Assembly (NCBI GenBank): GCA_903908065.1
Contig: CAIVQO010000090.1
Span: 124,001-188,000, forward strand
Source of the DNA: an uncultured beta proteobacterium
GTDB taxonomy: Bacteria > Pseudomonadota > Gammaproteobacteria > Burkholderiales > Rhodocyclaceae
Direction: 5' to 3'
Length of the DNA: 64,000 nt
Both the position numbers and the translations under genes were made by a program. The notes beneath the pieces are model-generated. The model saw only the letters and a list, made by a program, of their open reading frames with translations. It did not search any database and had not been told where the DNA came from. Numbering within the stretch: the stretch's first letter is position 1; each line of letters begins with the position of its first letter. This document shows, one piece after another, positions 1-64,000 of the stretch.

Positions 1-143
1 ACGAAACGCGCAGCGAAGATGAAATCGATGCCGAGGAGATGCGGGCCACCACCCGGGTCCTGCAGGCGTTCGTCGGGTCCGACTTGTCGAATCCGACCGT
101 TGCGGCCCTGTTCGACCGCGTGCTGGCCTACCGGAGCCGTTAG
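1..143 (+). CDS. C-terminal end of an unidentified protein (partial)
   Basis: An open frame enters from the left edge and ends at TAG 141-143. It gives about 46 residues, acidic then helical, ending AYRSR. No domain is recognisable from this fragment. The next gene starts 2 bp after the stop, which suggests co-transcription with the HDOD gene. The reading frame is supported by position and by the absence of a better overlapping frame, not by homology. Confidence 0.5.
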   Translation, partial: ETRSEDEIDAEEMRATTRVLQAFVGSDLSNPTVAALFDRVLAYRSR

Positions 144-145
144 TC

Positions 146-1081
146 GTGCGTGGCATCGAGCGTTCCGACGTGATCGCGGGCCGCGAGCTGTTGCCGTCCT
201 TTCCCCGTGTCGTCGACGAGGTCCTGCGCACGCTAGAGGATCCGAAAGCCAATGTCGCGCTGCTGGTCGGTCATGTATCCCACGATCCTGCCCTGACCGC
301 GAGGGTGCTTGCCGAGACCAATGCCATTGCCATGGCCCGGCGCAAGGGCGCCGCCGTGCGCGATCTCTACACCGCAACCGCGATGATCGGATTGGCACGC
401 CTGCGCCAGCTCACCCTGCTGGCGAACCTGACGGATTTCGTGCGTGACGTCGAGGTTCCCGAGATTTTCGCGGCGTTCTGGAAGCACAGCGTCGCCACCA
501 GCATCGCGGCCCAGCTGCTTGCACTTCGTGGTGAACAGCCGGTCGATGCGGCGATCATCGGCGGCCTGCTGCATGACATCGGGAGGTTATGGCTGTACCG
601 CTTCAAGCCGCAAGAGTATGCGCGACTGTGGAGCGACTTCCTGGGCGGAAAGCGGGCGCTGGTGGCGCTGGAGCAGGAGCGCCTGGGGGTCGATCATGCA
701 GTCATCGGTGGCTGGCTGGCCGAGAGCTGGAACTTGCCGCGGAACATTTGTGAAGCGATTGGCCATCACCATACCCCGGAGTCTGTCCACCTGGACATGC
801 TAATCGCCCTCATTCACCTGAGCGAGGTGCTCAGCAACGCCCTCGACCTGGGGCATGGCCATGGCGAGAGGGTTGGCCACGTGTCGCGGCCGTGCTGCAG
901 TTTGCTGAAGCTGCATTGGGACGAAGCCGACGAGAACCTGATGGGGCGCATCGAGGCGAGCGCCGCCTTCGTCATTCGGGTCGACGTGACGGTGCGCGAG
1001 GGAAATCCGGTGCGCATCGTGATCGAGAATACCGGGGCGATCCCCGAAGAAATTCGGGACCGCCTGTTCGAAAATTCGTGA
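146..1081 (+). CDS. HDOD-domain signalling protein, frameshifted before its ATPase tail
   Basis: GTG start 146. Residues about 10-215 form an HDOD domain (a metal-free relative of HD phosphohydrolases used in signalling), with the segment GGLLHDIG near residue 140 and a run resembling H-x-x-x-G-x-W-L-A. After about residue 270 the protein switches to the second half of a histidine-kinase-type ATPase domain (RVDVTV, then IENTGAIPEEIRDRLFE) but stops at TGA 1079-1081. One missing base in the A run at 1071-1074 would join it to the next frame, which continues the ATPase domain. The usual N-box segment is absent between the two parts. It is either a real fused remnant with a frameshift or a sequencing error in a fusion gene. 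Confidence 0.8.
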   Translation: MRGIERSDVIAGRELLPSFPRVVDEVLRTLEDPKANVALLVGHVSHDPALTARVLAETNAIAMARRKGAAVRDLYTATAMIGLARLRQLTLLANLTDFVRDVEVPEIFAAFWKHSVATSIAAQLLALRGEQPVDAAIIGGLLHDIGRLWLYRFKPQEYARLWSDFLGGKRALVALEQERLGVDHAVIGGWLAESWNLPRNICEAIGHHHTPESVHLDMLIALIHLSEVLSNALDLGHGHGERVGHVSRPCCSLLKLHWDEADENLMGRIEASAAFVIRVDVTVREGNPVRIVIENTGAIPEEIRDRLFENS

Positions 1082-1230
1082 CCTTCGACAAGGCCGGAGG
1101 CACCGGCCTCGGCACCTATTCCGCGAAACTGCTTGCCGAGGCCCAGGGCGGGAGCATTTCAGTCGAGGTATCGGACGCCGAAAACAGGACCTCGATTACG
1201 GTTTCCCTGCCGGCTGGCGACGCTGCCTGA
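1072..1230 (+). pseudogene. Out-of-frame continuation: C-terminal HATPase remnant
   Basis: Read in the frame one base off the HDOD gene, this stretch gives KFVTFDKAGGTGLGTYSAKL and then a typical ATPase C-terminus ending at TGA 1228-1230. GGTGLG is the G2 ATP-lid box of histidine kinases. It completes the RDRLFE half-motif at the end of the HDOD frame exactly as in intact kinases (RLFEKFVT). It has no start or ribosome binding site of its own, so it is a frameshifted tail and not a separate gene. Confidence 0.75.
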
Positions 1231-1614
1231 TCAGCGGCACTTGGCTATTTCGGCGTCGCTCATCACCGGCTTGATAACGCAGCCGCGTTCCAGTTCCGCC
1301 TTGATACGCCGCGCCTCATCGCGCTTGGCGCGCAAGGCTTCCGCGGCCTTGCGTCGTTCGTCCTCGGCCTTGGGGTCGATGGCTTCCTGCACGGGCGGTG
1401 CTTGCACGGCACCGGCGGCCGCATTTGCCTGCGGTTTCGCGGGAGCTGCGCCGGCGGGCGCGTTGCCGGGCGGAGCCGACGGCAGGCCGGCCGCCGCCGC
1501 AGCGGCCACTGCCGAGGCGGGGTTGCCGCCCTGGGCCTGCTGGGCGCTGCTCGGCATGGCGAAGGCGAGCACGCCCGCGGCGAGCAGGAGGCGGATCGAA
1601 AGCGAGGTAGTCAT
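1231..1614 (-). CDS. Small exported Ala/Pro-rich protein with charged C-terminal half
   Basis: 127 residues. A clear signal peptide (MTTSLSIRLLLAAGVLAFA, cleavage probably after SSAQ) is followed by a low-complexity Ala/Pro/Gly stretch (about 25-75). A Lys/Arg/Glu-rich helix (about 80-115) and a short tail with two cysteines (ERGCVIKP and AKCR) end the protein. The paired cysteines could form a disulfide in the periplasm. I recognise no family. It is downstream of, and on the same strand as, the flavoprotein gene, 18 bp away. Its stop abuts the end of the HATPase remnant on the other strand. Confidence 0.65.
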   Translation of the reverse strand: MTTSLSIRLLLAAGVLAFAMPSSAQQAQGGNPASAVAAAAAAGLPSAPPGNAPAGAAPAKPQANAAAGAVQAPPVQEAIDPKAEDERRKAAEALRAKRDEARRIKAELERGCVIKPVMSDAEIAKCR

Positions 1615-1632
1615 GGTGTCTCCGGATTGTGT

Positions 1633-3156
1633 TCACGCAGGTTTCGGCAGGCCGGCCTGGCAACCTTCGGCACAACAGCGCCCGGGTTGGCGACCCAGGG
1701 CGATGCGCTTCGTCGCGTCGGCAAGTATGCCACGGTCAAGCAGGTTTTCGACAATTTCGACGCGGTCGGCGATCGGGTAACGGCGGAATATTTCCTTCTT
1801 CATCCCCGCCGGCGAGCCGCCGCCGTGCAGGCTGATCACCGAGTACCAGCCGGCCTGGTAGGAGGCGGTCAGGTCCTCGATGAAGCGCGCCACGGCGATG
1901 CGTTTTTCGTAGGGGATGTCCGAGCGTGCCCCGAGCACCTCCGAAATGCGCCCCGCGGTGGCCGGGTTGTGGTCTTCGTCCGGCCCTGGCAGCGTCACGA
2001 TCAGCCCGCCCGAAACTTCGTGCGCCAGGCGCTGCATGTCGTAGATCTGCGTCGCAAGAAGGAGCTTGCCGATGTTGGCGAACACCGGCTCGGGCATGGC
2101 GATGCCGTTGGCTTCCGGCGTGGCATACACCGAGGCGGCGACGCCGCAGGCGTAGAAGCCTTCGACCAGCGTGATCAGTTCGGTCATCGCCTCGCGCAGG
2201 CCGTGGGCGCGTTCCGCGTCGAGGCCGTTGGCCTCGGTCATCAGCGTGCCGGCGCCGATCAGCAGGTCGCCGTAGCCGGCGCGCGCGGCGATGCAGGTGT
2301 GGCGGTGGTGGGTGGCATAGGCGTAGGTGATCTCGGCGCCGAGGCGCCATTCGCCGGCGAGGAAGACGCGCTCCCAGGGCACGAAGACGCGGTCGAAGAG
2401 GCAGACCGAGGTACTCTGGCCGAAGCGGTTGGAAAAGCTCGCCGCCGCCTCGCCCGGGCGCCCAGCGGGGCGCGCCACCTGGGTCAGGCCCGGGGCATCC
2501 ACCGGCACCGCACAGCATACGGCGTAATCGGCGTCGGCCTCGGCCATGGCGCGGCAGGGCATCACCAGCAGCTCGTGCATGTAGGGCCCGCCGGTGACGA
2601 TCGCCTTGGCGCCGGAGATGACGATGCCGTCTGCGCGGCGCTCGACGATGCGCACGTAGGCGTCCGGGTTGGCTTGGGCGTGCGGCCGTTTCGAGCGGTC
2701 TCCCTTGGCATCGGTCATGGCGATGCCGACGGCAAGGTCGGCGCTGCGGATGTACTCGTAATACGCCTGGGCACGGGCTGCGTACTCGGTGCCGTGCTCG
2801 GCATCGAGCGCCGGCGCCGCCTGCAGGATGCCGGCCATCGCGTCGCCGGCCAGGTAGCGCTGGGCGCAGCCGGTGTAGCGGCAGATCAGGCGTACGGCCT
2901 CCAGTTTCTGCAGCAGTTCATCCACCGAGTGCGGCACGTGCAGCATGCGGTTGTAGTCGCCGCCACCGTTGCCGGCCACGCGCATCAGTACCGCAGTGTC
3001 CTCGCGCAAGGCGAAGTCGTAAGAAAGGCCGACGGCATTGACGCCGGGGACCAGCGCCGGTTCGTCGGCCACGGAAGCGACGGCGTGGCCGTCGACATAC
3101 ACTGCGGGCTTGAGGCGGCGCAGGGATTCGCGGTACTCGGCGGCGGTCATCGGCAT
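1633..3156 (-). CDS. HpaB/4-hydroxybutyryl-CoA dehydratase family flavoprotein
   Basis: 507 residues, matching along its length the family of 4-hydroxyphenylacetate 3-monooxygenase (HpaB) and 4-hydroxybutyryl-CoA dehydratase/vinylacetyl-CoA isomerase (AbfD). Family landmarks include the N-terminal MTAAEYRESL, the flavin-pocket region ISGAKAIVTGG, WERVFLAGEW, and HGGGSPAGMKKEIFRRYP near the C-terminus. AbfD holds a [4Fe-4S] cluster through three Cys and one His. Aligning by eye, only the first Cys (GCAQRYLAGD) and the His (HHRHTCIAAR) are kept; the other two positions are Tyr and Ala. A dehydratase function is therefore doubtful, and a flavin monooxygenase or isomerase is more likely. The C-terminus carries three clustered cysteines (CCAEGC). 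SD-like AGGAG lies just upstream of the ATG. Confidence 0.8.
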   Translation of the reverse strand: MPMTAAEYRESLRRLKPAVYVDGHAVASVADEPALVPGVNAVGLSYDFALREDTAVLMRVAGNGGGDYNRMLHVPHSVDELLQKLEAVRLICRYTGCAQRYLAGDAMAGILQAAPALDAEHGTEYAARAQAYYEYIRSADLAVGIAMTDAKGDRSKRPHAQANPDAYVRIVERRADGIVISGAKAIVTGGPYMHELLVMPCRAMAEADADYAVCCAVPVDAPGLTQVARPAGRPGEAAASFSNRFGQSTSVCLFDRVFVPWERVFLAGEWRLGAEITYAYATHHRHTCIAARAGYGDLLIGAGTLMTEANGLDAERAHGLREAMTELITLVEGFYACGVAASVYATPEANGIAMPEPVFANIGKLLLATQIYDMQRLAHEVSGGLIVTLPGPDEDHNPATAGRISEVLGARSDIPYEKRIAVARFIEDLTASYQAGWYSVISLHGGGSPAGMKKEIFRRYPIADRVEIVENLLDRGILADATKRIALGRQPGRCCAEGCQAGLPKPA

Positions 3157-3249
3157 GGGCTTCTCCTCCTTTTACCGGACGATGTTAGCCGCCGAAGCTG
3201 CTAAAGTGAAGCCAGCCGGCAGGCCAAGACCGGCACAGGACGAGACCCC

Positions 3250-4071
3250 ATGAACCGACCCCACCTCCATGCCCTGGCAACGGAGCTCGAAAGCTTCGCC
3301 GCCGAACCCTACTACCAACCGGTCGGGCGCGAGCTCGAGCTGTTCCAGGCCGCCGCGGGCAAGAAGCTGCCGGTGCTGCTCAAGGGCCCCACCGGCTGCG
3401 GCAAGACCCGCTTCGTCGAATACATGGCCTGGAAGCTCGGCCGACCGCTGGTCACCGTGGCCTGCCACGACGACCTGACCAGCGCCGACCTGGTCGGCCG
3501 CTACCTGCTGGCCGGCGAGGAGACCGTCTGGCTCGACGGGCCGCTCACGGCCGCCGTGCGCGCCGGCGCCATCTGCTACCTCGACGAGGTGGTCGAGGCG
3601 CGCAAGGACACCACGGTGGTGATCCATCCGCTGACCGACACGCGGCGTGTGCTGCCGGTGGAAAAGCGCGGCGAGCTGGTGCGCGCGCCCGACAACTTCA
3701 TGCTGGTGGTGTCCTACAACCCCGGCTACCAGAGCGTGCTTAAGGAGCTCAAGCAGAGCACGCGCCAGCGCTTCGTCGCCCTCGATTTCGACTATCCGCC
3801 GGCCGAGCTCGAAGCCGCCATTGTCGCGCGCGAAACCGGCATCGCCGCCGACACTGCCGCGCAGCTGGTCAAGCTTGGCGGCCTGACGCGCAACCTCAAG
3901 GGCCAGGGCCTCGACGAAGGCGCCAGCACGCGCCTGCTGGTGCACGCCGGCCACCTGATCGCCTCCGGCGTGGCGCCGCGCGATGCTTGCGCCGCGGCGG
4001 TGGGCCGGGCGCTGTCCGACGATGCCGATTCGGTAGCCGCAGTCGATGACCTGATCCGTGCCGTCTTCTGA
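3250..4071 (+). CDS. MoxR-type AAA+ ATPase of the CbbQ/NorQ/NirQ family
   Basis: 273 residues. Walker A GPTGCGKT is near residue 45, the family segment [18 protein letters not shown] follows, and Walker B is [11 protein letters not shown]. The C-terminal CbbQ region begins about residue 200. These ATPases pair with a VWA-domain protein to remodel or activate a metalloenzyme (RuBisCO for CbbQO, nitric-oxide reductase for NorQD). The VWA partner follows with a 14-bp overlap, so the two are translationally coupled. No RuBisCO or norCB genes are in the window, so the client cannot be assigned and I give no symbol. The start ATG 3250 follows the segment CAGGACGAGACCCC. Confidence 0.9.
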
Positions 4072-6124
4072 ACGCCTCGATCACGCCGCGCTGGGCGCCC
4101 GTCTCGACGCGATCTTCAGCTTCGACGTCTCGTCGGGGCGCAACTACGACGAGCTGATCGAGCCGCTACAGGGCGCCGAGCGCGCAACGCAGGACTTCGC
4201 GCTGCACTGGGCCACGGTCGCAGCCCGTACCCACCTCGAAATTGCCTACCTCGTGGTGCTGCTGGCGCCGCAGGCGTTGTGCCGGCTCAGCAGCCGTCAG
4301 GCCGAGGCCTGGGTGGTGGCCGCGCTCGACGGCTTCGACCGCATCGGACTGCGTGCGGCGGTGATGGCCCTGCGCGACATCGAGGGCTTCGCGCGCGGCG
4401 TCTCGCCCGCGGCGGTTGGCCTCGATGCCATCACGCCGCGCCTGCAACGCTTCCTGCAGGGACTCTCGGGGCGCGGCCTGCGCGTCGAGGCCGACAGCGC
4501 GCCATGGACCGACACCGAGACGGTGTACCTGCCGCCTCGGATCGAACTGTCCAGCCATGAGGCCTCGGCCGAGCGCTACCTGGCCCTGGTGGCGTTGCTC
4601 TGGGCGCAGGGACGTTGGGGTACCTATGCGTTGGACATCGACGCGGCTCTGGCCGACTTCGACCGGCCCGATTACGCACTGGGCTGGCTCGCCCTGCTCG
4701 AAGCGCGGCGCCTGGGCACACGCCTGTCGCAGGAGCTGCCCGGCCTGCGCAGCGAACTGGCGCTGCTGCTGGAGGTGCTGCCGCCGGAACTCGATGCCGC
4801 GCGCGAAGCGCTTGTCGCACCCGGCTCCGACATAGCCGACAGCATCGCCTGGCTGCGCGATAACGCCCTGCTCGCCGTATCGCCGGCGCCGACTTTTGAG
4901 CATCTGCCGGTGCTGCGCCCGGCCGTTGCGCGGCAAGTGCGCGCCGCGCGCATCCGCGAGCAGAGCCAGGTGCTGCGCCTGTCGATCGCCGAGCTGCTGG
5001 AATCCATGCGCCAGGCGCAGGACGCTGCGCCGCCGGAACTGGACGTGGACGCCGACCCGGAGCGCCTGGAACTCGAGGTGAAGATCGATGGTGCCAGCGT
5101 CACCCTGCCGCCGGAGGGGCTCGCCGCCGCGCAATCCCTGCTGCAGGACATGGGCGAGATCGCCCCGGAACTGCTGGTGCCGGCCGGCCCGGCGGAATGG
5201 AAAGGCGATGGCAAGGCAGGCGGCGGCAAGCCTGGCACGCTGGAGACGCATGCCGACGCGCTGTTCGACGAATGGGATTACCGTCGCCGCGCCTACCGGC
5301 GCCAGTGGTGCCACGTGTACCTGCATGAGGTCGGCGGCGGCGACGCCGCCTATGTTCCGGCGGTACGCGCCCGCCATGCGCCGCTGATCCGCCAGCTGCG
5401 CCGCCGCTTTGAGGCCATGCGCGGCGAGGACCGCGTGCTGCGCCGCCAGGCCGACGGCCCGGAGGTGGACATGGATGCGCTGGTGGCTGCCATCGCCGAC
5501 CGCCGCGGCGGCGCCGAGCCCAGCCCGCGCCTGTTCTGCCGCCGCCAGCGCGATGAGCGATCGCTGGCCGCCGTATTCCTGGTGGACATGAGCGGCAGCA
5601 CCCAGGGCTGGGTCAACGACGCCGAGCGCGAAGCCTTGGTGCTGCTCTGCGAGGCGCTGGAAATGCTCGACGACCGCTACGCGATCTGGGGTTTCTCGGG
5701 CTGGACGCGCACCCGCAGCGACCTCTACCGCATCAAGGATTTCGACGAGGCCTACGGCGCCGAGGTGCAGGCGCGCATCGCCGCGATCCAGCCGCGCGAT
5801 TACACCCGCATGGGGCCGCCGATCCGGTTCGTCACCGAACGCCTGCTCGCCGAGCCGGCGCGCCACCGCCTGCTGGTGACCATTTCCGACGGCCGCCCGG
5901 ACGACTTCGGCGACGACTACCGCAGCGACTACGGCATCGAGGACACCCGTCAGGCCCTGCTCGAAGCCCGCCGCGCCGGCGTGCGCCCCTTCTGCATCAC
6001 CATCGACCGCGCCGGCGCCGACTACCTGAAACACATGTACGGCCCGGCGGCCTTTGCCGTGCTCGACGAGGTGCGCAAGCTGCCGCTGAAGGTGGCGGAG
6101 ATTTATCGCCGGCTGACGATATGA
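4058..6124 (+). CDS. VWA-domain activator protein (CbbO/NorD type)
   Basis: 688 residues from GTG 4058, overlapping the AAA+ gene. The C-terminal VWA domain (about 505-680) has an intact [15 protein letters not shown], plus SDGRPDD later in the fold. The N-terminal two-thirds is the helical region typical of NorD/CbbO. CbbO proteins are longer and NorD shorter, so length does not settle the client. Residues about 272-281 (AVSPAPTF) are encoded by a core copy of the dispersed repeat at 4872-4896, lying in the linker before the Arg-rich segment. With the ATPase it should form a chaperone-like activation complex in the cytoplasm. Confidence 0.88.
4872..4896 (-). repeat. Core copy of the dispersed GC-rich repeat, inside the VWA gene
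   Basis: Reads on the plus strand TCGCCGTATCGCC then GGCGCCGACTTT. It differs by one or two bases from the copies at 37797, 48421 and 54900. It is in frame and encodes AVSPAPT. The hairpin part of the full element is missing here. Confidence 0.75.
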
Positions 6125-6448
6125 AGTGGTGTGGATGATGATCGCGCGGAACCGCGGATCATCGACTAATGAATCCCAGACGCTTGAATGGCCGGTGGCG
6201 ACTGCGGATTCAACCAGTCATTCGAACCACCTTCACTATGCTGGCTCGTCGGCCTTTGCCGACCTTGGACCTATGGCCAGACTCGGGCGGCAATGCGGCG
6301 GTCACCTGCCGTTCAACTGAGATTCGCCTCAAAGGGCTGCTTACCTATCCGACGTACGCGAACTCCCGACCCTGAAAAGCCCCTCAGACCGACACAGGGT
6401 ACGTAAGCAATGACGAGGATGCTGCCATTCGCTTCGCCGTGCCATCAA
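6125..6448. other. Intergenic stretch, lower GC, no gene seen
   Basis: About 320 bp between the VWA gene and the convergent GGDEF gene. Overlapping short open frames here show no start signals or recognisable domains. The base composition is visibly lower in GC than the flanking operons. I see no terminator with a T-tract and no clear inverted repeat. Confidence 0.5.
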
Positions 6449-7801
6449 TCAGACATCATCGATCCGAATCTGATTCCGACCAGCCCTCTTTGCCTCGTAC
6501 ATCGCTGCGTCCGCGCGTTTAATGATGTCAGCCGAGTCGGCTTCGTGATTCATGAACAGAGTCACTCCGATGCTGACAGTGCATTGGTGATTAATGGTTT
6601 CACCAGTCTGAGATCCGCCTCTCGGCGCCAGCAGATAAGGTTCGCCCAGAGCATTTCGAATTTTTTCGGCGATGACGGTCGCTTCTGACGCTGAAGCAGC
6701 GCGATCGGCAGTCAGCTCATTGATCAATACGACGAACTCATCACCGCCAAGGCGCGATACGGTATCTGTCTCGCGAATGCAGCCTTTAATGCGTCTGGCA
6801 GCTTCAATTAATAGTTGGTCACCCGCTTCATGTCCGTGCGTGTCATTGAGGGGCTTGAAATTGTCGAGATCTAGAAACATCAACGCACCGTGGCAACCTC
6901 TGCGTTTGCTAGCGGCAACGGTTTGCTGCAAGCGGTCGCCGAGCAGCCTACGATTCGGCAGCTTTGTCAGCGTATCGTAGAAAGCCAGTTGCGTTATCTG
7001 TTGCTCAAGTTGCTTGCGTTCAGTGATATCGCGAATAAAGCACAACATCATCGGTTCGTTCTGGTGCCCGAGCGGGGCGACATGCACCTCGACCGGAAAC
7101 GATCGTCCGTCCTTGCGGACGTCGACAGATTCAGCTGAAAAGTTATGCCCGGACTTGATCGTGGCGACGGCATCGGAGAACACATTGATGTGATCAGCCT
7201 GCACGAATTCGCTGCCGTGCTTGCCAATGAATTCGGCGCGTGTATAGCCGTAGGTACGGCATGCTTCCTGATTGGCATCCTGAACATAGCCGTCCATACT
7301 GATAAGCAGGACGGGATCGGCGGCACATTCGAATATGCTACGGAATCGTTCTTCGCTCTGGCGTAATTCGCCTTCCGCTTTCTTGCGCTCGGTGATGTCG
7401 AGCATGAATCCGCTCCAGACCACGGTTGTGCCCGGTGGCGCCGGATTCGGTCTTGACGACAATTGAATCCATTTCACAGTACCGGAACGTGTCCGAATCC
7501 GGACTTCGGCGTCAAATGAGACTCCCTTCCGGTTAGCAGAGACATCCTCGGCTTTCAATCGCTCCAGGTCTTCAGCGACAATCAAATCCCAGAACAAGCC
7601 AGCATCAGCGAGCAGATCGATTTCATCTATTTCCAGAAGCTCGCGACACTTTGGACCGACGTAAAGAAACTTGCTGCTACCATCAGGGTTCAGCACATAG
7701 TCGTAAAGCATGCCGGGAATTGTGGCTGCGAGACGTCGAAGTCGTTCCTCTTCCCCACCGTATGGGAGTATTTGCGAAACAGGATCAACTGCGTCGGACA
7801 T
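6449..7801 (-). CDS. PAS-PAS-GGDEF diguanylate cyclase
   Basis: 450 residues from ATG 7801 (AAGGGA about 8 nt upstream). A TTG start at 7870 with AGGAG is an alternative that adds 23 unconserved residues. Two PAS domains follow in order (about 20-135 and 145-265), each ending in a DITERKK/DITERKQ PAC signature. A GGDEF domain (about 275-450) comes next, with FLDLDNFK and an intact RLGGDEF active site, so c-di-GMP synthesis is expected. No membrane segment or EAL domain is present, so it is a cytosolic sensor. Codon use is richer in A/T than in its neighbours and both flanks are low-GC spacer, which suggests acquisition by transfer. Confidence 0.9.
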   Translation of the reverse strand: MSDAVDPVSQILPYGGEEERLRRLAATIPGMLYDYVLNPDGSSKFLYVGPKCRELLEIDEIDLLADAGLFWDLIVAEDLERLKAEDVSANRKGVSFDAEVRIRTRSGTVKWIQLSSRPNPAPPGTTVVWSGFMLDITERKKAEGELRQSEERFRSIFECAADPVLLISMDGYVQDANQEACRTYGYTRAEFIGKHGSEFVQADHINVFSDAVATIKSGHNFSAESVDVRKDGRSFPVEVHVAPLGHQNEPMMLCFIRDITERKQLEQQITQLAFYDTLTKLPNRRLLGDRLQQTVAASKRRGCHGALMFLDLDNFKPLNDTHGHEAGDQLLIEAARRIKGCIRETDTVSRLGGDEFVVLINELTADRAASASEATVIAEKIRNALGEPYLLAPRGGSQTGETINHQCTVSIGVTLFMNHEADSADIIKRADAAMYEAKRAGRNQIRIDDV

Positions 7802-7870
7802 CAGTGCATCCCTTGAACACATTCCCGAGCTTGAACCATATTTCACCGACCCTTTAGGGCATACCGACAA

Positions 7871-8325
7871 TCATGCTCCTACACTCGCGAATGATTATGG
7901 CGAAGGAAAAACCACAAGCACATCGCAGTAGCGACCTCCAGTTCCTCCCCTCATCTTACCAATTGGACGCCTAGTGGCTATTCCAACAGATATTTGGGGC
8001 CGACTAGAACCGATGTGGCAGCGGCAAAGGTCAGTCAGTCACCGGACACGGCGACACCATTCAGCCCCACCAGTGCCAGCCCGCGCTGCAGTGCCGACTC
8101 TGGCCGCAGTAACTTTCGGGATAGCCCTATGTCGTTGCTCTTGAAACGCATGACCGACAGGAATAGGTTCATTGCTGCCCGAAGTACCAACGTGGGCAAC
8201 TTCCGCTTTTGGCCGAATGCCGCCTCCGGCTCTGACGTTTGGAAAAACCTCTACTGCCACGCAGCGGCGGAAGATCGCAGAAATCCGCCACAAACCGACG
8301 ATGCCCATGGATGCGAGGTCCGCGC
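7871..8325. other. Intergenic stretch upstream of the GGDEF gene, no gene seen
   Basis: About 450 bp between the GGDEF gene and chaA. GC is lower than average until about 8300. Overlapping frames on both strands look like chance open frames (biased Arg/Pro/Ser content, no signals). The promoter of the GGDEF gene must lie here, but I cannot pick a convincing -35/-10 pair. Confidence 0.5.
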
Positions 8326-9420
8326 TCAGGGAACGATCGACAGGAACAGGAAGGCGGCAAACACCACGAGGTGCACCGTGCCGTGCAGCACGGTGGCCCG
8401 ACCGCTGGCCAGGGTGATGGTGCTGACCGCGAAGGTGAGGACCAGCAGCACGATTTCCTTTGGCGGCAGTCCGAGGGTCATCGGCATCTCGAAGACGATG
8501 GCGACGAAGCCGATTGCCGGGATCGTCAGGCCGATGGTGGCCAGCGCCGAGCCCAGCGCGAGGTTGAGGCTGATCTGCATGCGGTTGCCGATCGCGGCGC
8601 GGAAGGCGGCGCCGGTTTCCGGCAGCAGGACGATCAGCGCGATGATTACGCCGACGAAGGAACTCGGCGCCCCGATCGCCTTCACCACCCCCTCGATTTT
8701 GGGCGCCAGGGTCTTAGCCAGCCCGACCACGGCAACCAGCGCCGCGCAGAGCAGCACGAATGCGGCCACCGCCGCGTGTCGGGCGGGAGCCTCGCCGTGT
8801 TCCTCGCGGCCTTCTCCCGGCGCGCCGACGGGCAGGAAATGCTCGCGGTGACGAATCGTTTGGACGAACACGAAAACGCCGAACAGCAGCAGCGACATCA
8901 GGCCGGCGAAGGCGAGCTGAAGGTTGGAGTAGGTCGGGCCTGCGGTGGTGGTCGTGAACTGCGGCAGGACCAGCGACAGCGTGGTCAGCGGTATCAGTAC
9001 GGCAAGCGCCGGGCTGCTGCCTTCGACGCGAAACACGGCGACATGGTTGCGCAGCGCGCCGGCGAGCAGGCAGAGGCCGACGATGCCGTTGCAGACGATC
9101 ATCACGGTGGCGAAGACGGTATCGCGGGCGAGCGCGTCCTGACCCGCGCCGCCGGAAATCTTGAGCGAGACGATCAGCGAGACTTCGATGACGGTGACGG
9201 CGAGCGCGAGGATCAGGGCGCCGAAGGGTTCGCCGACGTAGTGGGCGACGGTTTCCGCGTGCTTTACGGCGACCGTCACGCTGGCGATCAGCACGGCGGC
9301 CAGCACCAGACTTGCCAGCCCGCCCAGCGTCTGGCCCCAGACGGCGAACAGCACCGCACAGGCGAGCACTGGCCCGGCAACGGTCCACAGCGGCAGCGAG
9401 AAAGGCCGGGTCAGATTCAT
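8326..9420 (-). CDS. chaA: Calcium/proton antiporter ChaA
   Basis: 364 residues from ATG 9420, close to the E. coli length of 366. Eleven or so hydrophobic segments are visible. The two inverted CaCA-type repeats carry the acidic motifs [20 protein letters not shown] (about 65-85) and the second-half VVLLPE-like segment [20 protein letters not shown]. ChaA exchanges cytoplasmic Ca2+ (and Na+ or K+) for protons at the inner membrane. An upstream extension of the frame to 9471 lacks family similarity. It is divergent from yedI, with 170 bp between the starts. Confidence 0.9.
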
Positions 9421-9590
9421 GTCCTGGCAAAAGAGTGCGAATCGAAGCGGGCCGCGCGGCGCGGAACGCAAGGCAATATACCGGTGATCGGAAATCGCCG
9501 GCTTGGTTCCTCTGGCGGCCGGGCTGGGTCTCCCTGCCGATCACCGCTAAACTGCCTGCCGTTATTTATCCCGTACGGAATCCGCTGACC

Positions 9591-10499
9591 ATGGCCGGTG
9601 CCAGCCTGCTTGCCCTGCTCGACGACATTGCCACCATCCTCGACGATGTGGCGGTGATGACCAAGGTCGCGGCGAAGAAGACCGCCGGCGTGCTCGGCGA
9701 CGACCTCGCGCTCAATGCCCAACAAGTGGCCGGCGTGCGCGCCGAGCGCGAACTTCCAGTGGTCTGGGCGGTGGGCGTCGGCTCGCTGAAGAACAAGCTG
9801 ATCCTGGTCCCGGCGGCGCTGGCGATCAGCGCCCTGCTGCCGGCGGCGATCACGCCGCTGCTGATGGTGGGCGGGCTCTACCTCTGCTTCGAGGGCGTGG
9901 AAAAGCTGGCGCACAAGTGGCTGCATGCCCCGGCCGAGGACGAGGCTGCGCACGCCGAGCAGCTGGCGCACCTGGCCGACCCGGCGCTCGACCTGGTGGC
10001 GCTGGAGAAGGAAAAAATCGCCGGCGCGGTGCGCACCGACTTCGTGCTCTCGGCCGAGATCATCGTCATTGCGCTGGGCACCGTGGCCGACAAGCCCTTC
10101 GGCACGCAAGTGGCGGTGCTGTCGGGCATCGGCCTGCTGATGACGGTGGGTGTGTATGGGCTGGTGGCGGCCATCGTCAAGCTGGACGATGCCGGGGCCT
10201 GGCTGGTCGCGCGCGGCGGCGCGGCGCAGGCGGCCTTGGGCCGCGTGCTGCTGCTGGCGGCGCCGAAGCTGATGAAGGCCTTGACCGTGATCGGCACCGC
10301 GGCGATGTTCCTGGTCGGCGGCGGCATCCTGATGCACGGCCTGCCCGGCGGCCAAGCGCTGACCCATGCCGTCGAGGCCGTCGCCGGGCCGCTGGCGGTG
10401 CTGGCGACCAGCCTGCTCGACATGCTGCTGGGGGTGCTGGCCGGCGGCCTGGCGCTGGGCGCCTTCAAGGCAGTCGAGCGCCTGCGCGCTCAGCGGTAG
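9591..10499 (+). CDS. yedI: YedI/DUF808 inner membrane protein
   Basis: 302 residues. The start at 9591 is fixed by the conserved family N-terminus [19 protein letters not shown]. The family signatures [18 protein letters not shown] and [13 protein letters not shown] follow. Several long hydrophobic segments (about 75-100, 150-180, 215-245, 265-290) place it in the inner membrane. The function of the family is not established. Its 3' end overlaps the convergent methyltransferase gene by 10 bp. Confidence 0.9.
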
Positions 10500-11653
10500 C
10501 ACCAGGCGGCGAACAGCGGGTCTGCGCCGGCGCGTTCGGCGGCATGCCGGTCGTCCGCCGGGCGCCGCCGGCCGCGCCGGGATTCGGTGTGCAGGCCAGT
10601 AAAGCCGGCGTCGTGCAGCAGGTGCAGCACCAGCCCGAGCCGCTCGAACTCGTGCAGGCGGCTCCAGACGGCAATGGCCTTGGTCGGGAACCAGCGGTCC
10701 GAAAACGTCACTGCGATTAGGCCGCCCGGGCGCAGCACGCGGCGCAGTTCCGCCAGCACGGTGCGCGGCTGCGTCAGGTATTCGATCGATGCCGTGCATA
10801 GCACCGCGTCGAAGCGGCTGTCGGGCCAGGGCAGTTGCTGACAGGTGTTGAGGTCCTGCACCACGCGCTCGGCGAGGCGCGGGTTCGCCGCGAGTTCCTC
10901 GCCGTTCAAGCCGATGCCGGCGACGTCGAGCGCGCAGGGCGGCAGGTGGCTGTCGTGGCTGGCCATCAGGTCGAGCACGCGCATGCCGGGTTGCAGCAGC
11001 CCGCCGTAGAGCCCGGTCAGCTCCTCGCGGCAGGCGGCGTCGAGGTGCTGCACCAGGCGCGGGGCGGCATAGAAGCCGATGTCATTGGAATCGTCGCGGC
11101 GCACCAGCGCGCCGGCGGGGAAGTAGCAGGCTTGCGGTTCGGCGGGCGGCCGTTGCATCCCGGGGCCGAGGAACAGCTCGGCCAGGCGCAGGCCGGCTAC
11201 CGCCGCGCCTCGCGCGGGTGCCAGCACCAGGCTGGCCTGCTGACCTGCCAGCGGGTGGTTCGGGTCCACGCGCAAGCGGCCGTCGGGCGCGAAGCCCAGC
11301 AGGCGCACCGGGTCCGGGTCGCGCGGACGGCCGAGCGCGCGGCCGAACAGGCGTGCCGGATAGAAGCGGCCAGGGCGCAGGTCCTCGGGCAGGCGCAGGC
11401 CGTCGCGTGCCAGTTCGACGGTCGCCAGAGCTGCCGGCCGCAGCCAGGGGCCGGCGTCCAGCCGGATCGCGCCGCCTTCGCGTGACGCCTCCATGCCCGC
11501 ATTCAGCCAGCGGCCGTCGGCCTGCAAGGCATTGGCGTTGACGCGCAGGCGGTCGACATGGGTGGCGACGGCGCTGCGCCACTCGAGCCGGACATCGAAG
11601 GCCGGCGCAAGGGTCGGCGCCGGCGATACGGCGGCGGGATCGACGACGTTCAC
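10490..11653 (-). CDS. FKBP-like domain fused to a class I SAM methyltransferase
   Basis: 387 residues. GTG 11653 overlaps the NTF2 stop in a GTGA arrangement, which fixes the start better than the longer frame. Residues about 15-190 resemble a SlyD/FKBP-type isomerase, with [16 protein letters not shown] near residue 140 recalling the family's GNHPLAG motif. Residues about 205-370 are a Rossmann methyltransferase of the sub-family with [13 protein letters not shown] as motif I and [13 protein letters not shown] as the later motif. A core repeat copy at 11613-11633 encodes AAVSPAPT at the extreme N-terminus. It is the last gene of the overlapping operon that begins at gpx. The substrate is unknown. 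Confidence 0.8.
11613..11633 (+). repeat. Core copy of the dispersed repeat at the methyltransferase N-terminus
   Basis: Reads GTCGGCGCCGGCGATACGGC on the plus strand, identical to the consensus core over 20 bases. In the minus-strand gene it encodes VSPAP at residues about 9-13, immediately after the start, where an insertion would be tolerated. Confidence 0.7.
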
Positions 11654-12075
11654 CGTGCCGCCCCCAGGCGCAGCAGCAGGCGCATCGGGGCGCCGATCAG
11701 CGGCAGGCGGGCATACAGCTCTCCGGCCGCATCCCAGTAGTCGCGATGTTCGCTCACCCGGCCGTCGGCATCGAAGCGCAGGTGGCTGGCGCCCTTGACG
11801 CACAGCACTTGCGTGCCGATGCCCCGGGTACGGAAATGGAAGTCCCACAGCAGCATGGCGCCATCATCCCCGGAAAAGCGCGCGGTGACGACAAAGCGCG
11901 GGTCATCGACCTGGACGAACATGTGGCGGAAGATGCGCTCGATTGCCGCGATGCCGCGCACCTCGTTGAACGGGTCTTTGAACTGCACGTCCGCCGCGTA
12001 GTGGCGGCCCGCGTCGACCACGGTTTCCGGGCGCAGGGTTTCGTACCAGGCGACCAGACCGTCGAGCCTGTCCAT
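11650..12075 (-). CDS. NTF2/SnoaL-like protein
   Basis: 141 residues with the cone-shaped NTF2-fold sequence pattern: LDGLVAWYETL at the start, VQFKDPFNEVRGIAAI in the middle and VSEHRDYWDAAGELY near the end. Proteins of this kind accompany the FAD/DUF1365/Cfa/SDR cluster in many proteobacteria. The reaction is not known. The gap to the upstream SDR gene is 5 bp and the downstream methyltransferase overlaps by 4 bp, so it sits firmly inside the operon. Confidence 0.85.
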   Translation of the reverse strand: MDRLDGLVAWYETLRPETVVDAGRHYAADVQFKDPFNEVRGIAAIERIFRHMFVQVDDPRFVVTARFSGDDGAMLLWDFHFRTRGIGTQVLCVKGASHLRFDADGRVSEHRDYWDAAGELYARLPLIGAPMRLLLRLGAAR

Positions 12076-12080
12076 CGTGC

Positions 12081-12848
12081 TTAGGCCCCGGTGAGGCGGC
12101 GCGCCAGCGGAAAGTAGGCGCCGTAGGGCAGCAGGCGCAAGAGCTTCAGCCAGCGCGTGAAGCGGCGCGGGAAATGGATCTCGAAGCCGGGGCGGGCGAA
12201 GCCGGCGATGATTTCCGCGGCAGCCTCCTGCGGCGAAATCAGCGCCGGCATGCGAAAGTCATTGCGCGCTGTCATCGGCGTGGCGACGAAGCCGGGATTG
12301 ACCAGAAAGACCGAGATGCCGCGCGGGGCGAGTTCCAGGTGCAGGGTTTCGGCGAAGTGGCCCAGCCCCGCCTTGCTCGCGCCATAGGCGGCGGCTTGCG
12401 GCAGGCCGCGGTAGCCGGCGACGCTGGAAACGAAGGCGATCGCGCCGCGGCCGGCGTCCAGCAGCTTCGGCACCAGTGCGGCGCAGGCGGCCATCGGCGC
12501 CTGCAGGTTGATGGCCAAGGTCTGTGCAATGGCATCGGCATCAAGGCGGGCCGCCGCCATCGGCGCCCAGGTACCGGCGCAGAACACCACCAGATCGATG
12601 CCGCGCCACTCGTGCCAGAGGTGGTCAAGCGAGGCGGCGAAGGCAGCGGAGTCACCCAGGTCGAGGGGCAGGACCAGGGCATCCTCGCGGCTCGTGGCCA
12701 CGCGCTCCAGATAGTCGCCACGACGCGCCGACAGGGCGACGCGCGCACCGCGCGCCAGCAGCGCCTGTGCCAGCGCAGCGCCGATGCCCGAGGAGGCGCC
12801 GAGGATCCAGACGCGCTGGCCGCGCCAGTCGCGGATCGGCCGGTTCAT
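12081..12848 (-). CDS. Short-chain dehydrogenase/reductase
   Basis: 255 residues from ATG 12848, which overlaps the cfa stop (ATGA). The NAD(P)-binding GASSGIG is near residue 18, the catalytic Ser lies in FVSSVAGY, and YGASK is the Tyr-Lys pair, so all catalytic residues are present. A C-terminal basic, hydrophobic tail (RFTRWLKLLRLLPYG) may bind the membrane. The substrate is unknown. The operon context with Cfa and a flavin oxidase suggests a modified fatty acid or lipid-linked carbonyl, but that is inference. Confidence 0.88.
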   Translation of the reverse strand: MNRPIRDWRGQRVWILGASSGIGAALAQALLARGARVALSARRGDYLERVATSREDALVLPLDLGDSAAFAASLDHLWHEWRGIDLVVFCAGTWAPMAAARLDADAIAQTLAINLQAPMAACAALVPKLLDAGRGAIAFVSSVAGYRGLPQAAAYGASKAGLGHFAETLHLELAPRGISVFLVNPGFVATPMTARNDFRMPALISPQEAAAEIIAGFARPGFEIHFPRRFTRWLKLLRLLPYGAYFPLARRLTGA

Positions 12849-14080
12849 CCCTGACGCCGTTGCAGCAGGAACTGGTACACGTCGGTGGCGCCGGAGCGGA
12901 AGCCCGCCTCGCAGTAGGCGAGGTAGAACTGCCACAGGCGGCGGAAGCGCGTGTCGAAACCGAGCGCCTCAATCTCCGGCCAGGCAGCGTCGAAGTTGTG
13001 CGCCCAGTGCGAAAGGGTGCGTGCATAGTCGATGCCAAAGGCGTGGCGGTCGAGCACCTGGAAGTCGGCGCTGGCGGCACGGCGTTCGAAGACCTGGGGC
13101 GAGGGCAGCATGCCGCCGGGGAAGACGTGGCGCTGGATGAAGTCGGTGCCGCGGCGGTAGGCGGCAAAGCGCTCGTTGGCGATGGTGATGGTCTGCACCG
13201 CGGCGCGCCCGCCGGGGGCCAGGCGCTCGCGCAGGGCGTCGAAATAGCGCGGCCAGTAACGCTCGCCCACCGCCTCGAACATCTCGATGGAGACGACGTG
13301 GTCGTATTCGCCGCGCAGGTCGCGGTAGTCGATCAGCGTGAATTCGGCGCGGTCGGCGAAGCCGCGCTCCTGCGCGCGGTGGCGCGACCATTCCAGTTGC
13401 GCGGGCGAGAGCGTGATGCCATGAACGCGGCAGCCGAAATGGGTGGCGGCGATCTCGGCCAGCCCGCCCCAGCCGCAGCCGATCTCGAGGATGCTGTCAC
13501 CGGGCTGCGGGTCGAGCTGCTGCAGCAGGCGGAAGTACTTGCGCAGCTGGGCCTGTTCCAGCGACATCCCGGGCTGCTCGCCGAACAGCGCCGAGGAATA
13601 GCTCATGCTCGGGTCGAGCCAGCGCCGGTAGAACTCGTTGCCGAGGTCGTAGTGGGCGAGGATGTTGCGCCTCGATCCGGCGCGGGTGTTGGCGCGCAGC
13701 ATGTGGCGCAGGCGGTGGCCGAGCAGGGGCAGCCAGTGGCCGTGCACGGCGCGCGCCAGCTGCTGCCGGTTCTCGGCGAGCAGGGTAAGCAGCTCGGCGA
13801 GCTGCTCGCTGTGCCAGTCGCCGTCGATCCAGCTTTCGCCGAAGCCGATGTCGCCCTCGCCCAGGACGCGGTGGAACACGCGTTCGTCATTGACCTGCAG
13901 CGTGGCCCGCTCGGGGCCGTGACCGAGCAGGCGCTGGCTGTTGTCGGGCAGGATCAGGCGCAGGCTGCCGCCCTCGATGCGCTCCAGCAGCGAGATTGCG
14001 GTGCGGGTGGGCGCGGCGAGGGTGCGCGGGGCGCGGCTGCCCAGCGGCAGCGGCAGGGTGGTGGTGGCAAGGCTGTTCAT
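12845..14080 (-). CDS. cfa: Cyclopropane-fatty-acyl-phospholipid synthase family methyltransferase
   Basis: 411 residues from ATG 14080; the frame runs further upstream but overlaps the DUF1365 gene in another frame. The SAM site is LEIGCGWGGLAE (about 185-200). Family motifs ILAHYDLGNEFYRRWLDPSMSYSS and VSIEMFEAVGERYW are intact, and the C-terminal YCEAGFRSGATDVYQ is present. The family methylates double bonds of membrane phospholipids. In light-response clusters of this type the Cfa paralogue may act with the flavin oxidase on furan or other unusual fatty acids; that assignment is inference. Confidence 0.88.
   Translation of the reverse strand: MNSLATTTLPLPLGSRAPRTLAAPTRTAISLLERIEGGSLRLILPDNSQRLLGHGPERATLQVNDERVFHRVLGEGDIGFGESWIDGDWHSEQLAELLTLLAENRQQLARAVHGHWLPLLGHRLRHMLRANTRAGSRRNILAHYDLGNEFYRRWLDPSMSYSSALFGEQPGMSLEQAQLRKYFRLLQQLDPQPGDSILEIGCGWGGLAEIAATHFGCRVHGITLSPAQLEWSRHRAQERGFADRAEFTLIDYRDLRGEYDHVVSIEMFEAVGERYWPRYFDALRERLAPGGRAAVQTITIANERFAAYRRGTDFIQRHVFPGGMLPSPQVFERRAASADFQVLDRHAFGIDYARTLSHWAHNFDAAWPEIEALGFDTRFRRLWQFYLAYCEAGFRSGATDVYQFLLQRRQG
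13061..13086 (+). repeat. Weak core-like sequence in cfa
   Basis: GAAGTCGGCGCTGG then CGGCACGGCGTT, about three or four differences from the core. It encodes RRAASADF in the minus-strand gene, the same frame as the fmt and mak matches. Possibly chance in GC-rich coding sequence. Confidence 0.25.
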
Positions 14081-14847
14081 CGGGAGATCTCCTGCAGCGG
14101 GGGTTGCGGACGGGAATGGAACACGGCGCGCTTCGCCAGCAGGCGCAGCGCCTGCCAGTGGATGCGCCAGACCACGGCAAGGGTGAGCAGGGGCTGGCGC
14201 AGCAGGGCGCGGCGCATGGCGCCGGCATCGAGCGGCTGCGGCCGGCCCTCGAGCGCGGTCGCCAGCACGCGCTCGCCATCCAGCCAGTAGTCGATCTCGA
14301 CGCGGCGGCGTTCGCCGCCGACGTCGAAGCGGAACAGGTAGTCGCCGGCCACGGGAAAGAAGGGCGAGACGTGGAACAGCTTCGTCGCCCGCAGGCGGTC
14401 GGCCGGCAGGATGGGGCGTTGGTCGGGATGGGCGACGAGGTAGTTGTGGCGGTCGCCGAAGGTGTTGTTCACCTCGGCCAGCACCGCCCGCAGCGCGCCG
14501 GCGCGGTCGTGGCAGAACCAGAAGCTGACCGGATTGAAGACGAAGCCGAACAGGCGCGGGAAGGTCTGCAGCACGATCTCGCCGTCGGCCGCGGTCATGC
14601 CCTGGTCGGCCAGCAAGCGGCGAATCCAGGGCTCGGGCGGGGAACCGTCGCGCGCGCCGTGGTCGCGGAAGCGCAGGCTGGCCGGGCGGGCACGCTCGAC
14701 GCCGAACCAGGCGTTGCCCGCCCCGTCGAGTTGCGACAGGGGCAGGGTGACGAAGAACAGCGGATAGGCGAAGGCGTGCGCGGCCGGGCTTTGCCGCGCG
14801 GCGAAACGCGCGTGCAATACCCGGCCGATGCACAGTGCAGGCGTCAT
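14077..14847 (-). CDS. DUF1365 family protein
   Basis: 256 residues from ATG 14847, overlapping the FAD gene stop. Typical segments are the N-terminal IGRVLHARFAARQSPAAHAF, the central FGFVFNPVSFWFCHD and KLFHVSPFFPVAGDYLFRFD, and a C-terminal WRIHWQALRLLAKRAVF that may associate with membrane. DUF1365 proteins are nearly always encoded between an FAD-dependent oxidoreductase and a Cfa-like enzyme, exactly as here. Their activity is not settled, though a role in making unusual membrane fatty acids has been proposed for the set. Confidence 0.87.
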   Translation of the reverse strand: MTPALCIGRVLHARFAARQSPAAHAFAYPLFFVTLPLSQLDGAGNAWFGVERARPASLRFRDHGARDGSPPEPWIRRLLADQGMTAADGEIVLQTFPRLFGFVFNPVSFWFCHDRAGALRAVLAEVNNTFGDRHNYLVAHPDQRPILPADRLRATKLFHVSPFFPVAGDYLFRFDVGGERRRVEIDYWLDGERVLATALEGRPQPLDAGAMRRALLRQPLLTLAVVWRIHWQALRLLAKRAVFHSRPQPPLQEISR

Positions 14848-16118
14848 GCCGCGTTCGCGCTGTCGACGCGGGTGTGCCAGGGGGCCCGGCCGCCCAGGCG
14901 CTCGGCCACGGTCAGGGCCGAATTGAGGCCGTCCTCGTGGAAACCGTAGCAGGCCCAGGCGCCGCAGAACCAGACCCGGTCGGTGCCCTGGATCGCGGCC
15001 AGCCGGGCCTGGGCGTCGATCGCTGCCTGGTCGAAGATCGGGTGGTCGTACTCGAAGTCGCCGATCACCAGCCTCGGGTCGGGTTCCAGGTGTGGGTTCA
15101 ACGTCACGGCCACCGGCGCATCGACCGGTAGCGGCTGCAGGCGGTTGATCAGGTAGGAAACGCTGACCGGCTGACTTCCCGGCTCGCCCTTGCCGGCCAG
15201 GTAGTTCCAGGCCGACCAGGTCCGCTCGTCGCGCGGCAACAGGCGGCGGTCGGTGTGCAGCACGGCGCGGTTGGGCTGGTAGCGGATGGCGCCCAGGAGT
15301 CGTCGCTCGGCGACCGTCGCCGCGGCGCCGAGCAGGCGCAGGGCCTGGTCGCTGTGGCAGGCGAGCACCACCTGGTCGAAGCGTTCGCATTCGCCGCCGG
15401 GCAGTCCCAGCCAGATGCCATCAGCATCGCGCAGCAGTGAGCGTACCGGGGTGGCGAGGCACACGTCGGTCAGGCTGGCGGCGAGGCGTTGCACGTATTC
15501 CCGCCCGCCGCCCTTGACGGTCAGCCACTGCGGGCGGTCGAAGACCTGCAGCAGGCCGTGGTTGCGCGCGAAGCGGACGAAGGTGGTCAGCGGGTAGTCG
15601 AGCATGGCCTGCGTCGGGCAGGACCAGATCGCCGCCGCCATCGGCAGCAGGTACCAGTCGCGGAACTCGGCGCTGTAGCGATGGCGCTCGAGGTAGGCGC
15701 CGAGGGTGACGTCAGGCAAGGCACCTGCTGTTTCCCGGTTGAAGCGCAGCGTGTCCTGCAGCATGCGCCAGAAACCGGGTCGCCCGAGGTTGCGCTTCTG
15801 CGCAAACAGCGTGGCCAGGCTGGAACCCGCCCATTCCAGGTCGGGTTCGCGCAGGCTGACGGCGAAGGACATGTCGCTGGCCACGGTGTCGACGGCGAGC
15901 TCGCGGAACAGTGCGGTGAGGTTGGGATAGGTGCGGTGGTTGAACACCAGGAAGCCGGTATCCACGGGAAAGCGCCGGCCCTCGAGCTCGACGTCCACCG
16001 TGTGGGTATGGCCACCGAGGTAGTCGCCGGCCTCGAACAGCGTGACCTGGTGCTTCTCGCGTAGCAGCCAGGCGGCCGACAGGCCGGAGATGCCGGCACC
16101 GACGACGGCGATCTTCAT
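14844..16118 (-). CDS. FAD-dependent amine-oxidase-fold oxidoreductase
   Basis: 424 residues. The N-terminal dinucleotide motif MKIAVVGAGISGLSAAWLL is followed by FEAGDYLGGHTHT, which is diagnostic of this sub-family. The C-terminal FAD-contact segment is VWFCGAWACYGFHEDGLNSA. It is soluble or peripheral, with no signal peptide. The gene begins 4 bp inside the end of a 41-codon membrane-protein gene and ends overlapping DUF1365. It belongs to the group of flavin oxidases co-transcribed with Cfa paralogues; the substrate is probably lipid-derived, by inference. Confidence 0.87.
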   Translation of the reverse strand: MKIAVVGAGISGLSAAWLLREKHQVTLFEAGDYLGGHTHTVDVELEGRRFPVDTGFLVFNHRTYPNLTALFRELAVDTVASDMSFAVSLREPDLEWAGSSLATLFAQKRNLGRPGFWRMLQDTLRFNRETAGALPDVTLGAYLERHRYSAEFRDWYLLPMAAAIWSCPTQAMLDYPLTTFVRFARNHGLLQVFDRPQWLTVKGGGREYVQRLAASLTDVCLATPVRSLLRDADGIWLGLPGGECERFDQVVLACHSDQALRLLGAAATVAERRLLGAIRYQPNRAVLHTDRRLLPRDERTWSAWNYLAGKGEPGSQPVSVSYLINRLQPLPVDAPVAVTLNPHLEPDPRLVIGDFEYDHPIFDQAAIDAQARLAAIQGTDRVWFCGAWACYGFHEDGLNSALTVAERLGGRAPWHTRVDSANAA

Positions 16119-16240
16119 CGCCGGCTCCCGTCGCGACGGCGCGCGTTCACCGGCAGGGGCAGCGGACGCCGGTCTTCCATCCTTGCAGCCAGGCGCAGCA
16201 GCAGCGCGCCGAAGGCCAAGCCGAGAATCAGGTCAAGCAT
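16115..16240 (-). CDS. 41-residue single-pass membrane protein
   Basis: ATG 16240 gives MLDLILGLAFGALLLRLAAR followed by a basic, proline-rich tail ending DGSRR. It overlaps folE2 by 8 bp at its start and the FAD gene by 4 bp (ATGA) at its stop, so the three frames are interlocked, the strongest sign that it is translated. A hydrophobic helix covers residues about 2-18. It may anchor the downstream FAD/DUF1365 enzymes at the membrane; that is a guess from position. Confidence 0.65.
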   Translation of the reverse strand: MLDLILGLAFGALLLRLAARMEDRRPLPLPVNARRRDGSRR

Positions 16241-17033
16241 TGCTTCCCTCGATCAGCGCGTAGGCGGAATGGTTATGGATGGACTCGAAGTTCTCCGAGG
16301 CCACCGACCAGGCGGCGATGCGGCGCTCCGCGCGCAGGCGCAGGGCGATGTCGCGCACCAGGTCCTCGACGAACTTGGGGTTGTCGTAGGCGCGTTCGGT
16401 GACCCACTTCTCGTCCGGGCGCTTGAGCAGGCCGAACACTTCGCAGGAGGCCTCGTCCTCGGCGATGCGCACCAGCTGTTCGATGTCCATGTCGGCGCGC
16501 AGGGCGGCACGCAGGCTAATGTGCGAGCGCTGGTTGTGCGCGCCGTAGTCGGAGATTTCCTTCGAGCAGGGGCACAGGCTGGTCACCGGCACGGTCGCCG
16601 ACAGCGTGGTCTCGATGGCGCCGCCCGGCCCGCGTTCCACCTCGATGGCGGCGTCGATGTCGAGCAGGCTCTCGACGCCCGACACCGGCGCAGCCTTGCG
16701 GATGAAATAGGGGAAGCGCATCTCGATGCGGCCGCTCGTCGCCTGCAGGCGGGCCAGCATCTGCTGCAGCATCTGGCGCACGCCGGCGAGCGTCAGCGCC
16801 TCGCGCGGCATTTCCAGCAGTTCGACAAAGCGCGACATGTGGGTGCCCTTGACCTCGGGCGCAAGGCCGACGCTCATGGCCAGCGTGGCGACCGTGGGGT
16901 GCGCTTCGCCGCTGGCATCGAGCAGCACCAGCGGGTAGCGCAGGCCCTTGACGCCGACCTGCTGGATGGCGAGGCGGCGGTGGTCGGGGCTGGCCTGGAT
17001 GTCGGGCAGGAAGATGCGTTCGGGGGCGTTCAT
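16233..17033 (-). CDS. folE2: GTP cyclohydrolase FolE2 (type IB)
   Basis: 266 residues. The family motifs are complete: VGVKGLRYPL, KGTHMSRFVELL, the catalytic-Cys segment VTSLCPCSKEIS, AHNQRSHIS, and NHSAYALIEG at the C-terminus. FolE2 converts GTP to 7,8-dihydroneopterin triphosphate, the first step of folate synthesis, with relaxed metal need compared with FolE. In a light-response operon it may supply pterin for the antenna folate of photolyases, although no photolyase gene is in the window. The downstream gene overlaps by 8 bp. Confidence 0.93.
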   Translation of the reverse strand: MNAPERIFLPDIQASPDHRRLAIQQVGVKGLRYPLVLLDASGEAHPTVATLAMSVGLAPEVKGTHMSRFVELLEMPREALTLAGVRQMLQQMLARLQATSGRIEMRFPYFIRKAAPVSGVESLLDIDAAIEVERGPGGAIETTLSATVPVTSLCPCSKEISDYGAHNQRSHISLRAALRADMDIEQLVRIAEDEASCEVFGLLKRPDEKWVTERAYDNPKFVEDLVRDIALRLRAERRIAAWSVASENFESIHNHSAYALIEGSNA

Positions 17034-17055
17034 GGGGCTCTCCTGGGTTGGGGGT

Positions 17056-17610
17056 TCATTTTTCCGCCAGCCAGCGCTCGAGTTGCGCCAGCAGGGCCTC
17101 GTCGTCGGGTTTGGTGCGCGTGTCGAAGCTGGCGACGCGGGTGCCGCTGCGGTCGATCAGGTACTTGTGGAAATTCCATTGCGGCGCGGCGCCGGCCTTG
17201 GCGATCAGCTGCTTGTAGAAGGGGTGCGTCTTCGGCGGCGCGATGGCGGTCTTGGCCATCATGGGGAACTGGATGCCGTAGGTGGTCCGGCAAAAATCGG
17301 CGATTTCCTTTTCCCCGCCCGGTTCCTGGTTGCCGAAATCGTTGGACGGGAAGCCGACCACGACCAAGCCACGGGCCTTGTATTTGTCGTAGACAGACTC
17401 GAGCGTCTCGTACTGGCCTGTATAGCCGCAGAAGCTTGCCGTGTTGACCACCATCAGCACTTTGCCCTGGTACTGGCAGAGCGACTGTGGCACATTGTTC
17501 TGCAGGCGCGGAAAGCTGTGGTTGAGCAGGGTGGGGCAGCTCGAGGCCGACGCCGGCAAGGCCATGGCAAGGGTCGCGGCAGCGATTAAGTGGCGGAGAA
17601 AGGCACTCAT
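17056..17610 (-). CDS. Exported glutathione peroxidase family protein
   Basis: 184 residues from ATG 17610, giving a signal peptide (FLRHLIAAATLAMALPASA) that a longer upstream start would bury. The peroxidatic Cys lies in NTASFCGYTGQYETLE. The Gln partner is in SNDFGNQEPGGE and the Trp/Asn pair in WNFHKYLIDRSG, so the catalytic tetrad is complete. It likely reduces lipid or organic peroxides in the periplasm, using thioredoxin-like donors as most bacterial GPx do. It is the first gene of the minus-strand operon divergent from litR. Confidence 0.9.
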   Translation of the reverse strand: MSAFLRHLIAAATLAMALPASASSCPTLLNHSFPRLQNNVPQSLCQYQGKVLMVVNTASFCGYTGQYETLESVYDKYKARGLVVVGFPSNDFGNQEPGGEKEIADFCRTTYGIQFPMMAKTAIAPPKTHPFYKQLIAKAGAAPQWNFHKYLIDRSGTRVASFDTRTKPDDEALLAQLERWLAEK

Positions 17611-17612
17611 AA

Positions 17613-17687
17613 TGTCCTGGACAAACGAATTCTGTTGAGGCAAGATAGCGACAGATTTTGCGAATGTCAACTGTTTTGTTCAGGACA
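17613..17687. promoter_or_regulatory. Mirrored TTTGTYCAGGACA boxes in the litR/gpx gap
   Basis: TTTGTCCAGGACA is found on the minus strand (17625-17613) just before the gpx ATG, and TTTGTTCAGGACA on the plus strand (17675-17687) just before the litR ATG. Each contains a TGTYCnGGACA dyad. The plus copy extends to a 17-bp near-palindrome, TTTTGTTCAGGACAAAA (17674-17690). The dyads also hold the AGGA ribosome binding sites, so either an operator pair or coincidence with SD sequence is possible. Confidence 0.45.
17642..17670 (-). promoter_or_regulatory. Sigma70-type promoter for the gpx-folE2 operon
   Basis: On the minus strand TTGACA (17670-17665) is separated by 17 bp from TATCTT (17647-17642). 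The predicted start is near 17635, about 25 nt before the gpx ATG. This is a near-consensus promoter, so strong expression would need a repressor, which fits a LitR-type neighbour. Confidence 0.6.
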
Positions 17688-17691
17688 AAAG

Positions 17692-18612
17692 ATGGATTCT
17701 CTGCAGCCAAGTGACGAATTTCCCGGCATTGGCATTGCCGCGCTGGAGCGCGACATCGGGGTCGGCAAGGAAACCCTGCGCGTCTGGGAGCGGCGCTACG
17801 GATTCCCCCAGCCGCTGCGCGATGCCTTCGGTGAGCGCGTCTATCCGGCTGACCAAGTGGCGCGGTTGCGCCTGGTCAAACGCCTGATGGACCAGGGCGG
17901 GCGCCCGGGCAAGCTGCTGGGGCAGCCGCTGGAGGCACTGAGCGCACAGCTGGGGGCCGCGCCGGAGTCCGGCGTGGGCGGCGGCGAGGCCGCGGCGGAC
18001 TGGCTGGTGCCGCTCTTGCGCCAGCGCGACGTCGAGCGCCTACGCGGCGAGCTGGCCCAGCGCCTGGCTCGCGAAGGCCTGGAACGCTTCGTCGTCGACA
18101 CCGTGCCAGCCCTGAACCGGCGCGTCGGCGACGGCTGGGTGAGCGGCGAGATCGAGGTCTTCGAGGAGCACCTGTACACCGAGCAGGTGCAGAACCTGCT
18201 GCGCTCGGCCATCCTCGGTCTGGGCCTGCGCGACGCGAGCCCGCGCGTGCTGCTGACCACCATCAAGGACGAGGAGCACGTGCTCGGCCTGCTGCTGGTC
18301 GAGGCCCTGCTCGCCTTGCAGGGTGCGAACTGCGTCTCGCTCGGCACCGGCACGCCGGTGTCCGACATCGTCGCCGCGGCGCGCGCCACCGGCACCCAGG
18401 TGGTCGCCCTGTCCTTTTCCGGTGCCTGCCCGTGGCGCAAGGCGCGCGACTCGTTGACCGAACTGCGCGCGGCGCTGTCGCCCGCCGTCGCCCTTTGGGC
18501 CGGCGGCGCAGGTCTCTCCGGTGGCGCACGCAAGGTCGCCGGGGTGCGCCGCATCGAGCGCCTCGAGGACGTGGCGACGGCGCTCGCCGAGTGGCGCGCT
18601 ACGTCGGCCTGA
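17692..18612 (+). CDS. litR: CarH/LitR-type MerR regulator with cobalamin-binding photosensor domain
   Basis: 306 residues from ATG 17692 (AGGA 6 nt upstream). The N-terminal MerR helix-turn-helix (IAALERDIGVGKETLRVWER) spans about 13-80. The helical cap of the sensor carries W149 then E159-H160, the W-x9-EH signature of photosensing B12 regulators. The Rossmann part has KDEEHVLGL with the likely Co-ligand His196. In this family the adenosylcobalamin-bound tetramer represses DNA in the dark and light breaks the Co-C bond and releases it. Divergence from the gpx/folE2/cfa operon makes that operon the likely target. Confidence 0.88.
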   Translation: MDSLQPSDEFPGIGIAALERDIGVGKETLRVWERRYGFPQPLRDAFGERVYPADQVARLRLVKRLMDQGGRPGKLLGQPLEALSAQLGAAPESGVGGGEAAADWLVPLLRQRDVERLRGELAQRLAREGLERFVVDTVPALNRRVGDGWVSGEIEVFEEHLYTEQVQNLLRSAILGLGLRDASPRVLLTTIKDEEHVLGLLLVEALLALQGANCVSLGTGTPVSDIVAAARATGTQVVALSFSGACPWRKARDSLTELRAALSPAVALWAGGAGLSGGARKVAGVRRIERLEDVATALAEWRATSA

Positions 18613-20107
18613 GCAGGTCCAGTTCCGGGCCGGAGGGTTCCTCCAGCCAGCCTCGTTGCCGCTCGAGCACCTCGAGCGTGGCCTCCGAGGCATCTCCGCT
18701 GCGCGCCGCGATGCGCCGACGAAGTTCGTCGGGGGCCTCGCGGCAGTAGACGATTCCGAAGTCGGCGCCGAGTTCGTCGGCCAGCCGGCGGAAGGCATCG
18801 CGTTCGGCACGGCGCAGGAAGGCGGCGTCGACGATCACCGGCCAGCCGGCCTGCAGCAGCAGGCGCGCCAAGTCCAGCAGCCGGGCGTAGGTGCGGGTGT
18901 TGGCTTCCGGCGTGTAGATGCCGGCGTCGAGCGCCGAGCCGCTGGCGGCGAGCGGGGCGAGGCCGAACAGGCGCTTCCTTTCGACGTCGGAGCGCAGGCG
19001 GATCAGGCTGCCGGCGCAGGGTCCCGCCTGATCGAGGAGGCGCGCCGAACTTGCGGTGGTCTTTCCCGATCCGGAAAGGCCGCAGGTGATGTCGAGAGTC
19101 GGCGCCGACAGCACGGCGATGTCGCGCGCCAGCGCGAGGTAGCCGCGGGCGGCATCGATCTCGGCGGCCCCTTGCGCAGCATCTTCCTGGCCGGCGCGCA
19201 GGGCGGCGATCTTGGCCCGCACCACGGCGCGATACACGGCGTAGTAGCGCAGCAGCGGAATCGCGTCGAAGTCGCCGCCGGCCTCGAGCCAGGCATTCAG
19301 CAGCCAGGCGGCCAGGCCCGCTGCGCCGTGGTCCAGCAGGTCGATCCAGAGAAAGGCAAGCTCGCTGACCGGGTCGTTCCAGCGGAAGTCGTCGTTGAAC
19401 TCGATGCAGTCGAAGGCATGCACGCGGCCGTCGAAAAGCACCAGGTTGCCCAGGTGCAGGTCGCCATGGCCCTCGCGTATGAAACCGCCGCGCTTGCGTG
19501 CCGCGAACATCTCGCGGCGGCGCCCGAATTCGGCCTCGGTCCAGGCAGCGAGGGACTCGACCGCCGGCTGGTCGGCCGCCGGCAGCAGGGAGCGCAGCTC
19601 GACGAAGTTCTCGCGCGCGGCGGCGAGGACACCTTCCGGATCGCCGAAATGGCTGCCGGCCGGGGCGGCGGGCGCCGCGGCGTGGAAGGCGACCAGTGTC
19701 GTGGCCAGCTGGGTCAGCTGTTGCGGCTGCAGTTCGCCGCGCGCCGTAACGTGGTCGAGGCGGCCGGCCTCGTCGAAGCGACGCATGCGCACCGCCCATT
19801 CGATGGCCGGCAGCGCGCCGATGACGGGCTGCTCCACACTGCCGCCGATCGGCACCACGTCGACGTAAAGCTCGGGGGCGAGGCGCCGGTTCAGGGCCAG
19901 CTCGGCGCGGCAGCAGGCCCCGCGCTTTTCCAGCGTGCCGTAGTCGAGGAAGGGCAGGGTAACGGGTTTCTTGATCTTGTACGCCTGCTCGCCTGCCAGC
20001 AGCACCCAGGACGCATGGGTCTCGACCAGTTCCACCCGGCCTGGTGCAGGGGTAAAACCGCGCCCCGCGAGCAGGGCGGCAATCAGAGGCGGAAGATGGG
20101 CGGACAT
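18599..20107 (-). CDS. Aminoglycoside-phosphotransferase-like kinase fused to a P-loop kinase
   Basis: 502 residues from ATG 20107. The N-terminal half has APH-type kinase signatures: YKIKKPVTLPFLDYGTLEKR, REGHGDLHLGNLV for the catalytic loop, and FDCIEFNDDFRWND for the metal-binding loop. The C-terminal half (about 330-500) is a zeta-toxin/AAA-like P-loop kinase with GLSGSGKTTAS and the base motif RLRSDVERKRLFG. Two-domain proteins like this are common in proteobacteria but their substrate is not established. The gene converges on litR, overlapping it by 14 bp. Confidence 0.82.
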   Translation of the reverse strand: MSAHLPPLIAALLAGRGFTPAPGRVELVETHASWVLLAGEQAYKIKKPVTLPFLDYGTLEKRGACCRAELALNRRLAPELYVDVVPIGGSVEQPVIGALPAIEWAVRMRRFDEAGRLDHVTARGELQPQQLTQLATTLVAFHAAAPAAPAGSHFGDPEGVLAAARENFVELRSLLPAADQPAVESLAAWTEAEFGRRREMFAARKRGGFIREGHGDLHLGNLVLFDGRVHAFDCIEFNDDFRWNDPVSELAFLWIDLLDHGAAGLAAWLLNAWLEAGGDFDAIPLLRYYAVYRAVVRAKIAALRAGQEDAAQGAAEIDAARGYLALARDIAVLSAPTLDITCGLSGSGKTTASSARLLDQAGPCAGSLIRLRSDVERKRLFGLAPLAASGSALDAGIYTPEANTRTYARLLDLARLLLQAGWPVIVDAAFLRRAERDAFRRLADELGADFGIVYCREAPDELRRRIAARSGDASEATLEVLERQRGWLEEPSGPELDLLRPT

Positions 20108-20153
20108 GGGCGCGAGTCCTTCGCGTTGGCGACGCGGGACCGCCGGCAGAACC

Positions 20154-21797
20154 TCAGTGCGGGCTGTCTTCGCGCATGACGGCAGGTAACTCGATATCGA
20201 GCAGCTTGCCATTCTCTCCGATGGCGAGCGTGCCTTTCATGTCCTCGAGGCGCCGGCCGACGATTTCCATGCGGCTGCTCTTCAGGCTTTCGTCCTCGGG
20301 ATCGAGGCTCTGGCCGTCGGACTCGACGCGGATCCGGATGCGCACGCCGCGGGCACAGGGCCCGGTCTCGATGCCGATGCGGCCGGCCAGGGTGGGCAGC
20401 AGGTTCATCAGCACTTCCTTCAGGTAGTCGGGCACCAGGTCGCACCAGGGCAAGCCCTCGCCGGGACGGAATTCAACCGGGCTGCGGAAGCGGCGGTCGA
20501 AGCTGAAGAAGTAACAGACTGCCTCGATCACCGGATTGACGCTCGTGTATTCGGGGCGATCGCTGACCGTGGCAAAGGCCGAAATCTGGCGGGTCATGCG
20601 GAAGATGCGGCGGCTTTGTTCCTGGATGCTGTCGGCCGCTTCGGAGGCGGCTTCGTCGCCTTCGAGTTGATCCGCGAGTTGCTGGCCCAGGGCCGCAATC
20701 ACGGTCAGCGCATTGCCGGTTTCGTGCGAGACATTGGCCGCCAATGCCGCCATCGCGGCCATTTTCTCGCGATGCCAGAGATGTTCCTGGGCGATGCGGT
20801 GTTCCTGGGCCGCTTGCTGGTGATCGATGATGCCCTGGCCCCGGCGCACGATGTAAAGCAGGGTCAGGAACAACAGGACCAGGAGGCCGCCCACGACGCG
20901 CAGCAAGTCGCCCGAATTCTCGGCGACGGTGTCGATGTCGCGCTTGGCGGTCTGCTCGATCTTGCCCTGGTTGGCCGCGACCAGGCGTGACAGCTGTTCC
21001 GAACTGGTCTTGACCTGCTCCAGCAGCGCCGTGACGTCGGCGTAGATCTCGAATACGCCGACCACGGCATTGTCGGCGCCGCGCCGAACCGGCACGTAGC
21101 TGGAAATCAGGTCGCGGTTTTCGACCACGCCCTCGAAGGTGCTGAAGTGGTCGCGATGGGTCAGCTCGCTGGCGGCGCGGCCGCCCGCCGCCGAGCGCCA
21201 CCCGGCGTTGCTGCGCTTGTCCTCGCCGATCTGGCGGTGTTCGGAAGAGTAAATCGTCAGGCCGCGCAGGTCGAAGACCTTGATCTTGAACACATTACTG
21301 TTGCGCATGGTGGCGATGGCGCGCTGGTCGAGCTCGGCGAAGCCAGGCAGGGACTTGATGCGCAAGCCGATTTCACCCTGGCATGCGTTGGCTGCTTCGG
21401 CGTCGCTGATGGCTAGGGCGCGGCAGCGATCCGGTGAAACCGCTTGGGCGCGCGCCAAAAATGGCGCGATTTGGGCATCCCAGAGCACATTGGCGATCAT
21501 GTGCGTCAAATTGACGTTGGCCGCCTCCTGGGCCTTGACCAATCCGCGCCGCGCCGTCTGCTCGGTTTCGTTTGACAGTTCCGCCTGGGCATCGCGGAAC
21601 AGGTTCGACTGGTTTTCCTGCACATCGGCGAAAAACCGTATCTCGCGCCGTTCCATCAAGTAGAGGGCGAGGCCGACAAGGGTGAAGGACACCAGTGCCG
21701 CAATCGAAAAGTAGCGCAGCAGTCGGAAGTTTTCGCCCCGGATGGTGACCTGCTTTGGGGATGTGGTTTCCGGGTCGGCGGAAAATTCCGAACTCAT
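20154..21797 (-). CDS. Membrane sensor histidine kinase with degenerate ATPase domain
   Basis: 547 residues from ATG 21797. A cytosolic start is followed by TM1 (about 30-48), a periplasmic sensor of about 230 residues, and TM2 (about 290-310). A dimerisation helix has the phospho-acceptor-like VSHETGNALTVI. The catalytic domain is poor: the N-box reads EVLMNLLPTLAGR where N-A is expected, the DxGxG box reads ESDGQSL, and the GLGLA lid is replaced by SSRMEIVGRR. It may bind no ATP and act as a pseudokinase, or depend on another kinase. No response regulator gene is adjacent. Confidence 0.78.
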   Translation of the reverse strand: MSSEFSADPETTSPKQVTIRGENFRLLRYFSIAALVSFTLVGLALYLMERREIRFFADVQENQSNLFRDAQAELSNETEQTARRGLVKAQEAANVNLTHMIANVLWDAQIAPFLARAQAVSPDRCRALAISDAEAANACQGEIGLRIKSLPGFAELDQRAIATMRNSNVFKIKVFDLRGLTIYSSEHRQIGEDKRSNAGWRSAAGGRAASELTHRDHFSTFEGVVENRDLISSYVPVRRGADNAVVGVFEIYADVTALLEQVKTSSEQLSRLVAANQGKIEQTAKRDIDTVAENSGDLLRVVGGLLVLLFLTLLYIVRRGQGIIDHQQAAQEHRIAQEHLWHREKMAAMAALAANVSHETGNALTVIAALGQQLADQLEGDEAASEAADSIQEQSRRIFRMTRQISAFATVSDRPEYTSVNPVIEAVCYFFSFDRRFRSPVEFRPGEGLPWCDLVPDYLKEVLMNLLPTLAGRIGIETGPCARGVRIRIRVESDGQSLDPEDESLKSSRMEIVGRRLEDMKGTLAIGENGKLLDIELPAVMREDSPH

Positions 21798-22073
21798 GGC
21801 CTGAAACCCGCGTTGGCGGCTTCGGAGCCTGGCAAATGGCGACATGATGGAGAGTTGCGGCAACGTAAATATCGCGATACGCCGACCCCGCGCCAGCAAG
21901 CGGACAGAAGCCCGTGTGGCGTCATGGCAAACGTTGCGCCGCCTGGGCGGCGTAACGATGGATTCATGGCGACGAATCTCCGGCTTGGCGCAATAGGGAA
22001 GCCGACAGAACTCTGCCAAGGCGTTTCCCTCCGCCGATCTGCATCAATTGTGCGCTGCGAAAGGGCGAATGCT

Positions 22074-22087
22074 TTGATTCATATCAA
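22074..22087. promoter_or_regulatory. FNR/ANR-type binding site
   Basis: TTGATTCATATCAA is an exact match to the TTGAT-N4-ATCAA consensus. On either strand the spacing to a good -10 is not obvious, so the controlled gene is unclear. Candidates are the sensor kinase on the minus strand (about 275 bp away) or a plus-strand transcript toward the TetR operon. Confidence 0.5.
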
Positions 22088-22210
22088 CGTTCTGCTGCTC
22101 CGGGCGAATGTCAGTGGAATGAGTGTGAGGTATGTCACGCTTTCGACCGATTCCCTGGCCGATCGCCACGTAGGGTCTGATACGGAACTCCGCTGGAGAG
22201 AGTAACAAAA

Positions 22211-22309
22211 CTAGTCTGCGACACTGATGAAAATCAGCAGGGCACCTACCAGGATTGCAATTCCCTAAATCGAAAGGACTGCAAAAAGCCGATCGTTGCG
22301 TGAGTCCAT
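22211..22309 (-). pseudogene. Small membrane-protein ORF interrupted by an in-frame TAG
   Basis: ATG 22309 is preceded by GGGAG at good spacing. It reads MDSRNDRLFAVLSI, TAG (22267-22265), then GIAILVGALLIFISVAD and a final TAG. Read through, it would be a 32-residue protein with one membrane helix. The good ribosome binding site and the hydrophobic continuation suggest a small gene recently inactivated by a nonsense change. I do not recognise the family. Confidence 0.35.
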
Positions 22310-22520
22310 GTTCGTCTCCCATGACTGCAATGCCTGACCGGGACGTACCGGCGGCGGACCAGGCTGGCGAATGGCGAACAATTGTCCTAGAGACTGCGAT
22401 GGTCAAGAAAGTCAAAAAAATGAACTCAGGATTCATTTTGACCGCTCATCATCAGCCGGACCGGCGCCGCCCATCGGTTCGAAGCCCGTACCTTGCTTTT
22501 ACGGCACCCTGCAAATTTTC

Positions 22521-22549
22521 TTGACTTTAACGAACGATCGTTCTATAAC
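22521..22549 (+). promoter_or_regulatory. TetR promoter with operator between -35 and -10 (leaderless start)
   Basis: TTGACT (22521-22526), a 17-bp spacer, then TATAAC (22544-22549). The spacer contains GAACGATCGTTC (22532-22543), a perfect 12-bp palindrome typical of TetR operators. The expected start of transcription falls on or next to the ATG at 22556, and there is no SD sequence, so the tetR mRNA is probably leaderless and autorepressed. Confidence 0.65.
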
Positions 22550-22555
22550 ACGCTC

Positions 22556-23161
22556 ATGGGCAAAGGAGAGCAAACCCGGCAGGCCATTCTCGACGAGGCG
22601 TTCTCGCTCGCCAGCTGCATTGGCGTCGGCGCGCTGAGCATAGGCGTGCTGGCCGAGCGGACCCACATGTCGAAAAGTGGCCTCTTCGCCCATTTCGGTT
22701 CCAAGGAGGAGTTGCAGCTGGCAGTGCTGCGCGAATCCCAAATGCGCTTTGGCGAGGCCGTGGTGCGGCCGGCCCTGCGCGAGCCGCGCGGCCTGCCGCG
22801 CCTGCGGGCGATGCTGGCGAACTGGCTGGACTGGACGCGGGCGGTGAATTTGCCTGGTGGCTGCGTCATCAATGCGGCCGCCGCCGAGTTCGACGACCAG
22901 CCCGGCCCCCTGCGCGACGAAGTTCGCAAGGCCTTGATTGCATTGCGTGATACCCTGGGCGAGGCGGTCGCGCGGGCGGTTGCGGAAGGCCATTTGCGAC
23001 CCGATACGGACATCGAACAACTGGTTTTCGAGATCACCGGGATCTACCAGGCGACCCAGCAAAGCCGTCGCATGCTCAACGACCCCGATGCCGGCCGGCG
23101 GGCCATCGTCGCCTTCGAGCGGCTGGTTCGCGACTACGCAGTACCCCCAGAGAAGGAGTAA
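22556..23161 (+). CDS. TetR/AcrR family transcriptional regulator
   Basis: 201 residues. An N-terminal helix-turn-helix (about 7-55, GVGALSIGVLAERTHMSKSGLFAHFGSKEEL in outline) is followed by a C-terminal TetR_C-like ligand domain. The start is fixed by the promoter layout. It is followed after 2 bp by an alpha/beta hydrolase gene. A partial operator copy (ACGATCGTTCG, 23209-23219) lies inside that gene's 5' end. The inducer is unknown, perhaps a substrate or product of the hydrolase. Confidence 0.88.
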   Translation: MGKGEQTRQAILDEAFSLASCIGVGALSIGVLAERTHMSKSGLFAHFGSKEELQLAVLRESQMRFGEAVVRPALREPRGLPRLRAMLANWLDWTRAVNLPGGCVINAAAAEFDDQPGPLRDEVRKALIALRDTLGEAVARAVAEGHLRPDTDIEQLVFEITGIYQATQQSRRMLNDPDAGRRAIVAFERLVRDYAVPPEKE

Positions 23162-23163
23162 GC

Positions 23164-24069
23164 ATGGAACTCAGGCTCAACCCCGCTTTTTTTTGGCCAA
23201 TAAATAGCACGATCGTTCGGTCCCTGAGGTTCCCCGTCGCGCTCTGGCGCGAGCGTGCCCTGTATCGACTGCTGTGGCGACATGCGCCTCAGCGCGCCAT
23301 CGATCGGGCGGTCGCCCACTTGCTGACGCCACCGGCCCATCGCTTCCCGGATGATGAGTTGCGCCTGATGGAAGACGCCAGTCTGGTTGCCGTACCCATG
23401 GTGCCCGATCGTCTGATCGGCTGGCGTTGGGGGCGCAAGCAGGATCCTCTGGTGATTCTGGTTCATGGTTGGGGCGGCCGCGGTACCCAGTTGAAAGCCT
23501 TCATCGCCCCCTTGCTTGAGCGTGGATTCTCCGTGATTGCCTTCGACGCTCCCGGCCATGGCATGACGGGCGGGCCGGACTCCTCACTGCCGCATTTCCT
23601 GCGCGGCCTGGAGGCCATGCTCGACCATGTCGGTCCGGCCCATGCGCTGATCGGCCACTCACTCGGCGGCGCGGTGGCGGCGCTGGTCATGGCACGTCGG
23701 CCCGACGCCGCCCGGCGTGGTGTACTGATCGCGGCTCCGGCAAGTCTGGAGGAATCGACTTGGCGCCTTGCCGCTGCGCTCGAGTGGCCGCCTGCGCTGC
23801 GCGCCGCCGTGCAACGTCGCATCGAATACCGCTTCGGCGTAGCCTGGAGTGAGTTCGAGGCGGGGCACCGGGTGGGCGCCCAGGACATGCTGGTGATCCA
23901 TGATCGGCAGGATCGCGAGGTGCCCTTCGCCGAGGCCCTGCGTCACGCAAGTACTTGGCCAGGAGCGCGATTATTCGAAACCACCGGGCTTGGACACCGC
24001 CGCCTATTGGCTGACGCCGGGGTAATCGGCGCGGCCACCGAATTCGTTGCCGCCGGAGTGCGGCCATGA
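23164..24069 (+). CDS. Alpha/beta hydrolase
   Basis: 301 residues. The oxyanion-hole segment is HGWGGRGTQL, the nucleophile elbow is GHSLGG (about residue 160), the acid lies in VIHDRQDREVPF and the His in GLGHRRLL, so the triad is complete. There is no signal peptide. The ATG is preceded by GAGAAGGAGTAAGC. It sits between tetR and a GNAT gene with which it overlaps by 4 bp. A run of eight T (23187-23194) in codons 8-11 is a potential slippage site. The substrate is unknown. Confidence 0.88.
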   Translation: MELRLNPAFFWPINSTIVRSLRFPVALWRERALYRLLWRHAPQRAIDRAVAHLLTPPAHRFPDDELRLMEDASLVAVPMVPDRLIGWRWGRKQDPLVILVHGWGGRGTQLKAFIAPLLERGFSVIAFDAPGHGMTGGPDSSLPHFLRGLEAMLDHVGPAHALIGHSLGGAVAALVMARRPDAARRGVLIAAPASLEESTWRLAAALEWPPALRAAVQRRIEYRFGVAWSEFEAGHRVGAQDMLVIHDRQDREVPFAEALRHASTWPGARLFETTGLGHRRLLADAGVIGAATEFVAAGVRP

Positions 24070-24656
24070 GCGCCCGCGAACCCTGGGCACGGGTCGTGAT
24101 CCGCCCGGCGGTGGGGGCGGATGCCGAAGCGATCACCAACTTCCTGGCCGCGATGGATCGTGATGGCCTTTACGAACGCCACTTTGCGCATGGCGAGGCG
24201 CCCAACCGCGCCCTGCTGGAGAGGCTTGCGAAGCTGGATGGCAGTCGGCGGGCAATGTATCTGGCAGTCGGCGCTGACGGCACGGTGATCGGTCACGCCG
24301 AATACGTGGCCAGCGAGGAATCAGCCGAGTTTGCACTGATGGTGCTGCCGGCCTGGCGCGGAGCCGGAATTGGCGGCGAGCTGCTGGGCGCCCTGCTGAC
24401 CGGCGCTGCCCGGGCCGGTCTGGCGGGCATGCATGGCATGATCCAGGCCACCAACACGCGTGCGATCCGCCTGGCGAGAAAGCTGGGTTTTCATGCCACG
24501 CCCGGCGACGACCGGACGACCGTGATAGTCTCGCGACTCTGCCTGGCGAGGTCGAACGCCGAATCCGATTTCGCGTCCGGCCAGCGCCTGCTGCCGCCGG
24601 AACCGTTACGCCATGACCCTGACCGAACTCCGCTACATCGTTGCCTTGGCTCGTGA
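24066..24656 (+). CDS. GNAT family N-acetyltransferase
   Basis: 196 residues from ATG 24066 (ATGA overlap with the hydrolase stop). The acetyl-CoA loop is VLPAWRGAGIGGELL, and the terminal motif NTRAIRLARKLGFH is typical of GNAT motif B. The last 15 residues are coded inside the start of oxyR in another frame, so the natural protein may be a little shorter in relatives. The substrate is unknown. Confidence 0.83.
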   Translation: MSAREPWARVVIRPAVGADAEAITNFLAAMDRDGLYERHFAHGEAPNRALLERLAKLDGSRRAMYLAVGADGTVIGHAEYVASEESAEFALMVLPAWRGAGIGGELLGALLTGAARAGLAGMHGMIQATNTRAIRLARKLGFHATPGDDRTTVIVSRLCLARSNAESDFASGQRLLPPEPLRHDPDRTPLHRCLGS

Positions 24657-25524
24657 GCGCCATTTCGGGCGCGCCGCCGACAAATGCAACGTGTCGCAGC
24701 CGACGCTTTCGGTGGCCGTGAAGAAATTGGAAGAGGAACTCGGCGTCGCCTTGTTCGAGCGCAGCGCCGGCGACGTGCGCCCGACCCCGATCGGCAACGA
24801 CGTGGTGGCTCAGGCCGAGCGCACCCTGGCCGAGGCGGCTCGGGTCACCGAAATCGCCGCTGCCGGCAAAGATCCGCTGGCCGGCCCCCTGCGCCTTGGC
24901 GTGATCTACACCATCGGGCCCTGGCTGCTGCCGGCCCTGGTGCCGCGGGTGAAGGAGCGCGCGCCGCAGATGCCGCTGTACATCGCCGAGGGCTATACGG
25001 AAGTCCTTCTGGAACGGTTGAAGGCAGCCGAACTCGACGTCCTGGTGCTGGCCTTGCCCATCGAAGAGCCGGGACTGGTTGCCCAGCCGGTGTATGAGGA
25101 AGATTTCCGCACCCTGGTACCGGCCAGCCATCCCTGGGCGACGGCGAAATCGCTGCGCCCGGAGCAACTGCTGGACGAGCCCCTGCTGATGCTCGGCCCC
25201 GGCAATTGCTTTCGCGACCAGGTGCTCGACCTGTGCACCCGCGCCAGCCAGGGCGAGTCGCCGCAGGTGCTGGAAGGCAGCTCGCTCGAAACCATCCGCC
25301 ACATGGTCTCGTCCGGCGTCGGTGTTACCGTCATGCCGTCCAGCAGCGTCGATACCATCCCGGCCGACGACCCACTGCTGCGCGTCAAACCTTTCGTCAA
25401 GCCGAGCCCGGCGCGCCGCGTCGGCCTGGTCTGGCGGTCCAGCTTTCCTCGCCACAAGGCGATCGACGTCATGCGTCGGGCGGTCATCGACTGCCATCTG
25501 CCAGGCACGCGCGTAGTGCATTGA
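24613..25524 (+). CDS. oxyR: OxyR hydrogen-peroxide-sensing LysR regulator
   Basis: 303 residues. The N-terminal LysR helix-turn-helix (MTLTELRYIVALARERHFGR onward, about 1-60) is followed by the effector domain. The redox pair is in GNCFRDQVLDLC, with the two Cys nine positions apart as C199 and C208 in E. coli. Oxidation by H2O2 forms the activating disulfide. Unusually, it sits at the end of a tetR-hydrolase-GNAT operon, overlapping GNAT by 44 bp. A rubrerythrin operon follows, with an OxyR-like dyad between them. Confidence 0.93.
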   Translation: MTLTELRYIVALARERHFGRAADKCNVSQPTLSVAVKKLEEELGVALFERSAGDVRPTPIGNDVVAQAERTLAEAARVTEIAAAGKDPLAGPLRLGVIYTIGPWLLPALVPRVKERAPQMPLYIAEGYTEVLLERLKAAELDVLVLALPIEEPGLVAQPVYEEDFRTLVPASHPWATAKSLRPEQLLDEPLLMLGPGNCFRDQVLDLCTRASQGESPQVLEGSSLETIRHMVSSGVGVTVMPSSSVDTIPADDPLLRVKPFVKPSPARRVGLVWRSSFPRHKAIDVMRRAVIDCHLPGTRVVH

Positions 25525-25528
25525 CCCG

Positions 25529-25543
25529 ATAGCGGCCGGCTAT
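25529..25543. promoter_or_regulatory. OxyR-type dyad ATAG-N7-CTAT upstream of rubrerythrin
   Basis: ATAGCGGCCGGCTAT matches the OxyR half-site pair ATAG-N7-CTAT. A TAAATT -10 candidate lies at 25589-25594, which puts the dyad centre near -65, a normal activating position. The same bases can form a hairpin just after the oxyR stop, but no T-tract follows, so a terminator role is unlikely. Confidence 0.4.
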
Positions 25544-25682
25544 CGGGTCGCTGAAAAAAATCAATTAGAAGTCGCGATTCGCCTCGGCTAAATTGGTCTC
25601 AGGGCAGGCGACGCACGACGTCCCTGACCCGGTACCGCGCGACGGCGCGGCGCCGACACTTCCAACGCTGAGGAGAACCACC

Positions 25683-26105
25683 ATGGCAGCACTCAAGGGA
25701 TCCAAAACCGAGGGCAACCTGAAAGCCGCATTCGCCGGCGAATCCCAGGCCAACCGCCGTTACCTGTATTTCGCGAACAAGGCCGACGTCGAGGGCTATG
25801 CCGACGTTGCCGGCGTGTTCCGCAACACCGCCGAGGGCGAAACCGGCCATGCCCACGGCCACCTGGAGTATCTGGAAAAGTGCGGCGATCCCGCCACCGG
25901 CCTGCCCTTCGGCTCCACCGCCGACAACCTGAAATCCGCCATCGCCGGCGAAACCCACGAGTACACCGACATGTACCCGGGCATGGCCAAGACCGCGCGC
26001 GACGAAGGCTTCGACGAGATCGCCGACTGGTTCGAGACCCTGGCCAAGGCCGAGCGCTCGCACGCCAACAAGTACCAGAAGACGCTGGACAGCCTCAACA
26101 GCTGA
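25683..26105 (+). CDS. Rubrerythrin (diiron peroxidase without rubredoxin domain)
   Basis: 140 residues from ATG 25683 with GAGGAG upstream. Diiron ligands are visible in the first ferritin-like helix pair ([32 protein letters not shown]) and the second ([27 protein letters not shown]), giving two E-x-x-H-type sets. The C-terminal rubredoxin domain of classic rubrerythrin is missing; a separate rubredoxin gene lies 5 kb downstream. It probably reduces H2O2 in the cytoplasm. It is first in an operon with an Fe-S oxidoreductase and DUF3501. Confidence 0.92.
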
Positions 26106-26137
26106 TAAAGGCCCGCGGACGGCGGTCGCTTTGATCA

Positions 26138-26163
26138 GCCGCCGTACCGCCAGCGCCGACTCC
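26138..26163 (-). repeat. Core copy of the dispersed repeat between rubrerythrin and the Fe-S gene
   Basis: Plus strand GCCGCCGTACCGCC then AGCGCCGACTCC. It matches the core with about three differences. This is an intergenic, more decayed copy lying 33 bp after the rubrerythrin stop. Confidence 0.5.
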
Positions 26164-26206
26164 CGACCCCGACGCCCTGCCCACTGCCCACCCGAGGAAG
26201 GACGCC

Positions 26207-27541
26207 ATGCGCGAAGGCAATCTCGAAGCACCTACCCGACACGCCATAGACTGGAAGAACCCCGAGTTCTACGACCAGGCCGCCTGCGAAAAGGAGATGG
26301 AGCGCATCTTCGACATCTGCCACGGTTGCCGTCGGTGCGTCTCGCTGTGCAACGCTTTCCCCAAGCTGTTCGATTTCATCGACGAGGCCGGCGATGAGGA
26401 AACCGCCGGCGTGCCGAAGGAAAAGTTCTGGCAGGTGGTCGACCAGTGTTACCTGTGCGACGTCTGCTACATGACCAAGTGCCCCTACGTGCCGCCGCAC
26501 GCCTGGAACCTGGACTTTCCGCACACCATGCTGCGCGCCAAGGCCATCCAGTACAAGATGGGCAAGATGAAGTTCCGCGACAAGTTGCTGACCTCGACCG
26601 AACTGGTCGGCACCCTGTCCTCGATCCCCGTGGTGGCGCAAGTTGTAAACGCCGCCAACAAGAACGGCCCGGCGCGCGCCGTGCTGCAAAAGGTGCTCGG
26701 CGTCGACGCACGGCGCCAACTGCCCGAGTTCGATTCGGCCAATTTCCGCGCCGATGCGCCGCAAAGCCACAACCACCCGGTGAAGGACGGCAAGCTCTCC
26801 CCGGGCAAGGTCGCCGTGTTCTCCACCTGCTACGTCAATTACAACGAGCCGGGCCTCGGCCACGACCTGCTGAAGCTACTGGAACACAACGAGATCCCCT
26901 ACGTCGTGGTCAAGGGCGAAACCTGCTGCGGCATGCCCAAGCTGGAACTCGGCGACCTCGACACCGTCGAGAAGTACAAGGAGCGCAACATCCCCCGCCT
27001 GCACGAGCTGGCGCAGGCCGGCTACGCCATCGTTACCCCGGTGCCGTCCTGCACGCTGATGTTCAAGGCCGAGCTGTCGCTGCTGTTCGCCGAAGACGCG
27101 CGCTGCAGGGAAGTCAGCGCGGCCATGTACGACCCCTTCGAGTACTTCGTCCTGCGCCACAAGGACGGCCTGCTGAAGACCGACTTCAAGGTACCGCTGG
27201 GCAAGATTTCGTACCACATCCCCTGCCACTCCAGGGTGCAGAATGTCGGCAAGAAGACAGAAGAAATGCTCAAGATGACCGGAGCTGACGTCAATACCGT
27301 CGAGCGTTGTGCCGGCCATGACGGAACCTGGGGCGTCAAGGAAGAGTATTACGAGCTTTCGATGAAGATCGGCCGGCCGGTGTTCCGCGCCATGGCCGAG
27401 AACGAGCCGGACTACGTCAGCTCGGATTGCGCCATCGCCGGCCGCCATATTCTGCAAGGCATGAACGAAGCCGGCGCCGGCGGCCGCAAGGAGAAACAAC
27501 ACCCGCTAACCCTGTTGCGCATTGCCTATGGACTCGAATAG
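26207..27541 (+). CDS. Heterodisulfide-reductase-like Fe-S oxidoreductase (CCG domains)
   Basis: 444 residues. Two ferredoxin-type cluster motifs lie at about 38-50 (CHGCRRCVSLC) and 83-94 (CYLCDVCYMTKC). Two cysteine-rich CCG-type domains follow, with STCYVNY and ETCCGMPK in the first and IPCHSRVQN and ERCAGHDGTWG in the second. The architecture is like GlpC or HdrD. It is cytosolic, possibly membrane-associated through partners. In many bacteria this gene sits between rubrerythrin and DUF3501, as here, so it may pass electrons to rubrerythrin; that is inferred from context. AGGAAGGAC lies before the ATG. Confidence 0.87.
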   Translation: MREGNLEAPTRHAIDWKNPEFYDQAACEKEMERIFDICHGCRRCVSLCNAFPKLFDFIDEAGDEETAGVPKEKFWQVVDQCYLCDVCYMTKCPYVPPHAWNLDFPHTMLRAKAIQYKMGKMKFRDKLLTSTELVGTLSSIPVVAQVVNAANKNGPARAVLQKVLGVDARRQLPEFDSANFRADAPQSHNHPVKDGKLSPGKVAVFSTCYVNYNEPGLGHDLLKLLEHNEIPYVVVKGETCCGMPKLELGDLDTVEKYKERNIPRLHELAQAGYAIVTPVPSCTLMFKAELSLLFAEDARCREVSAAMYDPFEYFVLRHKDGLLKTDFKVPLGKISYHIPCHSRVQNVGKKTEEMLKMTGADVNTVERCAGHDGTWGVKEEYYELSMKIGRPVFRAMAENEPDYVSSDCAIAGRHILQGMNEAGAGGRKEKQHPLTLLRIAYGLE

Positions 27542-27549
27542 TCCAACCA

Positions 27550-27584
27550 GGGGATACCGTCTCCGCGTTCCGCAGAGATATAAC
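27550..27584 (-). repeat. Hairpin half of the dispersed repeat at the DUF3501 start
   Basis: Minus strand reads GTTATATCTC...GAGACGGTATCCCC. The arms GTCTCCGCG (27559-27567) and CGCAGAGAT (27571-27579) pair with one wobble and one mismatch around a 3-nt loop. It carries the hairpin and the GGTATCCC box but no GC-rich core. It fills the gap between the Fe-S gene stop and the DUF3501 start codon, so it forms that gene's leader. Confidence 0.7.
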
Positions 27585-28178
27585 ATGGAAACCGCAATGA
27601 CCATCACCCGCGAATCCCTGATGACCCTCGAAGCCTATGCCAAGGCCCGCCCCGCCATGCGCGAACAGGTCATGGCGCAAAAGAAGCTGCGCCGCGTTGC
27701 GCTGGGCGAACACATCCTGTTGATTTTCGAGAACGAGTTGCTGATCCGCTACCAGATCCAAGAAATGCTACGCGTCGAGAAAATCTTCGAAGAAGATGGC
27801 ATCCAGCACGAACTCGACTCCTACGTGCCGCTTGTCCCTACCGGCAGCAATTTCAAGGTGACCATGCAGATCGAGTACGCCGACGAAAGCCAGCGGCGCG
27901 AGGCCCTGACCCGCCTGAAAGGCGTCGAGGATCGCGTCTGGGTGCGGGTGGACGGATTCGACCCGGTGTTCGCCATTGCCGACGAAGACCTCGAACGCGA
28001 GAACGAGGAAAAGACCTCGGCCGTGCATTTCCTGCGTTTCGAACTGACCGCCGGCATGATCGCCGCGGCAAAGTCGGGTGCGGCGCTCTCGGTCGGTGTC
28101 GATCACCCGGCTTACACGGCCAACAGTGGTGCCCTGCCCGAAGCCGTGCGTGCATCGCTGGCGTCCGACCTGCGCTGA
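27585..28178 (+). CDS. DUF3501 family protein
   Basis: 197 residues from ATG 27585; ATG 27597 (MTITRESL) is an equally possible start. The family core is present: YAKARPAMREQVMAQKKLRRVALGEH, LRVEKIFEEDGIQHEL, and SYVPLVPTGSNFKVT. It has no cysteines that suggest a cluster and no membrane segment. DUF3501 is known only by its constant linkage to rubrerythrin and the CCG-domain protein. Its leader contains a repeat-derived hairpin. Confidence 0.86.
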   Translation: METAMTITRESLMTLEAYAKARPAMREQVMAQKKLRRVALGEHILLIFENELLIRYQIQEMLRVEKIFEEDGIQHELDSYVPLVPTGSNFKVTMQIEYADESQRREALTRLKGVEDRVWVRVDGFDPVFAIADEDLERENEEKTSAVHFLRFELTAGMIAAAKSGAALSVGVDHPAYTANSGALPEAVRASLASDLR

Positions 28179-28183
28179 GCCGG

Positions 28184-28247
28184 AAAGTTATGTCTTCGGC
28201 CCGGCCGAAGACGGTATCCCCTGCGGACGGCGCTGGCGCTACGGCGA
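28184..28247 (+). repeat. Full copy of the dispersed repeat, downstream of DUF3501
   Basis: AAAGTTAT, then the perfect 9-bp hairpin GTCTTCGGC/GCCGAAGAC (28192-28200, 28204-28212), then GGTATCCC, then the core GGCGCTGGCGCTACGGCGA. It starts 5 bp after the DUF3501 stop and ends 12 bp before the FNR-type site of ubiU. Confidence 0.8.
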
Positions 28248-28258
28248 AAGCGCCCCGG

Positions 28259-28297
28259 TTGACCCTAATCAACTGATTTTCCAACGCCTTCTATTAC
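28259..28297 (+). promoter_or_regulatory. FNR-type promoter for ubiU-ubiV-ubiT
   Basis: TTGACCCTAATCAA (28259-28272) matches TTGAT-N4-ATCAA with one difference. A -10 candidate TATTAC (28292-28297) puts the site centre at about -41 from the predicted start, the normal class II activating position. E. coli ubiUV is known to be induced anaerobically by Fnr, which this arrangement mirrors. Confidence 0.6.
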
Positions 28298-28327
28298 ACT
28301 GCCGCCCTCTTTTCCAGGGTGGCGAGG

Positions 28328-29332
28328 ATGGCCAAACCTCAACTCGTATGTCCGGCTGGTAGCCTGGCGGCACTCAAGGCCGCGGTCGATAACGGTGCCG
28401 ACGACGTCTATCTCGGCTTCCGCAACGACACCAACGCGCGCAACTTCGCCGGACTGAACTTCGACGACAAGGCCGTCGCCGAAGGCATTCGCTACGCCCA
28501 CCAGCGCGGGCGCAAGGTGCTCGTCGCCATCAACACCTATGCCCAGGCCGGGCGCTTCGCCGACTGGACGGCGTCGGTGGACAAGGCCGCCGAGCTGGGC
28601 GTGGATGCGGTAATCATCGCCGACCCGGCGGTGCTCGATTACGCGACGAAAACCCACCCACAGCTGCGCCGCCACCTGTCGGTGCAGGCCTCGGCCACCA
28701 GTTACGAGGCGATCAACTTCTGCCGCGACAAGTTCGGCATCCAGCGTGCCGTGCTGCCGCGGGTGCTGACCCTGGCCCAAGTGGAAAACGTGATCCGCCA
28801 CACCGAGGTCGAGATCGAGGTCTTCGGCTTTGGCAGCCTGTGCGTCATGAACGAGGGCCGCTGCTGGCTTTCCTCCTACGCCACCGGCGAATCACCCAAT
28901 ACGGTTGGCGCCTGCTCGCCGGCCAAGTACGTGCAGTGGGAAAAGAAGCCGAGCGAGATGGACGTGCGCCTTAACGACATCCTGATCGACCGTTACGGCA
29001 ACGACGAGAAGGCCGGCTATCCGACGATCTGCAAGGGCCGCTTCGATGTCGCCGGCGAAACCTATTACGCGATGGAGGAGCCGGCCAGCCTCAACGTGCT
29101 GGAAATGCTGCCCGAGATCATCCGCATCGGTGTCGCCGCGATCAAGGTCGAAGGCCGCCAGCGCAGCCCGACCTATGTTGCCCAGGTGACGCGCAACCTG
29201 CGCCAGGCCATCGACGCCGCTGCCGCCGCGCCCGGGGGCTTCGCCGTAAACCCGGCCTGGATGGCGGAGCTGGGCAAGGTCGCCGAAGGTTCGCAGATCA
29301 CGCTGGGCGCCTACAACCGCCCGTGGCGTTGA
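28328..29332 (+). CDS. ubiU: O2-independent ubiquinone hydroxylation protein UbiU
   Basis: 334 residues of the U32 peptidase-like family. ATG 28328 is chosen over GTG 28319 because [12 protein letters not shown] matches the family start. The four [4Fe-4S] ligands are C172, C179, C196 and C235, nearly the same numbers as E. coli C169, C176, C193 and C232. With UbiV it hydroxylates the ubiquinone ring without O2, using prephenate as oxygen donor. It is the first gene of ubiUVT, following an FNR-type promoter. ubiV starts 5 bp after its stop. Confidence 0.93.
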
Positions 29333-29337
29333 ATCAC

Positions 29338-30219
29338 ATGCAAATTTCGCTCGGCCCCCTGCTGTTCTTCTGGCCCAAGGCCGAGGTGCTGGAGTTCTAC
29401 GCCCAGGCCGCGCAGCATCCGGCCATTGATCGCATCTACCTTGGCGAGGCGGTCTGCGCGCGCCGCCAGCAGCTGCGCACCGCAGACTGGATCGGGCTGG
29501 CGCAGGACCTGCGTGCCGCCGGCAAGGAAGTGGTGCTAACCGCCCAGGCCCTGCTTGAATCCGAGAGCGACCTCAAGGCGATGCGCCGCCTGATGCGCGA
29601 TGCCGGCGGGCTGGTCGAGGCCAATGACCTCGGCGCGGTAAAGATGGCGCAGGACGAGGGCCTGCCCTTCGTCGCCGGGCCGCACCTCAACATCTACAAC
29701 GAGCAGACCCTGGCCTTCTTCGCCGCCCAGGGTGCGCAGCGCTGGCTGCCGCCGCTGGAGGTCTCGGGCAGCGTGGTCAAAGCCCTGCACGCAAGCCGCC
29801 CCGCGGGCATGGAAACCGAGGTTTTCGCCTTTGGCAAGCTGCCGCTGGCTTTTTCGGCGCGCTGCTTCACCGCCCGCCACTACGGGCTGAACAAGGACGA
29901 CTGTCAGTTCAAGTGCCTCGACCATCCCGACGGCCTGCTGGTCGATACCCGCGAGGGAAAGCACTTCCTGACCCTCAACGGTATCCAAACCATGTCGGCA
30001 CAGACCGAAAGCCTGCTGGCGCAGATGCCGCAGCTGATCGCCATGGGCGTCGACGCGGTGCGCATCAGCCCGCAATCGGCGCATACTTTCGCCATCGTCG
30101 AAGCCTTCGACCGCGCCCGCAAGGGCGAAGCCGCGTGTGACGACCCGGCCTGGGCGCCGGCCGGCACGGTCAATGGCTTCTGGTTCGGCAAGGCCGGCAC
30201 GGCGCAGGTCGCCGCTTGA
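29338..30219 (+). CDS. ubiV: O2-independent ubiquinone hydroxylation protein UbiV
   Basis: 293 residues. The start at 29338 gives [14 protein letters not shown], matching the E. coli N-terminus; GTG 29323 would overlap ubiU. The four cluster cysteines are C40, C176, C189 and C193 (E. coli C39, C180, C193, C197). It forms a heterodimer with UbiU in the cytoplasm. The gene is tightly spaced between ubiU and ubiT, with GGGGAGCAGAC leading into the next gene. Confidence 0.93.
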
Positions 30220-30230
30220 GGGGAGCAGAC

Positions 30231-30707
30231 ATGATCGACAGTTCGCGGATTCCGAAGATCCCCGCCTTCACCCTACCGGCGCTGATTGCGCGTATCGGCA
30301 CCCGCCTGCCGCAGTGGCCGCACTCGATGAACCTCGCCCTGGCGCTGAACGCCGCAAAGCGGATGGGCGTGCTGCACGACGACACTCTTTCCGAAATCGA
30401 GGGCAAGCGTTTCCGGGTCACCGTGCTCGACACCGGCATGGTGGCCGATTTCAGCTACCGGGCCGGCGCCTTCCGCCCCTTGTGGAATACCGGCGGCAAG
30501 CCGGACCTGCAGTTTGCCGCGCCGCTCTCCGCCTACCTGCAGATGGTCAGTCGTCAGGAAGATCCGGACACCCTGTTCTTCAACCGTACGCTGTCCATCG
30601 AGGGCGACACCGAGTTGGGCCTGCGGGTCAAGAACATGCTCGACGCGCTGGAGTGGCCGGCGATGTCCTGGCAGGGCCTCAAGCCGACTTTCCTGTCGCG
30701 CGGTTGA
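30231..30707 (+). CDS. ubiT: UbiT, SCP2-domain lipid carrier for anaerobic ubiquinone synthesis
   Basis: 158 residues from ATG 30231 with GGGGAG upstream. The central SCP2 fold (about 45-150) has the pattern ALALNAAKRMGVLHDDTL, GKRFRVTVLDTG, LSAYLQMVSRQEDPDTLFFNRTLSIEGDTELGL in outline. UbiT replaces UbiJ as the lipid-binding assembly factor under anaerobiosis. It is third in the ubiUVT operon; a rubredoxin gene follows after 46 bp. Confidence 0.9.
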   Translation: MIDSSRIPKIPAFTLPALIARIGTRLPQWPHSMNLALALNAAKRMGVLHDDTLSEIEGKRFRVTVLDTGMVADFSYRAGAFRPLWNTGGKPDLQFAAPLSAYLQMVSRQEDPDTLFFNRTLSIEGDTELGLRVKNMLDALEWPAMSWQGLKPTFLSRG

Positions 30708-30753
30708 TCCACGCTCCATGCGGTAGCATGCACGCCTTCGAACAGGAGGTAGC

Positions 30754-30918
30754 ATGAAGCAATGGCAATGCGTGGTCTGCGGCTGGGTCTATGACGAAGC
30801 GCAGGGCGATCCCGAACACGGCATCGCGCCCGGCACGCGCTGGGAGGATGTGCCCGAGGATTTCGTCTGTCCGGAATGCGGCGTCGCCAAGCGCGATTTC
30901 GTGATGCTGGAGTTCTGA
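30754..30918 (+). CDS. Rubredoxin
   Basis: 54 residues from ATG 30754 with AGGAGGT upstream. Two knuckles are present, [10 protein letters not shown] at the N-terminus and [11 protein letters not shown] near the C-terminus, giving the four Fe-binding Cys. The conserved loop [16 protein letters not shown] is intact. It is a one-electron carrier, a likely donor to the rubredoxin-less rubrerythrin encoded 5 kb upstream. It lies downstream of ubiT and upstream of a full dispersed-repeat copy. Confidence 0.95.
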
Positions 30919-30927
30919 ACGCAGGCC

Positions 30928-30991
30928 AAAAGTTATGTCTCCGGCAATGCCGGAGACGGTATCCCTTGGGGAAGGCGCTGTCGACACGGCG
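30928..30991 (+). repeat. Full copy of the dispersed repeat, downstream of rubredoxin
   Basis: AAAGTTAT, a perfect 9-bp hairpin GTCTCCGGC/GCCGGAGAC (30937-30945, 30949-30957) with loop AAT, then GGTATCCC, then the core GGCGCTGTCGACACGGCG. It starts 9 bp after the rubredoxin stop codon. The stem differs in sequence from the 28184 copy but keeps pairing. Confidence 0.8.
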
Positions 30992-31188
30992 CCAGCAAAG
31001 CTTTTCCTGACGCGGGCGCCGGCTGTGTTACAGTGCGCGCCGCATCACCTCCCCAACGACCGCGCCCCAGTCTGCCGGTCGTGCCTGAATCGGGCGCATG
31101 CCGCGTCCCACCCTAGGTTTCAACCCCACGGAAGTTTCCGCCCGGACTGGCCCGCGCAAGCGCGGGGGTCGGCTTCAGAGGTATCACC

Positions 31189-32526
<1,338 letters not shown>

Positions 32527-32540
32527 CTGCGGGGAAGGTC

Positions 32541-35300
32541 TCAGGCGCCGCTGGCTTCCAGCGGCAGCCAGACCGTCACCGTGGTACCGGCGCCGACTTT
32601 GCTCTCGAATTCCAGGCGTCCGCCGTGGAGTTCGACGATCTCCTTGACGATGCTCATGCCCAGTCCGGCGCCGAGGATCTTGCCCGAAGCGTCGGCGCGG
32701 TAGAAGCGTTCGCAGACGCGTTCCAGCTGCCCCGGCGTCATGCCCATGCCCTGGTCGCGCACGTCGATGGCGACACCCTCGCCCGCCCGCCGCACGCCGA
32801 TCCGCACGCTGCCGCCCTCGGGCGAGTACTTGTAGGCATTGGACAGGATGTTGAGCATGACCTGCCGCATCTTGTTGCGGTCGGCCCGGACCTGCAGCGC
32901 GGCGTCGATCTCGTCGCTTGCGGGCGCGTCGCGCCCGGTTGGCGGCTTGTAGTCGGCCACGGCTTCGCGCACGATGCCGCTCAGGGGCAGCAGTTCGACG
33001 ATGAAATCCTTGCCCTGGCGCGCCTCGATGCGGGCCAGGTCGAGCAGCTCGTTGGTGATGGAAATCATCAGCGATGAATTGCGATGAATCGACTCCAGCA
33101 TTTCGTCGCGAAACTCGGCGTCGAACTCCTGCGCCGCCAGCAGCTCGGAATAGCCGTAAATGCTTTGCATCGGCGTGCGCAGCTCATGTGCCGCCGTGGT
33201 GAGGAACTCGCTCTTGATGCGATCGACCTCGGTTTCATGGGTCACGTCGCGGAAATACAGGATTTGTGACACGTTTTCGGCCTCGGCCAGGCGAATTCCG
33301 ACTTCCAGGATGCGATTGCCGGGTCCGGTGAGCTCGATCAACTGCCTGCGGGGCGGGTGATGGGCGTCCGCGTGCTCGGGCGCAAGCGATTTCAGCCGTT
33401 CCGAGCGCAAGGCGGCCACACCCGGGAACACCGCACCGGCCACGCATTTTTTGGCCAGCAGGTCGGAAAAGTCGTCTTCGGCGAGCCCTTCGACCTGGCT
33501 TGCGCTCATGCCGGTCAGGCGCAGGAAGGCGGCGTTGGCGAAGGAAATGCGATGTTCGCCATCGAAGGAAAGGAGGCCGTCGGGGCTCAGGGCGAAGATG
33601 GCGTTCAGCTGCTCCGAGCGGTTGTTGAGTTCACGCGTGCGCTCATCCACCAGGCGTTCCAGGTTTTGCCGGTGCTCCGCCAGCTCGGCCTCGACCGCCT
33701 TGCGTTCGCTGATGTCGCGTTGCAGGACCAGGCGGAAACTCTTGTCGCCCCACTGTGCCCGGCTCACCGAAACCTCGGCCGGGTAGCAGCTGCCGTCGCT
33801 GCGACGATGCACGGTCTCGAAGAACAGGCCTTCTGCCGTCACCGTGGCCAGCATCTTTTCCAGCTCGGCGGGGCTGTGGCGGGCATCCCAGTCGGCAAGG
33901 CGCAGGCGGTTCAAGGCCTCGGGTGCATAGCCGAGCATCGCGGTACATTTCGGGTTGGCCTCGAACACGCTGCCGTCCTCATTGAGGATCACGACGCCGT
34001 CGCGTTCATGCTCGAACAGGGCGCGTCGGCGCGAGGCTTCGTCGGCGATTGTCTTGAGCGCGGCGCGGCGCACTTCGTCCTGGTTGGCAATGGTGTCGAG
34101 CAGGCCGTCGAAATGGCGGGTGAGTTGCCCCAGTTCATCCTCGCGTGCCGGAACGCCCACCCGCGCCGCACGGTCGCCCTGGCTGACGCGGGCCATGGTT
34201 GCGACGATCCGCTGCAAGCGCTGGGTCATGTCGCGCCCGGCGCCGAGGAAGAGGATCGAGATCGCCAGCAAGGTCAGCGCCAGCAGTGCGGCCGTCATGG
34301 CCAAGATCAGGGTGACGGCCTTCTGGTAGGGCGCGCTCGGAATCGCCACGCCCACCATGCCGATGCGTTGGCCGTCGCCATCGAGCAGGGGCTCGTAACC
34401 GGCCAGGTGGGGCTCGCCCTCGAGGTCGATTCGACCCAGCCAGGGGTCGCCGCCGGCCAGAACGGTATCCGTGACCATGGCGGGTGCACGGGTGCCGAGA
34501 TTGCGCTGCCCCTGCCCGCGCTGCCGGCTGATGACGATGCTGGTGCCGTCGACATGCAGTGCCGTGACCCCTTCGGCATCGCCCGGTAGCGTACCGACGG
34601 GAAAGATGATCTGGCGCATGTGCTCGATCAGCGCGATGTTCTGGTTGAGCAGGATGCCGCCGACCAGGATCGCATCCGTATCGTCCGCCGCCAGGGGGAA
34701 ATGGGCCGCCGCATTGATCATCAGGGCGCGTGATTCGCCGACCACCGAGCCTTCAGGGGCGACCGCAAGCACCCGCGCACGCGCCGACAGCTCGCCCGAA
34801 AACCCCGCCAGCAACCCGCCGTCGAGCCGTTCGAAGGCGGCATTGGCAACGCCGATCCGGGCCTGGCGCACCACATAGGTGTCGGGTAGCCGGGCCGACG
34901 GCGAAAGCCTGGAACTGGATCCGATCACCGTGCCGTCGGGGAGCGCCACCACCAAGAAATCCAGCCCGCTGCCGCGGCTGGCGGTGCGCAAGGCCTCGTC
35001 GAGTTCGCGGCGGTTGCTGCGTCCGTGCAGCAGCTGGGCCAGGCGTTCCGATTTGACAAGCTGGTCGACCTGGGCAGCCGCATCCTGCCGGACCTGGTCG
35101 AGGTAGTTGCGCGAGCCGGCCAGGCTGCTGCGCAGGTTGGAGAACAGCAGGGTGTCGGCCTTTTCGCCGCCGACGATCACCAGCACTGCGATCACCACCG
35201 GAAAGGCGATCAGCAGCGGCATCAGACCCAAAGCCAGCAGCCGGAAACGCAGGGAGTGATCCCAGTTCTGCCGCAGGCGTTGCACCAGGGGGAAGTTCAT
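32541..35300 (-). CDS. Large membrane sensor histidine kinase (Cache-HAMP-PAS-PAS-HisKA-HATPase)
   Basis: 919 residues from ATG 35300. TM1 (about 25-45), a large periplasmic Cache-like sensor (about 50-325) and TM2 (about 330-355) are followed by HAMP. Two PAS domains come next, the first ending in RDISERKAVEAEL, then a linker coil. HisKA carries HELRTPMQSI. The ATPase domain has the N-box MLNILSNAYKYS, RDQGMGMTPGQ and GAGLGMSIVK, all intact. It is divergent from a lipoprotein solute-binding gene, so that protein may present its ligand to this kinase; that is inference. No response regulator is adjacent. Confidence 0.88.
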   Translation of the reverse strand: MNFPLVQRLRQNWDHSLRFRLLALGLMPLLIAFPVVIAVLVIVGGEKADTLLFSNLRSSLAGSRNYLDQVRQDAAAQVDQLVKSERLAQLLHGRSNRRELDEALRTASRGSGLDFLVVALPDGTVIGSSSRLSPSARLPDTYVVRQARIGVANAAFERLDGGLLAGFSGELSARARVLAVAPEGSVVGESRALMINAAAHFPLAADDTDAILVGGILLNQNIALIEHMRQIIFPVGTLPGDAEGVTALHVDGTSIVISRQRGQGQRNLGTRAPAMVTDTVLAGGDPWLGRIDLEGEPHLAGYEPLLDGDGQRIGMVGVAIPSAPYQKAVTLILAMTAALLALTLLAISILFLGAGRDMTQRLQRIVATMARVSQGDRAARVGVPAREDELGQLTRHFDGLLDTIANQDEVRRAALKTIADEASRRRALFEHERDGVVILNEDGSVFEANPKCTAMLGYAPEALNRLRLADWDARHSPAELEKMLATVTAEGLFFETVHRRSDGSCYPAEVSVSRAQWGDKSFRLVLQRDISERKAVEAELAEHRQNLERLVDERTRELNNRSEQLNAIFALSPDGLLSFDGEHRISFANAAFLRLTGMSASQVEGLAEDDFSDLLAKKCVAGAVFPGVAALRSERLKSLAPEHADAHHPPRRQLIELTGPGNRILEVGIRLAEAENVSQILYFRDVTHETEVDRIKSEFLTTAAHELRTPMQSIYGYSELLAAQEFDAEFRDEMLESIHRNSSLMISITNELLDLARIEARQGKDFIVELLPLSGIVREAVADYKPPTGRDAPASDEIDAALQVRADRNKMRQVMLNILSNAYKYSPEGGSVRIGVRRAGEGVAIDVRDQGMGMTPGQLERVCERFYRADASGKILGAGLGMSIVKEIVELHGGRLEFESKVGAGTTVTVWLPLEASGA

Positions 35301-35337
35301 GGCGGATGAAGGCGGATGCCCAAAACGCGCGGGCGAC

Positions 35338-35365
35338 TTGCAACCCAGAGCTAAAATGATAAAAT
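35338..35365 (+). promoter_or_regulatory. Promoter of the solute-binding lipoprotein gene
   Basis: TTGCAA (35338-35343), 16-bp spacer, TAAAAT (35360-35365) in a markedly AT-rich pocket of the 111-bp divergent gap. The pocket continues with ATGATAACAAAAATC, which could serve the kinase promoter on the other strand or an activator site. Confidence 0.45.
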
Positions 35366-35411
35366 ATGATAACAAAAATCGGATCTTTTGTCATCCAGGG
35401 AAAGGAAAACC

Positions 35412-36515
35412 ATGAAACATCTCACCCCACTCGTGCTGCTGTCCGCCCTTGGCATGGTTGCCTGCGGTCCCCAGGAACCGATCAAGGTCGGATTCATCGG
35501 TGGTCTCTCCGACCGCAATTCGGACAACGGGCAGGCTGGCCACAATGCGGTAGTGCTTGCCATCGAGCAGTTCAACCGCGCCGGCGGCGTTGACGGGCGC
35601 ATGGTGGAGCTGATCGCCAAGGACGACGCACAGAAAAATGAAACCGCTGCCAAGTCGGCGGGCGAACTGGTCGACGCCAAGGTCGAGGCGGTGATCGGAC
35701 CCTTCACCAGCAGCATGGCCGAAGTCATCGTGCCGATCACCGGCAAGGCGGAAATCTTCCAGGTCAGCCCGACCATCACCTCGATGGCCTTTTTCGGCAA
35801 GGACGACAACCTGTTCCGCATCAACCGCACCACCCGCGACAACGCCCGCGATTACGCCAAGGTGATGATCGGGCGCGGCCAGAAGTCGATCGCCGTCGCC
35901 TACGACACCCGCAATCGCAATTTCACCGAGTCATGGCTGACCGAGTTTCGAAAGGTGGTGACCGAATGGGGCGCCGCGATTGCCGTGGATGTGCCCTACG
36001 AGTCGGCGCCGGACACGGATTTCGCCAAGGTGGTCGGCACTATGCTGGCGGCAAAGCCAGACAGCCTGTTCTTCATCTCCGGCGCCCTCGATGTGGCCCG
36101 GCTGGCCCAGCAGGCGCGCAAGCAGGCGCCCAAGCTGCCGATCGGCGCCTCGGAATGGGCCGCCACCGAGCAATTAGTCGAGCTCGGCGGCCAGGTCGTG
36201 GAAGGCCTGCTGATCGTGCAGAACTACGACCGGGACGATCAGACGCCGCGATTCCAGGAATTCAGCGAGGCCTATTTCAAGCGTTACCAGAAGAACCCGG
36301 GCTACAGCTCCGTCTCCGCCTATGATGCGTCAACCGTGGTGCTGACCGCCCTGAAGAACCGCAAGAAGGGCGAAAGCCTGAAGGCGGTAGCCCAGCGCTC
36401 GGGCCCCTACCAGGGCTTGCAGCAGACCATCGCCTTCGACACCAACGGCGATACCGAACGCAAGGTCTTCTTCACCGAGATACAGGGTGGGCGCTACGTC
36501 AAGCTGAAGCAGTGA
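35412..36515 (+). CDS. Lipoprotein periplasmic solute-binding protein (branched-chain amino-acid-binding-like)
   Basis: 367 residues. A lipoprotein signal with lipobox MVACG (Cys17 or thereabouts) is followed by a type I periplasmic-binding fold: VGFIGGLSDRNSDNG, AIEQFNRAGGVDGR, VIGPFTSSMAEVIVP and FQVSPTIT. No permease or ATPase gene is nearby, so it may serve a distant transporter or act as a sensor subunit for the divergent kinase. The ATG has AAAGGAAAACC upstream. The ligand is unknown. Confidence 0.87.
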   Translation: MKHLTPLVLLSALGMVACGPQEPIKVGFIGGLSDRNSDNGQAGHNAVVLAIEQFNRAGGVDGRMVELIAKDDAQKNETAAKSAGELVDAKVEAVIGPFTSSMAEVIVPITGKAEIFQVSPTITSMAFFGKDDNLFRINRTTRDNARDYAKVMIGRGQKSIAVAYDTRNRNFTESWLTEFRKVVTEWGAAIAVDVPYESAPDTDFAKVVGTMLAAKPDSLFFISGALDVARLAQQARKQAPKLPIGASEWAATEQLVELGGQVVEGLLIVQNYDRDDQTPRFQEFSEAYFKRYQKNPGYSSVSAYDASTVVLTALKNRKKGESLKAVAQRSGPYQGLQQTIAFDTNGDTERKVFFTEIQGGRYVKLKQ

Positions 36516-36561
36516 TTGTTCGTGGCCCGCGCTGTGCTGCCTGCAGCTGTCATAAGGTAGC

Positions 36562-37149
36562 ATGGCAGGGATCATGAAAATCCGAATCGCGCGGACGGAC
36601 GGGAAGGTCGGGTTCTACACTCAGGGCACGGAGCGACGGGCTGCGATGCTGGTTCGTCGCCTTGACCCTGGGGCCATGTTCCGCAGCGGTCCGGTAGTGA
36701 TCGGCGAAGTGAACCCCTTTACGGTCCTCAACCCCGACGAGATCTGCTGGGTCGAAGTCGAGACCCATCTTGAAACGCTCAAGATGGCGATGCCCGACGT
36801 AGACCGGATACGACGACTGGCCGACCGCGCTCAGTACGAGGCGCTGCTGTCGCGCCAATGGCCTCGGTGGCAAAAGAACCCGAAGGGGAAGCCCGGCGAC
36901 ATGCTTGAAGCGCTGGTCGAGATCAGCTTTCGGGGCGGCCTCGAGCTTTACCTTCATGTCACAGGACGGGTTGCGAAGATTTCGCTCGCGGATGCGATAT
37001 TCGGTGCCCCTGCGATCACCGGCACCATGGAACCGGACGGCACGCTTTATATCAATCCGAAGGCGATCGTCCGCGCCAGGATTTATCACAGCATCAGCGA
37101 GGTCACTTATCCCACGGGGATATGGGTGGCCACGGCGGACGATGTGTGA
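36562..37149 (+). CDS. Hypothetical protein, unrecognised
   Basis: 195 residues, or 191 from ATG 36574, which has the better SD (AGGGATC). I recognise no domain. The N-terminus reads MKIRIARTDGKVGFY and the C-terminal half appears beta-rich (LYLHVTGRVAKISL, GTMEPDGTLYINP). There is no signal peptide, membrane helix or cysteine pair. It is a single-gene unit between the solute-binding gene and the convergent DUF924 gene, whose stop abuts it. Confidence 0.6.
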   Translation: MAGIMKIRIARTDGKVGFYTQGTERRAAMLVRRLDPGAMFRSGPVVIGEVNPFTVLNPDEICWVEVETHLETLKMAMPDVDRIRRLADRAQYEALLSRQWPRWQKNPKGKPGDMLEALVEISFRGGLELYLHVTGRVAKISLADAIFGAPAITGTMEPDGTLYINPKAIVRARIYHSISEVTYPTGIWVATADDV

Positions 37150-37725
37150 CTAAAACGACGAACCCGGCTGCTTGAGGAACTCGATTTCCTCGGCAGTCGA
37201 GGGGCGGCCGAGGATGCCATTGCGATGCGGGAAGCGGCCGAAGCGGGCGATGATGTCGCGGTGCTTCACAGCGTAGTCGTAGGCGCTGTCGAAGGCCGCG
37301 CCCTGGGCCTCGCGGCGCAGCGCGGCATACAGGGCCACCGCGCGTTCCTGTTCCAGCAGCGATTCGGCGTGCTCGAAGGGCAGGTAGGCGAACCAGCGTT
37401 GCCAGTGGTCCAGGTTCTTGTCGCGGCCGGAGGTAACAAGCTGCGTGGCGATGGCCAGCGCCTGGGCATCGCCGGCGAAGGCGCGCGGCGTGCCGCGGAA
37501 GATGTTGCGGGTGAACTGGTCTAGCAGCAGGATGCGGGCGAGCAGGTCTTCGTCACTGGCGGCGGCGGGTGGAGAAGTGGCCAGCGCCACCTCGACCTCG
37601 GTGCCGAAGTGCGCGCGGATGGCCGCGTCGAAGGCATCGTCCTTGCGAAACCATTCGGCGCGATAACCGCCGGCCGGCAGGAACCAGAAGTCGAGGATGT
37701 CGCGGGTGCTTGCCGCGGCTGACAT
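37150..37725 (-). CDS. DUF924 family protein
   Basis: 191 residues with the family hallmarks DFWF, FRKDDAFDAAIRAHFG, LLDQFTRNIFRGTPRAFAGD and FAYLPFEHAESLLEQERAV. It is all-helical, TPR-like and cytosolic, and its function is not established. The ATG overlaps the topB stop (ATGA), so it is the distal gene of the topB unit. Confidence 0.88.
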   Translation of the reverse strand: MSAAASTRDILDFWFLPAGGYRAEWFRKDDAFDAAIRAHFGTEVEVALATSPPAAASDEDLLARILLLDQFTRNIFRGTPRAFAGDAQALAIATQLVTSGRDKNLDHWQRWFAYLPFEHAESLLEQERAVALYAALRREAQGAAFDSAYDYAVKHRDIIARFGRFPHRNGILGRPSTAEEIEFLKQPGSSF

Positions 37726-40385
37726 CAGGCCTTCTTGGCGACAGCCTTCTTAGCCGCCGGCTTTTTAGCCGCAGCCTTTTTTGGCGAGGCTTTTTTCGCC
37801 GTGTCGCCGGCGCCGACTTTTGCGGTCTTTTTTGCCACCGGCTTCTTCGCCGCTGCCTTCTTTACGGTCGGCTCGTTGGCCGCCTCTGCCTTGGCAGCGT
37901 CCGGCTTGGCGGCCGCGCCGGCCTTCGGCGCCGCTTTGGGGGCTCTGGGCTCGAACTCGAAGCCGACTTTGCCGGTCTTGGCGTCGCGCACCAGGTAGGC
38001 GGAGAACTTGCGCTTGGTGCGGTTGGAGACAAAACCCTTGAGCAAGTCGGTGCGTCCGGTGGCGAGCAGCTTCTGCATGTCGGCGCGGCCGACTTCCTGT
38101 TGCAGGATGATCTTGCCGGAACGGAAATCGCAGGTCCGGCCGGCGCCCACGCTCTTCTCGCAGACATAGGCCATGCCGTGTTCGAAGACGCGGCCGCCGC
38201 ATTTGGCGCAGGCGCCGAGGCTTTCCTGGCCCGAGAAATCGACTTCCTCGGCGTCGGCGTCGGCATCGGAATTGCCGAAATCGAATTCGGGTGTGTGGTC
38301 GTCCTTGAGCTTGATCATGGCCGCGAAGGCGCGCCCCATCTTGCTGCGGAAGCCCTGCAAGGGGCCGATCACGCGCTTAGAAAGCAGTTCGTCCATCTCG
38401 GCGGTTTCCCACTGCCGGCTGGCCACCACCTTCCACAGCTTGTAGTCGCACTTCTCGCAGGTGAAGTGCTTGTAGCCCTCGTGGATCTTGGCGCCGCACC
38501 GCGGGCAGGGGGTCTTCAGCGTGCCGAAGTCGGGATCGGCGAATTCGCCGGTCTTGATGCGCTCGACCATCACCCGGGTCTGGTCGACGATGTGGTTCAT
38601 GAACTCGTCGCGCGACAGGCGCCCGTGTTCCATTTCCTTGAGCTTGTATTCCCATTCGCCGGTCAGTTCCGGCGAGCGGATTTCATCCACCTGCAGCTGC
38701 TCCAGCGCGAACAGCAGCGAGAAGGCCTTGGCCGTGGGTTGCAGTTCGCGGCCGTTGCGATGCACGTACTCCTCGGCGATCAGGCCTTCGATGGTGGCGG
38801 CGCGGGTGGCCGGCGTGCCCAGGCCGCGCTCGGACATCGCTTCGCGCAGCTCCTCGTCCTCGATCAGCTTGCCGGCGCCTTCCATCGCGCTGAGGAGTGT
38901 GGCTTCCGAGAATCGCGGCGGCGGCTGGGTGGCCTTGGCCTTGACCTCGACATCCTTGGTCCAGATCCGTTCGTTCTTTTCCAGCGGCGGCAGGTTGGGG
39001 CTTTCCTCGTCGCCCTGGGCTTCCTTGCCATACACGGCCAGCCAGCCGGGCGTCACGAGCACCTTGCCCTCAGTCTTGAAGGCCTGCTTTTCCACCCGCG
39101 TGATGCGCGTCGTGATGTTGTATTCGGCGGCCGGGAAGAAGATCGCCAGGAAGCGCTTGGTGACCAGGTCGTAGATCTTCTGTTCCGGTTCGGAAAGATT
39201 CTTGGGCGTAGCCCCGGTTGGGATGATGGCGAAGTGATCGCTTACCTTGGCATTGTTGAAGATGCGCTTGTTGGGATGCACCCAGCCGCTCTTCAATATG
39301 GTGCCGGCGAAGCCGGCATAGGGCGTGCCGGCAAACTCGCCCAGGGTCGATTTGACCGTGGTGAGGTAATCCTCGGGCAGGTGGCGGCTGTCGGTCCGCG
39401 GGTAGGTCAGCACCTTGTGCTTTTCGTACAGCGCCTGGGCCAGCCCCAGCGTGTTCTTGGCGCTGAAGCCGAAGCGGCCGTTGGCCTCGCGCTGCAGCGA
39501 GGTGAGGTCGTAGAGCATCGGGCAGGCCTCGGTCTTGGGCTTGCTCTCTTCTTCCACCGTGCCGTGCTGGCCGAGGCAGGCGCGGCGGATTGCGTCGGCC
39601 TTGGCCTTGTCCCACAGGCGCTCGGCCTTGGCGTGCTCGTCATCGCTCTTTTTGAATGTCTCGTCGAACCAGCGGCCGCGGTAGGTGCCGGCGAGGCATT
39701 GGAACTCGCCCTCGACTTCCCAGTAGTCACGGGAGACAAAGGCGCGAATGCGGGCTTCGCGCTCGACCATGATGGCCAGGGTCGGCGTCTGCACGCGGCC
39801 TACGGGCGTCTTGTAGAAGCCGCCTTCCTTGGAATTGAAGGCCGTCATGGCGCGCGTGCCGTTGATGCCGATCAGCCAGTCGGCTTCCGAGCGGCAGCGC
39901 GCGGCGTCGGCCAGCGGCTGCATTTCGTTGTCCGTGCGGAGGTGGGCGAAGCCGTCGCGGATCGCCGTGGCGGTCATCGACTGCAGCCACAGGCGCCGCA
40001 CCGGCTTCTGCTTTTCGCCCAGGGCGTGCTGGGCGACGTAACGGAAGATCAGCTCGCCCTCGCGGCCCGCGTCGCAGGCGTTCACCAGGCCGGTGACGTC
40101 CTTGCGCTTGATCAGGCGCGTCAGCAGGCGCAGACGCTCCTGGGTCTTTTCGATCGGGTTGAGGGCAAAGTGCGGCGGGATCATCGGCAGGTGGGTGAAG
40201 CTCCACTTGCCGCGCTTGACGTCGTATTCCTCCGGCACCGCCAGTTCCAGCAGGTGGCCGATGGCCGAGGAGAGCACGTAATCGTCACTCTCGAAGTAGT
40301 CGCCGGTCTTGGTAAAGCCGCCCAAAGCCTTGGCAATGTCCTGCGCCACGGAGGGCTTTTCGGCGATGATGAGTTGCTTAGACAT
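37725..40385 (-). CDS. topB: DNA topoisomerase III (type IA) with Lys/Ala-rich tail
   Basis: 886 residues from ATG 40385 (MSKQLIIAEKPSVAQDIAKA). The Toprim acidic motif is NACDAGREGELIFRY and the active-site Tyr lies in LTYPRTDSRHLP. Two C-terminal Zn ribbons (CPRCGAKI...CEKCDYKLW and CAKCGGRVFEHG) are followed by a tail of about 90 residues in AKKA/KKPA repeats, like histone H1, for DNA binding. A core copy of the dispersed repeat encodes KVGAGDTAK inside that tail. It relaxes or decatenates DNA. It lies downstream of smg and dprA on the same strand. Confidence 0.92.
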   Translation of the reverse strand: MSKQLIIAEKPSVAQDIAKALGGFTKTGDYFESDDYVLSSAIGHLLELAVPEEYDVKRGKWSFTHLPMIPPHFALNPIEKTQERLRLLTRLIKRKDVTGLVNACDAGREGELIFRYVAQHALGEKQKPVRRLWLQSMTATAIRDGFAHLRTDNEMQPLADAARCRSEADWLIGINGTRAMTAFNSKEGGFYKTPVGRVQTPTLAIMVEREARIRAFVSRDYWEVEGEFQCLAGTYRGRWFDETFKKSDDEHAKAERLWDKAKADAIRRACLGQHGTVEEESKPKTEACPMLYDLTSLQREANGRFGFSAKNTLGLAQALYEKHKVLTYPRTDSRHLPEDYLTTVKSTLGEFAGTPYAGFAGTILKSGWVHPNKRIFNNAKVSDHFAIIPTGATPKNLSEPEQKIYDLVTKRFLAIFFPAAEYNITTRITRVEKQAFKTEGKVLVTPGWLAVYGKEAQGDEESPNLPPLEKNERIWTKDVEVKAKATQPPPRFSEATLLSAMEGAGKLIEDEELREAMSERGLGTPATRAATIEGLIAEEYVHRNGRELQPTAKAFSLLFALEQLQVDEIRSPELTGEWEYKLKEMEHGRLSRDEFMNHIVDQTRVMVERIKTGEFADPDFGTLKTPCPRCGAKIHEGYKHFTCEKCDYKLWKVVASRQWETAEMDELLSKRVIGPLQGFRSKMGRAFAAMIKLKDDHTPEFDFGNSDADADAEEVDFSGQESLGACAKCGGRVFEHGMAYVCEKSVGAGRTCDFRSGKIILQQEVGRADMQKLLATGRTDLLKGFVSNRTKRKFSAYLVRDAKTGKVGFEFEPRAPKAAPKAGAAAKPDAAKAEAANEPTVKKAAAKKPVAKKTAKVGAGDTAKKASPKKAAAKKPAAKKAVAKKA
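37797..37821 (-). repeat. Core copy of the dispersed repeat in the topB tail
   Basis: Plus strand TCGCCGTGTCGCC then GGCGCCGACTTT. In topB (minus strand) it reads KVGAGDTA, the opposite strand sense from the copies in priA, ntrY and the VWA gene. It sits in the disordered Lys/Ala tail, where extra residues should be harmless. Confidence 0.7.
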
Positions 40386-40469
40386 TGATTTTCTTGGATT
40401 TGCGTCGACGGAACGAGGTTGGGAGCGGCGCATCATAAGCGCAGCGCTCGAAAAAACGCAAGCCGGGGA

Positions 40470-40958
40470 TTAATTCAGGAGGATGCGGACGACGCCTTCG
40501 CCGGGCTCGATATCCTCGTCGGCGGTGTCCTCGGCCAGCAGTTCTTCGAGGATCAGGGCATCGACTTCGTGGCGGAAACGCCAGATCACCGCGAGCACGA
40601 TTACCTTCAGCCGGTCGAGGCTGACTTCGGCATCGGGCAGGGCCAGCGCACGCTCGACGATGGCTTCGCGCAAGCCGGCATCGATGGCGTCGTGTTGTTC
40701 GAGGAAGGCAAGGAAGCCGCGGCATTCGGCCGGCAGCCTTTCCTGTTCCTCGGGGTCGTAGATGCGGATCGCCGTGCCGGACGCGGGTGGGCGGCAAATT
40801 GCGTCGGCGGCCACCGGGAAACCTTCGAGCCAGTGCAGCGCGGCACTGATTTCCTCGCTCTCGAAGCCGGCGGCGGTGAGCTTTCGCGCCAGTACGGCGG
40901 GCTCCGGGCAGGCATCGGACGGGTAGTTCTCGAACAGGTAAACCAGGATGTCGATCAT
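40470..40958 (-). CDS. smg: Smg family protein (DUF494)
   Basis: 162 residues, opening MIDILVYLFENYPSDACP, with the family C-terminus DRLKVIVLAVIWRFRHEVDALILEELL. It is helical and cytosolic, with unknown function. The order dprA-smg-topoisomerase is the usual one in beta- and gammaproteobacteria. It starts 5 bp after the dprA stop. Confidence 0.92.
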   Translation of the reverse strand: MIDILVYLFENYPSDACPEPAVLARKLTAAGFESEEISAALHWLEGFPVAADAICRPPASGTAIRIYDPEEQERLPAECRGFLAFLEQHDAIDAGLREAIVERALALPDAEVSLDRLKVIVLAVIWRFRHEVDALILEELLAEDTADEDIEPGEGVVRILLN

Positions 40959-40963
40959 GATCC

Positions 40964-42076
40964 TCAGTGCTGCTTCTGGTACAAACCGCCGGGCAGCTGG
41001 GCAACGCGTCCGGCAAGTTCCATGGGCAGCAGGATGGCAAGAAGGGCGGCCGGCGTCAAGCCGCTGCGCACCGACAGGGTATCCAGGGTGCAGGGCGCAT
41101 CGCCGAGGCTGCCCAGCACCCGGGTTTCGTCGCTGTCGCCGGTGGCGGAATCGTCATCCGGACCGGCCTGCGCTGCGGGGCGGGTTTCCCAGCGCAACTC
41201 TTCGAGGATGTCGCCCGCGGTTTCGACCAGCTTGGCGCCCTGGCGTATCAATTGGTGGCAGCCGCGCGACATCGGGGAATGGATCGACCCGGGAATGGCG
41301 AACACTTCGCGCCCGGCCTCGGCCGCCAGCCGGGCCGTGATCAGCGAGCCGCTGCGCGGGGCCGCTTCCACCACCAGGCAGCCCAGGGCCAGCCCGGCAA
41401 TGATGCGGTTGCGGCGCGGAAAATTGTGCGCGACGGCAGGGGTGCCGAGCGGGAACTCGCTGATCACGGCGCCCTGTTCGGCAATGCTGCGCGCCAGGCG
41501 CTGGTTGCGCGCCGGATACAGGCGGTCGGCGCCGGTGCCGATTACGGCCACGGTACCCGCGGCGGTGGCCAGCGCACCGCGGTGCGCGGCGGCGTCGATG
41601 CCGAGGGCCAGGCCGCTGACGATACCCAGTCCGGCTTCGCCCAGGGCATGGGCGAAGGCCTCGGCATCGCGTTCGCCCTGGGCCGTGGCGTTGCGGCTGC
41701 CGACCATGGCCAGCAGGGGCCGATTGAGCAGTTCCGGGCGGCCCTTGAGATAGAGCAGGACGGGAGGATCGGCGGCATCCAGCAGGCGCTGGGGATAGTC
41801 CGCATCGGCCAGCGTCAGCACGCGATTGCCGGGTTCGCTGGCCCAGGCCAGCGCCGCGTCGACGGCGGCACTGCAATCGTGCTGCAACAGGCGCTCGGCG
41901 ATCGAGGAATCCACCACCTGGGCGAGCGCTCGCAGACCAGCTTCGAAGATGGCTTGCGGCGGGCCGAAAGCCTTGAGCAGTGCGCGCCGCGCTTCACCGC
42001 CGACGCCCGGGACCAGGGTCAGGCGCAGCCAGCCCGCCAGTTCCGCGTCAGGCTTTGCCGCGTCGGGAGGCGACAT
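40964..42076 (-). CDS. dprA: DNA-processing protein DprA
   Basis: 370 residues from ATG 42076 (GTG 42088 is possible). The Rossmann-like core has MVGSRNATAQGE, SGLALGIDAAAHRGAL, AVIGTGADRLYP and SEFPLGTPAVAHNFPRRNRI. A C-terminal winged-helix domain (about 300-370) follows a low-complexity linker. DprA loads RecA on incoming single strands during natural transformation. Its presence fits, but does not prove, competence. Confidence 0.92.
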   Translation of the reverse strand: MSPPDAAKPDAELAGWLRLTLVPGVGGEARRALLKAFGPPQAIFEAGLRALAQVVDSSIAERLLQHDCSAAVDAALAWASEPGNRVLTLADADYPQRLLDAADPPVLLYLKGRPELLNRPLLAMVGSRNATAQGERDAEAFAHALGEAGLGIVSGLALGIDAAAHRGALATAAGTVAVIGTGADRLYPARNQRLARSIAEQGAVISEFPLGTPAVAHNFPRRNRIIAGLALGCLVVEAAPRSGSLITARLAAEAGREVFAIPGSIHSPMSRGCHQLIRQGAKLVETAGDILEELRWETRPAAQAGPDDDSATGDSDETRVLGSLGDAPCTLDTLSVRSGLTPAALLAILLPMELAGRVAQLPGGLYQKQH

Positions 42077-42096
42077 GCCGGACGACACGGCGGGTA

Positions 42097-43113
42097 TCAG
42101 GGCGTGCGTACGGTGTCGCCCACTCCGATGGGCTGCACGGCATTCATCACCAGCGCGTAGGAAATCCGGTCATAGACGCGGAAGATGTAGAGCAGGCCGT
42201 TGCGGGTGTCCGGCAGCTTGTAGTCGGTGCGCACGCCCTCGAAGCGATTCGGGATGTTGAGGCCGGCGACGTCGGCCGCCAGCACGTGGCCCGGCTCCAG
42301 GCCATGGCTCTTGCCCCGATTGATGGTGACGATGCTCTGCGGGCCGCTGAAATTCACCCCGGCATAGGCGCTGAGGATCTTGCCGGTAATGTTTTTCGCC
42401 GGCGGGCGCGGGATGTAATTCGGCACATCCTGGCGCGGCGCCGGCATCAGGCGGTCGTCACGCAGGATTTCCATGCGCGAGATGCCGATCTGGAAGGAGG
42501 ACGGTTCGCCGGCCCCGGTCTGGCGCGCCGTGCCGAGGTAGATGGCCTCGAAGCCAAGCTTGTCGCCGGTTTCCGGGTCGACCAGGACCTTGCCGGGACG
42601 GAAGATCTGCCAGACCTTGTGCTGCTCCTTGACTTCGGTGGTGTACACGGTGTCGCTGGATCCGGCCAGCACCCGGTTGCCCTCGATGGCGACGATGCGC
42701 GGCGCCTTGTCGAACCCGCTGGCTTCCAGCACGCGGGGTTCGCTGAGGAAGGGCTCGATGGCCTGCGGCTCGATGACCGGGATTTCCTTGACCAGCGACT
42801 CGACGTACTCGCGGCGCTGGACATTGATCGTGCTCAGCTTGAGTTGCGGCTGGCCCCCGCTCTTGTCGAGGGTGATCACCTGGCCGGGGTAGATGCGACG
42901 CGGATTCTTGATTTCGTCGGCGTTGAGCTTCCACAGCTCGGACCACCGGTAGGGATCCTTGAGGAAGCGGGACGCGATGCTCCACAGCGTGTCGCCGGGA
43001 GCGACGATGTAGCGGTCCGGGGCGCCCTCGGCCAGTTGCAGGGGGGCCGTGGCCTGGGCGAGCGCCAGGGTGCTTGAAATGCTGAAAAGCAGCGCGGATA
43101 TAATGCGACGCAT
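42097..43113 (-). CDS. LysM-domain exported protein
   Basis: 338 residues from ATG 43113. The signal peptide is MRRIISALLFSISSTLALAQ. A LysM domain (about 35-85) begins YIVAPGDTLWSIASRFLKD and ends RIYPGQVITL. The rest is the C-terminal domain typical of LysM proteins encoded next to dprA in betaproteobacteria. It probably binds peptidoglycan in the periplasm. A longer frame upstream runs into the def promoter region and is not supported. Confidence 0.9.
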   Translation of the reverse strand: MRRIISALLFSISSTLALAQATAPLQLAEGAPDRYIVAPGDTLWSIASRFLKDPYRWSELWKLNADEIKNPRRIYPGQVITLDKSGGQPQLKLSTINVQRREYVESLVKEIPVIEPQAIEPFLSEPRVLEASGFDKAPRIVAIEGNRVLAGSSDTVYTTEVKEQHKVWQIFRPGKVLVDPETGDKLGFEAIYLGTARQTGAGEPSSFQIGISRMEILRDDRLMPAPRQDVPNYIPRPPAKNITGKILSAYAGVNFSGPQSIVTINRGKSHGLEPGHVLAADVAGLNIPNRFEGVRTDYKLPDTRNGLLYIFRVYDRISYALVMNAVQPIGVGDTVRTP

Positions 43114-43219
43114 GGGTTGATCTCCTGGCCTGGTGTCTGGGAGCACGGCGAAGCCCCCGCGTATCTGTCCGATTCTGCCCGACAAAACCCACTGCATCAA
43201 TTCTTTCAAGAGCGGTTTC

Positions 43220-43723
43220 ATGGCCCTATTGCCCATTTTGCGTTACCCGGACCCCCGTCTGCACCAGAAGGCAGCCGTCATCACGGTCGTGGACGACGAG
43301 ATTCGCCGCCTTGCCGCCGACATGGCCGAGACGATGTATGCCGCCCCCGGCATCGGCCTTGCGGCGACCCAGGTGGACCGCCATCAGCGCCTGATCGTAA
43401 TCGACATCTCCGAGGACAAGTCGCAGCTGCTGACCCTGATCAACCCCGAGTTGCTCGAAAAATCGGGGGAGTGCGAAGGCGAGGAGGGCTGCCTGTCGGT
43501 GCCCGGCATCTACGAAACGGTGACCCGCGCCAGCCATGTCCGCGTGCGCGCCCTCGGCCTCGACGGCAAGCCCTTCGAAATGGCGGCGGACGACCTGCTG
43601 GCGGTATGCATCCAGCACGAGATGGATCACCTCGAAGGCAAGGTGTTCGTCGAATACCTCTCGCGCCTCAAGCGCGAACGCATCAAGAGCAAGTTGCAAA
43701 AGCGCGCCCGCGAAACGCTCTGA
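43220..43723 (+). CDS. def: Peptide deformylase
   Basis: 167 residues from ATG 43220. The three metalloprotease motifs are intact: [18 protein letters not shown] and [12 protein letters not shown]. It removes the formyl group from nascent protein N-termini. It is paired with fmt 4 bp downstream, the standard arrangement, and divergent from the LysM gene. Confidence 0.96.
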
Positions 43724-43727
43724 GCCG

Positions 43728-44642
43728 ATGAAGCTGATTTTCGCCGGCACCCCGGAGTTCGCGGCTACCGCCCTCGAGGCCCTGCTCGGCGCCGGCCATG
43801 AAGTCGTGCTGGTGCTGACCCAGCCCGACCGCCCGGCCGGTCGCGGCATGAACCTGCAGGCCTCGGCAGTGAAGCAGGTGGCACTGGCCCATGCCATTCC
43901 CCTGCACCAGCCGGAACGGCTGAAGGACCCCGCGACGCATCAGCCGATCCGCGAGGCTTGTGAACGCGGTGCCGAACTGATGGTGGTCGCCGCTTACGGC
44001 CTGATCCTGCCGCAGGCGGTGCTCGACCTGCCGCCGCGCGGCTGCCTCAACATCCACGCCTCGCTGTTGCCGCGCTGGCGCGGCGCGGCGCCGATCCACC
44101 GCGCCATCGAGGCAGGCGACGCGCAGACCGGCATCACCATTATGCGCATGGAGGCCGGCCTCGATACCGGGCCAATGCTGCTGACGGCCGTCATCGACAT
44201 CGACGCCCAGGACACCACCGGCAGCCTGCACGACCGCCTTGCCGACCTGGGCGGCCGCTGCATCGTCGATGCCCTGGCGCGGCTCGATGCGCTGCCTGTC
44301 GTGCCGCAGCCCGAATTGGGCGTCACCTACGCCGGCAAGGTCGCCAAGGCAGATGCCCAACTGGATTGGAACCAGCCGGCCTCCACGCTGGCGCGCAAGC
44401 TGCGCGCCTTCAATCCTTTTCCCGGCGCCACGGCCATGCTCGGCGGCGAGCCGGTCAAGCTCTGGCGCGGCGAAGTCGTTGCCGGGCAGGGCGAGCCAGG
44501 CCGAGTGCTGGCCGCCGATGCAAACGGGATCGTGGTGGCCTGCGGCGACGCTGCATTGCGCCTGACGGAGCTGCAAAAGCCCGGCGGTCGCCGTCTCGCC
44601 AGCGCCGACTTTCTGCGCGGCAACCCGCTCAAGTCCGGCTGA
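43728..44642 (+). CDS. fmt: Methionyl-tRNA formyltransferase
   Basis: 304 residues from ATG 43728. The catalytic region contains [14 protein letters not shown] and [19 protein letters not shown], and EAGLDTGPM is nearby. The C-terminal domain binds the tRNA acceptor. Near the C-terminus RRLASADFL is encoded by DNA nearly identical to the dispersed repeat core (44588-44613). This segment also aligns with normal Fmt sequence, so its origin is uncertain. Confidence 0.95.
44588..44613 (-). repeat. Possible core copy of the dispersed repeat in fmt
   Basis: Plus strand TCGCCGTCTCGCC then AGCGCCGACTTTC, one or two differences from the core. It is read in a different frame (RRLASADF) from the priA/ntrY copies. 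The protein segment fits ordinary Fmt length, so chance or ancient fixation cannot be separated. Confidence 0.35.
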
Positions 44643-44722
44643 GGCCACGCCTAACGCGACCCCCGGCCGACCGGACCGCGTTTCACGCCCCGGTCGCCGG
44701 AGGTGGCTGCTATCCTTCGCCG

Positions 44723-46018
44723 ATGCCCTTGCTGCCCCCCCTCGCGGAAATCCTGCACGCTGCCGGCGGCCTCGTTACGGCCGTGATCGCCGGGCGCAAT
44801 TTCGACGCCGTGCTGGCCCGTGCCGGATTGTTCGGCCACGTCCGCGCGGCGAGCATGGACCTCGCCTACACCACCTTGCGCGCTTATGGCCGCGGCGATT
44901 TCCTGCTCGCCCGCCTGATCGAGCGACCGCTGGCCGAGCCGCCGGTGCGGGGCCTGCTGCTGGTGGCCTTGATGCGCCTGGAGACGCGGAGCGAGGATGC
45001 CCACACCACGGTCGATCAGGCGGTGAGCGCCGCCGCGCGCATCGCCGGCGGCCGCTTCAAGCCGCTGGTGAATGGCGTATTGCGCAATTTCCTGCGCCGC
45101 CGCGACGAATTGCTGGCCGCGGCGGAAGCCGACGAGGTCGCCCGCTGGCAGCATCCGGCCTGGTGGATCGCGCGCCTGCGCGCCGACCATCCGCGGCACT
45201 GGCAGGACATCCTGCGCGCCGGCAACAGCCACCCGCCGATGTGCCTGCGCGCCAATCGGCGCCGCCTGCAAGCCACGGCTACAGCCAGCGCCGCCGAATT
45301 GCTGGTGGCCCAGCTCGATGCGGCCGGCATCGGCGCGCGCGCGCTCGACGATACCGCCGTGTTGCTCGACAAACCCTTGCCGGTGGATCGCATCAGCGGC
45401 TTCGAGAGCGGCCTGTGTTCGGTGCAGGATTTTGGCGCCCAGGCGGCCGCGCGCCTGCTCGACGCCCGTGACGGCATGCGCGTGCTCGATGCCTGCGCCG
45501 CACCGGGCGGCAAGACCGCCCATCTGCTGGAGCGTGCCGACATCGAGCTGACCGCGCTCGACGCCGATGTCGCACGCGTTGCGCGCATCACCGAAAACCT
45601 GCAGCGCCTCGGCTTGGCGGCGACGGTCAAGGTGGCCGATGCCGGCAATCCGGACGTCTGGTGGGACGGCCGCCCCTTCGATCGCATCCTGGCCGACGTG
45701 CCCTGTTCGGCCTCGGGCGTGGTGCGCCGCCATCCCGACGCGAAGTGGTTGCGGCGTGAAACCGACGTCGCCGGATTCGCCGCCACGCAGGCACGGATCA
45801 TCGACGCCTTGTGGCCAACTCTGGCCCCCGGTGGCACAATGCTCTATGCAAGCTGCTCGGTGTTCGCGGCCGAGAATGCGCGCCAGGTGGACGCCTTCCT
45901 CGGCCGTCACCCGGATGCCCGGCCGGTGCCGGACGGAGCGGCTGCCGCCGGAGACGCCTACCAGATACCCGATGCCGACCATGACGGCTTTTTCTATGCA
46001 TTGCTGCAAAAGGCCTGA
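44723..46018 (+). CDS. rsmB: 16S rRNA m5C967 methyltransferase RsmB
   Basis: 431 residues from ATG 44723. An N-terminal NusB-like RNA-binding domain (about 1-135) is followed by the methyltransferase. The SAM motif is LDACAAPGGKTAHLLE. The two catalytic Cys lie in ADVPCSASGVVRRHPD and YASCSVFAAEN. It methylates C967 of 16S rRNA. It follows fmt as usual and overlaps the DUF4390 gene by 23 bp. Confidence 0.93.
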   Translation: MPLLPPLAEILHAAGGLVTAVIAGRNFDAVLARAGLFGHVRAASMDLAYTTLRAYGRGDFLLARLIERPLAEPPVRGLLLVALMRLETRSEDAHTTVDQAVSAAARIAGGRFKPLVNGVLRNFLRRRDELLAAAEADEVARWQHPAWWIARLRADHPRHWQDILRAGNSHPPMCLRANRRRLQATATASAAELLVAQLDAAGIGARALDDTAVLLDKPLPVDRISGFESGLCSVQDFGAQAAARLLDARDGMRVLDACAAPGGKTAHLLERADIELTALDADVARVARITENLQRLGLAATVKVADAGNPDVWWDGRPFDRILADVPCSASGVVRRHPDAKWLRRETDVAGFAATQARIIDALWPTLAPGGTMLYASCSVFAAENARQVDAFLGRHPDARPVPDGAAAAGDAYQIPDADHDGFFYALLQKA

Positions 46019-46577
46019 GCGCTGGCTGCGTGGAGTGCTGGCTGCCCTGCTTTGGCTGTGCGTCGCGCTCGCCCATGCCGGAAGCATCGAGCCGAAGAGT
46101 GCCTCGCTGACGCCGGGCGAGGACGGCTACACGCTCTCGGCCGAGTTCGCCGTCGATCTCGGCAATCGCCTCGAAGAGGCAGTGACGCGTGGCGTACCGC
46201 TGTACTTCAACCTGGAGTTCATCCTCGAGCGCAACCGCAAGTACTGGGTCAATGAACACATCGTTTCGCGCAATCTGTCCTACCGCCTGGCCTACAGCAG
46301 CCTGACCCGCCAGTATCGGCTGACCACCGGCAGCCTGCACCAGAATTTCGGCAGCCTGGCCGAGGCCCTGCGCGTGGTCGGCCGCATCGCCGCCCTGCCG
46401 GTGGCGGACAAGGATGCGCTGAAGAACGGCGAAAGCTACGAAGCGGCCCTGCGCCTCGCGCTCGACCGCAACCAGCTGCCCAAGCCCTTCCAGGTCGACG
46501 CCATCACCGACAAGGGCTTGCAGGTCGAAGCCAAGGTCTTGCGCTGGCAGTTCACCGCGCCGGTGGTGGCTCAATGA
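45996..46577 (+). CDS. DUF4390 exported protein
   Basis: 193 residues from ATG 45996; ATG 45981 is also in frame. The N-terminal signal is RWLRGVLAALLWLCVALAHA. The mature part has the family pattern GYTLSAEFAVDLGNRLEEAV and YFNLEFILERNRKYWVNE. It is regularly encoded between rsmB and the ntrY-like kinase in betaproteobacteria. It is presumably periplasmic; the function is unknown. Confidence 0.85.
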   Translation: MHCCKRPERWLRGVLAALLWLCVALAHAGSIEPKSASLTPGEDGYTLSAEFAVDLGNRLEEAVTRGVPLYFNLEFILERNRKYWVNEHIVSRNLSYRLAYSSLTRQYRLTTGSLHQNFGSLAEALRVVGRIAALPVADKDALKNGESYEAALRLALDRNQLPKPFQVDAITDKGLQVEAKVLRWQFTAPVVAQ

Positions 46578-46686
46578 GCGCCACGCACTGCCGCCCGCAG
46601 GGGCGCAAGCCAGGAACCGGAGCCGCGCAGCGGCGATCCGTTGTCACCCCCTACCTTGGGCAGGGGGCAGCGGGGAGGGCCGTTCC

Positions 46687-48849
46687 GTGAAGATCGCGCT
46701 GGCCGTCGTCGTTGCGCTGGGCGCGATCCTGCTGTTCCTGCTGGCGTCGGCCTCGGCCAATACCGCGCTGTTCGCGCAGAATTACCCCTGGCTGCTGGCG
46801 ATCAACGGCATCGCCGCCGTCGCGCTGCTGGTGCTGGTCGGCCTGCAGTTGCGCCGCCTGCGCCAGGACTTCCGGGACGGCGTGTTCGGCTCGCGGCTCA
46901 AGTCGCGCCTGCTGCTGATGCTGTCCCTGATGGCCGTCCTGCCCGGGGCGCTGGTGTATGCCGTGTCGATGCAGTTCGCCGTCAAGAGCATCGACTCCTG
47001 GTTCGACGTGCGCGTCGACGCGGCGCTGGAAGGCGGCCTCAACCTCGGTCGCAGCATGCTCGAAAGCCAGCAGTCCGAGCTGCTGGCCAAGGCGCGCAGC
47101 GCGGCGCTGGATCTGGGCGATGGCGGCGTCGCCAGCGCGGCGCGCCTGAATCGCGTGCGCGAGAATGCCAGCGCCCAGAGCGCGGCACTGATCACGCTGT
47201 CCGGCCAGGTGCTGGCCAGCAGCTCGGCCGAGATTGGCAGCCTGCTGCCTTCGCTGCCAACATCCAGCCAGCTGCGCCAGGCGCGCACCGGCCGCGGCAT
47301 CGCACTCACCGGCGATGCCGAAGGCGGCGGGCTGATGGTGCGCGCGCTGGTGCCGGTTGCCGGCAGCGGCTTCACCGCCGATTCGCAGATCCTGCAATTG
47401 ACCCAGATGGTGCCGGCATCGATCATCAAGAGCGCCGAAAGCGTCGAAACCGCGCATCGCGATTACCAGGAGCTGCAACTCGGCCGCGGCGGACTCAAGC
47501 AGATCTACACCCTGACCCTGACGCTGGCGTTGTTGCTGGCCCTGTTCGCTGCGATCGCCCTGGCATTCCTGCTCGCCGAACGGCTGGCGCGGCCGCTGTT
47601 GATCCTTGCCGAAGGGACGCAGGCGGTGGCGGCCGGCGATTTCACGCCGCGTGCCACGGTCGAAGCCTCCGACGAACTCGGCGTGCTGACCCATTCCTTC
47701 AACAGCATGACCCAGCAACTGGGGGAGGCGCGTGCCCAGGCCGAGCACCATCGGGCGGAAACCGAGGCGGCCCAGGCCTACCTCGAATCCGTGCTGGCCA
47801 ACCTGTCCGCCGGCGTGCTGGCCTTCGACTTGCGCTTTCGCCTGCGTGCCGCCAACCGCGGGGCGCTGGCGATCCTCGCCGACGACCTGTCCGGCTTCGA
47901 GCAGATGCGCTTGCAGGATTGGCCGCGGCACGAAACCCTGGCCGGCGAAATCCTCGAAAGCTTCGCCCGGCGCGGCGGCGAATGGCAGCAGCAGCTCGAA
48001 CTGGCGCGCCCGGACGGCATGGCGCAGGCCCTGCTGGTGCGTGGCAAGGCGCTGCCGGCGGGCGGCGGTGGCGGCTACGTGGTGGTGTTCGACGACATCA
48101 CGCAACTCATCGCGGCACAGCGTTCCGCCGCCTGGGGCGAGGTGGCGCAACGCCTGGCGCACGAGATCAAGAATCCGCTGACGCCGATCCAGCTTTCTGC
48201 CGAGCGGCTGCAGCTGAAGCTGGCCGACCAGCTCAACGGCCCGGGGCGCGAGCTGCTCGACCGCGCCACGCAGACCATCGTCAATCAGGTCGAGGCGATG
48301 AAGAACATGGTCAACGACTTTCGCGACTATGCGCGCACGCCGCTGCCGCAGCTGGCGCCGGTGGATCTGGCGGCCCTGCTCGGCGAGGTGCTGGACCTGT
48401 ATCACCAGTCGCGTGCCGAAATCGCCGTATCGCCAGCGCCGACTTCCGGCCTGCCGCAGGTGCTGGCCGATGCCAACCAGCTGCGCCAGGTGCTGCACAA
48501 CGTGCTGACCAACGCCCAGGATGCCCTGGCCGAAACAGATGCGCCGAAGATCACGATCAGCATTGTCCAGGATGCGAGGCGCATGCGCCTGACGGTGCGC
48601 GACAACGGCCCCGGCTTTCCGCCTCAGATCCTGTCGCGCGCCTTCGAACCCTATGTCACGACCAAGGCCAAAGGCACCGGCCTCGGCCTCGCCATCGTCA
48701 AGAAGATCGTCGACGACCACGGTGGCGAGATACGCCTTGCCAGCGACCATGGGGGCGAAGTCAGCATCTGGCTGCCGCTGGCGAATGGAACAGCCGACGA
48801 AGTCGCGCCGCGTGATCGGGCGAACAGCGAGGCGGCGAAAGCCGCATAG
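46687..48849 (+). CDS. ntrY: NtrY-type nitrogen-regulation sensor histidine kinase
   Basis: 720 residues from GTG 46687. Membrane segments at about 3-25, 35-55, 75-100 and 280-305 precede HAMP (about 305-360) and a PAS-like domain. The DHp helix carries AHEIKNPLTPIQLSAERL. The ATPase domain has VLHNVLTNAQDAL, DNGPGFPP and GTGLGLAIVKK. Residues about 579-586 (IAVSPAPT) come from a core copy of the dispersed repeat, placed between DHp and the ATP domain. It partners the NtrX-like protein 22 bp downstream. Confidence 0.92.
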   Translation: MKIALAVVVALGAILLFLLASASANTALFAQNYPWLLAINGIAAVALLVLVGLQLRRLRQDFRDGVFGSRLKSRLLLMLSLMAVLPGALVYAVSMQFAVKSIDSWFDVRVDAALEGGLNLGRSMLESQQSELLAKARSAALDLGDGGVASAARLNRVRENASAQSAALITLSGQVLASSSAEIGSLLPSLPTSSQLRQARTGRGIALTGDAEGGGLMVRALVPVAGSGFTADSQILQLTQMVPASIIKSAESVETAHRDYQELQLGRGGLKQIYTLTLTLALLLALFAAIALAFLLAERLARPLLILAEGTQAVAAGDFTPRATVEASDELGVLTHSFNSMTQQLGEARAQAEHHRAETEAAQAYLESVLANLSAGVLAFDLRFRLRAANRGALAILADDLSGFEQMRLQDWPRHETLAGEILESFARRGGEWQQQLELARPDGMAQALLVRGKALPAGGGGGYVVVFDDITQLIAAQRSAAWGEVAQRLAHEIKNPLTPIQLSAERLQLKLADQLNGPGRELLDRATQTIVNQVEAMKNMVNDFRDYARTPLPQLAPVDLAALLGEVLDLYHQSRAEIAVSPAPTSGLPQVLADANQLRQVLHNVLTNAQDALAETDAPKITISIVQDARRMRLTVRDNGPGFPPQILSRAFEPYVTTKAKGTGLGLAIVKKIVDDHGGEIRLASDHGGEVSIWLPLANGTADEVAPRDRANSEAAKAA
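48421..48446 (-). repeat. Core copy of the dispersed repeat inside ntrY
   Basis: Plus strand ATCGCCGTATCGCC then AGCGCCGACTTC. It is nearly identical to the core in the full priA copy. It encodes IAVSPAPTS in frame at a domain boundary of the kinase. Confidence 0.75.
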
Positions 48850-48871
48850 GGAAACAAGGGGGTAGGGAAAC

Positions 48872-50107
48872 ATGCCGAAGATACTGGTGGTCGATGACGA
48901 GGTCGGGATACGGGAGTTGCTCTCGGAAATCCTGCGCGACGAAGGCCATGACGTCCGGCTCGCCGAGAATGCCGCCGAGGCACGCGCCGCGCGCGACGCC
49001 GGGCGACCGGACCTGGTGCTGCTCGACATCTGGATGCCTGATACCGATGGCATCACCTTGCTCAAGGAATGGGGCGCCGCGGGCCAGCTCAACATGCCGG
49101 TGGTGATGATGTCGGGCCATGCCACGATCGACACCGCGGTCGAGGCGACGAAGATCGGCGCGCTCGATTTCCTGGAAAAGCCGATCGGCATGCAGAAACT
49201 GCTGGCGGCGGTGAAGAAGGGCCTCGAGCGCGGTGCGCGCAACGCCGGCGGCGGCCTGTCGCTGGGCGCCTTCGCCCGCCCCGGCCCCTTGCGCGACCTC
49301 AAGCGCCGCTTCGACCAAGTGCTGGCCAAGAGTCCGCTGCTGTTGCTGCGCGCGGCGCCGGGCGGCATCGTCGAGCTGGTGGCGCGCTCGGCGCAGTTGC
49401 CGGGCAAGCCCTGGTTCGACCTGGCCCACGATTCCAACCCGCTGTCCACCGAAGTCCTGCAACGCGCCAGCGGCGGCGTGCTCTGGTGCGAGGAATTGGC
49501 GCGCCTGAGCCGGCTGCAGCAAAAAAACCTGCTCTTCGCCGCCGAGCGCCTGGAGCGCTACAACCTGCGCCTGGTGGCCGCCACGACGCACAGCAGCGCG
49601 GAGTTGCAGGCCCTGGGCTGGGACGAGAACGGACTGCTGCGCCTGTTCGAGACCGGGCTTGGCGTGCCCAGCCTGGCCGAACTGAAGGACGAAGTGCCGG
49701 ACATCGCCACCCACCTGCTGACGCAATTGATGGAAAGCGATGAAGTGCCGCTGCGGCGCTTCTCCACAGCCGCGCTCAACGCCCTGCGCCAGCACGCGTG
49801 GGAGGGCGGTTACGGCGAGCTCAAGGCAGCGGTCAAATCGCTCGCCCTGGGCAGCCTGGGCGAGGAGATCGGCGAAGACGAGACCCTGCAGCTTCTGGCG
49901 CCGGCCGGCGAGCCTTCGCTGGTGCCGGCCGGGCTCGATCCCGAGGTGATCGAGCTGCCCTTGCGCGAGGCGCGCGAGGCCTTCGAGCGCATGTACTTCG
50001 AGTACCACCTGGCCAAGGACGGTGGCAACATGACGCGCCTGGCGGAAAAGACCGGCCTCGAACGCACCCACCTGTATCGCAAACTCAAGGACCTCGGCCT
50101 GCGCTGA
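48872..50107 (+). CDS. ntrX: NtrX-like response regulator with degenerate sigma54-activator domain
   Basis: 411 residues. The receiver domain (1-120) has phospho-acceptor D52 in LVLLDIWMPD and the Thr/Lys switch residues (MMSGHAT, EKPIG). The middle domain keeps the length and some helices of an AAA+ domain. It lacks Walker A (LRAAPGGIVEL at that position), lacks GAFTGA, and has GGVLWCEEL where the Walker B GG-LFLDE is expected. The Fis-type helix-turn-helix (about 380-411, NMTRLAEKTGLERTHLYRKL) is intact. It should bind DNA but not drive sigma54 opening. Confidence 0.88.
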   Translation: MPKILVVDDEVGIRELLSEILRDEGHDVRLAENAAEARAARDAGRPDLVLLDIWMPDTDGITLLKEWGAAGQLNMPVVMMSGHATIDTAVEATKIGALDFLEKPIGMQKLLAAVKKGLERGARNAGGGLSLGAFARPGPLRDLKRRFDQVLAKSPLLLLRAAPGGIVELVARSAQLPGKPWFDLAHDSNPLSTEVLQRASGGVLWCEELARLSRLQQKNLLFAAERLERYNLRLVAATTHSSAELQALGWDENGLLRLFETGLGVPSLAELKDEVPDIATHLLTQLMESDEVPLRRFSTAALNALRQHAWEGGYGELKAAVKSLALGSLGEEIGEDETLQLLAPAGEPSLVPAGLDPEVIELPLREAREAFERMYFEYHLAKDGGNMTRLAEKTGLERTHLYRKLKDLGLR

Positions 50108-50119
50108 GCGTAACTCACC

Positions 50120-51550
50120 ATGCGTATCGTGATTCTCGGTGCCGGCCAGGTCGGCGCTTCCGTGGCCGAGGCGCTCGCCTCCGAAGCCAACGACATCACC
50201 ATCGTCGACCAGAGCCGTGAGGCGATCGGCGACATCGCCGACCGCCTCGATGTGCGCACCCTGGTCGGCAACGGCGCCCTGCCCTCGGTCTTGAAGAATG
50301 CCGGCATGGACGACGCCGACATGCTGGTGGCGGTGACCCAGTCGGACTCGACCAACCTGGTGGCCTGCAAGATCGCGCGCAGCGTGTTCAACGTCACCAC
50401 GCGCGTCGCCCGCCTGCGTTCGGCCGATTATCTCGACGACCAGACGATGCTCGACGACGATCATTTCGCCGTCACCCACGCCATCTGCCCGGAACAGGAG
50501 ATCACAGACTACATCACGCGCCTGATCGAGTTCCCCGAGGCACTGCAGGTGCTGGAGTTCGCCGATGGGCGGGTGACCCTGGTTTGCGTCCGCGCCTATG
50601 ACGGCGGCCTGCTGGTGGGCAAGGCGATCCGCACCATGCGCGAGCACCTTCCGGAAGGCGTCGATGCCCGCATCGCGGCGATCTTCCGCGAGCACCAGCC
50701 GGTCGATCCCGACGGCAACACGGTGATCGAGGGCGGCGACGAGGTTTTCGTGCTCGCCGCCAGCGAACACATCCGGCCGGTGATGCGCGAACTGCGGCGC
50801 ATGCTGAAGCCGGTCAAGCGGGTAATGATCGCCGGCGGCGGCAACATTGGCGCCCGAGTCGCCGCCACGCTGGAAGCCGACCACGAGGTCAAGGTGGTGG
50901 AGCGCAACGCCGCGCGCGCCGAAGCCGTCGCCGCGCGGCTGCAGAAAAGCCTGGTGCTGCATGGCGAGGCCACCGACGAAAACGTCCTGGCGCAGGAGAA
51001 CATCGACGAGATGGACATGTTCCTTGCGCTTACCAACGACGACGAGGACAACATCATGGCCGCCTCGCTGGCTAAGCGCCTCGGCTGCAAGCGCGTGCTG
51101 GCGCTGATCAACCGCCGCGCCTATGCCGACATGGTGCAGGGCGGCCCGATCGACATCGGCCTTTCGCCGGCCCAGGTGTCCATCGGCTCGCTGTTGACCT
51201 TCTGCCGCCGCGGCGACGTGGCGCGCGTGCACAGCCTGCGCCGCGGCGCCGCCGAGGCGCTGGAGTTGGTGGTGCATGGCGACCGCAACAGCAGCAAGGT
51301 GGTGGGGCGGCGCATCGAGGAACTGCCGGTGATCAAGGGTGCCCACATCGGCGCCATCGTGCGCGACACGGGCGATCTGGCCGTGGTGCAGCGGGATGGC
51401 TTCCTGATCGACGAGAAACGGGCCAAGGTGATCATTCCCCACCACGACACGGTGATTGAAGAGAACGACCACGTGGTGGTGTTCTGTACCCGCAAGCGCG
51501 AGGTAATCCAGGTCGAGAAGCTGTTCCAGGTCGGCTTCCAGTTCCTTTGA
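50120..51550 (+). CDS. trkA: Trk potassium uptake regulatory subunit TrkA
   Basis: 476 residues with two RCK halves. Each starts with a Rossmann NAD-binding motif (MRIVILGAGQVGASVAEAL, and VMIAGGGNIGARVAATLE near residue 235), and each is followed by a TrkA_C domain. It gates the TrkH channel according to nucleotide binding at the inner face of the membrane. trkH begins 7 bp downstream. Confidence 0.94.
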   Translation: MRIVILGAGQVGASVAEALASEANDITIVDQSREAIGDIADRLDVRTLVGNGALPSVLKNAGMDDADMLVAVTQSDSTNLVACKIARSVFNVTTRVARLRSADYLDDQTMLDDDHFAVTHAICPEQEITDYITRLIEFPEALQVLEFADGRVTLVCVRAYDGGLLVGKAIRTMREHLPEGVDARIAAIFREHQPVDPDGNTVIEGGDEVFVLAASEHIRPVMRELRRMLKPVKRVMIAGGGNIGARVAATLEADHEVKVVERNAARAEAVAARLQKSLVLHGEATDENVLAQENIDEMDMFLALTNDDEDNIMAASLAKRLGCKRVLALINRRAYADMVQGGPIDIGLSPAQVSIGSLLTFCRRGDVARVHSLRRGAAEALELVVHGDRNSSKVVGRRIEELPVIKGAHIGAIVRDTGDLAVVQRDGFLIDEKRAKVIIPHHDTVIEENDHVVVFCTRKREVIQVEKLFQVGFQFL

Positions 51551-51557
51551 TACCGCG

Positions 51558-53012
51558 ATGAAACCCTATTACCCGGTCGTTCGGATCTTCGGCATTCTGC
51601 TGACTGCCTTTTCCATGACCCTGGCCGTGCCCTGGGCGTATTCCTATCTGATCGAGGACGGCGCCCAGTCGGCCTATGACGAAGCCTTCCTGGTGACCTT
51701 CCTCACCGGCCTGGGCCTTTGGTGGGCGGCACGCAGGGAGAAGCAGGATCTCAAGGTCCGCGACGGCTTCCTGCTGGTGGTCATGGTCTGGGCCCTGTTG
51801 CCGGTCTTTGCCGGCCTGCCCCTGATACTCCAGCTGAGGATCTCATTCACCGACGCTTACTTCGAAGCCATGTCGGGTCTGACCACCACCGGCGCCACTG
51901 TCCTGTCGGGCCTCGACGGTTTGCCGGCCTCGATCAACCTCTGGCGCGGCATGCTGGTCTGGCTCGGCGGGATGGGCCTGATCGTGCTGGCGGTGGCGGT
52001 GCTGCCGCTGCTCGGCATCGGTGGGCGACAAATGTTCAAGGCCGAAACGCCGGGGCCGATGAAGGACTCCAACCTGACGCCGCGCATGGCGGAAACCGCC
52101 AAGGGGCTCTGGGTGGTCTATGCCGCCGTTACGGTGTTGTGCATCCTGTCCTTCCATTGGGCCGGCATGAGCTGGTTCGATGCCGTGATGCACTCCTTTT
52201 CGACCATGGGCCTGGGTGGTTTTTCCAGCCATGATGCCAGCTTCGGCCATTGGGATTCGCCGCTGATCGAAGGCATCACCGTGGTATTCATGCTGATCGC
52301 CGGGATGAACTTCGCCACGCTGTTCCTCGCCGTGCGCGGACGCAGCCTGCGGCCCTACCTGTTCGATCCCGAGGCGAGCTACTTCCTCGGCGTGACGCTG
52401 GCCAGCGTGCTTGGCATCGCGGTCTACCTGCACTGGCAGGAAACCTACCCCGAGTTCCTCACCGCCCTGCGCCATTCCCTGTTCAACGTCGTCTCGATTG
52501 CCACCACGACCGGGTTTGCCAGCGTCGACTACAACCTGTGGCCCATCTTCGCGCCGCTGTGGATGCTCTTCCTCTGCAGCTTTGCCACCAGCGCCGGATC
52601 CACCGGTGGCGGCATCAAGATGGTGCGTGCCATCATCCTCTACAAGCAGGTGTATCGCGAACTGCTGCGCGCCATGCATCCCAACGCGATCTGGCCGGTG
52701 CGGGTGGGCGGCGAGCCGGTGCCGCAGAACATCCTCACTGCGGTGCTGGCCTTCGGTTTCGCCTACATGTGCTTCCTTGTCGCACTGACCCTGGTAATGA
52801 CCTTCTCCGGCCTCGATATCCTGACGGCCTTCACGGCCGTGGTGGCGACGGTGAACAACACCGGACCCGGATTGAACCAGGTCGGGCCCTCCACCACCTT
52901 CGAAGTACTGACCGACTTCCAGACATGGGTCTGCAGCTTTGCCATGCTGCTTGGCCGGCTCGAAATCTTCACCCTGCTGGTGGTGATGACGCCGGCCTTC
53001 TGGCGGCGCTGA
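51558..53012 (+). CDS. trkH: Trk potassium transporter TrkH
   Basis: 484 residues, polytopic. Four pore-loop repeats are visible, for example MSGLTTTGATVLSGLD, STMGLGGFSSHD, ATTTGFASVDYN and VATVNNTGPGLNQVGP, each with the central Gly of the selectivity filter. It imports K+ through the inner membrane with TrkA. A hairpin begins 7 bp after the stop and covers the hemE start region. Confidence 0.94.
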   Translation: MKPYYPVVRIFGILLTAFSMTLAVPWAYSYLIEDGAQSAYDEAFLVTFLTGLGLWWAARREKQDLKVRDGFLLVVMVWALLPVFAGLPLILQLRISFTDAYFEAMSGLTTTGATVLSGLDGLPASINLWRGMLVWLGGMGLIVLAVAVLPLLGIGGRQMFKAETPGPMKDSNLTPRMAETAKGLWVVYAAVTVLCILSFHWAGMSWFDAVMHSFSTMGLGGFSSHDASFGHWDSPLIEGITVVFMLIAGMNFATLFLAVRGRSLRPYLFDPEASYFLGVTLASVLGIAVYLHWQETYPEFLTALRHSLFNVVSIATTTGFASVDYNLWPIFAPLWMLFLCSFATSAGSTGGGIKMVRAIILYKQVYRELLRAMHPNAIWPVRVGGEPVPQNILTAVLAFGFAYMCFLVALTLVMTFSGLDILTAFTAVVATVNNTGPGLNQVGPSTTFEVLTDFQTWVCSFAMLLGRLEIFTLLVVMTPAFWRR

Positions 53013-53019
53013 GGTGCTC

Positions 53020-53057
53020 TGAGCGATAATTGCGGCTTCATTCCGCAGGATCGCTCA
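53020..53057 (+). promoter_or_regulatory. Hairpin occluding the hemE ribosome binding site
   Basis: TGAGCGAT (53020-53027) pairs with ATCGCTCA (53050-53057), with an inner GCGG/CCGC helix (53032-53035, 53043-53046). The SD-like AGGA (53047-53050) lies inside the stem and the ATG starts 1 bp after it. No T-tract follows, so translation control is more likely than termination. Confidence 0.45.
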
Positions 53058-53058
53058 A

Positions 53059-54165
53059 ATGTCACCCACGGCCCGCCCCAAGAACGACACCTTTCTTCGC
53101 GCCCTGCTGCGCCAGCCCGTCGATTACACGCCGGTCTGGCTGATGCGCCAGGCCGGCCGCTACCTGCCGGAGTACAACGAGACGCGGCGTCGCGCCGGCA
53201 GCTTCCTGCAACTGTGCAAGAACCCGCAACTGGCCTGCGAAGTCACCCTGCAACCGCTGTCCCGCTTCGAGCTGGATGCGGCCATCCTGTTTTCCGACAT
53301 CCTCACCGTGCCCGATGCGATGGGCCTCGGCCTGTATTTCGCCGAAGGCGAGGGCCCCAAGTTCGAGCGCCCGCTGCGCGAGGAATGGGCGATTCGCGAC
53401 CTCACCGCGCCAGACCCCAACGTCCATCTGCGCTACGTGATGGACGCCGTGGCGGAGATCCGCCGCGCCCTGCATGGCTCGGTGCCGCTGATCGGCTTCT
53501 CCGGCAGCCCGTGGACCCTGGCCTGCTACATGATCGAAGGCGGCTCGGGATCGGCCACCGATTACCGCACGGTCAAGACCATGCTCTACGACCGGCCCGA
53601 CCTGTTGCATCGCATCCTCGACGTCACCACCACGGCGGTGATCGACTACCTGAACGCGCAGATCGCGTCGGGTGCCCAGGCGGTGATGATTTTCGATTCC
53701 TGGGGCGGCGTCATGTCGCACGCCGCCTACCGCGAGTTTTCGCTGGCCTACATGCAGCGCATCGTCGCCGGCCTGACCAGGGTCAGCGAAGGCGAGCGCG
53801 TGCCCAGCATCGTGTTTACCAAGGGCGGCGGGCAGTGGCTGGAAGCCATTGCCGACATCGGCTGCGATGCCGTGGGCCTGGACTGGACCACCGATCTGGG
53901 CGAAGCCCGGCGGCGGGTTGGCAATCGTGTCGCGCTGCAGGGCAATTTCGATCCGATGGCAATGTTTGCCGCGCCCGACAAGGTGGCCGCCGAAGCCAGG
54001 AGGGTGCTGGACAGCTACGCTGCCGACCCTGCCGAGGCCAGAAAAGCCGGCGGCCATGTCTTCAATCTCGGCCACGGGATTTCGCAGTTCACCCCCCCGG
54101 ACAACGTAAAAATTCTGGTTGACACGGTGCATAGCCACAGCCGGCGCGCTTCCGCGACGGGCTGA
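53059..54165 (+). CDS. hemE: Uroporphyrinogen decarboxylase
   Basis: 368 residues. Diagnostic motifs are [17 protein letters not shown] (about 26-42), the catalytic Asp region [33 protein letters not shown] and [16 protein letters not shown]. It converts uroporphyrinogen III to coproporphyrinogen III in haem synthesis. A DnaA-box-rich gap and priA follow. Confidence 0.96.
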
Positions 54166-54551
54166 AACGCGAAGCCGCCGCGGGCTGCGGTTTGGCGCCG
54201 GCCACCCTGCGCAAAAGGCCGTCCGGCAAGGGCTCGCGGGGGGGGCAAAAAATGGCCTGCGGCAGTTGACTTATTCACAGAAAACGCTAGACCACCGTAG
54301 TTGCCGCAAAATCACCGGCACCCGCCAAATGATATTTGTAAGTCGCTGGTTTTAAACAGTAATTTTTTGCTCAAATATTGCACAGAGATGAAAATTGCTA
54401 GGCCGGGCGGTAACTTAGGCGCTCGCCGTGGCGCTTACCCACAAAGTTATCCACAGATTTTGTGGGTAAGCCCAATTGTCTTTTTGGCCAGATACTTGAG
54501 CGCATTTGGCAAGGTAATCTCGAAGATTCTCAGGCAAGCGTCTGAGCCGGC
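54166..54551. other. AT-rich intergenic region with clustered DnaA boxes (origin-like)
   Basis: 386 bp between hemE and priA. It holds a consensus DnaA box TTATCCACA (54447-54455) in the loop of a 13-bp inverted repeat GCTTACCCACAAA/TTTGTGGGTAAGC (54433-54445, 54459-54471). The arms themselves hold the near-boxes TTACCCACA and TGTGGGTAA. A further TTATTCACA is at 54271-54279. Between them, 54330-54395 is clearly AT-rich (TTTTAAACAGTAATTTTTTG). No gene is visible. It could be a replication origin, a DnaA-titration site or control of priA. Confidence 0.55.
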
Positions 54552-56585
54552 ATGAACATCGTTCGGGTCGCCCTCGATGTGCCGCTGCCGAGGTTGTTCG
54601 ACTACCTGGCACCGGATTCTGACGAAAGTGATATCGGCCGGCGGGTCGATGTCCCATTTGGCAAGGCTTCGAAGACCGGAGTCATTGTCGGGCTAAGCGC
54701 GGACAGCGAGCAGCCGGAAAACAAGCTGAAACCGGTCGCGGCGATCCTGCGCGACATGCCGGCGCTGCCGCCCGACTGGTTGGCCCTGTGCGAGTTCTGT
54801 GCGCGCTATTACCAGACACCGCTGGGCGAGGTAACGTCCTTCGCCCTGCCGCCCATGCTTCGCCGCGGCAAACTGCCGCGCATGCCCAAGGCGGCCAAGA
54901 TCGCCGTGTCGCCAGCGCCGACTTCTGGGGATACCGTCCCCGGCGCAGGCGCCAGGGACATGACTTCTGCGACCCTGGCCCTGCCGGATCTCCTGCCGGC
55001 GCAACAGGCCGCGGTGGCCGCGCTCACCGCTGCGCGCGAATTCCAGACCTTCCTGCTGCACGGGGTGACCGGCAGCGGCAAGACCGAGGTCTATCTTCGC
55101 GCCATCGCCGACGTGCTGGCCGGCGGCGGCCAGGCCCTGATGCTGGTGCCGGAAATCGCGCTCACGCCGCAGCTGGAAAGTCGTGTCGCCGCCCGTTTTC
55201 CGGGCGCACGTGTGGTCTGCGCCAACAGCGGCATGGCCGATGCGGCGCGTGCGCGCGGCTTCCTCGATGCCCAGGCCGGACGCGCCGACATCGTGCTCGG
55301 TACCCGCCTCGCGGTGTTCATGCCGCTGCCGCGACTGCGCCTGATCGTGGTCGACGAGGAGCACGATGCCTCGTTCAAACAGCAGGAGGGCCTGCGCTAC
55401 TCGGCGCGCGACGTGGCGATCTGGCGCGCGCACCAGCGCAACATCCCGATCGTGCTCGGCTCGGCCACGCCCTCGCTGGAGACTTTCCACCATGCCGCGA
55501 CGGGCCGCTATCGATTGCTCGAACTGCCCGAACGCGCGGTGGCGGAGGACATGCCGAGCGTGCAGGTGGTCGACACGCGGCGCCAGAAGCTGCAGGAAGG
55601 CCTCTCGGCGGAACTACTCGCGGCGCTGGCCTTGCGCCTCGAACGCGGCGAGCAAAGCCTGGTTTTCCTCAATCGGCGCGGCTATGCGCCGGTGCTGGCC
55701 TGCCCGCCCTGCGGCTGGATCTCGCGCTGCCGGCGCTGTGCTGCCAACCTCGTGCTGCACCTCGCCGACCGGCGCCTGCGCTGCCACCACTGCGGGTTCG
55801 AGGCCGGTGTGCCGCGCGCCTGCCCGGACTGCGGCAATGTCGACCTGCTGCCCTTCGGCCGCGGCACGCAGCGCCTCGAAGCCATGCTCGGCGAACGCTT
55901 CCCGCAGGCACGGGTGCTGCGCATCGACCGCGACTCGGCCAGTACGCCGAAGAAATGGCAGGCGCTGCTGGCCAGCATCCATGCCGGCGAGGCCGACATC
56001 CTGGTCGGCACCCAGATGTTGGCCAAGGGCCACGATTTCCCGCGCCTGACACTGGTCGGTGCAGTAGGCGCGGATGCCGCCCTGTTCGCCGCCGACTTCC
56101 GCGCTCCCGAACGCCTGTTCGCACAGCTGATGCAGGTTGGCGGCCGCAGCGGGCGCGCCGAACTGCCGGGCGAGGTGCTGATCCAGACCGAGCATCCGCA
56201 GCACCCGTTGTATCGCGCCCTGCAGGCACACGACTATGGCAGCTTCGCGCAAAGCCAGCTGGCCGAGCGGCGCATCGCCGGCTTTCCGCCCTTCAGTTTC
56301 CAGGCCATGCTGCGCGCCGAGGCGCGCGAAATGTCGCAGGCGCTGGATTTCCTTGCTACGGCGCGCGCCGCCGCCGAGCCGCTGGCGGTCGAGGTCACGC
56401 TCTACGACCCGGTGCCGATGCGCATGCAGCGCCTGATGGCGCTGGAACGCGGGCAGCTGCTGGTGGAGTCGCTGAGCCGATCCGCCTTGCAGGCCTTCCT
56501 CGGCAAATGGATGGACTGCCTCTACGCGCAAAAGATGCCGGCCGGCCTGCGCTGGCACCTCGACGTCGACCCCTTGGAATTTTGA
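54552..56585 (+). CDS. priA: Primosomal helicase PriA
   Basis: 677 residues. The N-terminal 3'-end-binding domain is followed by the helicase with Walker A GVTGSGKTEVYL, DEEHDASFKQ and GSATPSLE. Two zinc clusters with eight Cys (CPPCGWISRCRRC, CHHCGFEAGVPRACPDC) and RTLQR-like FGRGTQRLEAML follow. Residues about 117-139, between the N-terminal domain and the helicase, are coded by a full dispersed repeat (54900-54966), adding a segment beginning IAVSPAPTSGDTVPGAG. It restarts stalled forks. Confidence 0.93.
   Translation: MNIVRVALDVPLPRLFDYLAPDSDESDIGRRVDVPFGKASKTGVIVGLSADSEQPENKLKPVAAILRDMPALPPDWLALCEFCARYYQTPLGEVTSFALPPMLRRGKLPRMPKAAKIAVSPAPTSGDTVPGAGARDMTSATLALPDLLPAQQAAVAALTAAREFQTFLLHGVTGSGKTEVYLRAIADVLAGGGQALMLVPEIALTPQLESRVAARFPGARVVCANSGMADAARARGFLDAQAGRADIVLGTRLAVFMPLPRLRLIVVDEEHDASFKQQEGLRYSARDVAIWRAHQRNIPIVLGSATPSLETFHHAATGRYRLLELPERAVAEDMPSVQVVDTRRQKLQEGLSAELLAALALRLERGEQSLVFLNRRGYAPVLACPPCGWISRCRRCAANLVLHLADRRLRCHHCGFEAGVPRACPDCGNVDLLPFGRGTQRLEAMLGERFPQARVLRIDRDSASTPKKWQALLASIHAGEADILVGTQMLAKGHDFPRLTLVGAVGADAALFAADFRAPERLFAQLMQVGGRSGRAELPGEVLIQTEHPQHPLYRALQAHDYGSFAQSQLAERRIAGFPPFSFQAMLRAEAREMSQALDFLATARAAAEPLAVEVTLYDPVPMRMQRLMALERGQLLVESLSRSALQAFLGKWMDCLYAQKMPAGLRWHLDVDPLEF
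54900..54966 (-). repeat. Full copy of the dispersed repeat inserted in frame in priA
   Basis: Plus strand: core ATCGCCGTGTCGCC AGCGCCGACTTC (54900-54925), then GGGATACC, then hairpin arms GTCCCCGGCG (54936-54945) and CGCCAGGGAC (54950-54959) with loop CAGG, then ATGACTT. The same parts occur in reverse order and strand relative to the copies at 28184 and 30928. The open reading frame is kept. Confidence 0.8.
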
Positions 56586-56664
56586 TCGGCCTGGCGCTAC
56601 CATGCCGAGCGAGGTCGTCACCTGGCGGCCGCGCCAAAACGATAACCTGACCCCGGAGAGAGAC

Positions 56665-57450
56665 ATGGACCAACCCCGCCGCCGCTTCCTTGCATGCAGT
56701 TCCGCCCTGGGCGCCACGCTTGGCGTCGCCACCACGCTGCCCGCACAGGCGGCGGACGACGTCATGTTCGCAGTGCCGGCCACCTATATTCCGGTGGTCG
56801 GATCGAGCCGGAAATTCCAGGTGCGCCGCATCTACTGTGTCGGTCGCAATTACGCCGCCCATGCGCGCGAAATGGGGTCGGACCCGACGCGCGAGCCCCC
56901 CTTCTTCTTCCAGAAGCCGACCGATGCGATCCAGTTGGCCCCTGCCGGAACCACGATCGACCATCCCTATCCGCCGATGACCAAGAACTACCACTACGAA
57001 GTGGAGCTGGTGGCCGCAATCGGCAAGCGCGGCAAGAACATTCCCGCCGACAAGGCGCTCGAGCACGTGGTTGCCTATGCCGTCGGCCTCGACATGACGC
57101 GGCGCGACCTGCAGCGTGGCATGGGCGATCAGAAGAAGCCCTGGGAAGTCGGCAAGTCCTTCGACAATTCCGCCGTCATCAGCCACCTTCATCCGGTGGC
57201 GCAGACCGGGCATTTCAGCAAGGGAGCGATCTGGCTCAAGGTGAATGGCACCACCAAGCAGTCCAGCGACCTGTCGAACATGATCTGGTCGGTGGCCGAA
57301 CAGATCGCCAACCTGTCGCAGTTCTACGAGCTGTTTCCCGGCGACATCATCTATTCCGGCACGCCGGAAAACGTCGGCCCGGTGGTGCCGGGCGATGTCA
57401 TGGAAGCCCACATCGACGGCATCTACGACATCCGCGCCAAGGTGGTCTAG
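56665..57450 (+). CDS. Fumarylacetoacetate hydrolase family protein with Tat-type signal
   Basis: 261 residues from ATG 56665 (GGAGAGAGAC upstream). The N-terminus MDQPRRRFLACSSALGATLG ending AQAAD looks like a twin-arginine signal. The FAH fold follows: YCVGRNYAAHAREMG, PFFFQKPTDAI, YHYEVELVAAIG (metal-binding E-x-E), VAYAVGLDMTRRDLQ and FPGDIIYSGTPENVGPV. Relatives cleave or decarboxylate acylpyruvates and related diketo acids in the cytoplasm, so export would be unusual. It ends overlapping the convergent MFS gene by 4 bp. Confidence 0.87.
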   Translation: MDQPRRRFLACSSALGATLGVATTLPAQAADDVMFAVPATYIPVVGSSRKFQVRRIYCVGRNYAAHAREMGSDPTREPPFFFQKPTDAIQLAPAGTTIDHPYPPMTKNYHYEVELVAAIGKRGKNIPADKALEHVVAYAVGLDMTRRDLQRGMGDQKKPWEVGKSFDNSAVISHLHPVAQTGHFSKGAIWLKVNGTTKQSSDLSNMIWSVAEQIANLSQFYELFPGDIIYSGTPENVGPVVPGDVMEAHIDGIYDIRAKVV

Positions 57451-58670
57451 GCCGCCTTGCGGCTATCGGCGAGGTACCACAGCCAGCTCGCGAGCTGCAA
57501 GGCGAGCAGGCCGCCGAAGGTGATCTGGAACGCCTCGCGCGGCGCCTGGCCGGCAGCGCGCAGCGCGTCGACGGCGGCACCGAAGCCCCACTGGATGCCG
57601 AAGGCGCCAATGAACACCATCAGGTTGAGCGCGGTGTTCACGCGGCCCGCCAGTTCCGGGCCATAGTTCGATTGCAGCAGCGCGTAGGCCAGGTTGCCGA
57701 CCGAGAACACCAGCCCAAGCGCCAGCCATAGCGGTTCGCTGGGGCCGATGCCGAGCACGATCAGCAGGGTGGCCAGCAGGCCGAGGCCCATGCCGCCCAG
57801 CAGCAGGCGCTCGGGGCCGAGGCCAAGCTGCGCCATCCGGTTGACGCCGAAGGCGATGCCGAGGAATCCCGTCAGCATGCCGCCGGCCATCAGCAGCAGG
57901 TGGTGGGCGGCAACTTCCCGCGTCAGGCCCGAAAAATTCATCAGCCAGGGCACCGCCCATAATCCTTGCAAGGCCATGAAGCCGCCGATGATCAGCGTCG
58001 ATTGCGGCGCGTAGCGCCAGAAGGCGCGGCTGGTCAGCACGCCGACCAGGCCGGCCACCTGCTGCCGCAGCGGCACCGCCGCGCCGCCGGCCGCCTTTTC
58101 CGGCGTGCTGAAGATGCCCGCCGCGACGGCGACGCCGGCGATCGCCAGGCCGACAAATACCGTGCGCCAGCCGAAGGCGGGAATCGCCCAGGACAGCGGC
58201 GTCGACGCGGTCAGCGCACCGAGCCCCCCGGCAGCCATGATGGCGGCATTGAGCGAGGCCTGGCGCTCCGTGCCAAACCATTGGCCGAAGGCCTTGAACG
58301 AGGCCATCAGGCAGGCCGACACGCCAAGACCGATCAGCGCGCGTGCCACCGCCAGCTGGGTCAATGACGTTCCCATGGCGAACAGCGCGCAACCGGCGGC
58401 GGCGATCAGCAGCAGGGTGCTTTCGACGCGGCGCGCACCCCAGCGGTCGAGCGCCAGGCCCAGCGGCAGCTGCACGGCGCCGAAAGCGAGCAGGTAGGCG
58501 CTGGTCAGCAGGCCGAGGTCGGCAGCCGAAACGCCCAGCTCGCGGGTGAGCTCCGGCGCGATCACCGCATTTACGTTGCGCAGAAAATAGGAGAAGTAAT
58601 AGCCCGCCGCAAACGGCAGGAAAATGCGCAGCCAGAGGTTCACACGGCGTCCTTGTTGTTTAGCAGCCAT
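57447..58670 (-). CDS. Major facilitator superfamily transporter
   Basis: 407 residues with about 12 membrane segments. The MFS signature between TM2 and TM3 is GLALDRWGARRVES, and RALIGLGVSACLMASFKAF is in TM4. No substrate-specific motif is known to me. Start codon ATG 58670 lies 31 bp inside the end of the MOSC gene, so it is translationally coupled in the mak-MOSC-MFS unit. Confidence 0.88.
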   Translation of the reverse strand: MAAKQQGRRVNLWLRIFLPFAAGYYFSYFLRNVNAVIAPELTRELGVSAADLGLLTSAYLLAFGAVQLPLGLALDRWGARRVESTLLLIAAAGCALFAMGTSLTQLAVARALIGLGVSACLMASFKAFGQWFGTERQASLNAAIMAAGGLGALTASTPLSWAIPAFGWRTVFVGLAIAGVAVAAGIFSTPEKAAGGAAVPLRQQVAGLVGVLTSRAFWRYAPQSTLIIGGFMALQGLWAVPWLMNFSGLTREVAAHHLLLMAGGMLTGFLGIAFGVNRMAQLGLGPERLLLGGMGLGLLATLLIVLGIGPSEPLWLALGLVFSVGNLAYALLQSNYGPELAGRVNTALNLMVFIGAFGIQWGFGAAVDALRAAGQAPREAFQITFGGLLALQLASWLWYLADSRKAA

Positions 58671-59317
58671 TCCATGCGGCTGCGGATCTTGCGTCCCCAG
58701 TCAGGCGTCAGACCTGGCGCCGACGCCAGCAGGTCGAGCAGCTGCAGCGACGGACGGGCCTCGCGCAGGCTGCGGTTGAAGCGGGCCAGGCTGATGGCGC
58801 CGGGCAGGCGTTCGACATGGGTCAGGGCATCGCCTGCGCTGCACTCGCCTGCGGCCAGGACGCGTAAATACCAGCCGGCGAGGCCGTGTTCGGCCACATG
58901 CGCGGCGACGCCCTCGACGCCGCAGCGGGCGTCGATCTTCCAGCACGGCGTGCGCGGCTGCGCGATTTGCAGGCGCGCCGTGCCCAGGCTGAAGATGTCG
59001 CCGATGCAGGCCGCCTCTTCGGTAATGCCGCGCGTTGAAAGATTTTCCCCCAGCCCGCCGGGATGGAGGTTGCGTGCCTCGGGAAAGGCCTGCGCCAGGG
59101 CGTCGTAGTGTTCGAGCGGAAACAGATGCACGGCCTTCTCGGGCCCGCCGTGGGCGCGCGGATCGGCGTGCTCGTCGCCTTCCAGTCCATCGCTGCCGAT
59201 GCGCGCCGGGCAGGCCGGGACGTCCTTGGCGATGGCGCTGCCGCGGCTTTCCCCGGGCCGCCTACCGACGCGGCCGGTGAAGATGCCGCTGACGATGACC
59301 GGGGCGATCAGTTCCAT
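58640..59317 (-). CDS. MOSC-domain protein, YiiM family
   Basis: 225 residues from ATG 59317. The MOSC core has GDEHADPRAHGGPEKAVHLF, GGLGENLSTRGI and the conserved Cys segment PRTPCWKIDARCG for molybdenum-cofactor binding. A C-terminal 3-alpha extension (LARFNRSLREA) is typical of YiiM, which reduces N-hydroxylated bases in E. coli. It overlaps mak by 10 bp and the MFS gene by 31 bp. Confidence 0.88.
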   Translation of the reverse strand: MELIAPVIVSGIFTGRVGRRPGESRGSAIAKDVPACPARIGSDGLEGDEHADPRAHGGPEKAVHLFPLEHYDALAQAFPEARNLHPGGLGENLSTRGITEEAACIGDIFSLGTARLQIAQPRTPCWKIDARCGVEGVAAHVAEHGLAGWYLRVLAAGECSAGDALTHVERLPGAISLARFNRSLREARPSLQLLDLLASAPGLTPDWGRKIRSRMEWLLNNKDAV

Positions 59318-60192
59318 AGCCAGGCCGCACCGCGCACGCCGGAGGAATCGCCGTGGCGGTGCTTCAGCAGCCGCGTCGCCACGTGGTCGGAAAACACCTG
59401 GGCGTCCCACAGGCGCGGCACGTTCTCGTAGAGCCGGTCGATGTTGGAGAGGCCGCCGCCCAGCACGATGACATCCGGATCGAGGATGTTGATGACCTGC
59501 GCCAGGGCGCGCGCCAGGCGGGCCTCGTAGCGGCGCAGGGTCGCGTCGCATGCGGCATCGCCTGCGCTGGCGTGCCGTGAGATTTCGTCGGCCTGAAAGT
59601 CGGCGCCGGTGATACGGCGATGGTCGGCCGCCAGCGCTGGCCCGGAGAGGTAGAGTTCGATGCAGTCCTGGCGTCCGCAGTAGCAGGCCAGCGCGAGCTG
59701 TTCGCCGGGCATTGGATTGTGTCCCCACTCGCCGGCGATGGCATTGGCGCCGACCAGGGGCTTGCCGCCGACCACGATGCCGCCGCCGACCCCGGTGCCG
59801 AGGATCACGCCGAAGACCACGTCGGCGCCGGCGCCGGCGCCATCGACGGTTTCCGAAAGTGCGAAGCAGTTGGCGTCGTTGGCGAGACGCACTTCGCGCT
59901 GCAATACGGCCTGCAAGTCGCGCCTCAGCGGCTTGCCGATCAGGCAGGTGGAATTGGCATTCTTGATCAGGCCGGTCAGGCGCGACTCGGCCCCCGGGAT
60001 GCCTACGCCCACCGTGCCACGGGCGCCGACTTTTTGCTCGGCGCGCTCGACCAGGCCGGCCACGGCCATTACGGTGCCCATGTAGTCGCCCTGCGGCGTG
60101 GGAATGCGTTCGCGCAGCACGATGGAATCATCGTCGCCGAAACAGGCGATTTCGATTTTGCTGCCGCCAAGGTCGATTCCGGTTCTGAGCAT
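59308..60192 (-). CDS. mak: ROK-family fructokinase (Mak-like)
   Basis: 294 residues from ATG 60192. It resembles E. coli Mak closely: LRTGIDLGGSKIEI, GTVGVGIPG, LANDANCFALSE, the ATP motif ILGTGVGGGIVV, the Zn site GEWGHNP with CYCGRQDC, and DPDVIVLGGGLSN. It phosphorylates fructose or a similar hexose. RRITGADF is encoded by DNA close to the dispersed repeat core (59596-59620), but E. coli Mak has YRRLSGH at the same place. Confidence 0.9.
   Translation of the reverse strand: MLRTGIDLGGSKIEIACFGDDDSIVLRERIPTPQGDYMGTVMAVAGLVERAEQKVGARGTVGVGIPGAESRLTGLIKNANSTCLIGKPLRRDLQAVLQREVRLANDANCFALSETVDGAGAGADVVFGVILGTGVGGGIVVGGKPLVGANAIAGEWGHNPMPGEQLALACYCGRQDCIELYLSGPALAADHRRITGADFQADEISRHASAGDAACDATLRRYEARLARALAQVINILDPDVIVLGGGLSNIDRLYENVPRLWDAQVFSDHVATRLLKHRHGDSSGVRGAAWLWN
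59596..59620 (+). repeat. Possible core copy of the dispersed repeat in mak
   Basis: AAAGTCGGCGCCGG then TGATACGGCGA, one difference from the core. It is read in another frame (HRRITGADF) than the priA/ntrY copies and aligned with normal Mak sequence, so chance similarity is possible. Confidence 0.35.
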
Positions 60193-60264
60193 GGTGCCGA
60201 TGTCCGCAAGAGCCGGCATGTTAGCGCGGCCCACGTTGGCTGCGGCGGCTCAGGTTCCGCGCTC

Positions 60265-61935
60265 CTAGTCTCCGCCGGCAACGCGAACCAGATTGCGTCC
60301 GTTTTCCTTGGCGACGTACAGCGCCTCGTCGGCCAGCCGCACCAGGGCGGCGGCGGAGTCGGCCGCATGGCCGGGCAAACCGGCAACGCCGATGCTGGCT
60401 GTGACCTGGAGCCCATCCACCACCAGTTCGGCGATGCGCTGCCGGATCGCTTCTGCAAAGCCTGCGCCGGCATCTTGGGTGACGCCGGGCATCACCACGA
60501 TCAGTTCCTCGCCGCCATAGCGGCAGGGAATCTGGGCCGGGGCCGACAGTTCCAGCAGCACCTCGCCGATGGCGGCCAGCACGTGGTCGCCGCAGTCGTG
60601 GCCATGGGTGTCGTTGAACTTCTTGAAATGGTCGACGTCGATCATTGCCACCGCGACCGGCTGGCCGTAGCGCTTCCAGCGCTTGAATTCGGTCTCGATC
60701 ACTTCGTCGAAATGCCGGCGGTTGAAGATCCCGGTCAGCGCGTCGGTGATCGACTGCTGCTCCAGGCGCGCCTCCAGCCGTTTTTCCTCGGTAACGTCGC
60801 GGATCAGTGCCGCCGAGCCGATCACCTCGCCATTGCGGATGGTGGAGGCGTGCACCGACAGGATACGGCCATGCCAGTGGAGGATGCCGGACGAATTCTT
60901 GCCGCCGTCATGCGCCAGCCGCGCCCGCATCCAATCGGGGTCGTCGAACAGTTCCAGAAATCCGTGTTCGGTGATTTCGCCGGCCGTGCGGCCGACGATG
61001 GCCTCGGCGGCACGATTCACCAGCACGATGCGCATCGCGCCATCGGTGACGACGATGCCGGTGCTGGCGCTGTGGATCACCGTGTTCAGCTTGTTGCGCT
61101 CGTCGCGCAGTTGTTCCCAGGTCAGCTGCAGGTTCTGGTTCATGTGGTTGAAGGCCCGCGCCATGTCGCCGATTTCGTCTTGGCGCATCGCCTCAAGGCG
61201 CAGGCTGTTGTCACCTGCGGCGACGGTGTCCATGGCCCTGAGCACTTCGGTCAGCTTTTCCACCACGATGCGATGGGTGAACCAGTAGATCAGCGAAACG
61301 ATGCCGATCAGCGCCGTGGCGATCACCAGCACCGCCAGTCGCCAGGTCTGCGCCACGTTGTGGTCCACTTCCTGCATCGACACGGTGAAACTGATCACGC
61401 CCCGCACCGCATCGTCGTCGCCATGACACTTGTGACACGGGACGGCATTTTTGATCGGGCTCATGACCGTGACCAGGCGTTCGCCGCCGGGCTGGACCCG
61501 GTACTGGAACACGCGCTGCCCCTCGCGGTGCATGCGTTCCAGCGCGGGATCGTCGGCGGCGACGACGCGCACCGGTTCGACGCTGCGCGGAATGAACTCG
61601 AACTCCGGATTGCGCTGCTTGACCTGCTCGAAGGTCAGGTTGTCCACGAAGGCCTCGGTGCCGTCGGTGCGCAGGATCTTGATGTCGATGATGCCGGGCA
61701 CTTTTTCCACGCGGCTCGCGAGGTCGGGCGCGACCTTGGAATGCCCGCCCTGCATCAAGGCAGCCAGGCTTTCGGCGACGCTGTCGGCCACCGAACCCAG
61801 CGCCGATTCGTTCTGCGCGACCGAAGCCGCTTCCTGGCGCAGGGCGTAGGTCAGCGTGAGGCCGAGGATGCCGAGGATGATGACGCCGCCGACCGAAGCC
61901 AGCAGGCGATGGCCGATGTGGCGGAAGGCGATCAT
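60265..61935 (-). CDS. Membrane haem-c sensor diguanylate cyclase (downstream copy)
   Basis: 556 residues from ATG 61935. TM1 is at about 10-30. A periplasmic domain (about 30-205) contains CHKCHG, a c-type haem attachment site CxxCH. TM2 is at about 205-228, followed by HAMP (about 228-285), a PAS domain ending in IRDVTEEKRLEARLE, and GGDEF (about 390-556) with VDHFKKFNDTHGH and RYGGEEL. The active-site Phe is Leu here. It overlaps the upstream paralogue by 4 bp (ATGA). It likely links redox state or a haem ligand such as NO to c-di-GMP; the ligand is inferred. Confidence 0.9.
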   Translation of the reverse strand: MIAFRHIGHRLLASVGGVIILGILGLTLTYALRQEAASVAQNESALGSVADSVAESLAALMQGGHSKVAPDLASRVEKVPGIIDIKILRTDGTEAFVDNLTFEQVKQRNPEFEFIPRSVEPVRVVAADDPALERMHREGQRVFQYRVQPGGERLVTVMSPIKNAVPCHKCHGDDDAVRGVISFTVSMQEVDHNVAQTWRLAVLVIATALIGIVSLIYWFTHRIVVEKLTEVLRAMDTVAAGDNSLRLEAMRQDEIGDMARAFNHMNQNLQLTWEQLRDERNKLNTVIHSASTGIVVTDGAMRIVLVNRAAEAIVGRTAGEITEHGFLELFDDPDWMRARLAHDGGKNSSGILHWHGRILSVHASTIRNGEVIGSAALIRDVTEEKRLEARLEQQSITDALTGIFNRRHFDEVIETEFKRWKRYGQPVAVAMIDVDHFKKFNDTHGHDCGDHVLAAIGEVLLELSAPAQIPCRYGGEELIVVMPGVTQDAGAGFAEAIRQRIAELVVDGLQVTASIGVAGLPGHAADSAAALVRLADEALYVAKENGRNLVRVAGGD

Positions 61936-63674
61936 GTCCCGCTCCCGGCGGCAACGACCTTGTTGCGGCCGCCGTGCTTGGCGGCATACAGCGCCGCATC
62001 GGCGCGTTCGATCAATTGCTCCGGTTGCGTCGCGCCGCTTTCGCGCAGGCCGGCGACGCCGATGCTGGTGGTCACCCTGAGGCCATCGACGCGCATTCCT
62101 TCGATGCAGGCGCGAATGCGTTCCGCCAGCAGCGTGGCGCCTTCTTGCGGCGTATCGCGGCAGATCAGGGTGAATTCCTCGCCGCCATAGCGGCACAGGG
62201 TATCCAGGTCGGCGCGCACGCAGGACAAGGCGGCGAGCGCGAACTGCCTGAGCACCCGGTCGCCCTGCGCGTGGCCGTACTTGTCGTTGAAGGTTTTGAA
62301 GTGGTCGATATCGAACATCAGCACCGCAAGGTCGCGATCCTGCTCCAGGGCGAGGCCGCATTCCTGTTTCAGCGCTTCGTCGAGCGCGCGGCGATTGGCC
62401 AGCCCGGTCAGGGCGTCGGTATTGGACAGTTCGCGCAGGCTTTGCTCGAGGCGCTTTTCCTCGGTCATGTTGCGGATCAGCACGGCGTGCCCGAGCATGC
62501 CGCCGTCCTGACGGCGCAAGGTCGAAGCGTAGACGGCCAGGTGGCTGTTGCCATAGCGGAAGATGTCGTTGGCGCTGGCAAAGCCGGCGTTTTGCAGCGC
62601 GGATTCGATCCGCGCCGGGTGGTCGAACAGCTGCAGGAGGCCCTCGGCGATGATGCGCGACGCCGGTTTGCCGAGGAGGCGTTCGGCCGCCGGATTGACG
62701 AGGACGACGCGGCCCGTGCCATCGGTGACGACGATGCCTTCCTCCGCACCCATGAGTATGGTCGTGAGCTTGTTGTGTTCAGCGGTGAATCCGGCGTGGC
62801 GCTGCTGCAACTCCTGCGCCAGCGAATTGAAGGACTGCGCCAGGCGCGACAGTTCGTCCTGGCCGATGACCGGGATCCGGTGCTCGAGGTCGCCCGAGGC
62901 GATGCGCGCCATGGCATGGGAGACCTGCCCGATCGGGCGCACGATGAAGCGGCGCAGTACCGCGGCGGCGATCAGGAGCACCGCGCTGACGGCGATCGCC
63001 AGCACCAGCAGCGATTGGCGCCAGGTCTGGCGCACCTGCTCGCGCACCGGTTCGAGGTCGGAGCGGACTTCAAGCACGCCCAGCACTTCCTGGTCGCGCC
63101 CGTGGCAGCGCTTGCAGCGCGCCAGGTTCTTGATCGGCAACAGGAAGGTCAGGTGCGGGTTGTCGTGCTGGGTGTCGTAAAAGAAGCTCAGCTGCTGGCT
63201 GCGAATGGCGCGCGTCAGGTTTTCGTCATCGGCGGCAAAGATCCGGTTCACCTCTTCGCGCGGACGCGGCTTGAAATCCTCGGTATCCCGATACTCGTTG
63301 ACCTGGCGGATGGTGGAGTTGTCGCGGAAGGCCTCCAGCCCGTTGGGCCGCAGGATGCGGATTTCGTCGATTTCCTGGACCCGCTTCAGGTTGTCGGCGA
63401 AGAGCCGGACCGCATCGGCCGAGGCGGTAAGCATGACCGATTGCAGGCCCTGGTTGATGCTGCCGAGGACCTGGTTGATCGCCCTTTCGTTCTGCAGCAG
63501 GATGTTCTTTTCCTGCTGCTGGGTATAGAAGATCACCATCCCGCCAAAACCCAAGGCGATCACCAGGGAGATCGCCAGGGTCAGCCGGGTGCCGATCGAC
63601 AGCAGGTGCCTGGCCTGCGCTTCGGCCTGGAACTCCGGCGCAGTTGCCCCGCGCGGTTCGTTGTTCGCGTTCAA
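61932..63674 (-). CDS. Membrane haem-c sensor diguanylate cyclase (upstream copy)
   Basis: 580 residues. TM1 is at about 28-50. A periplasmic domain has CKRCHG (CxxCH haem-c site) near residue 187. TM2 is at about 222-245, then HAMP, a PAS domain ending in RNMTEEKRLEQSL, and GGDEF (about 405-575) with FDIDHFKTFNDKYGH and an intact RYGGEEF. The architecture is identical to the next gene, so the two are tandem paralogues. Maturation would need the Ccm system in the periplasm. The first gene of a two-gene operon. Confidence 0.9.
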   Translation of the reverse strand: MNANNEPRGATAPEFQAEAQARHLLSIGTRLTLAISLVIALGFGGMVIFYTQQQEKNILLQNERAINQVLGSINQGLQSVMLTASADAVRLFADNLKRVQEIDEIRILRPNGLEAFRDNSTIRQVNEYRDTEDFKPRPREEVNRIFAADDENLTRAIRSQQLSFFYDTQHDNPHLTFLLPIKNLARCKRCHGRDQEVLGVLEVRSDLEPVREQVRQTWRQSLLVLAIAVSAVLLIAAAVLRRFIVRPIGQVSHAMARIASGDLEHRIPVIGQDELSRLAQSFNSLAQELQQRHAGFTAEHNKLTTILMGAEEGIVVTDGTGRVVLVNPAAERLLGKPASRIIAEGLLQLFDHPARIESALQNAGFASANDIFRYGNSHLAVYASTLRRQDGGMLGHAVLIRNMTEEKRLEQSLRELSNTDALTGLANRRALDEALKQECGLALEQDRDLAVLMFDIDHFKTFNDKYGHAQGDRVLRQFALAALSCVRADLDTLCRYGGEEFTLICRDTPQEGATLLAERIRACIEGMRVDGLRVTTSIGVAGLRESGATQPEQLIERADAALYAAKHGGRNKVVAAGSGT

Positions 63675-63957
63675 GGCTCAGTGCCCGGCCGGCGACGGCG
63701 CGGGCGGGGGTCGCGAACATTCGGGGCGAGCAAAGCGGTCACCGGGTCCTCCGTAGCTCGTCCGGTTTCGCTGCCTGCGCCCGGACTGTAATTGGCCAAT
63801 TGCGGAATTCCGCAACGCCCTGGCCGCCGGCCGTCGGGATCGCGGAGTCCCGGATGGTCTCAAAGCCGGACGCTCTTGTTGATCCGTGGAAAGCGCGGAA
63901 AACTGCGGATGCTACTTAGTACCTAGGTAATAGACGAAAGCCCTACCTTACGCATGC
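63675..63957. promoter_or_regulatory. Control region of the tandem cyclase operon, with palindromes
   Basis: 283 bp upstream of the cyclase pair on the minus strand. It holds ATTGGCCAAT (63791-63800) directly adjoining TTGCGGAATTCCGCAA (63800-63815), a perfect 16-bp palindrome, and TACCTAGGTA (63920-63929). These are candidate operators; I see no clear -35/-10 pair. No gene is visible. Confidence 0.4.
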
Positions 63958-64000
63958 CTATTTGCCGAACAGTCCCTTTAGCTTGTCCTTGACCTGATCC
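63958..64000 (-). CDS. C-terminal end of a small basic protein (partial)
   Basis: The minus strand reads DQVKDKLKGLFGK then TAG (63960-63958), and the frame runs off the right edge. A Lys/Asp amphipathic end like this is typical of small stress-type or BON/LysM proteins, but 13 residues are too few to assign. Nothing contradicts the frame. Confidence 0.4.
   Translation of the reverse strand, partial: DQVKDKLKGLFGK

Follow-up and report, generated by a model that had tools for sequence, protein, structure and literature searches.

A recurrent GC-rich motif with palindromic companion elements in a Rhodocyclaceae genome, a candidate DNA uptake signal

Results

The window, by which we mean the whole 64-kb stretch analysed, carries genes for a VWA domain protein, a methyltransferase-domain protein, a cyclopropane synthase family protein, topoisomerase I, Fmt, a histidine kinase, PriA and a ROK domain protein, and copies of a repeat lie within these genes and between genes (Table 1). 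A sequence-only reading had described them as a single dispersed palindromic family with full and partial copies. Every copy that it named exists: those at 28184, 30928 and 54900 combine a hairpin half with a core (at 28189, 30934 and 54923–54968), that at 27550 is the hairpin half alone (27541–27584), and core-only copies lie at 4874, 11613, 26141, 37798 and 48424. Core-only copies at 13064, 44590 and 59599, with one mismatch each, were absent from its list. The repeats are in fact two separate things, a GC-rich core and a hairpin half, here called element A.

Table 1. Cores and A elements in the 64-kb window
Feature	Position	Strand	Mismatches	Context
Core	4874..4893	-	0	Antisense in VWA domain protein gene 4058-6124 (+)
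Core	11613..11632	+	0	In methyltransferase-domain gene 10490-11653 (-); no relative alignable
Core	13064..13083	+	1	In cyclopropane synthase family gene 12845-14080 (-); encodes RRAASADF
Core	26141..26160	-	1	Intergenic
Element A, alone, 44 bp	27541..27584	-		Between two genes
Element A	28189..28227	+		Intergenic; inserted after AAAGT of core
Core	28226..28245	+	2	Intergenic; after A element 28189..28227
Element A	30934..30972	+		Intergenic; inserted after AAAAGT of core
Degenerate core	30971..30990	+	3	After A element 30934..30972
Core	37798..37817	-	0	In topoisomerase I gene 37725-40385 (-); encodes VGAGDTA
Core	44590..44609	-	1	In fmt (43728-44642 +); encodes 10 residues
Core	48424..48443	-	0	In histidine kinase gene 46687-48849 (+); encodes AVSPAPT
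Core	54903..54922	-	0	In PriA (54552-56585 +), linker from 3'BD to helicase domain
Element A	54923..54968	-		Belongs to PriA copy; between two AGAAGT copies
Core	59599..59618	+	1	In ROK domain, gene 59308-60219 (-); encodes RRITGADF
Degenerate core-like site	60011..60030	-	4	In ROK gene 59308-60219

The core, AGTCGGCGCYGGCGNNACGGCGA, is about 23 bp long. Its pattern GTCGGCGCYGGCGAYACGGC has 14 matches at ≤3 mismatches in the 64-kb window, against a mean of 0.19 and a maximum of 2 in dinucleotide shuffles of the same stretch. A scan of the whole 3.84-Mb genome under study (G000; other G numbers denote relatives' genomes and g numbers genera), as the sequence-only reading had proposed, gave 446 copies at ≤2 mismatches with little strand bias (207/239), compared with 2 for the reversed pattern. 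Its judgement that the copies exceed chance also holds against a codon-preserving background: the genes of a 464-kb G000 sample contain 12, 12 and 16 cores at 0, 1 and 2 mismatches, where the average over 20 shuffles is about 0.4, 2.6 and 4.9 once the 6, 4 and 6 intergenic copies, which the shuffling leaves in place, are subtracted from the totals. At 3 mismatches the shuffles predict about 11 of the 24 matches in genes and, since they yield about half of such matches, those at 5330, 19098 and 24267 are doubtful.

The 12-mer AGTCGGCGCTGG is the most frequent in both the G000 sample (43 per 464 kb) and the G001 sample (46 per 400 kb), and occurs 19 times in a 200-kb sample of each; in 200-kb samples of the core-free family genomes G044 and G096, every 12-mer occurs at most 7 times. 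With two variable positions left open, there are 42, 26 and 11 copies at 0, 1 and 2 mismatches in G001 (reversed control 0, 0 and 2) and 34, 18 and 27 in G000 (0, 0 and 3), so that exact copies are the commonest class and in excess; the peak in G000 is weak, and with all positions fixed the counts there are 18, 16 and 22. Constraint spans about 23 positions, the fixed sequence ending at 23–25 bp with variable flanks beyond, and the core folds no better than its shuffles. Rfam at gathering scores returned 0 matches in the 64-kb window. Among core and hairpin strings sought in literature text, only GACGGTATCCC was found, once in each of two papers, and no title among the matches listed dealt with a repeat family or an uptake motif from Sulfuritalea or other Rhodocyclaceae, in a coverage that mostly excludes subscription journals. 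By raw count, the exact 23-mer core also occurs in 19 stretches of the IMG/VR viral collection.

Among the samples counted, 126 of 181 cores lie inside genes. The share is 40/56 for G000, whose sample is 92% coding, and 51/79 for G001, whose sample is 88% coding. The three reading frames (0, 1, 2) are used very unequally, with 60, 2 and 9 sense and 30, 24 and 1 antisense cores. The protein flanking a core is less conserved than the remaining gene (identity 0.70 vs 0.79), falling below it in 75 of 101 partly non-independent instances; cores are thus conserved while sitting in permissive stretches. In the window, the topoisomerase I core occupies a Lys/Ala-rich tail and that of the histidine kinase falls between the HisKA and HATPase domains. 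Spacing is more even than random in G001 (CV 0.60 vs 0.90±0.09) and in G000 (CV 0.76 vs 0.97±0.13, p 0.029), and 20 evenly spaced 20-kb stretches of the single-contig G001 chromosome hold 68 cores, with only 2 stretches empty. The bias towards gene ends is not significant (21/75 within 150 bp vs 18.8 expected), and no depletion was seen in compositionally atypical genes, as graded by coding-typicality or GC3 quartile. A role as terminators was rejected, close inverted core pairs being few.

Related genomes differ in whether an orthologous position carries a core. Of 20 independent gene sites, 14 have a core-lacking orthologue of equal length, which argues that a core is usually gained by sequence replacement and not by insertion, although where polarity is unclear equal length could also mean decay of an old insertion. 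The remaining 6/20 sites show other length differences, and at no site among the 20 are the differences confined to the −6 to −11 residues predicted for a missing 23–30-bp unit. Lengths are equal in 15/15 core-lacking orthologues of the G067 fmt, in 7/7 of another G067 gene, in 4/4 of a G001 gene, and in the G002 and G022 orthologues lacking the core at 59599..59618 of the ROK gene; relatives at replaced sites differ from the core by 6–10 mismatches. Two cases are compatible with insertion: the topoisomerase tail, where lengths differ by −18 to 0, and one gene of G175, where the difference is −5 in 3/3. Elsewhere the site itself is shared: the VWA gene core is found at the same place in G008 and G007, and 16 of 17 aligned members, G000 counted, match at ≤3 mismatches at the fmt core 44590..44609. 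These alignments suggest that new copies usually arise by replacement, as would be expected of uptake sequences.

Element A is palindromic, about 40 bp long, and ordered as TATGTC, hairpin and GACGGTATCCCCTGCGGA, with a 9-bp stem in two copies. Six of 13 scored copies are inserted at a fixed point of the core, after AGT; a further palindromic element, C, inserts in cores after GGCGCYGGC among the matches listed, and both are also found elsewhere and combine in arrays. Core, core+A, core+C and core+A+C alternate at one orthologous site in PriA, the histidine kinase and the ROK gene. C lies within the histidine kinase core in G008 and G026, while relatives at the degenerate ROK site carry A (G007), A with a C-like element (G001) or core with C (G015, G004). 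The A copy in PriA is read through in frame. An empty-site comparison, of the kind the sequence-only reading had suggested, was informative for the solitary copy at 27541..27584, which is absent with a clean empty site from 4 of 6 aligned relatives (G007, G023, G015, G022) and present in 2 (G008, G001). Against G007 the unit at 28189 appears as a pair of gaps (37 and 28 bp), and it is missing also in G001 and G023; nearby, G015 has a core without A. At the 30934 site G015 carries A and C, the latter interrupted by another copy of A, and the G007 counterpart of the core at 26141..26160 bears a 24-bp A insert without a hairpin. Element A is thus a separate palindromic element, whose empty sites are clean and whose presence genes tolerate. 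Of the two characters first proposed, a small mobile palindromic element therefore describes A, with its empty site and 9-bp stem, and not the core, which folds no better than its shuffled versions and is mostly no insertion; a repeated DNA signal fits the core.

We infer mobilisation in trans for both A and C. The RAYT-type transposase suggested earlier found no counterpart: a profile search for Y1_Tnp (PF01797) gave no match in G000, nor in G067 (305 cores at ≤1 mismatch), G003, G129, G093, G204, or five searched g19 genomes, and RAYT as the mobiliser is not supported, there being no Y1 match in G000. Across the 50 genomes searched, Y1_Tnp is present in 26, core-rich and core-poor alike.

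Each of the 31 genomes of the genus, G000 included, holds 49–666 cores at ≤2 mismatches; one of the genus, G027, has only 12 at ≤1 mismatch. High counts are restricted to 6 of the 68 family genera sampled, and related genera with few or no cores exist. Clades have core dialects, seen in small samples: on 5 contigs of the g45 genome G074, 9/9 cores at ≤3 mismatches read GTCGAC under a pattern that also admitted GTCGGC, and the leader is AAAGT in G000 vs AGAGT in G001. A ComEC tree of 27 rows was labelled by core count, at ≤2 mismatches for G022 (181) and at ≤1 mismatch for the rest. The 13 rows labelled 'rich' fall in three separate places and require 5 changes, on a topology limited by the long row of G044 and by 7 forks left open; shuffled labels need 9.4 on average, and 3 of 500 shuffles were as low as 5.

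ComEC was found in 60/60 genomes searched, core-rich and core-free alike, and the ComP receptor family (PF16732) in 56/60. Many core-free genera have higher PF16732 scores than most of the core-rich genera do, and therefore ComP does not track the core; as markers splitting core-rich from core-free genomes, neither ComP_DUS nor ComEC discriminates among the 60, and no receptor of the PF16732 family tracking the core was found in them.

Discussion

Known uptake signals are among the closest comparisons. The DUS of Neisseriaceae, as excerpts of two papers describe them, have hundreds to thousands of copies, are highly conserved yet sit in permissive stretches, arise by recombination and form clade dialects (PMC2397512, PMC3630211). 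The core resembles them in its many copies, its conservation in permissive stretches, its gain by replacement and its clade dialects; it differs in its unrelated sequence, its length (about 23 bp vs 10–12), its fewer copies, a ComP family that does not track the motif and the nested palindromic elements that it carries. Recently acquired genes are described, in the excerpt concerned, as being without DUS (PMC2397512), whereas the core shows no depletion in compositionally atypical genes, which speaks against the likeness. The USS of Pasteurellaceae share high copy number, conservation in permissive stretches, origin by recombination, dialects and a gene share below the coding share, which in H. 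influenzae is given in part of one source as 65% of USS in ORFs of a genome about 86% coding (PMC2346458), but the core is unrelated to them in sequence and has no significant gene-end bias. Its length also lies outside the 9–12 nt stated for DUS and USS in an excerpt of PMC12616744.

Our preferred reading, to which we give a little better than an even chance, is that the core, at about 23 bp, serves the whole genome as a recognition motif, spread and maintained by biased exchange of chromosomal DNA and most likely an uptake signal, with A and C as a second layer. Uptake would be the driving process: fragments with a good core match would be taken up more often in natural transformation and would displace the resident gene by recombination, and the motif would in this way accumulate by substitution wherever the protein tolerates a favoured reading frame. 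A and C are small hairpin elements that inserted at fixed points of cores and elsewhere. A tentative extension of this reading, which we hold well short of probable, would make the core a third, independently evolved uptake-signal system, in Rhodocyclaceae, with a longer motif and genus dialects, in which A and C, from inside the signal, hitch-hike on natural transformation; they would then be parasites of a bacterial mating signal, evolved to land within cores.

Constraint and even spacing would fit equally well a site for a chromosome-wide DNA-binding protein, acting in nucleoid organisation, segregation or repair and selected site by site, with uptake irrelevant, and cores do occur all round the G001 chromosome. 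KOPS, matS and parS show strand or regional bias, however, and the cores lack bias of that type. The variation at orthologous positions and the dominance of filtering by the frames that a protein tolerates suit drive better than site-by-site selection, and copy number falls to the 12 of G027 within the genus; we consider such a binding site unlikely. Less likely again is a single REP/MITE or Rickettsia-palindromic-element family inserting in frame, of which core-only copies would be remnants after hairpin loss. Rickettsia palindromic elements (RPE) are small palindromic elements lying in frame within genes, and A in PriA and ROK resembles them in form; REPs are extragenic by definition, and A is like them too in being a short hairpin element that forms arrays with C. 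The fixed insertion points, arrays and alternating states at orthologous sites, together with the in-frame presence in linkers, would be natural for such a family. The core itself, though, is neither palindromic nor mostly an insertion, the 14/20 equal-length sites and 0/20 unit-sized differences speak against insertion, exact copies form the commonest class of a sequence that does not fold, and a REP/RAYT system sits poorly with 126/181 genic cores and the absence of a Y1 transposase match in G000; for the core, this explanation is largely refuted. We consider it very improbable that cores spread by templated conversion without uptake, for instance through short single-stranded copies annealing at the replication fork: replacement without length change at sites 6–10 mismatches away is what this would produce, but neither an element acting as source nor a locus acting as template came to light, and the core lacks fixed flanks past its 23–25 bp.

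If the uptake-signal reading is true, a third unrelated family would show the repeated evolution of such signals and would extend them to bacteria recorded from groundwater and lakes. The range of 49–666 cores (≤2 mismatches) within one genus, beside related genera with few or none, would constitute a natural experiment, and whether the signal is exploited by selfish elements can be tested directly on A and C.

Core and hairpin half

The core and the hairpin half, A, are two different things. The core spans about 23 bp, with an A-rich leader (AGTCGGCGCYGGCGNNACGGCGA), and folds no better than its shuffles (z −1.2 and −0.9). A measures ~40 bp and has the structure TATGTC-stem-loop-GACGGTATCCC..GGGA; three of its copies gave z-scores of −2.4, −4.9 and −1.9 against shuffles. 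Hence the single palindromic family of the sequence-only reading divides: palindromy holds for A as a separate unit and does not extend to the core. The same reading's claim that the copies exceed chance was borne out, with 14 core matches at ≤3 mismatches in the window against 0.19 by chance, and 446 at ≤2 mismatches (207 forward, 239 reverse) in the whole genome (G000; 3.84 Mb, 103 contigs, the window being part of contig C90) against 2 for the reversed-pattern control; codon-preserving shuffles of genes in a 464-kb sample did not account for the excess. All 31 genus genomes searched, G000 included, carry the core (49–666 copies each; controls 0–4). Across 249 family genomes, 28, making up 6 of 68 genera, have at least 30 copies at ≤1 mismatch, and the remainder have ≤12 each. 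Scanning named species genomes for the exact A–core junction returned 104 stretches, and the 80 listed among these are all titled Sulfuritalea, Rhodocyclaceae, Rhodocyclales or "uncultured beta proteobacterium".

The core is a signal at the DNA level rather than a peptide. Within genes, sense cores give VGAGDTA-like (60), KSALAxRR-like (9) and SRRWRHGD-like (2) peptides, and antisense cores AVSPAPT-like (30), RRxASADF-like (24) and one other, so that four tolerated peptides come from a single DNA string. Third positions of codons match orthologues at 0.76 inside cores versus 0.61 outside, the inside value being higher in 46 of 55 instances, not all independent.

Replacement, maintenance and dialects

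Genes were called by a hexamer model in sampled stretches, and 161 core-bearing proteins were aligned with orthologues; keeping only cores for which some orthologue aligned well on both flanks and departed from the core at ≥6 positions left 52 instances at 20 independent sites. At 14 sites at least one core-lacking orthologue has identical length. A loss of 6–11 residues alone, expected for a missing 23–30-bp insert, was seen at none of the 20, and at two of the same-length sites, a topoisomerase tail and a site in another gene, there are further orthologues shorter by 8 or 10 residues. Length differences vary at the other six: RsmB orthologues without the core are longer by 4 to 7 residues, and all three core-lacking orthologues of a gene in G175 are shorter by 5. 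From these alignments, the core usually arises by replacement. Clear gains are fmt in G067 (KVGAGETA versus IDIDAQDT and the like elsewhere; 15/15 of the same length), a second G067 gene (7/7) and one gene of G001 (4/4).

The core is being maintained or driven. Exact copies form the largest class once its two variable positions are left open, copies at 0, 1 and 2 mismatches numbering 42, 26 and 11 in G001 and 34, 18 and 27 in G000 (reversed controls 0, 0 and 2–3). With all positions fixed, the exact-copy peak is weak in G000 (18, 16, 22) and there is none in G001 (13, 34, 21), one mismatch being commonest. Proteins are less conserved around cores than in their other parts, and cores are spaced more evenly than random sets, clearly so in G001 (0/2000 random sets as even) and weakly in G000. 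A dialect, GTCGAC instead of GTCGGC, occupies 9/9 core copies (≤3 mismatches) on five contigs of G074 (genus g45; L358–L362); five were found by a pattern allowing one mismatch anywhere and four were unselected, and the reversed control gave 2, both at 3 mismatches. Separately, GTCAGCGCCGGCGA is common to 3/10 core matches of G052 (g23) and 2/3 of G251 (g10), possibly another dialect or small family.

Elements A and C

A pattern search covering 464 kb in G000 and 497 kb in G001 scored 13 copies of A, overlooking imperfect ones such as that at 27541. A also occurs on its own outside cores, and G001 has two copies head to tail. Since six of the 13 lie within cores, each immediately 3' of the core's AGT, and cores take up far less than 1% of the genome, targeting of cores by A, or joint spread of both, is likely; a seventh precedes a broken core. 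Five of the six end in GGA, followed by the remainder of the core. At PriA, the AGAAGT pair around A could be a target duplication; aligned relatives have GGAC or a different right junction there. The search for empty sites also succeeded, with one copy cleanly missing from four relatives (Table).

Another palindromic module, C (..CTCTGCGTACCTGG..CCGCTTCGCGGGCAGG..), lies within cores of G000 (L015, L016), G004, G008, G015 and G026; in G018 and G027 its copies are outside cores. One A is nested inside a C in G015. As small palindromic elements, A and C belong to a known type, and their arrays in G018 and G027 resemble REP/BIME; a fixed position inside such a motif is unusual.

Other repeats were also noticed. 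A priA query returned 33–36-bp, 94%-identical stretches elsewhere in at least 7 genus genomes, and the exact 27-mer of the priA-upstream repeat occurs in 9 of 337 sampled loci. The 46574–46686 stretch is another dispersed intergenic element (Table). In core-free G096 (L309–L318), AGGCTCAGGCTC is prominent in 12-mer counts (7 copies), probably a local tandem array.

Table. Positions of repeats and related features
Position	Feature	Observation
Window 27541–27584	A	Present in G008 and G001; cleanly missing in G007, G023, G015, G022
Window 46574–46686	113-bp intergenic stretch	Missing in G007; extra 65-bp insertion inside it in G008
G002:C11:33668–33777	Match to window 46574–46686	88%
Window 54437–54472	Inverted repeat (ACCCACAAAGTTATCCACAGATTTTGTGGGT) around TTATCCACA	Upstream of priA; TTATCCACA is DnaA-box-like
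Window 54923–54968	PriA copy of A in G000	Flanked by two AGAAGT copies, not GGA-then-core
Window 59599	Core	Within Pfam domain of ROK kinase
L241:6745–6900 (G018)	A and C outside cores	Tandem/mixed arrays (C-C, A-C-A)
L267:25–170 (G027)	A and C outside cores	Tandem/mixed arrays (C-C, A-C-A)

History and comparison with uptake sequences

In a ComEC tree built from 27 genomes, a single-gene tree that cannot separate losses from transfers, core-rich genomes fall in three places (Sulfuritalea with genera g38, g8 and g64; g46; g19), with 5 changes versus a shuffled mean of 9.4. G027 sits within the Sulfuritalea group with 12 copies at ≤1 mismatch, which suggests a recent loss of core upkeep.

According to PMC2397512, the Neisseriaceae uptake sequence (DUS) is conserved, is born of recombination, lies in permissive regions of the core genome and is missing from recently acquired genes. 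PMC3630211 describes DUS dialects, and PMC2346458 places 65% of the uptake signal sequence (USS) of Haemophilus influenzae, a member of the Pasteurellaceae, in ORFs. Conservation, permissive placement, origin by recombination and dialects are shared by the core. Absence from acquired genes, a DUS trait, was not supported by the coarse proxy used, and no bias of cores to gene ends was seen. The ComP family, considered as a receptor marker, is near-universal in the genomes searched and does not track the motif. On this evidence we lean slightly towards the view that the core works like an uptake sequence, and do not class it as one.
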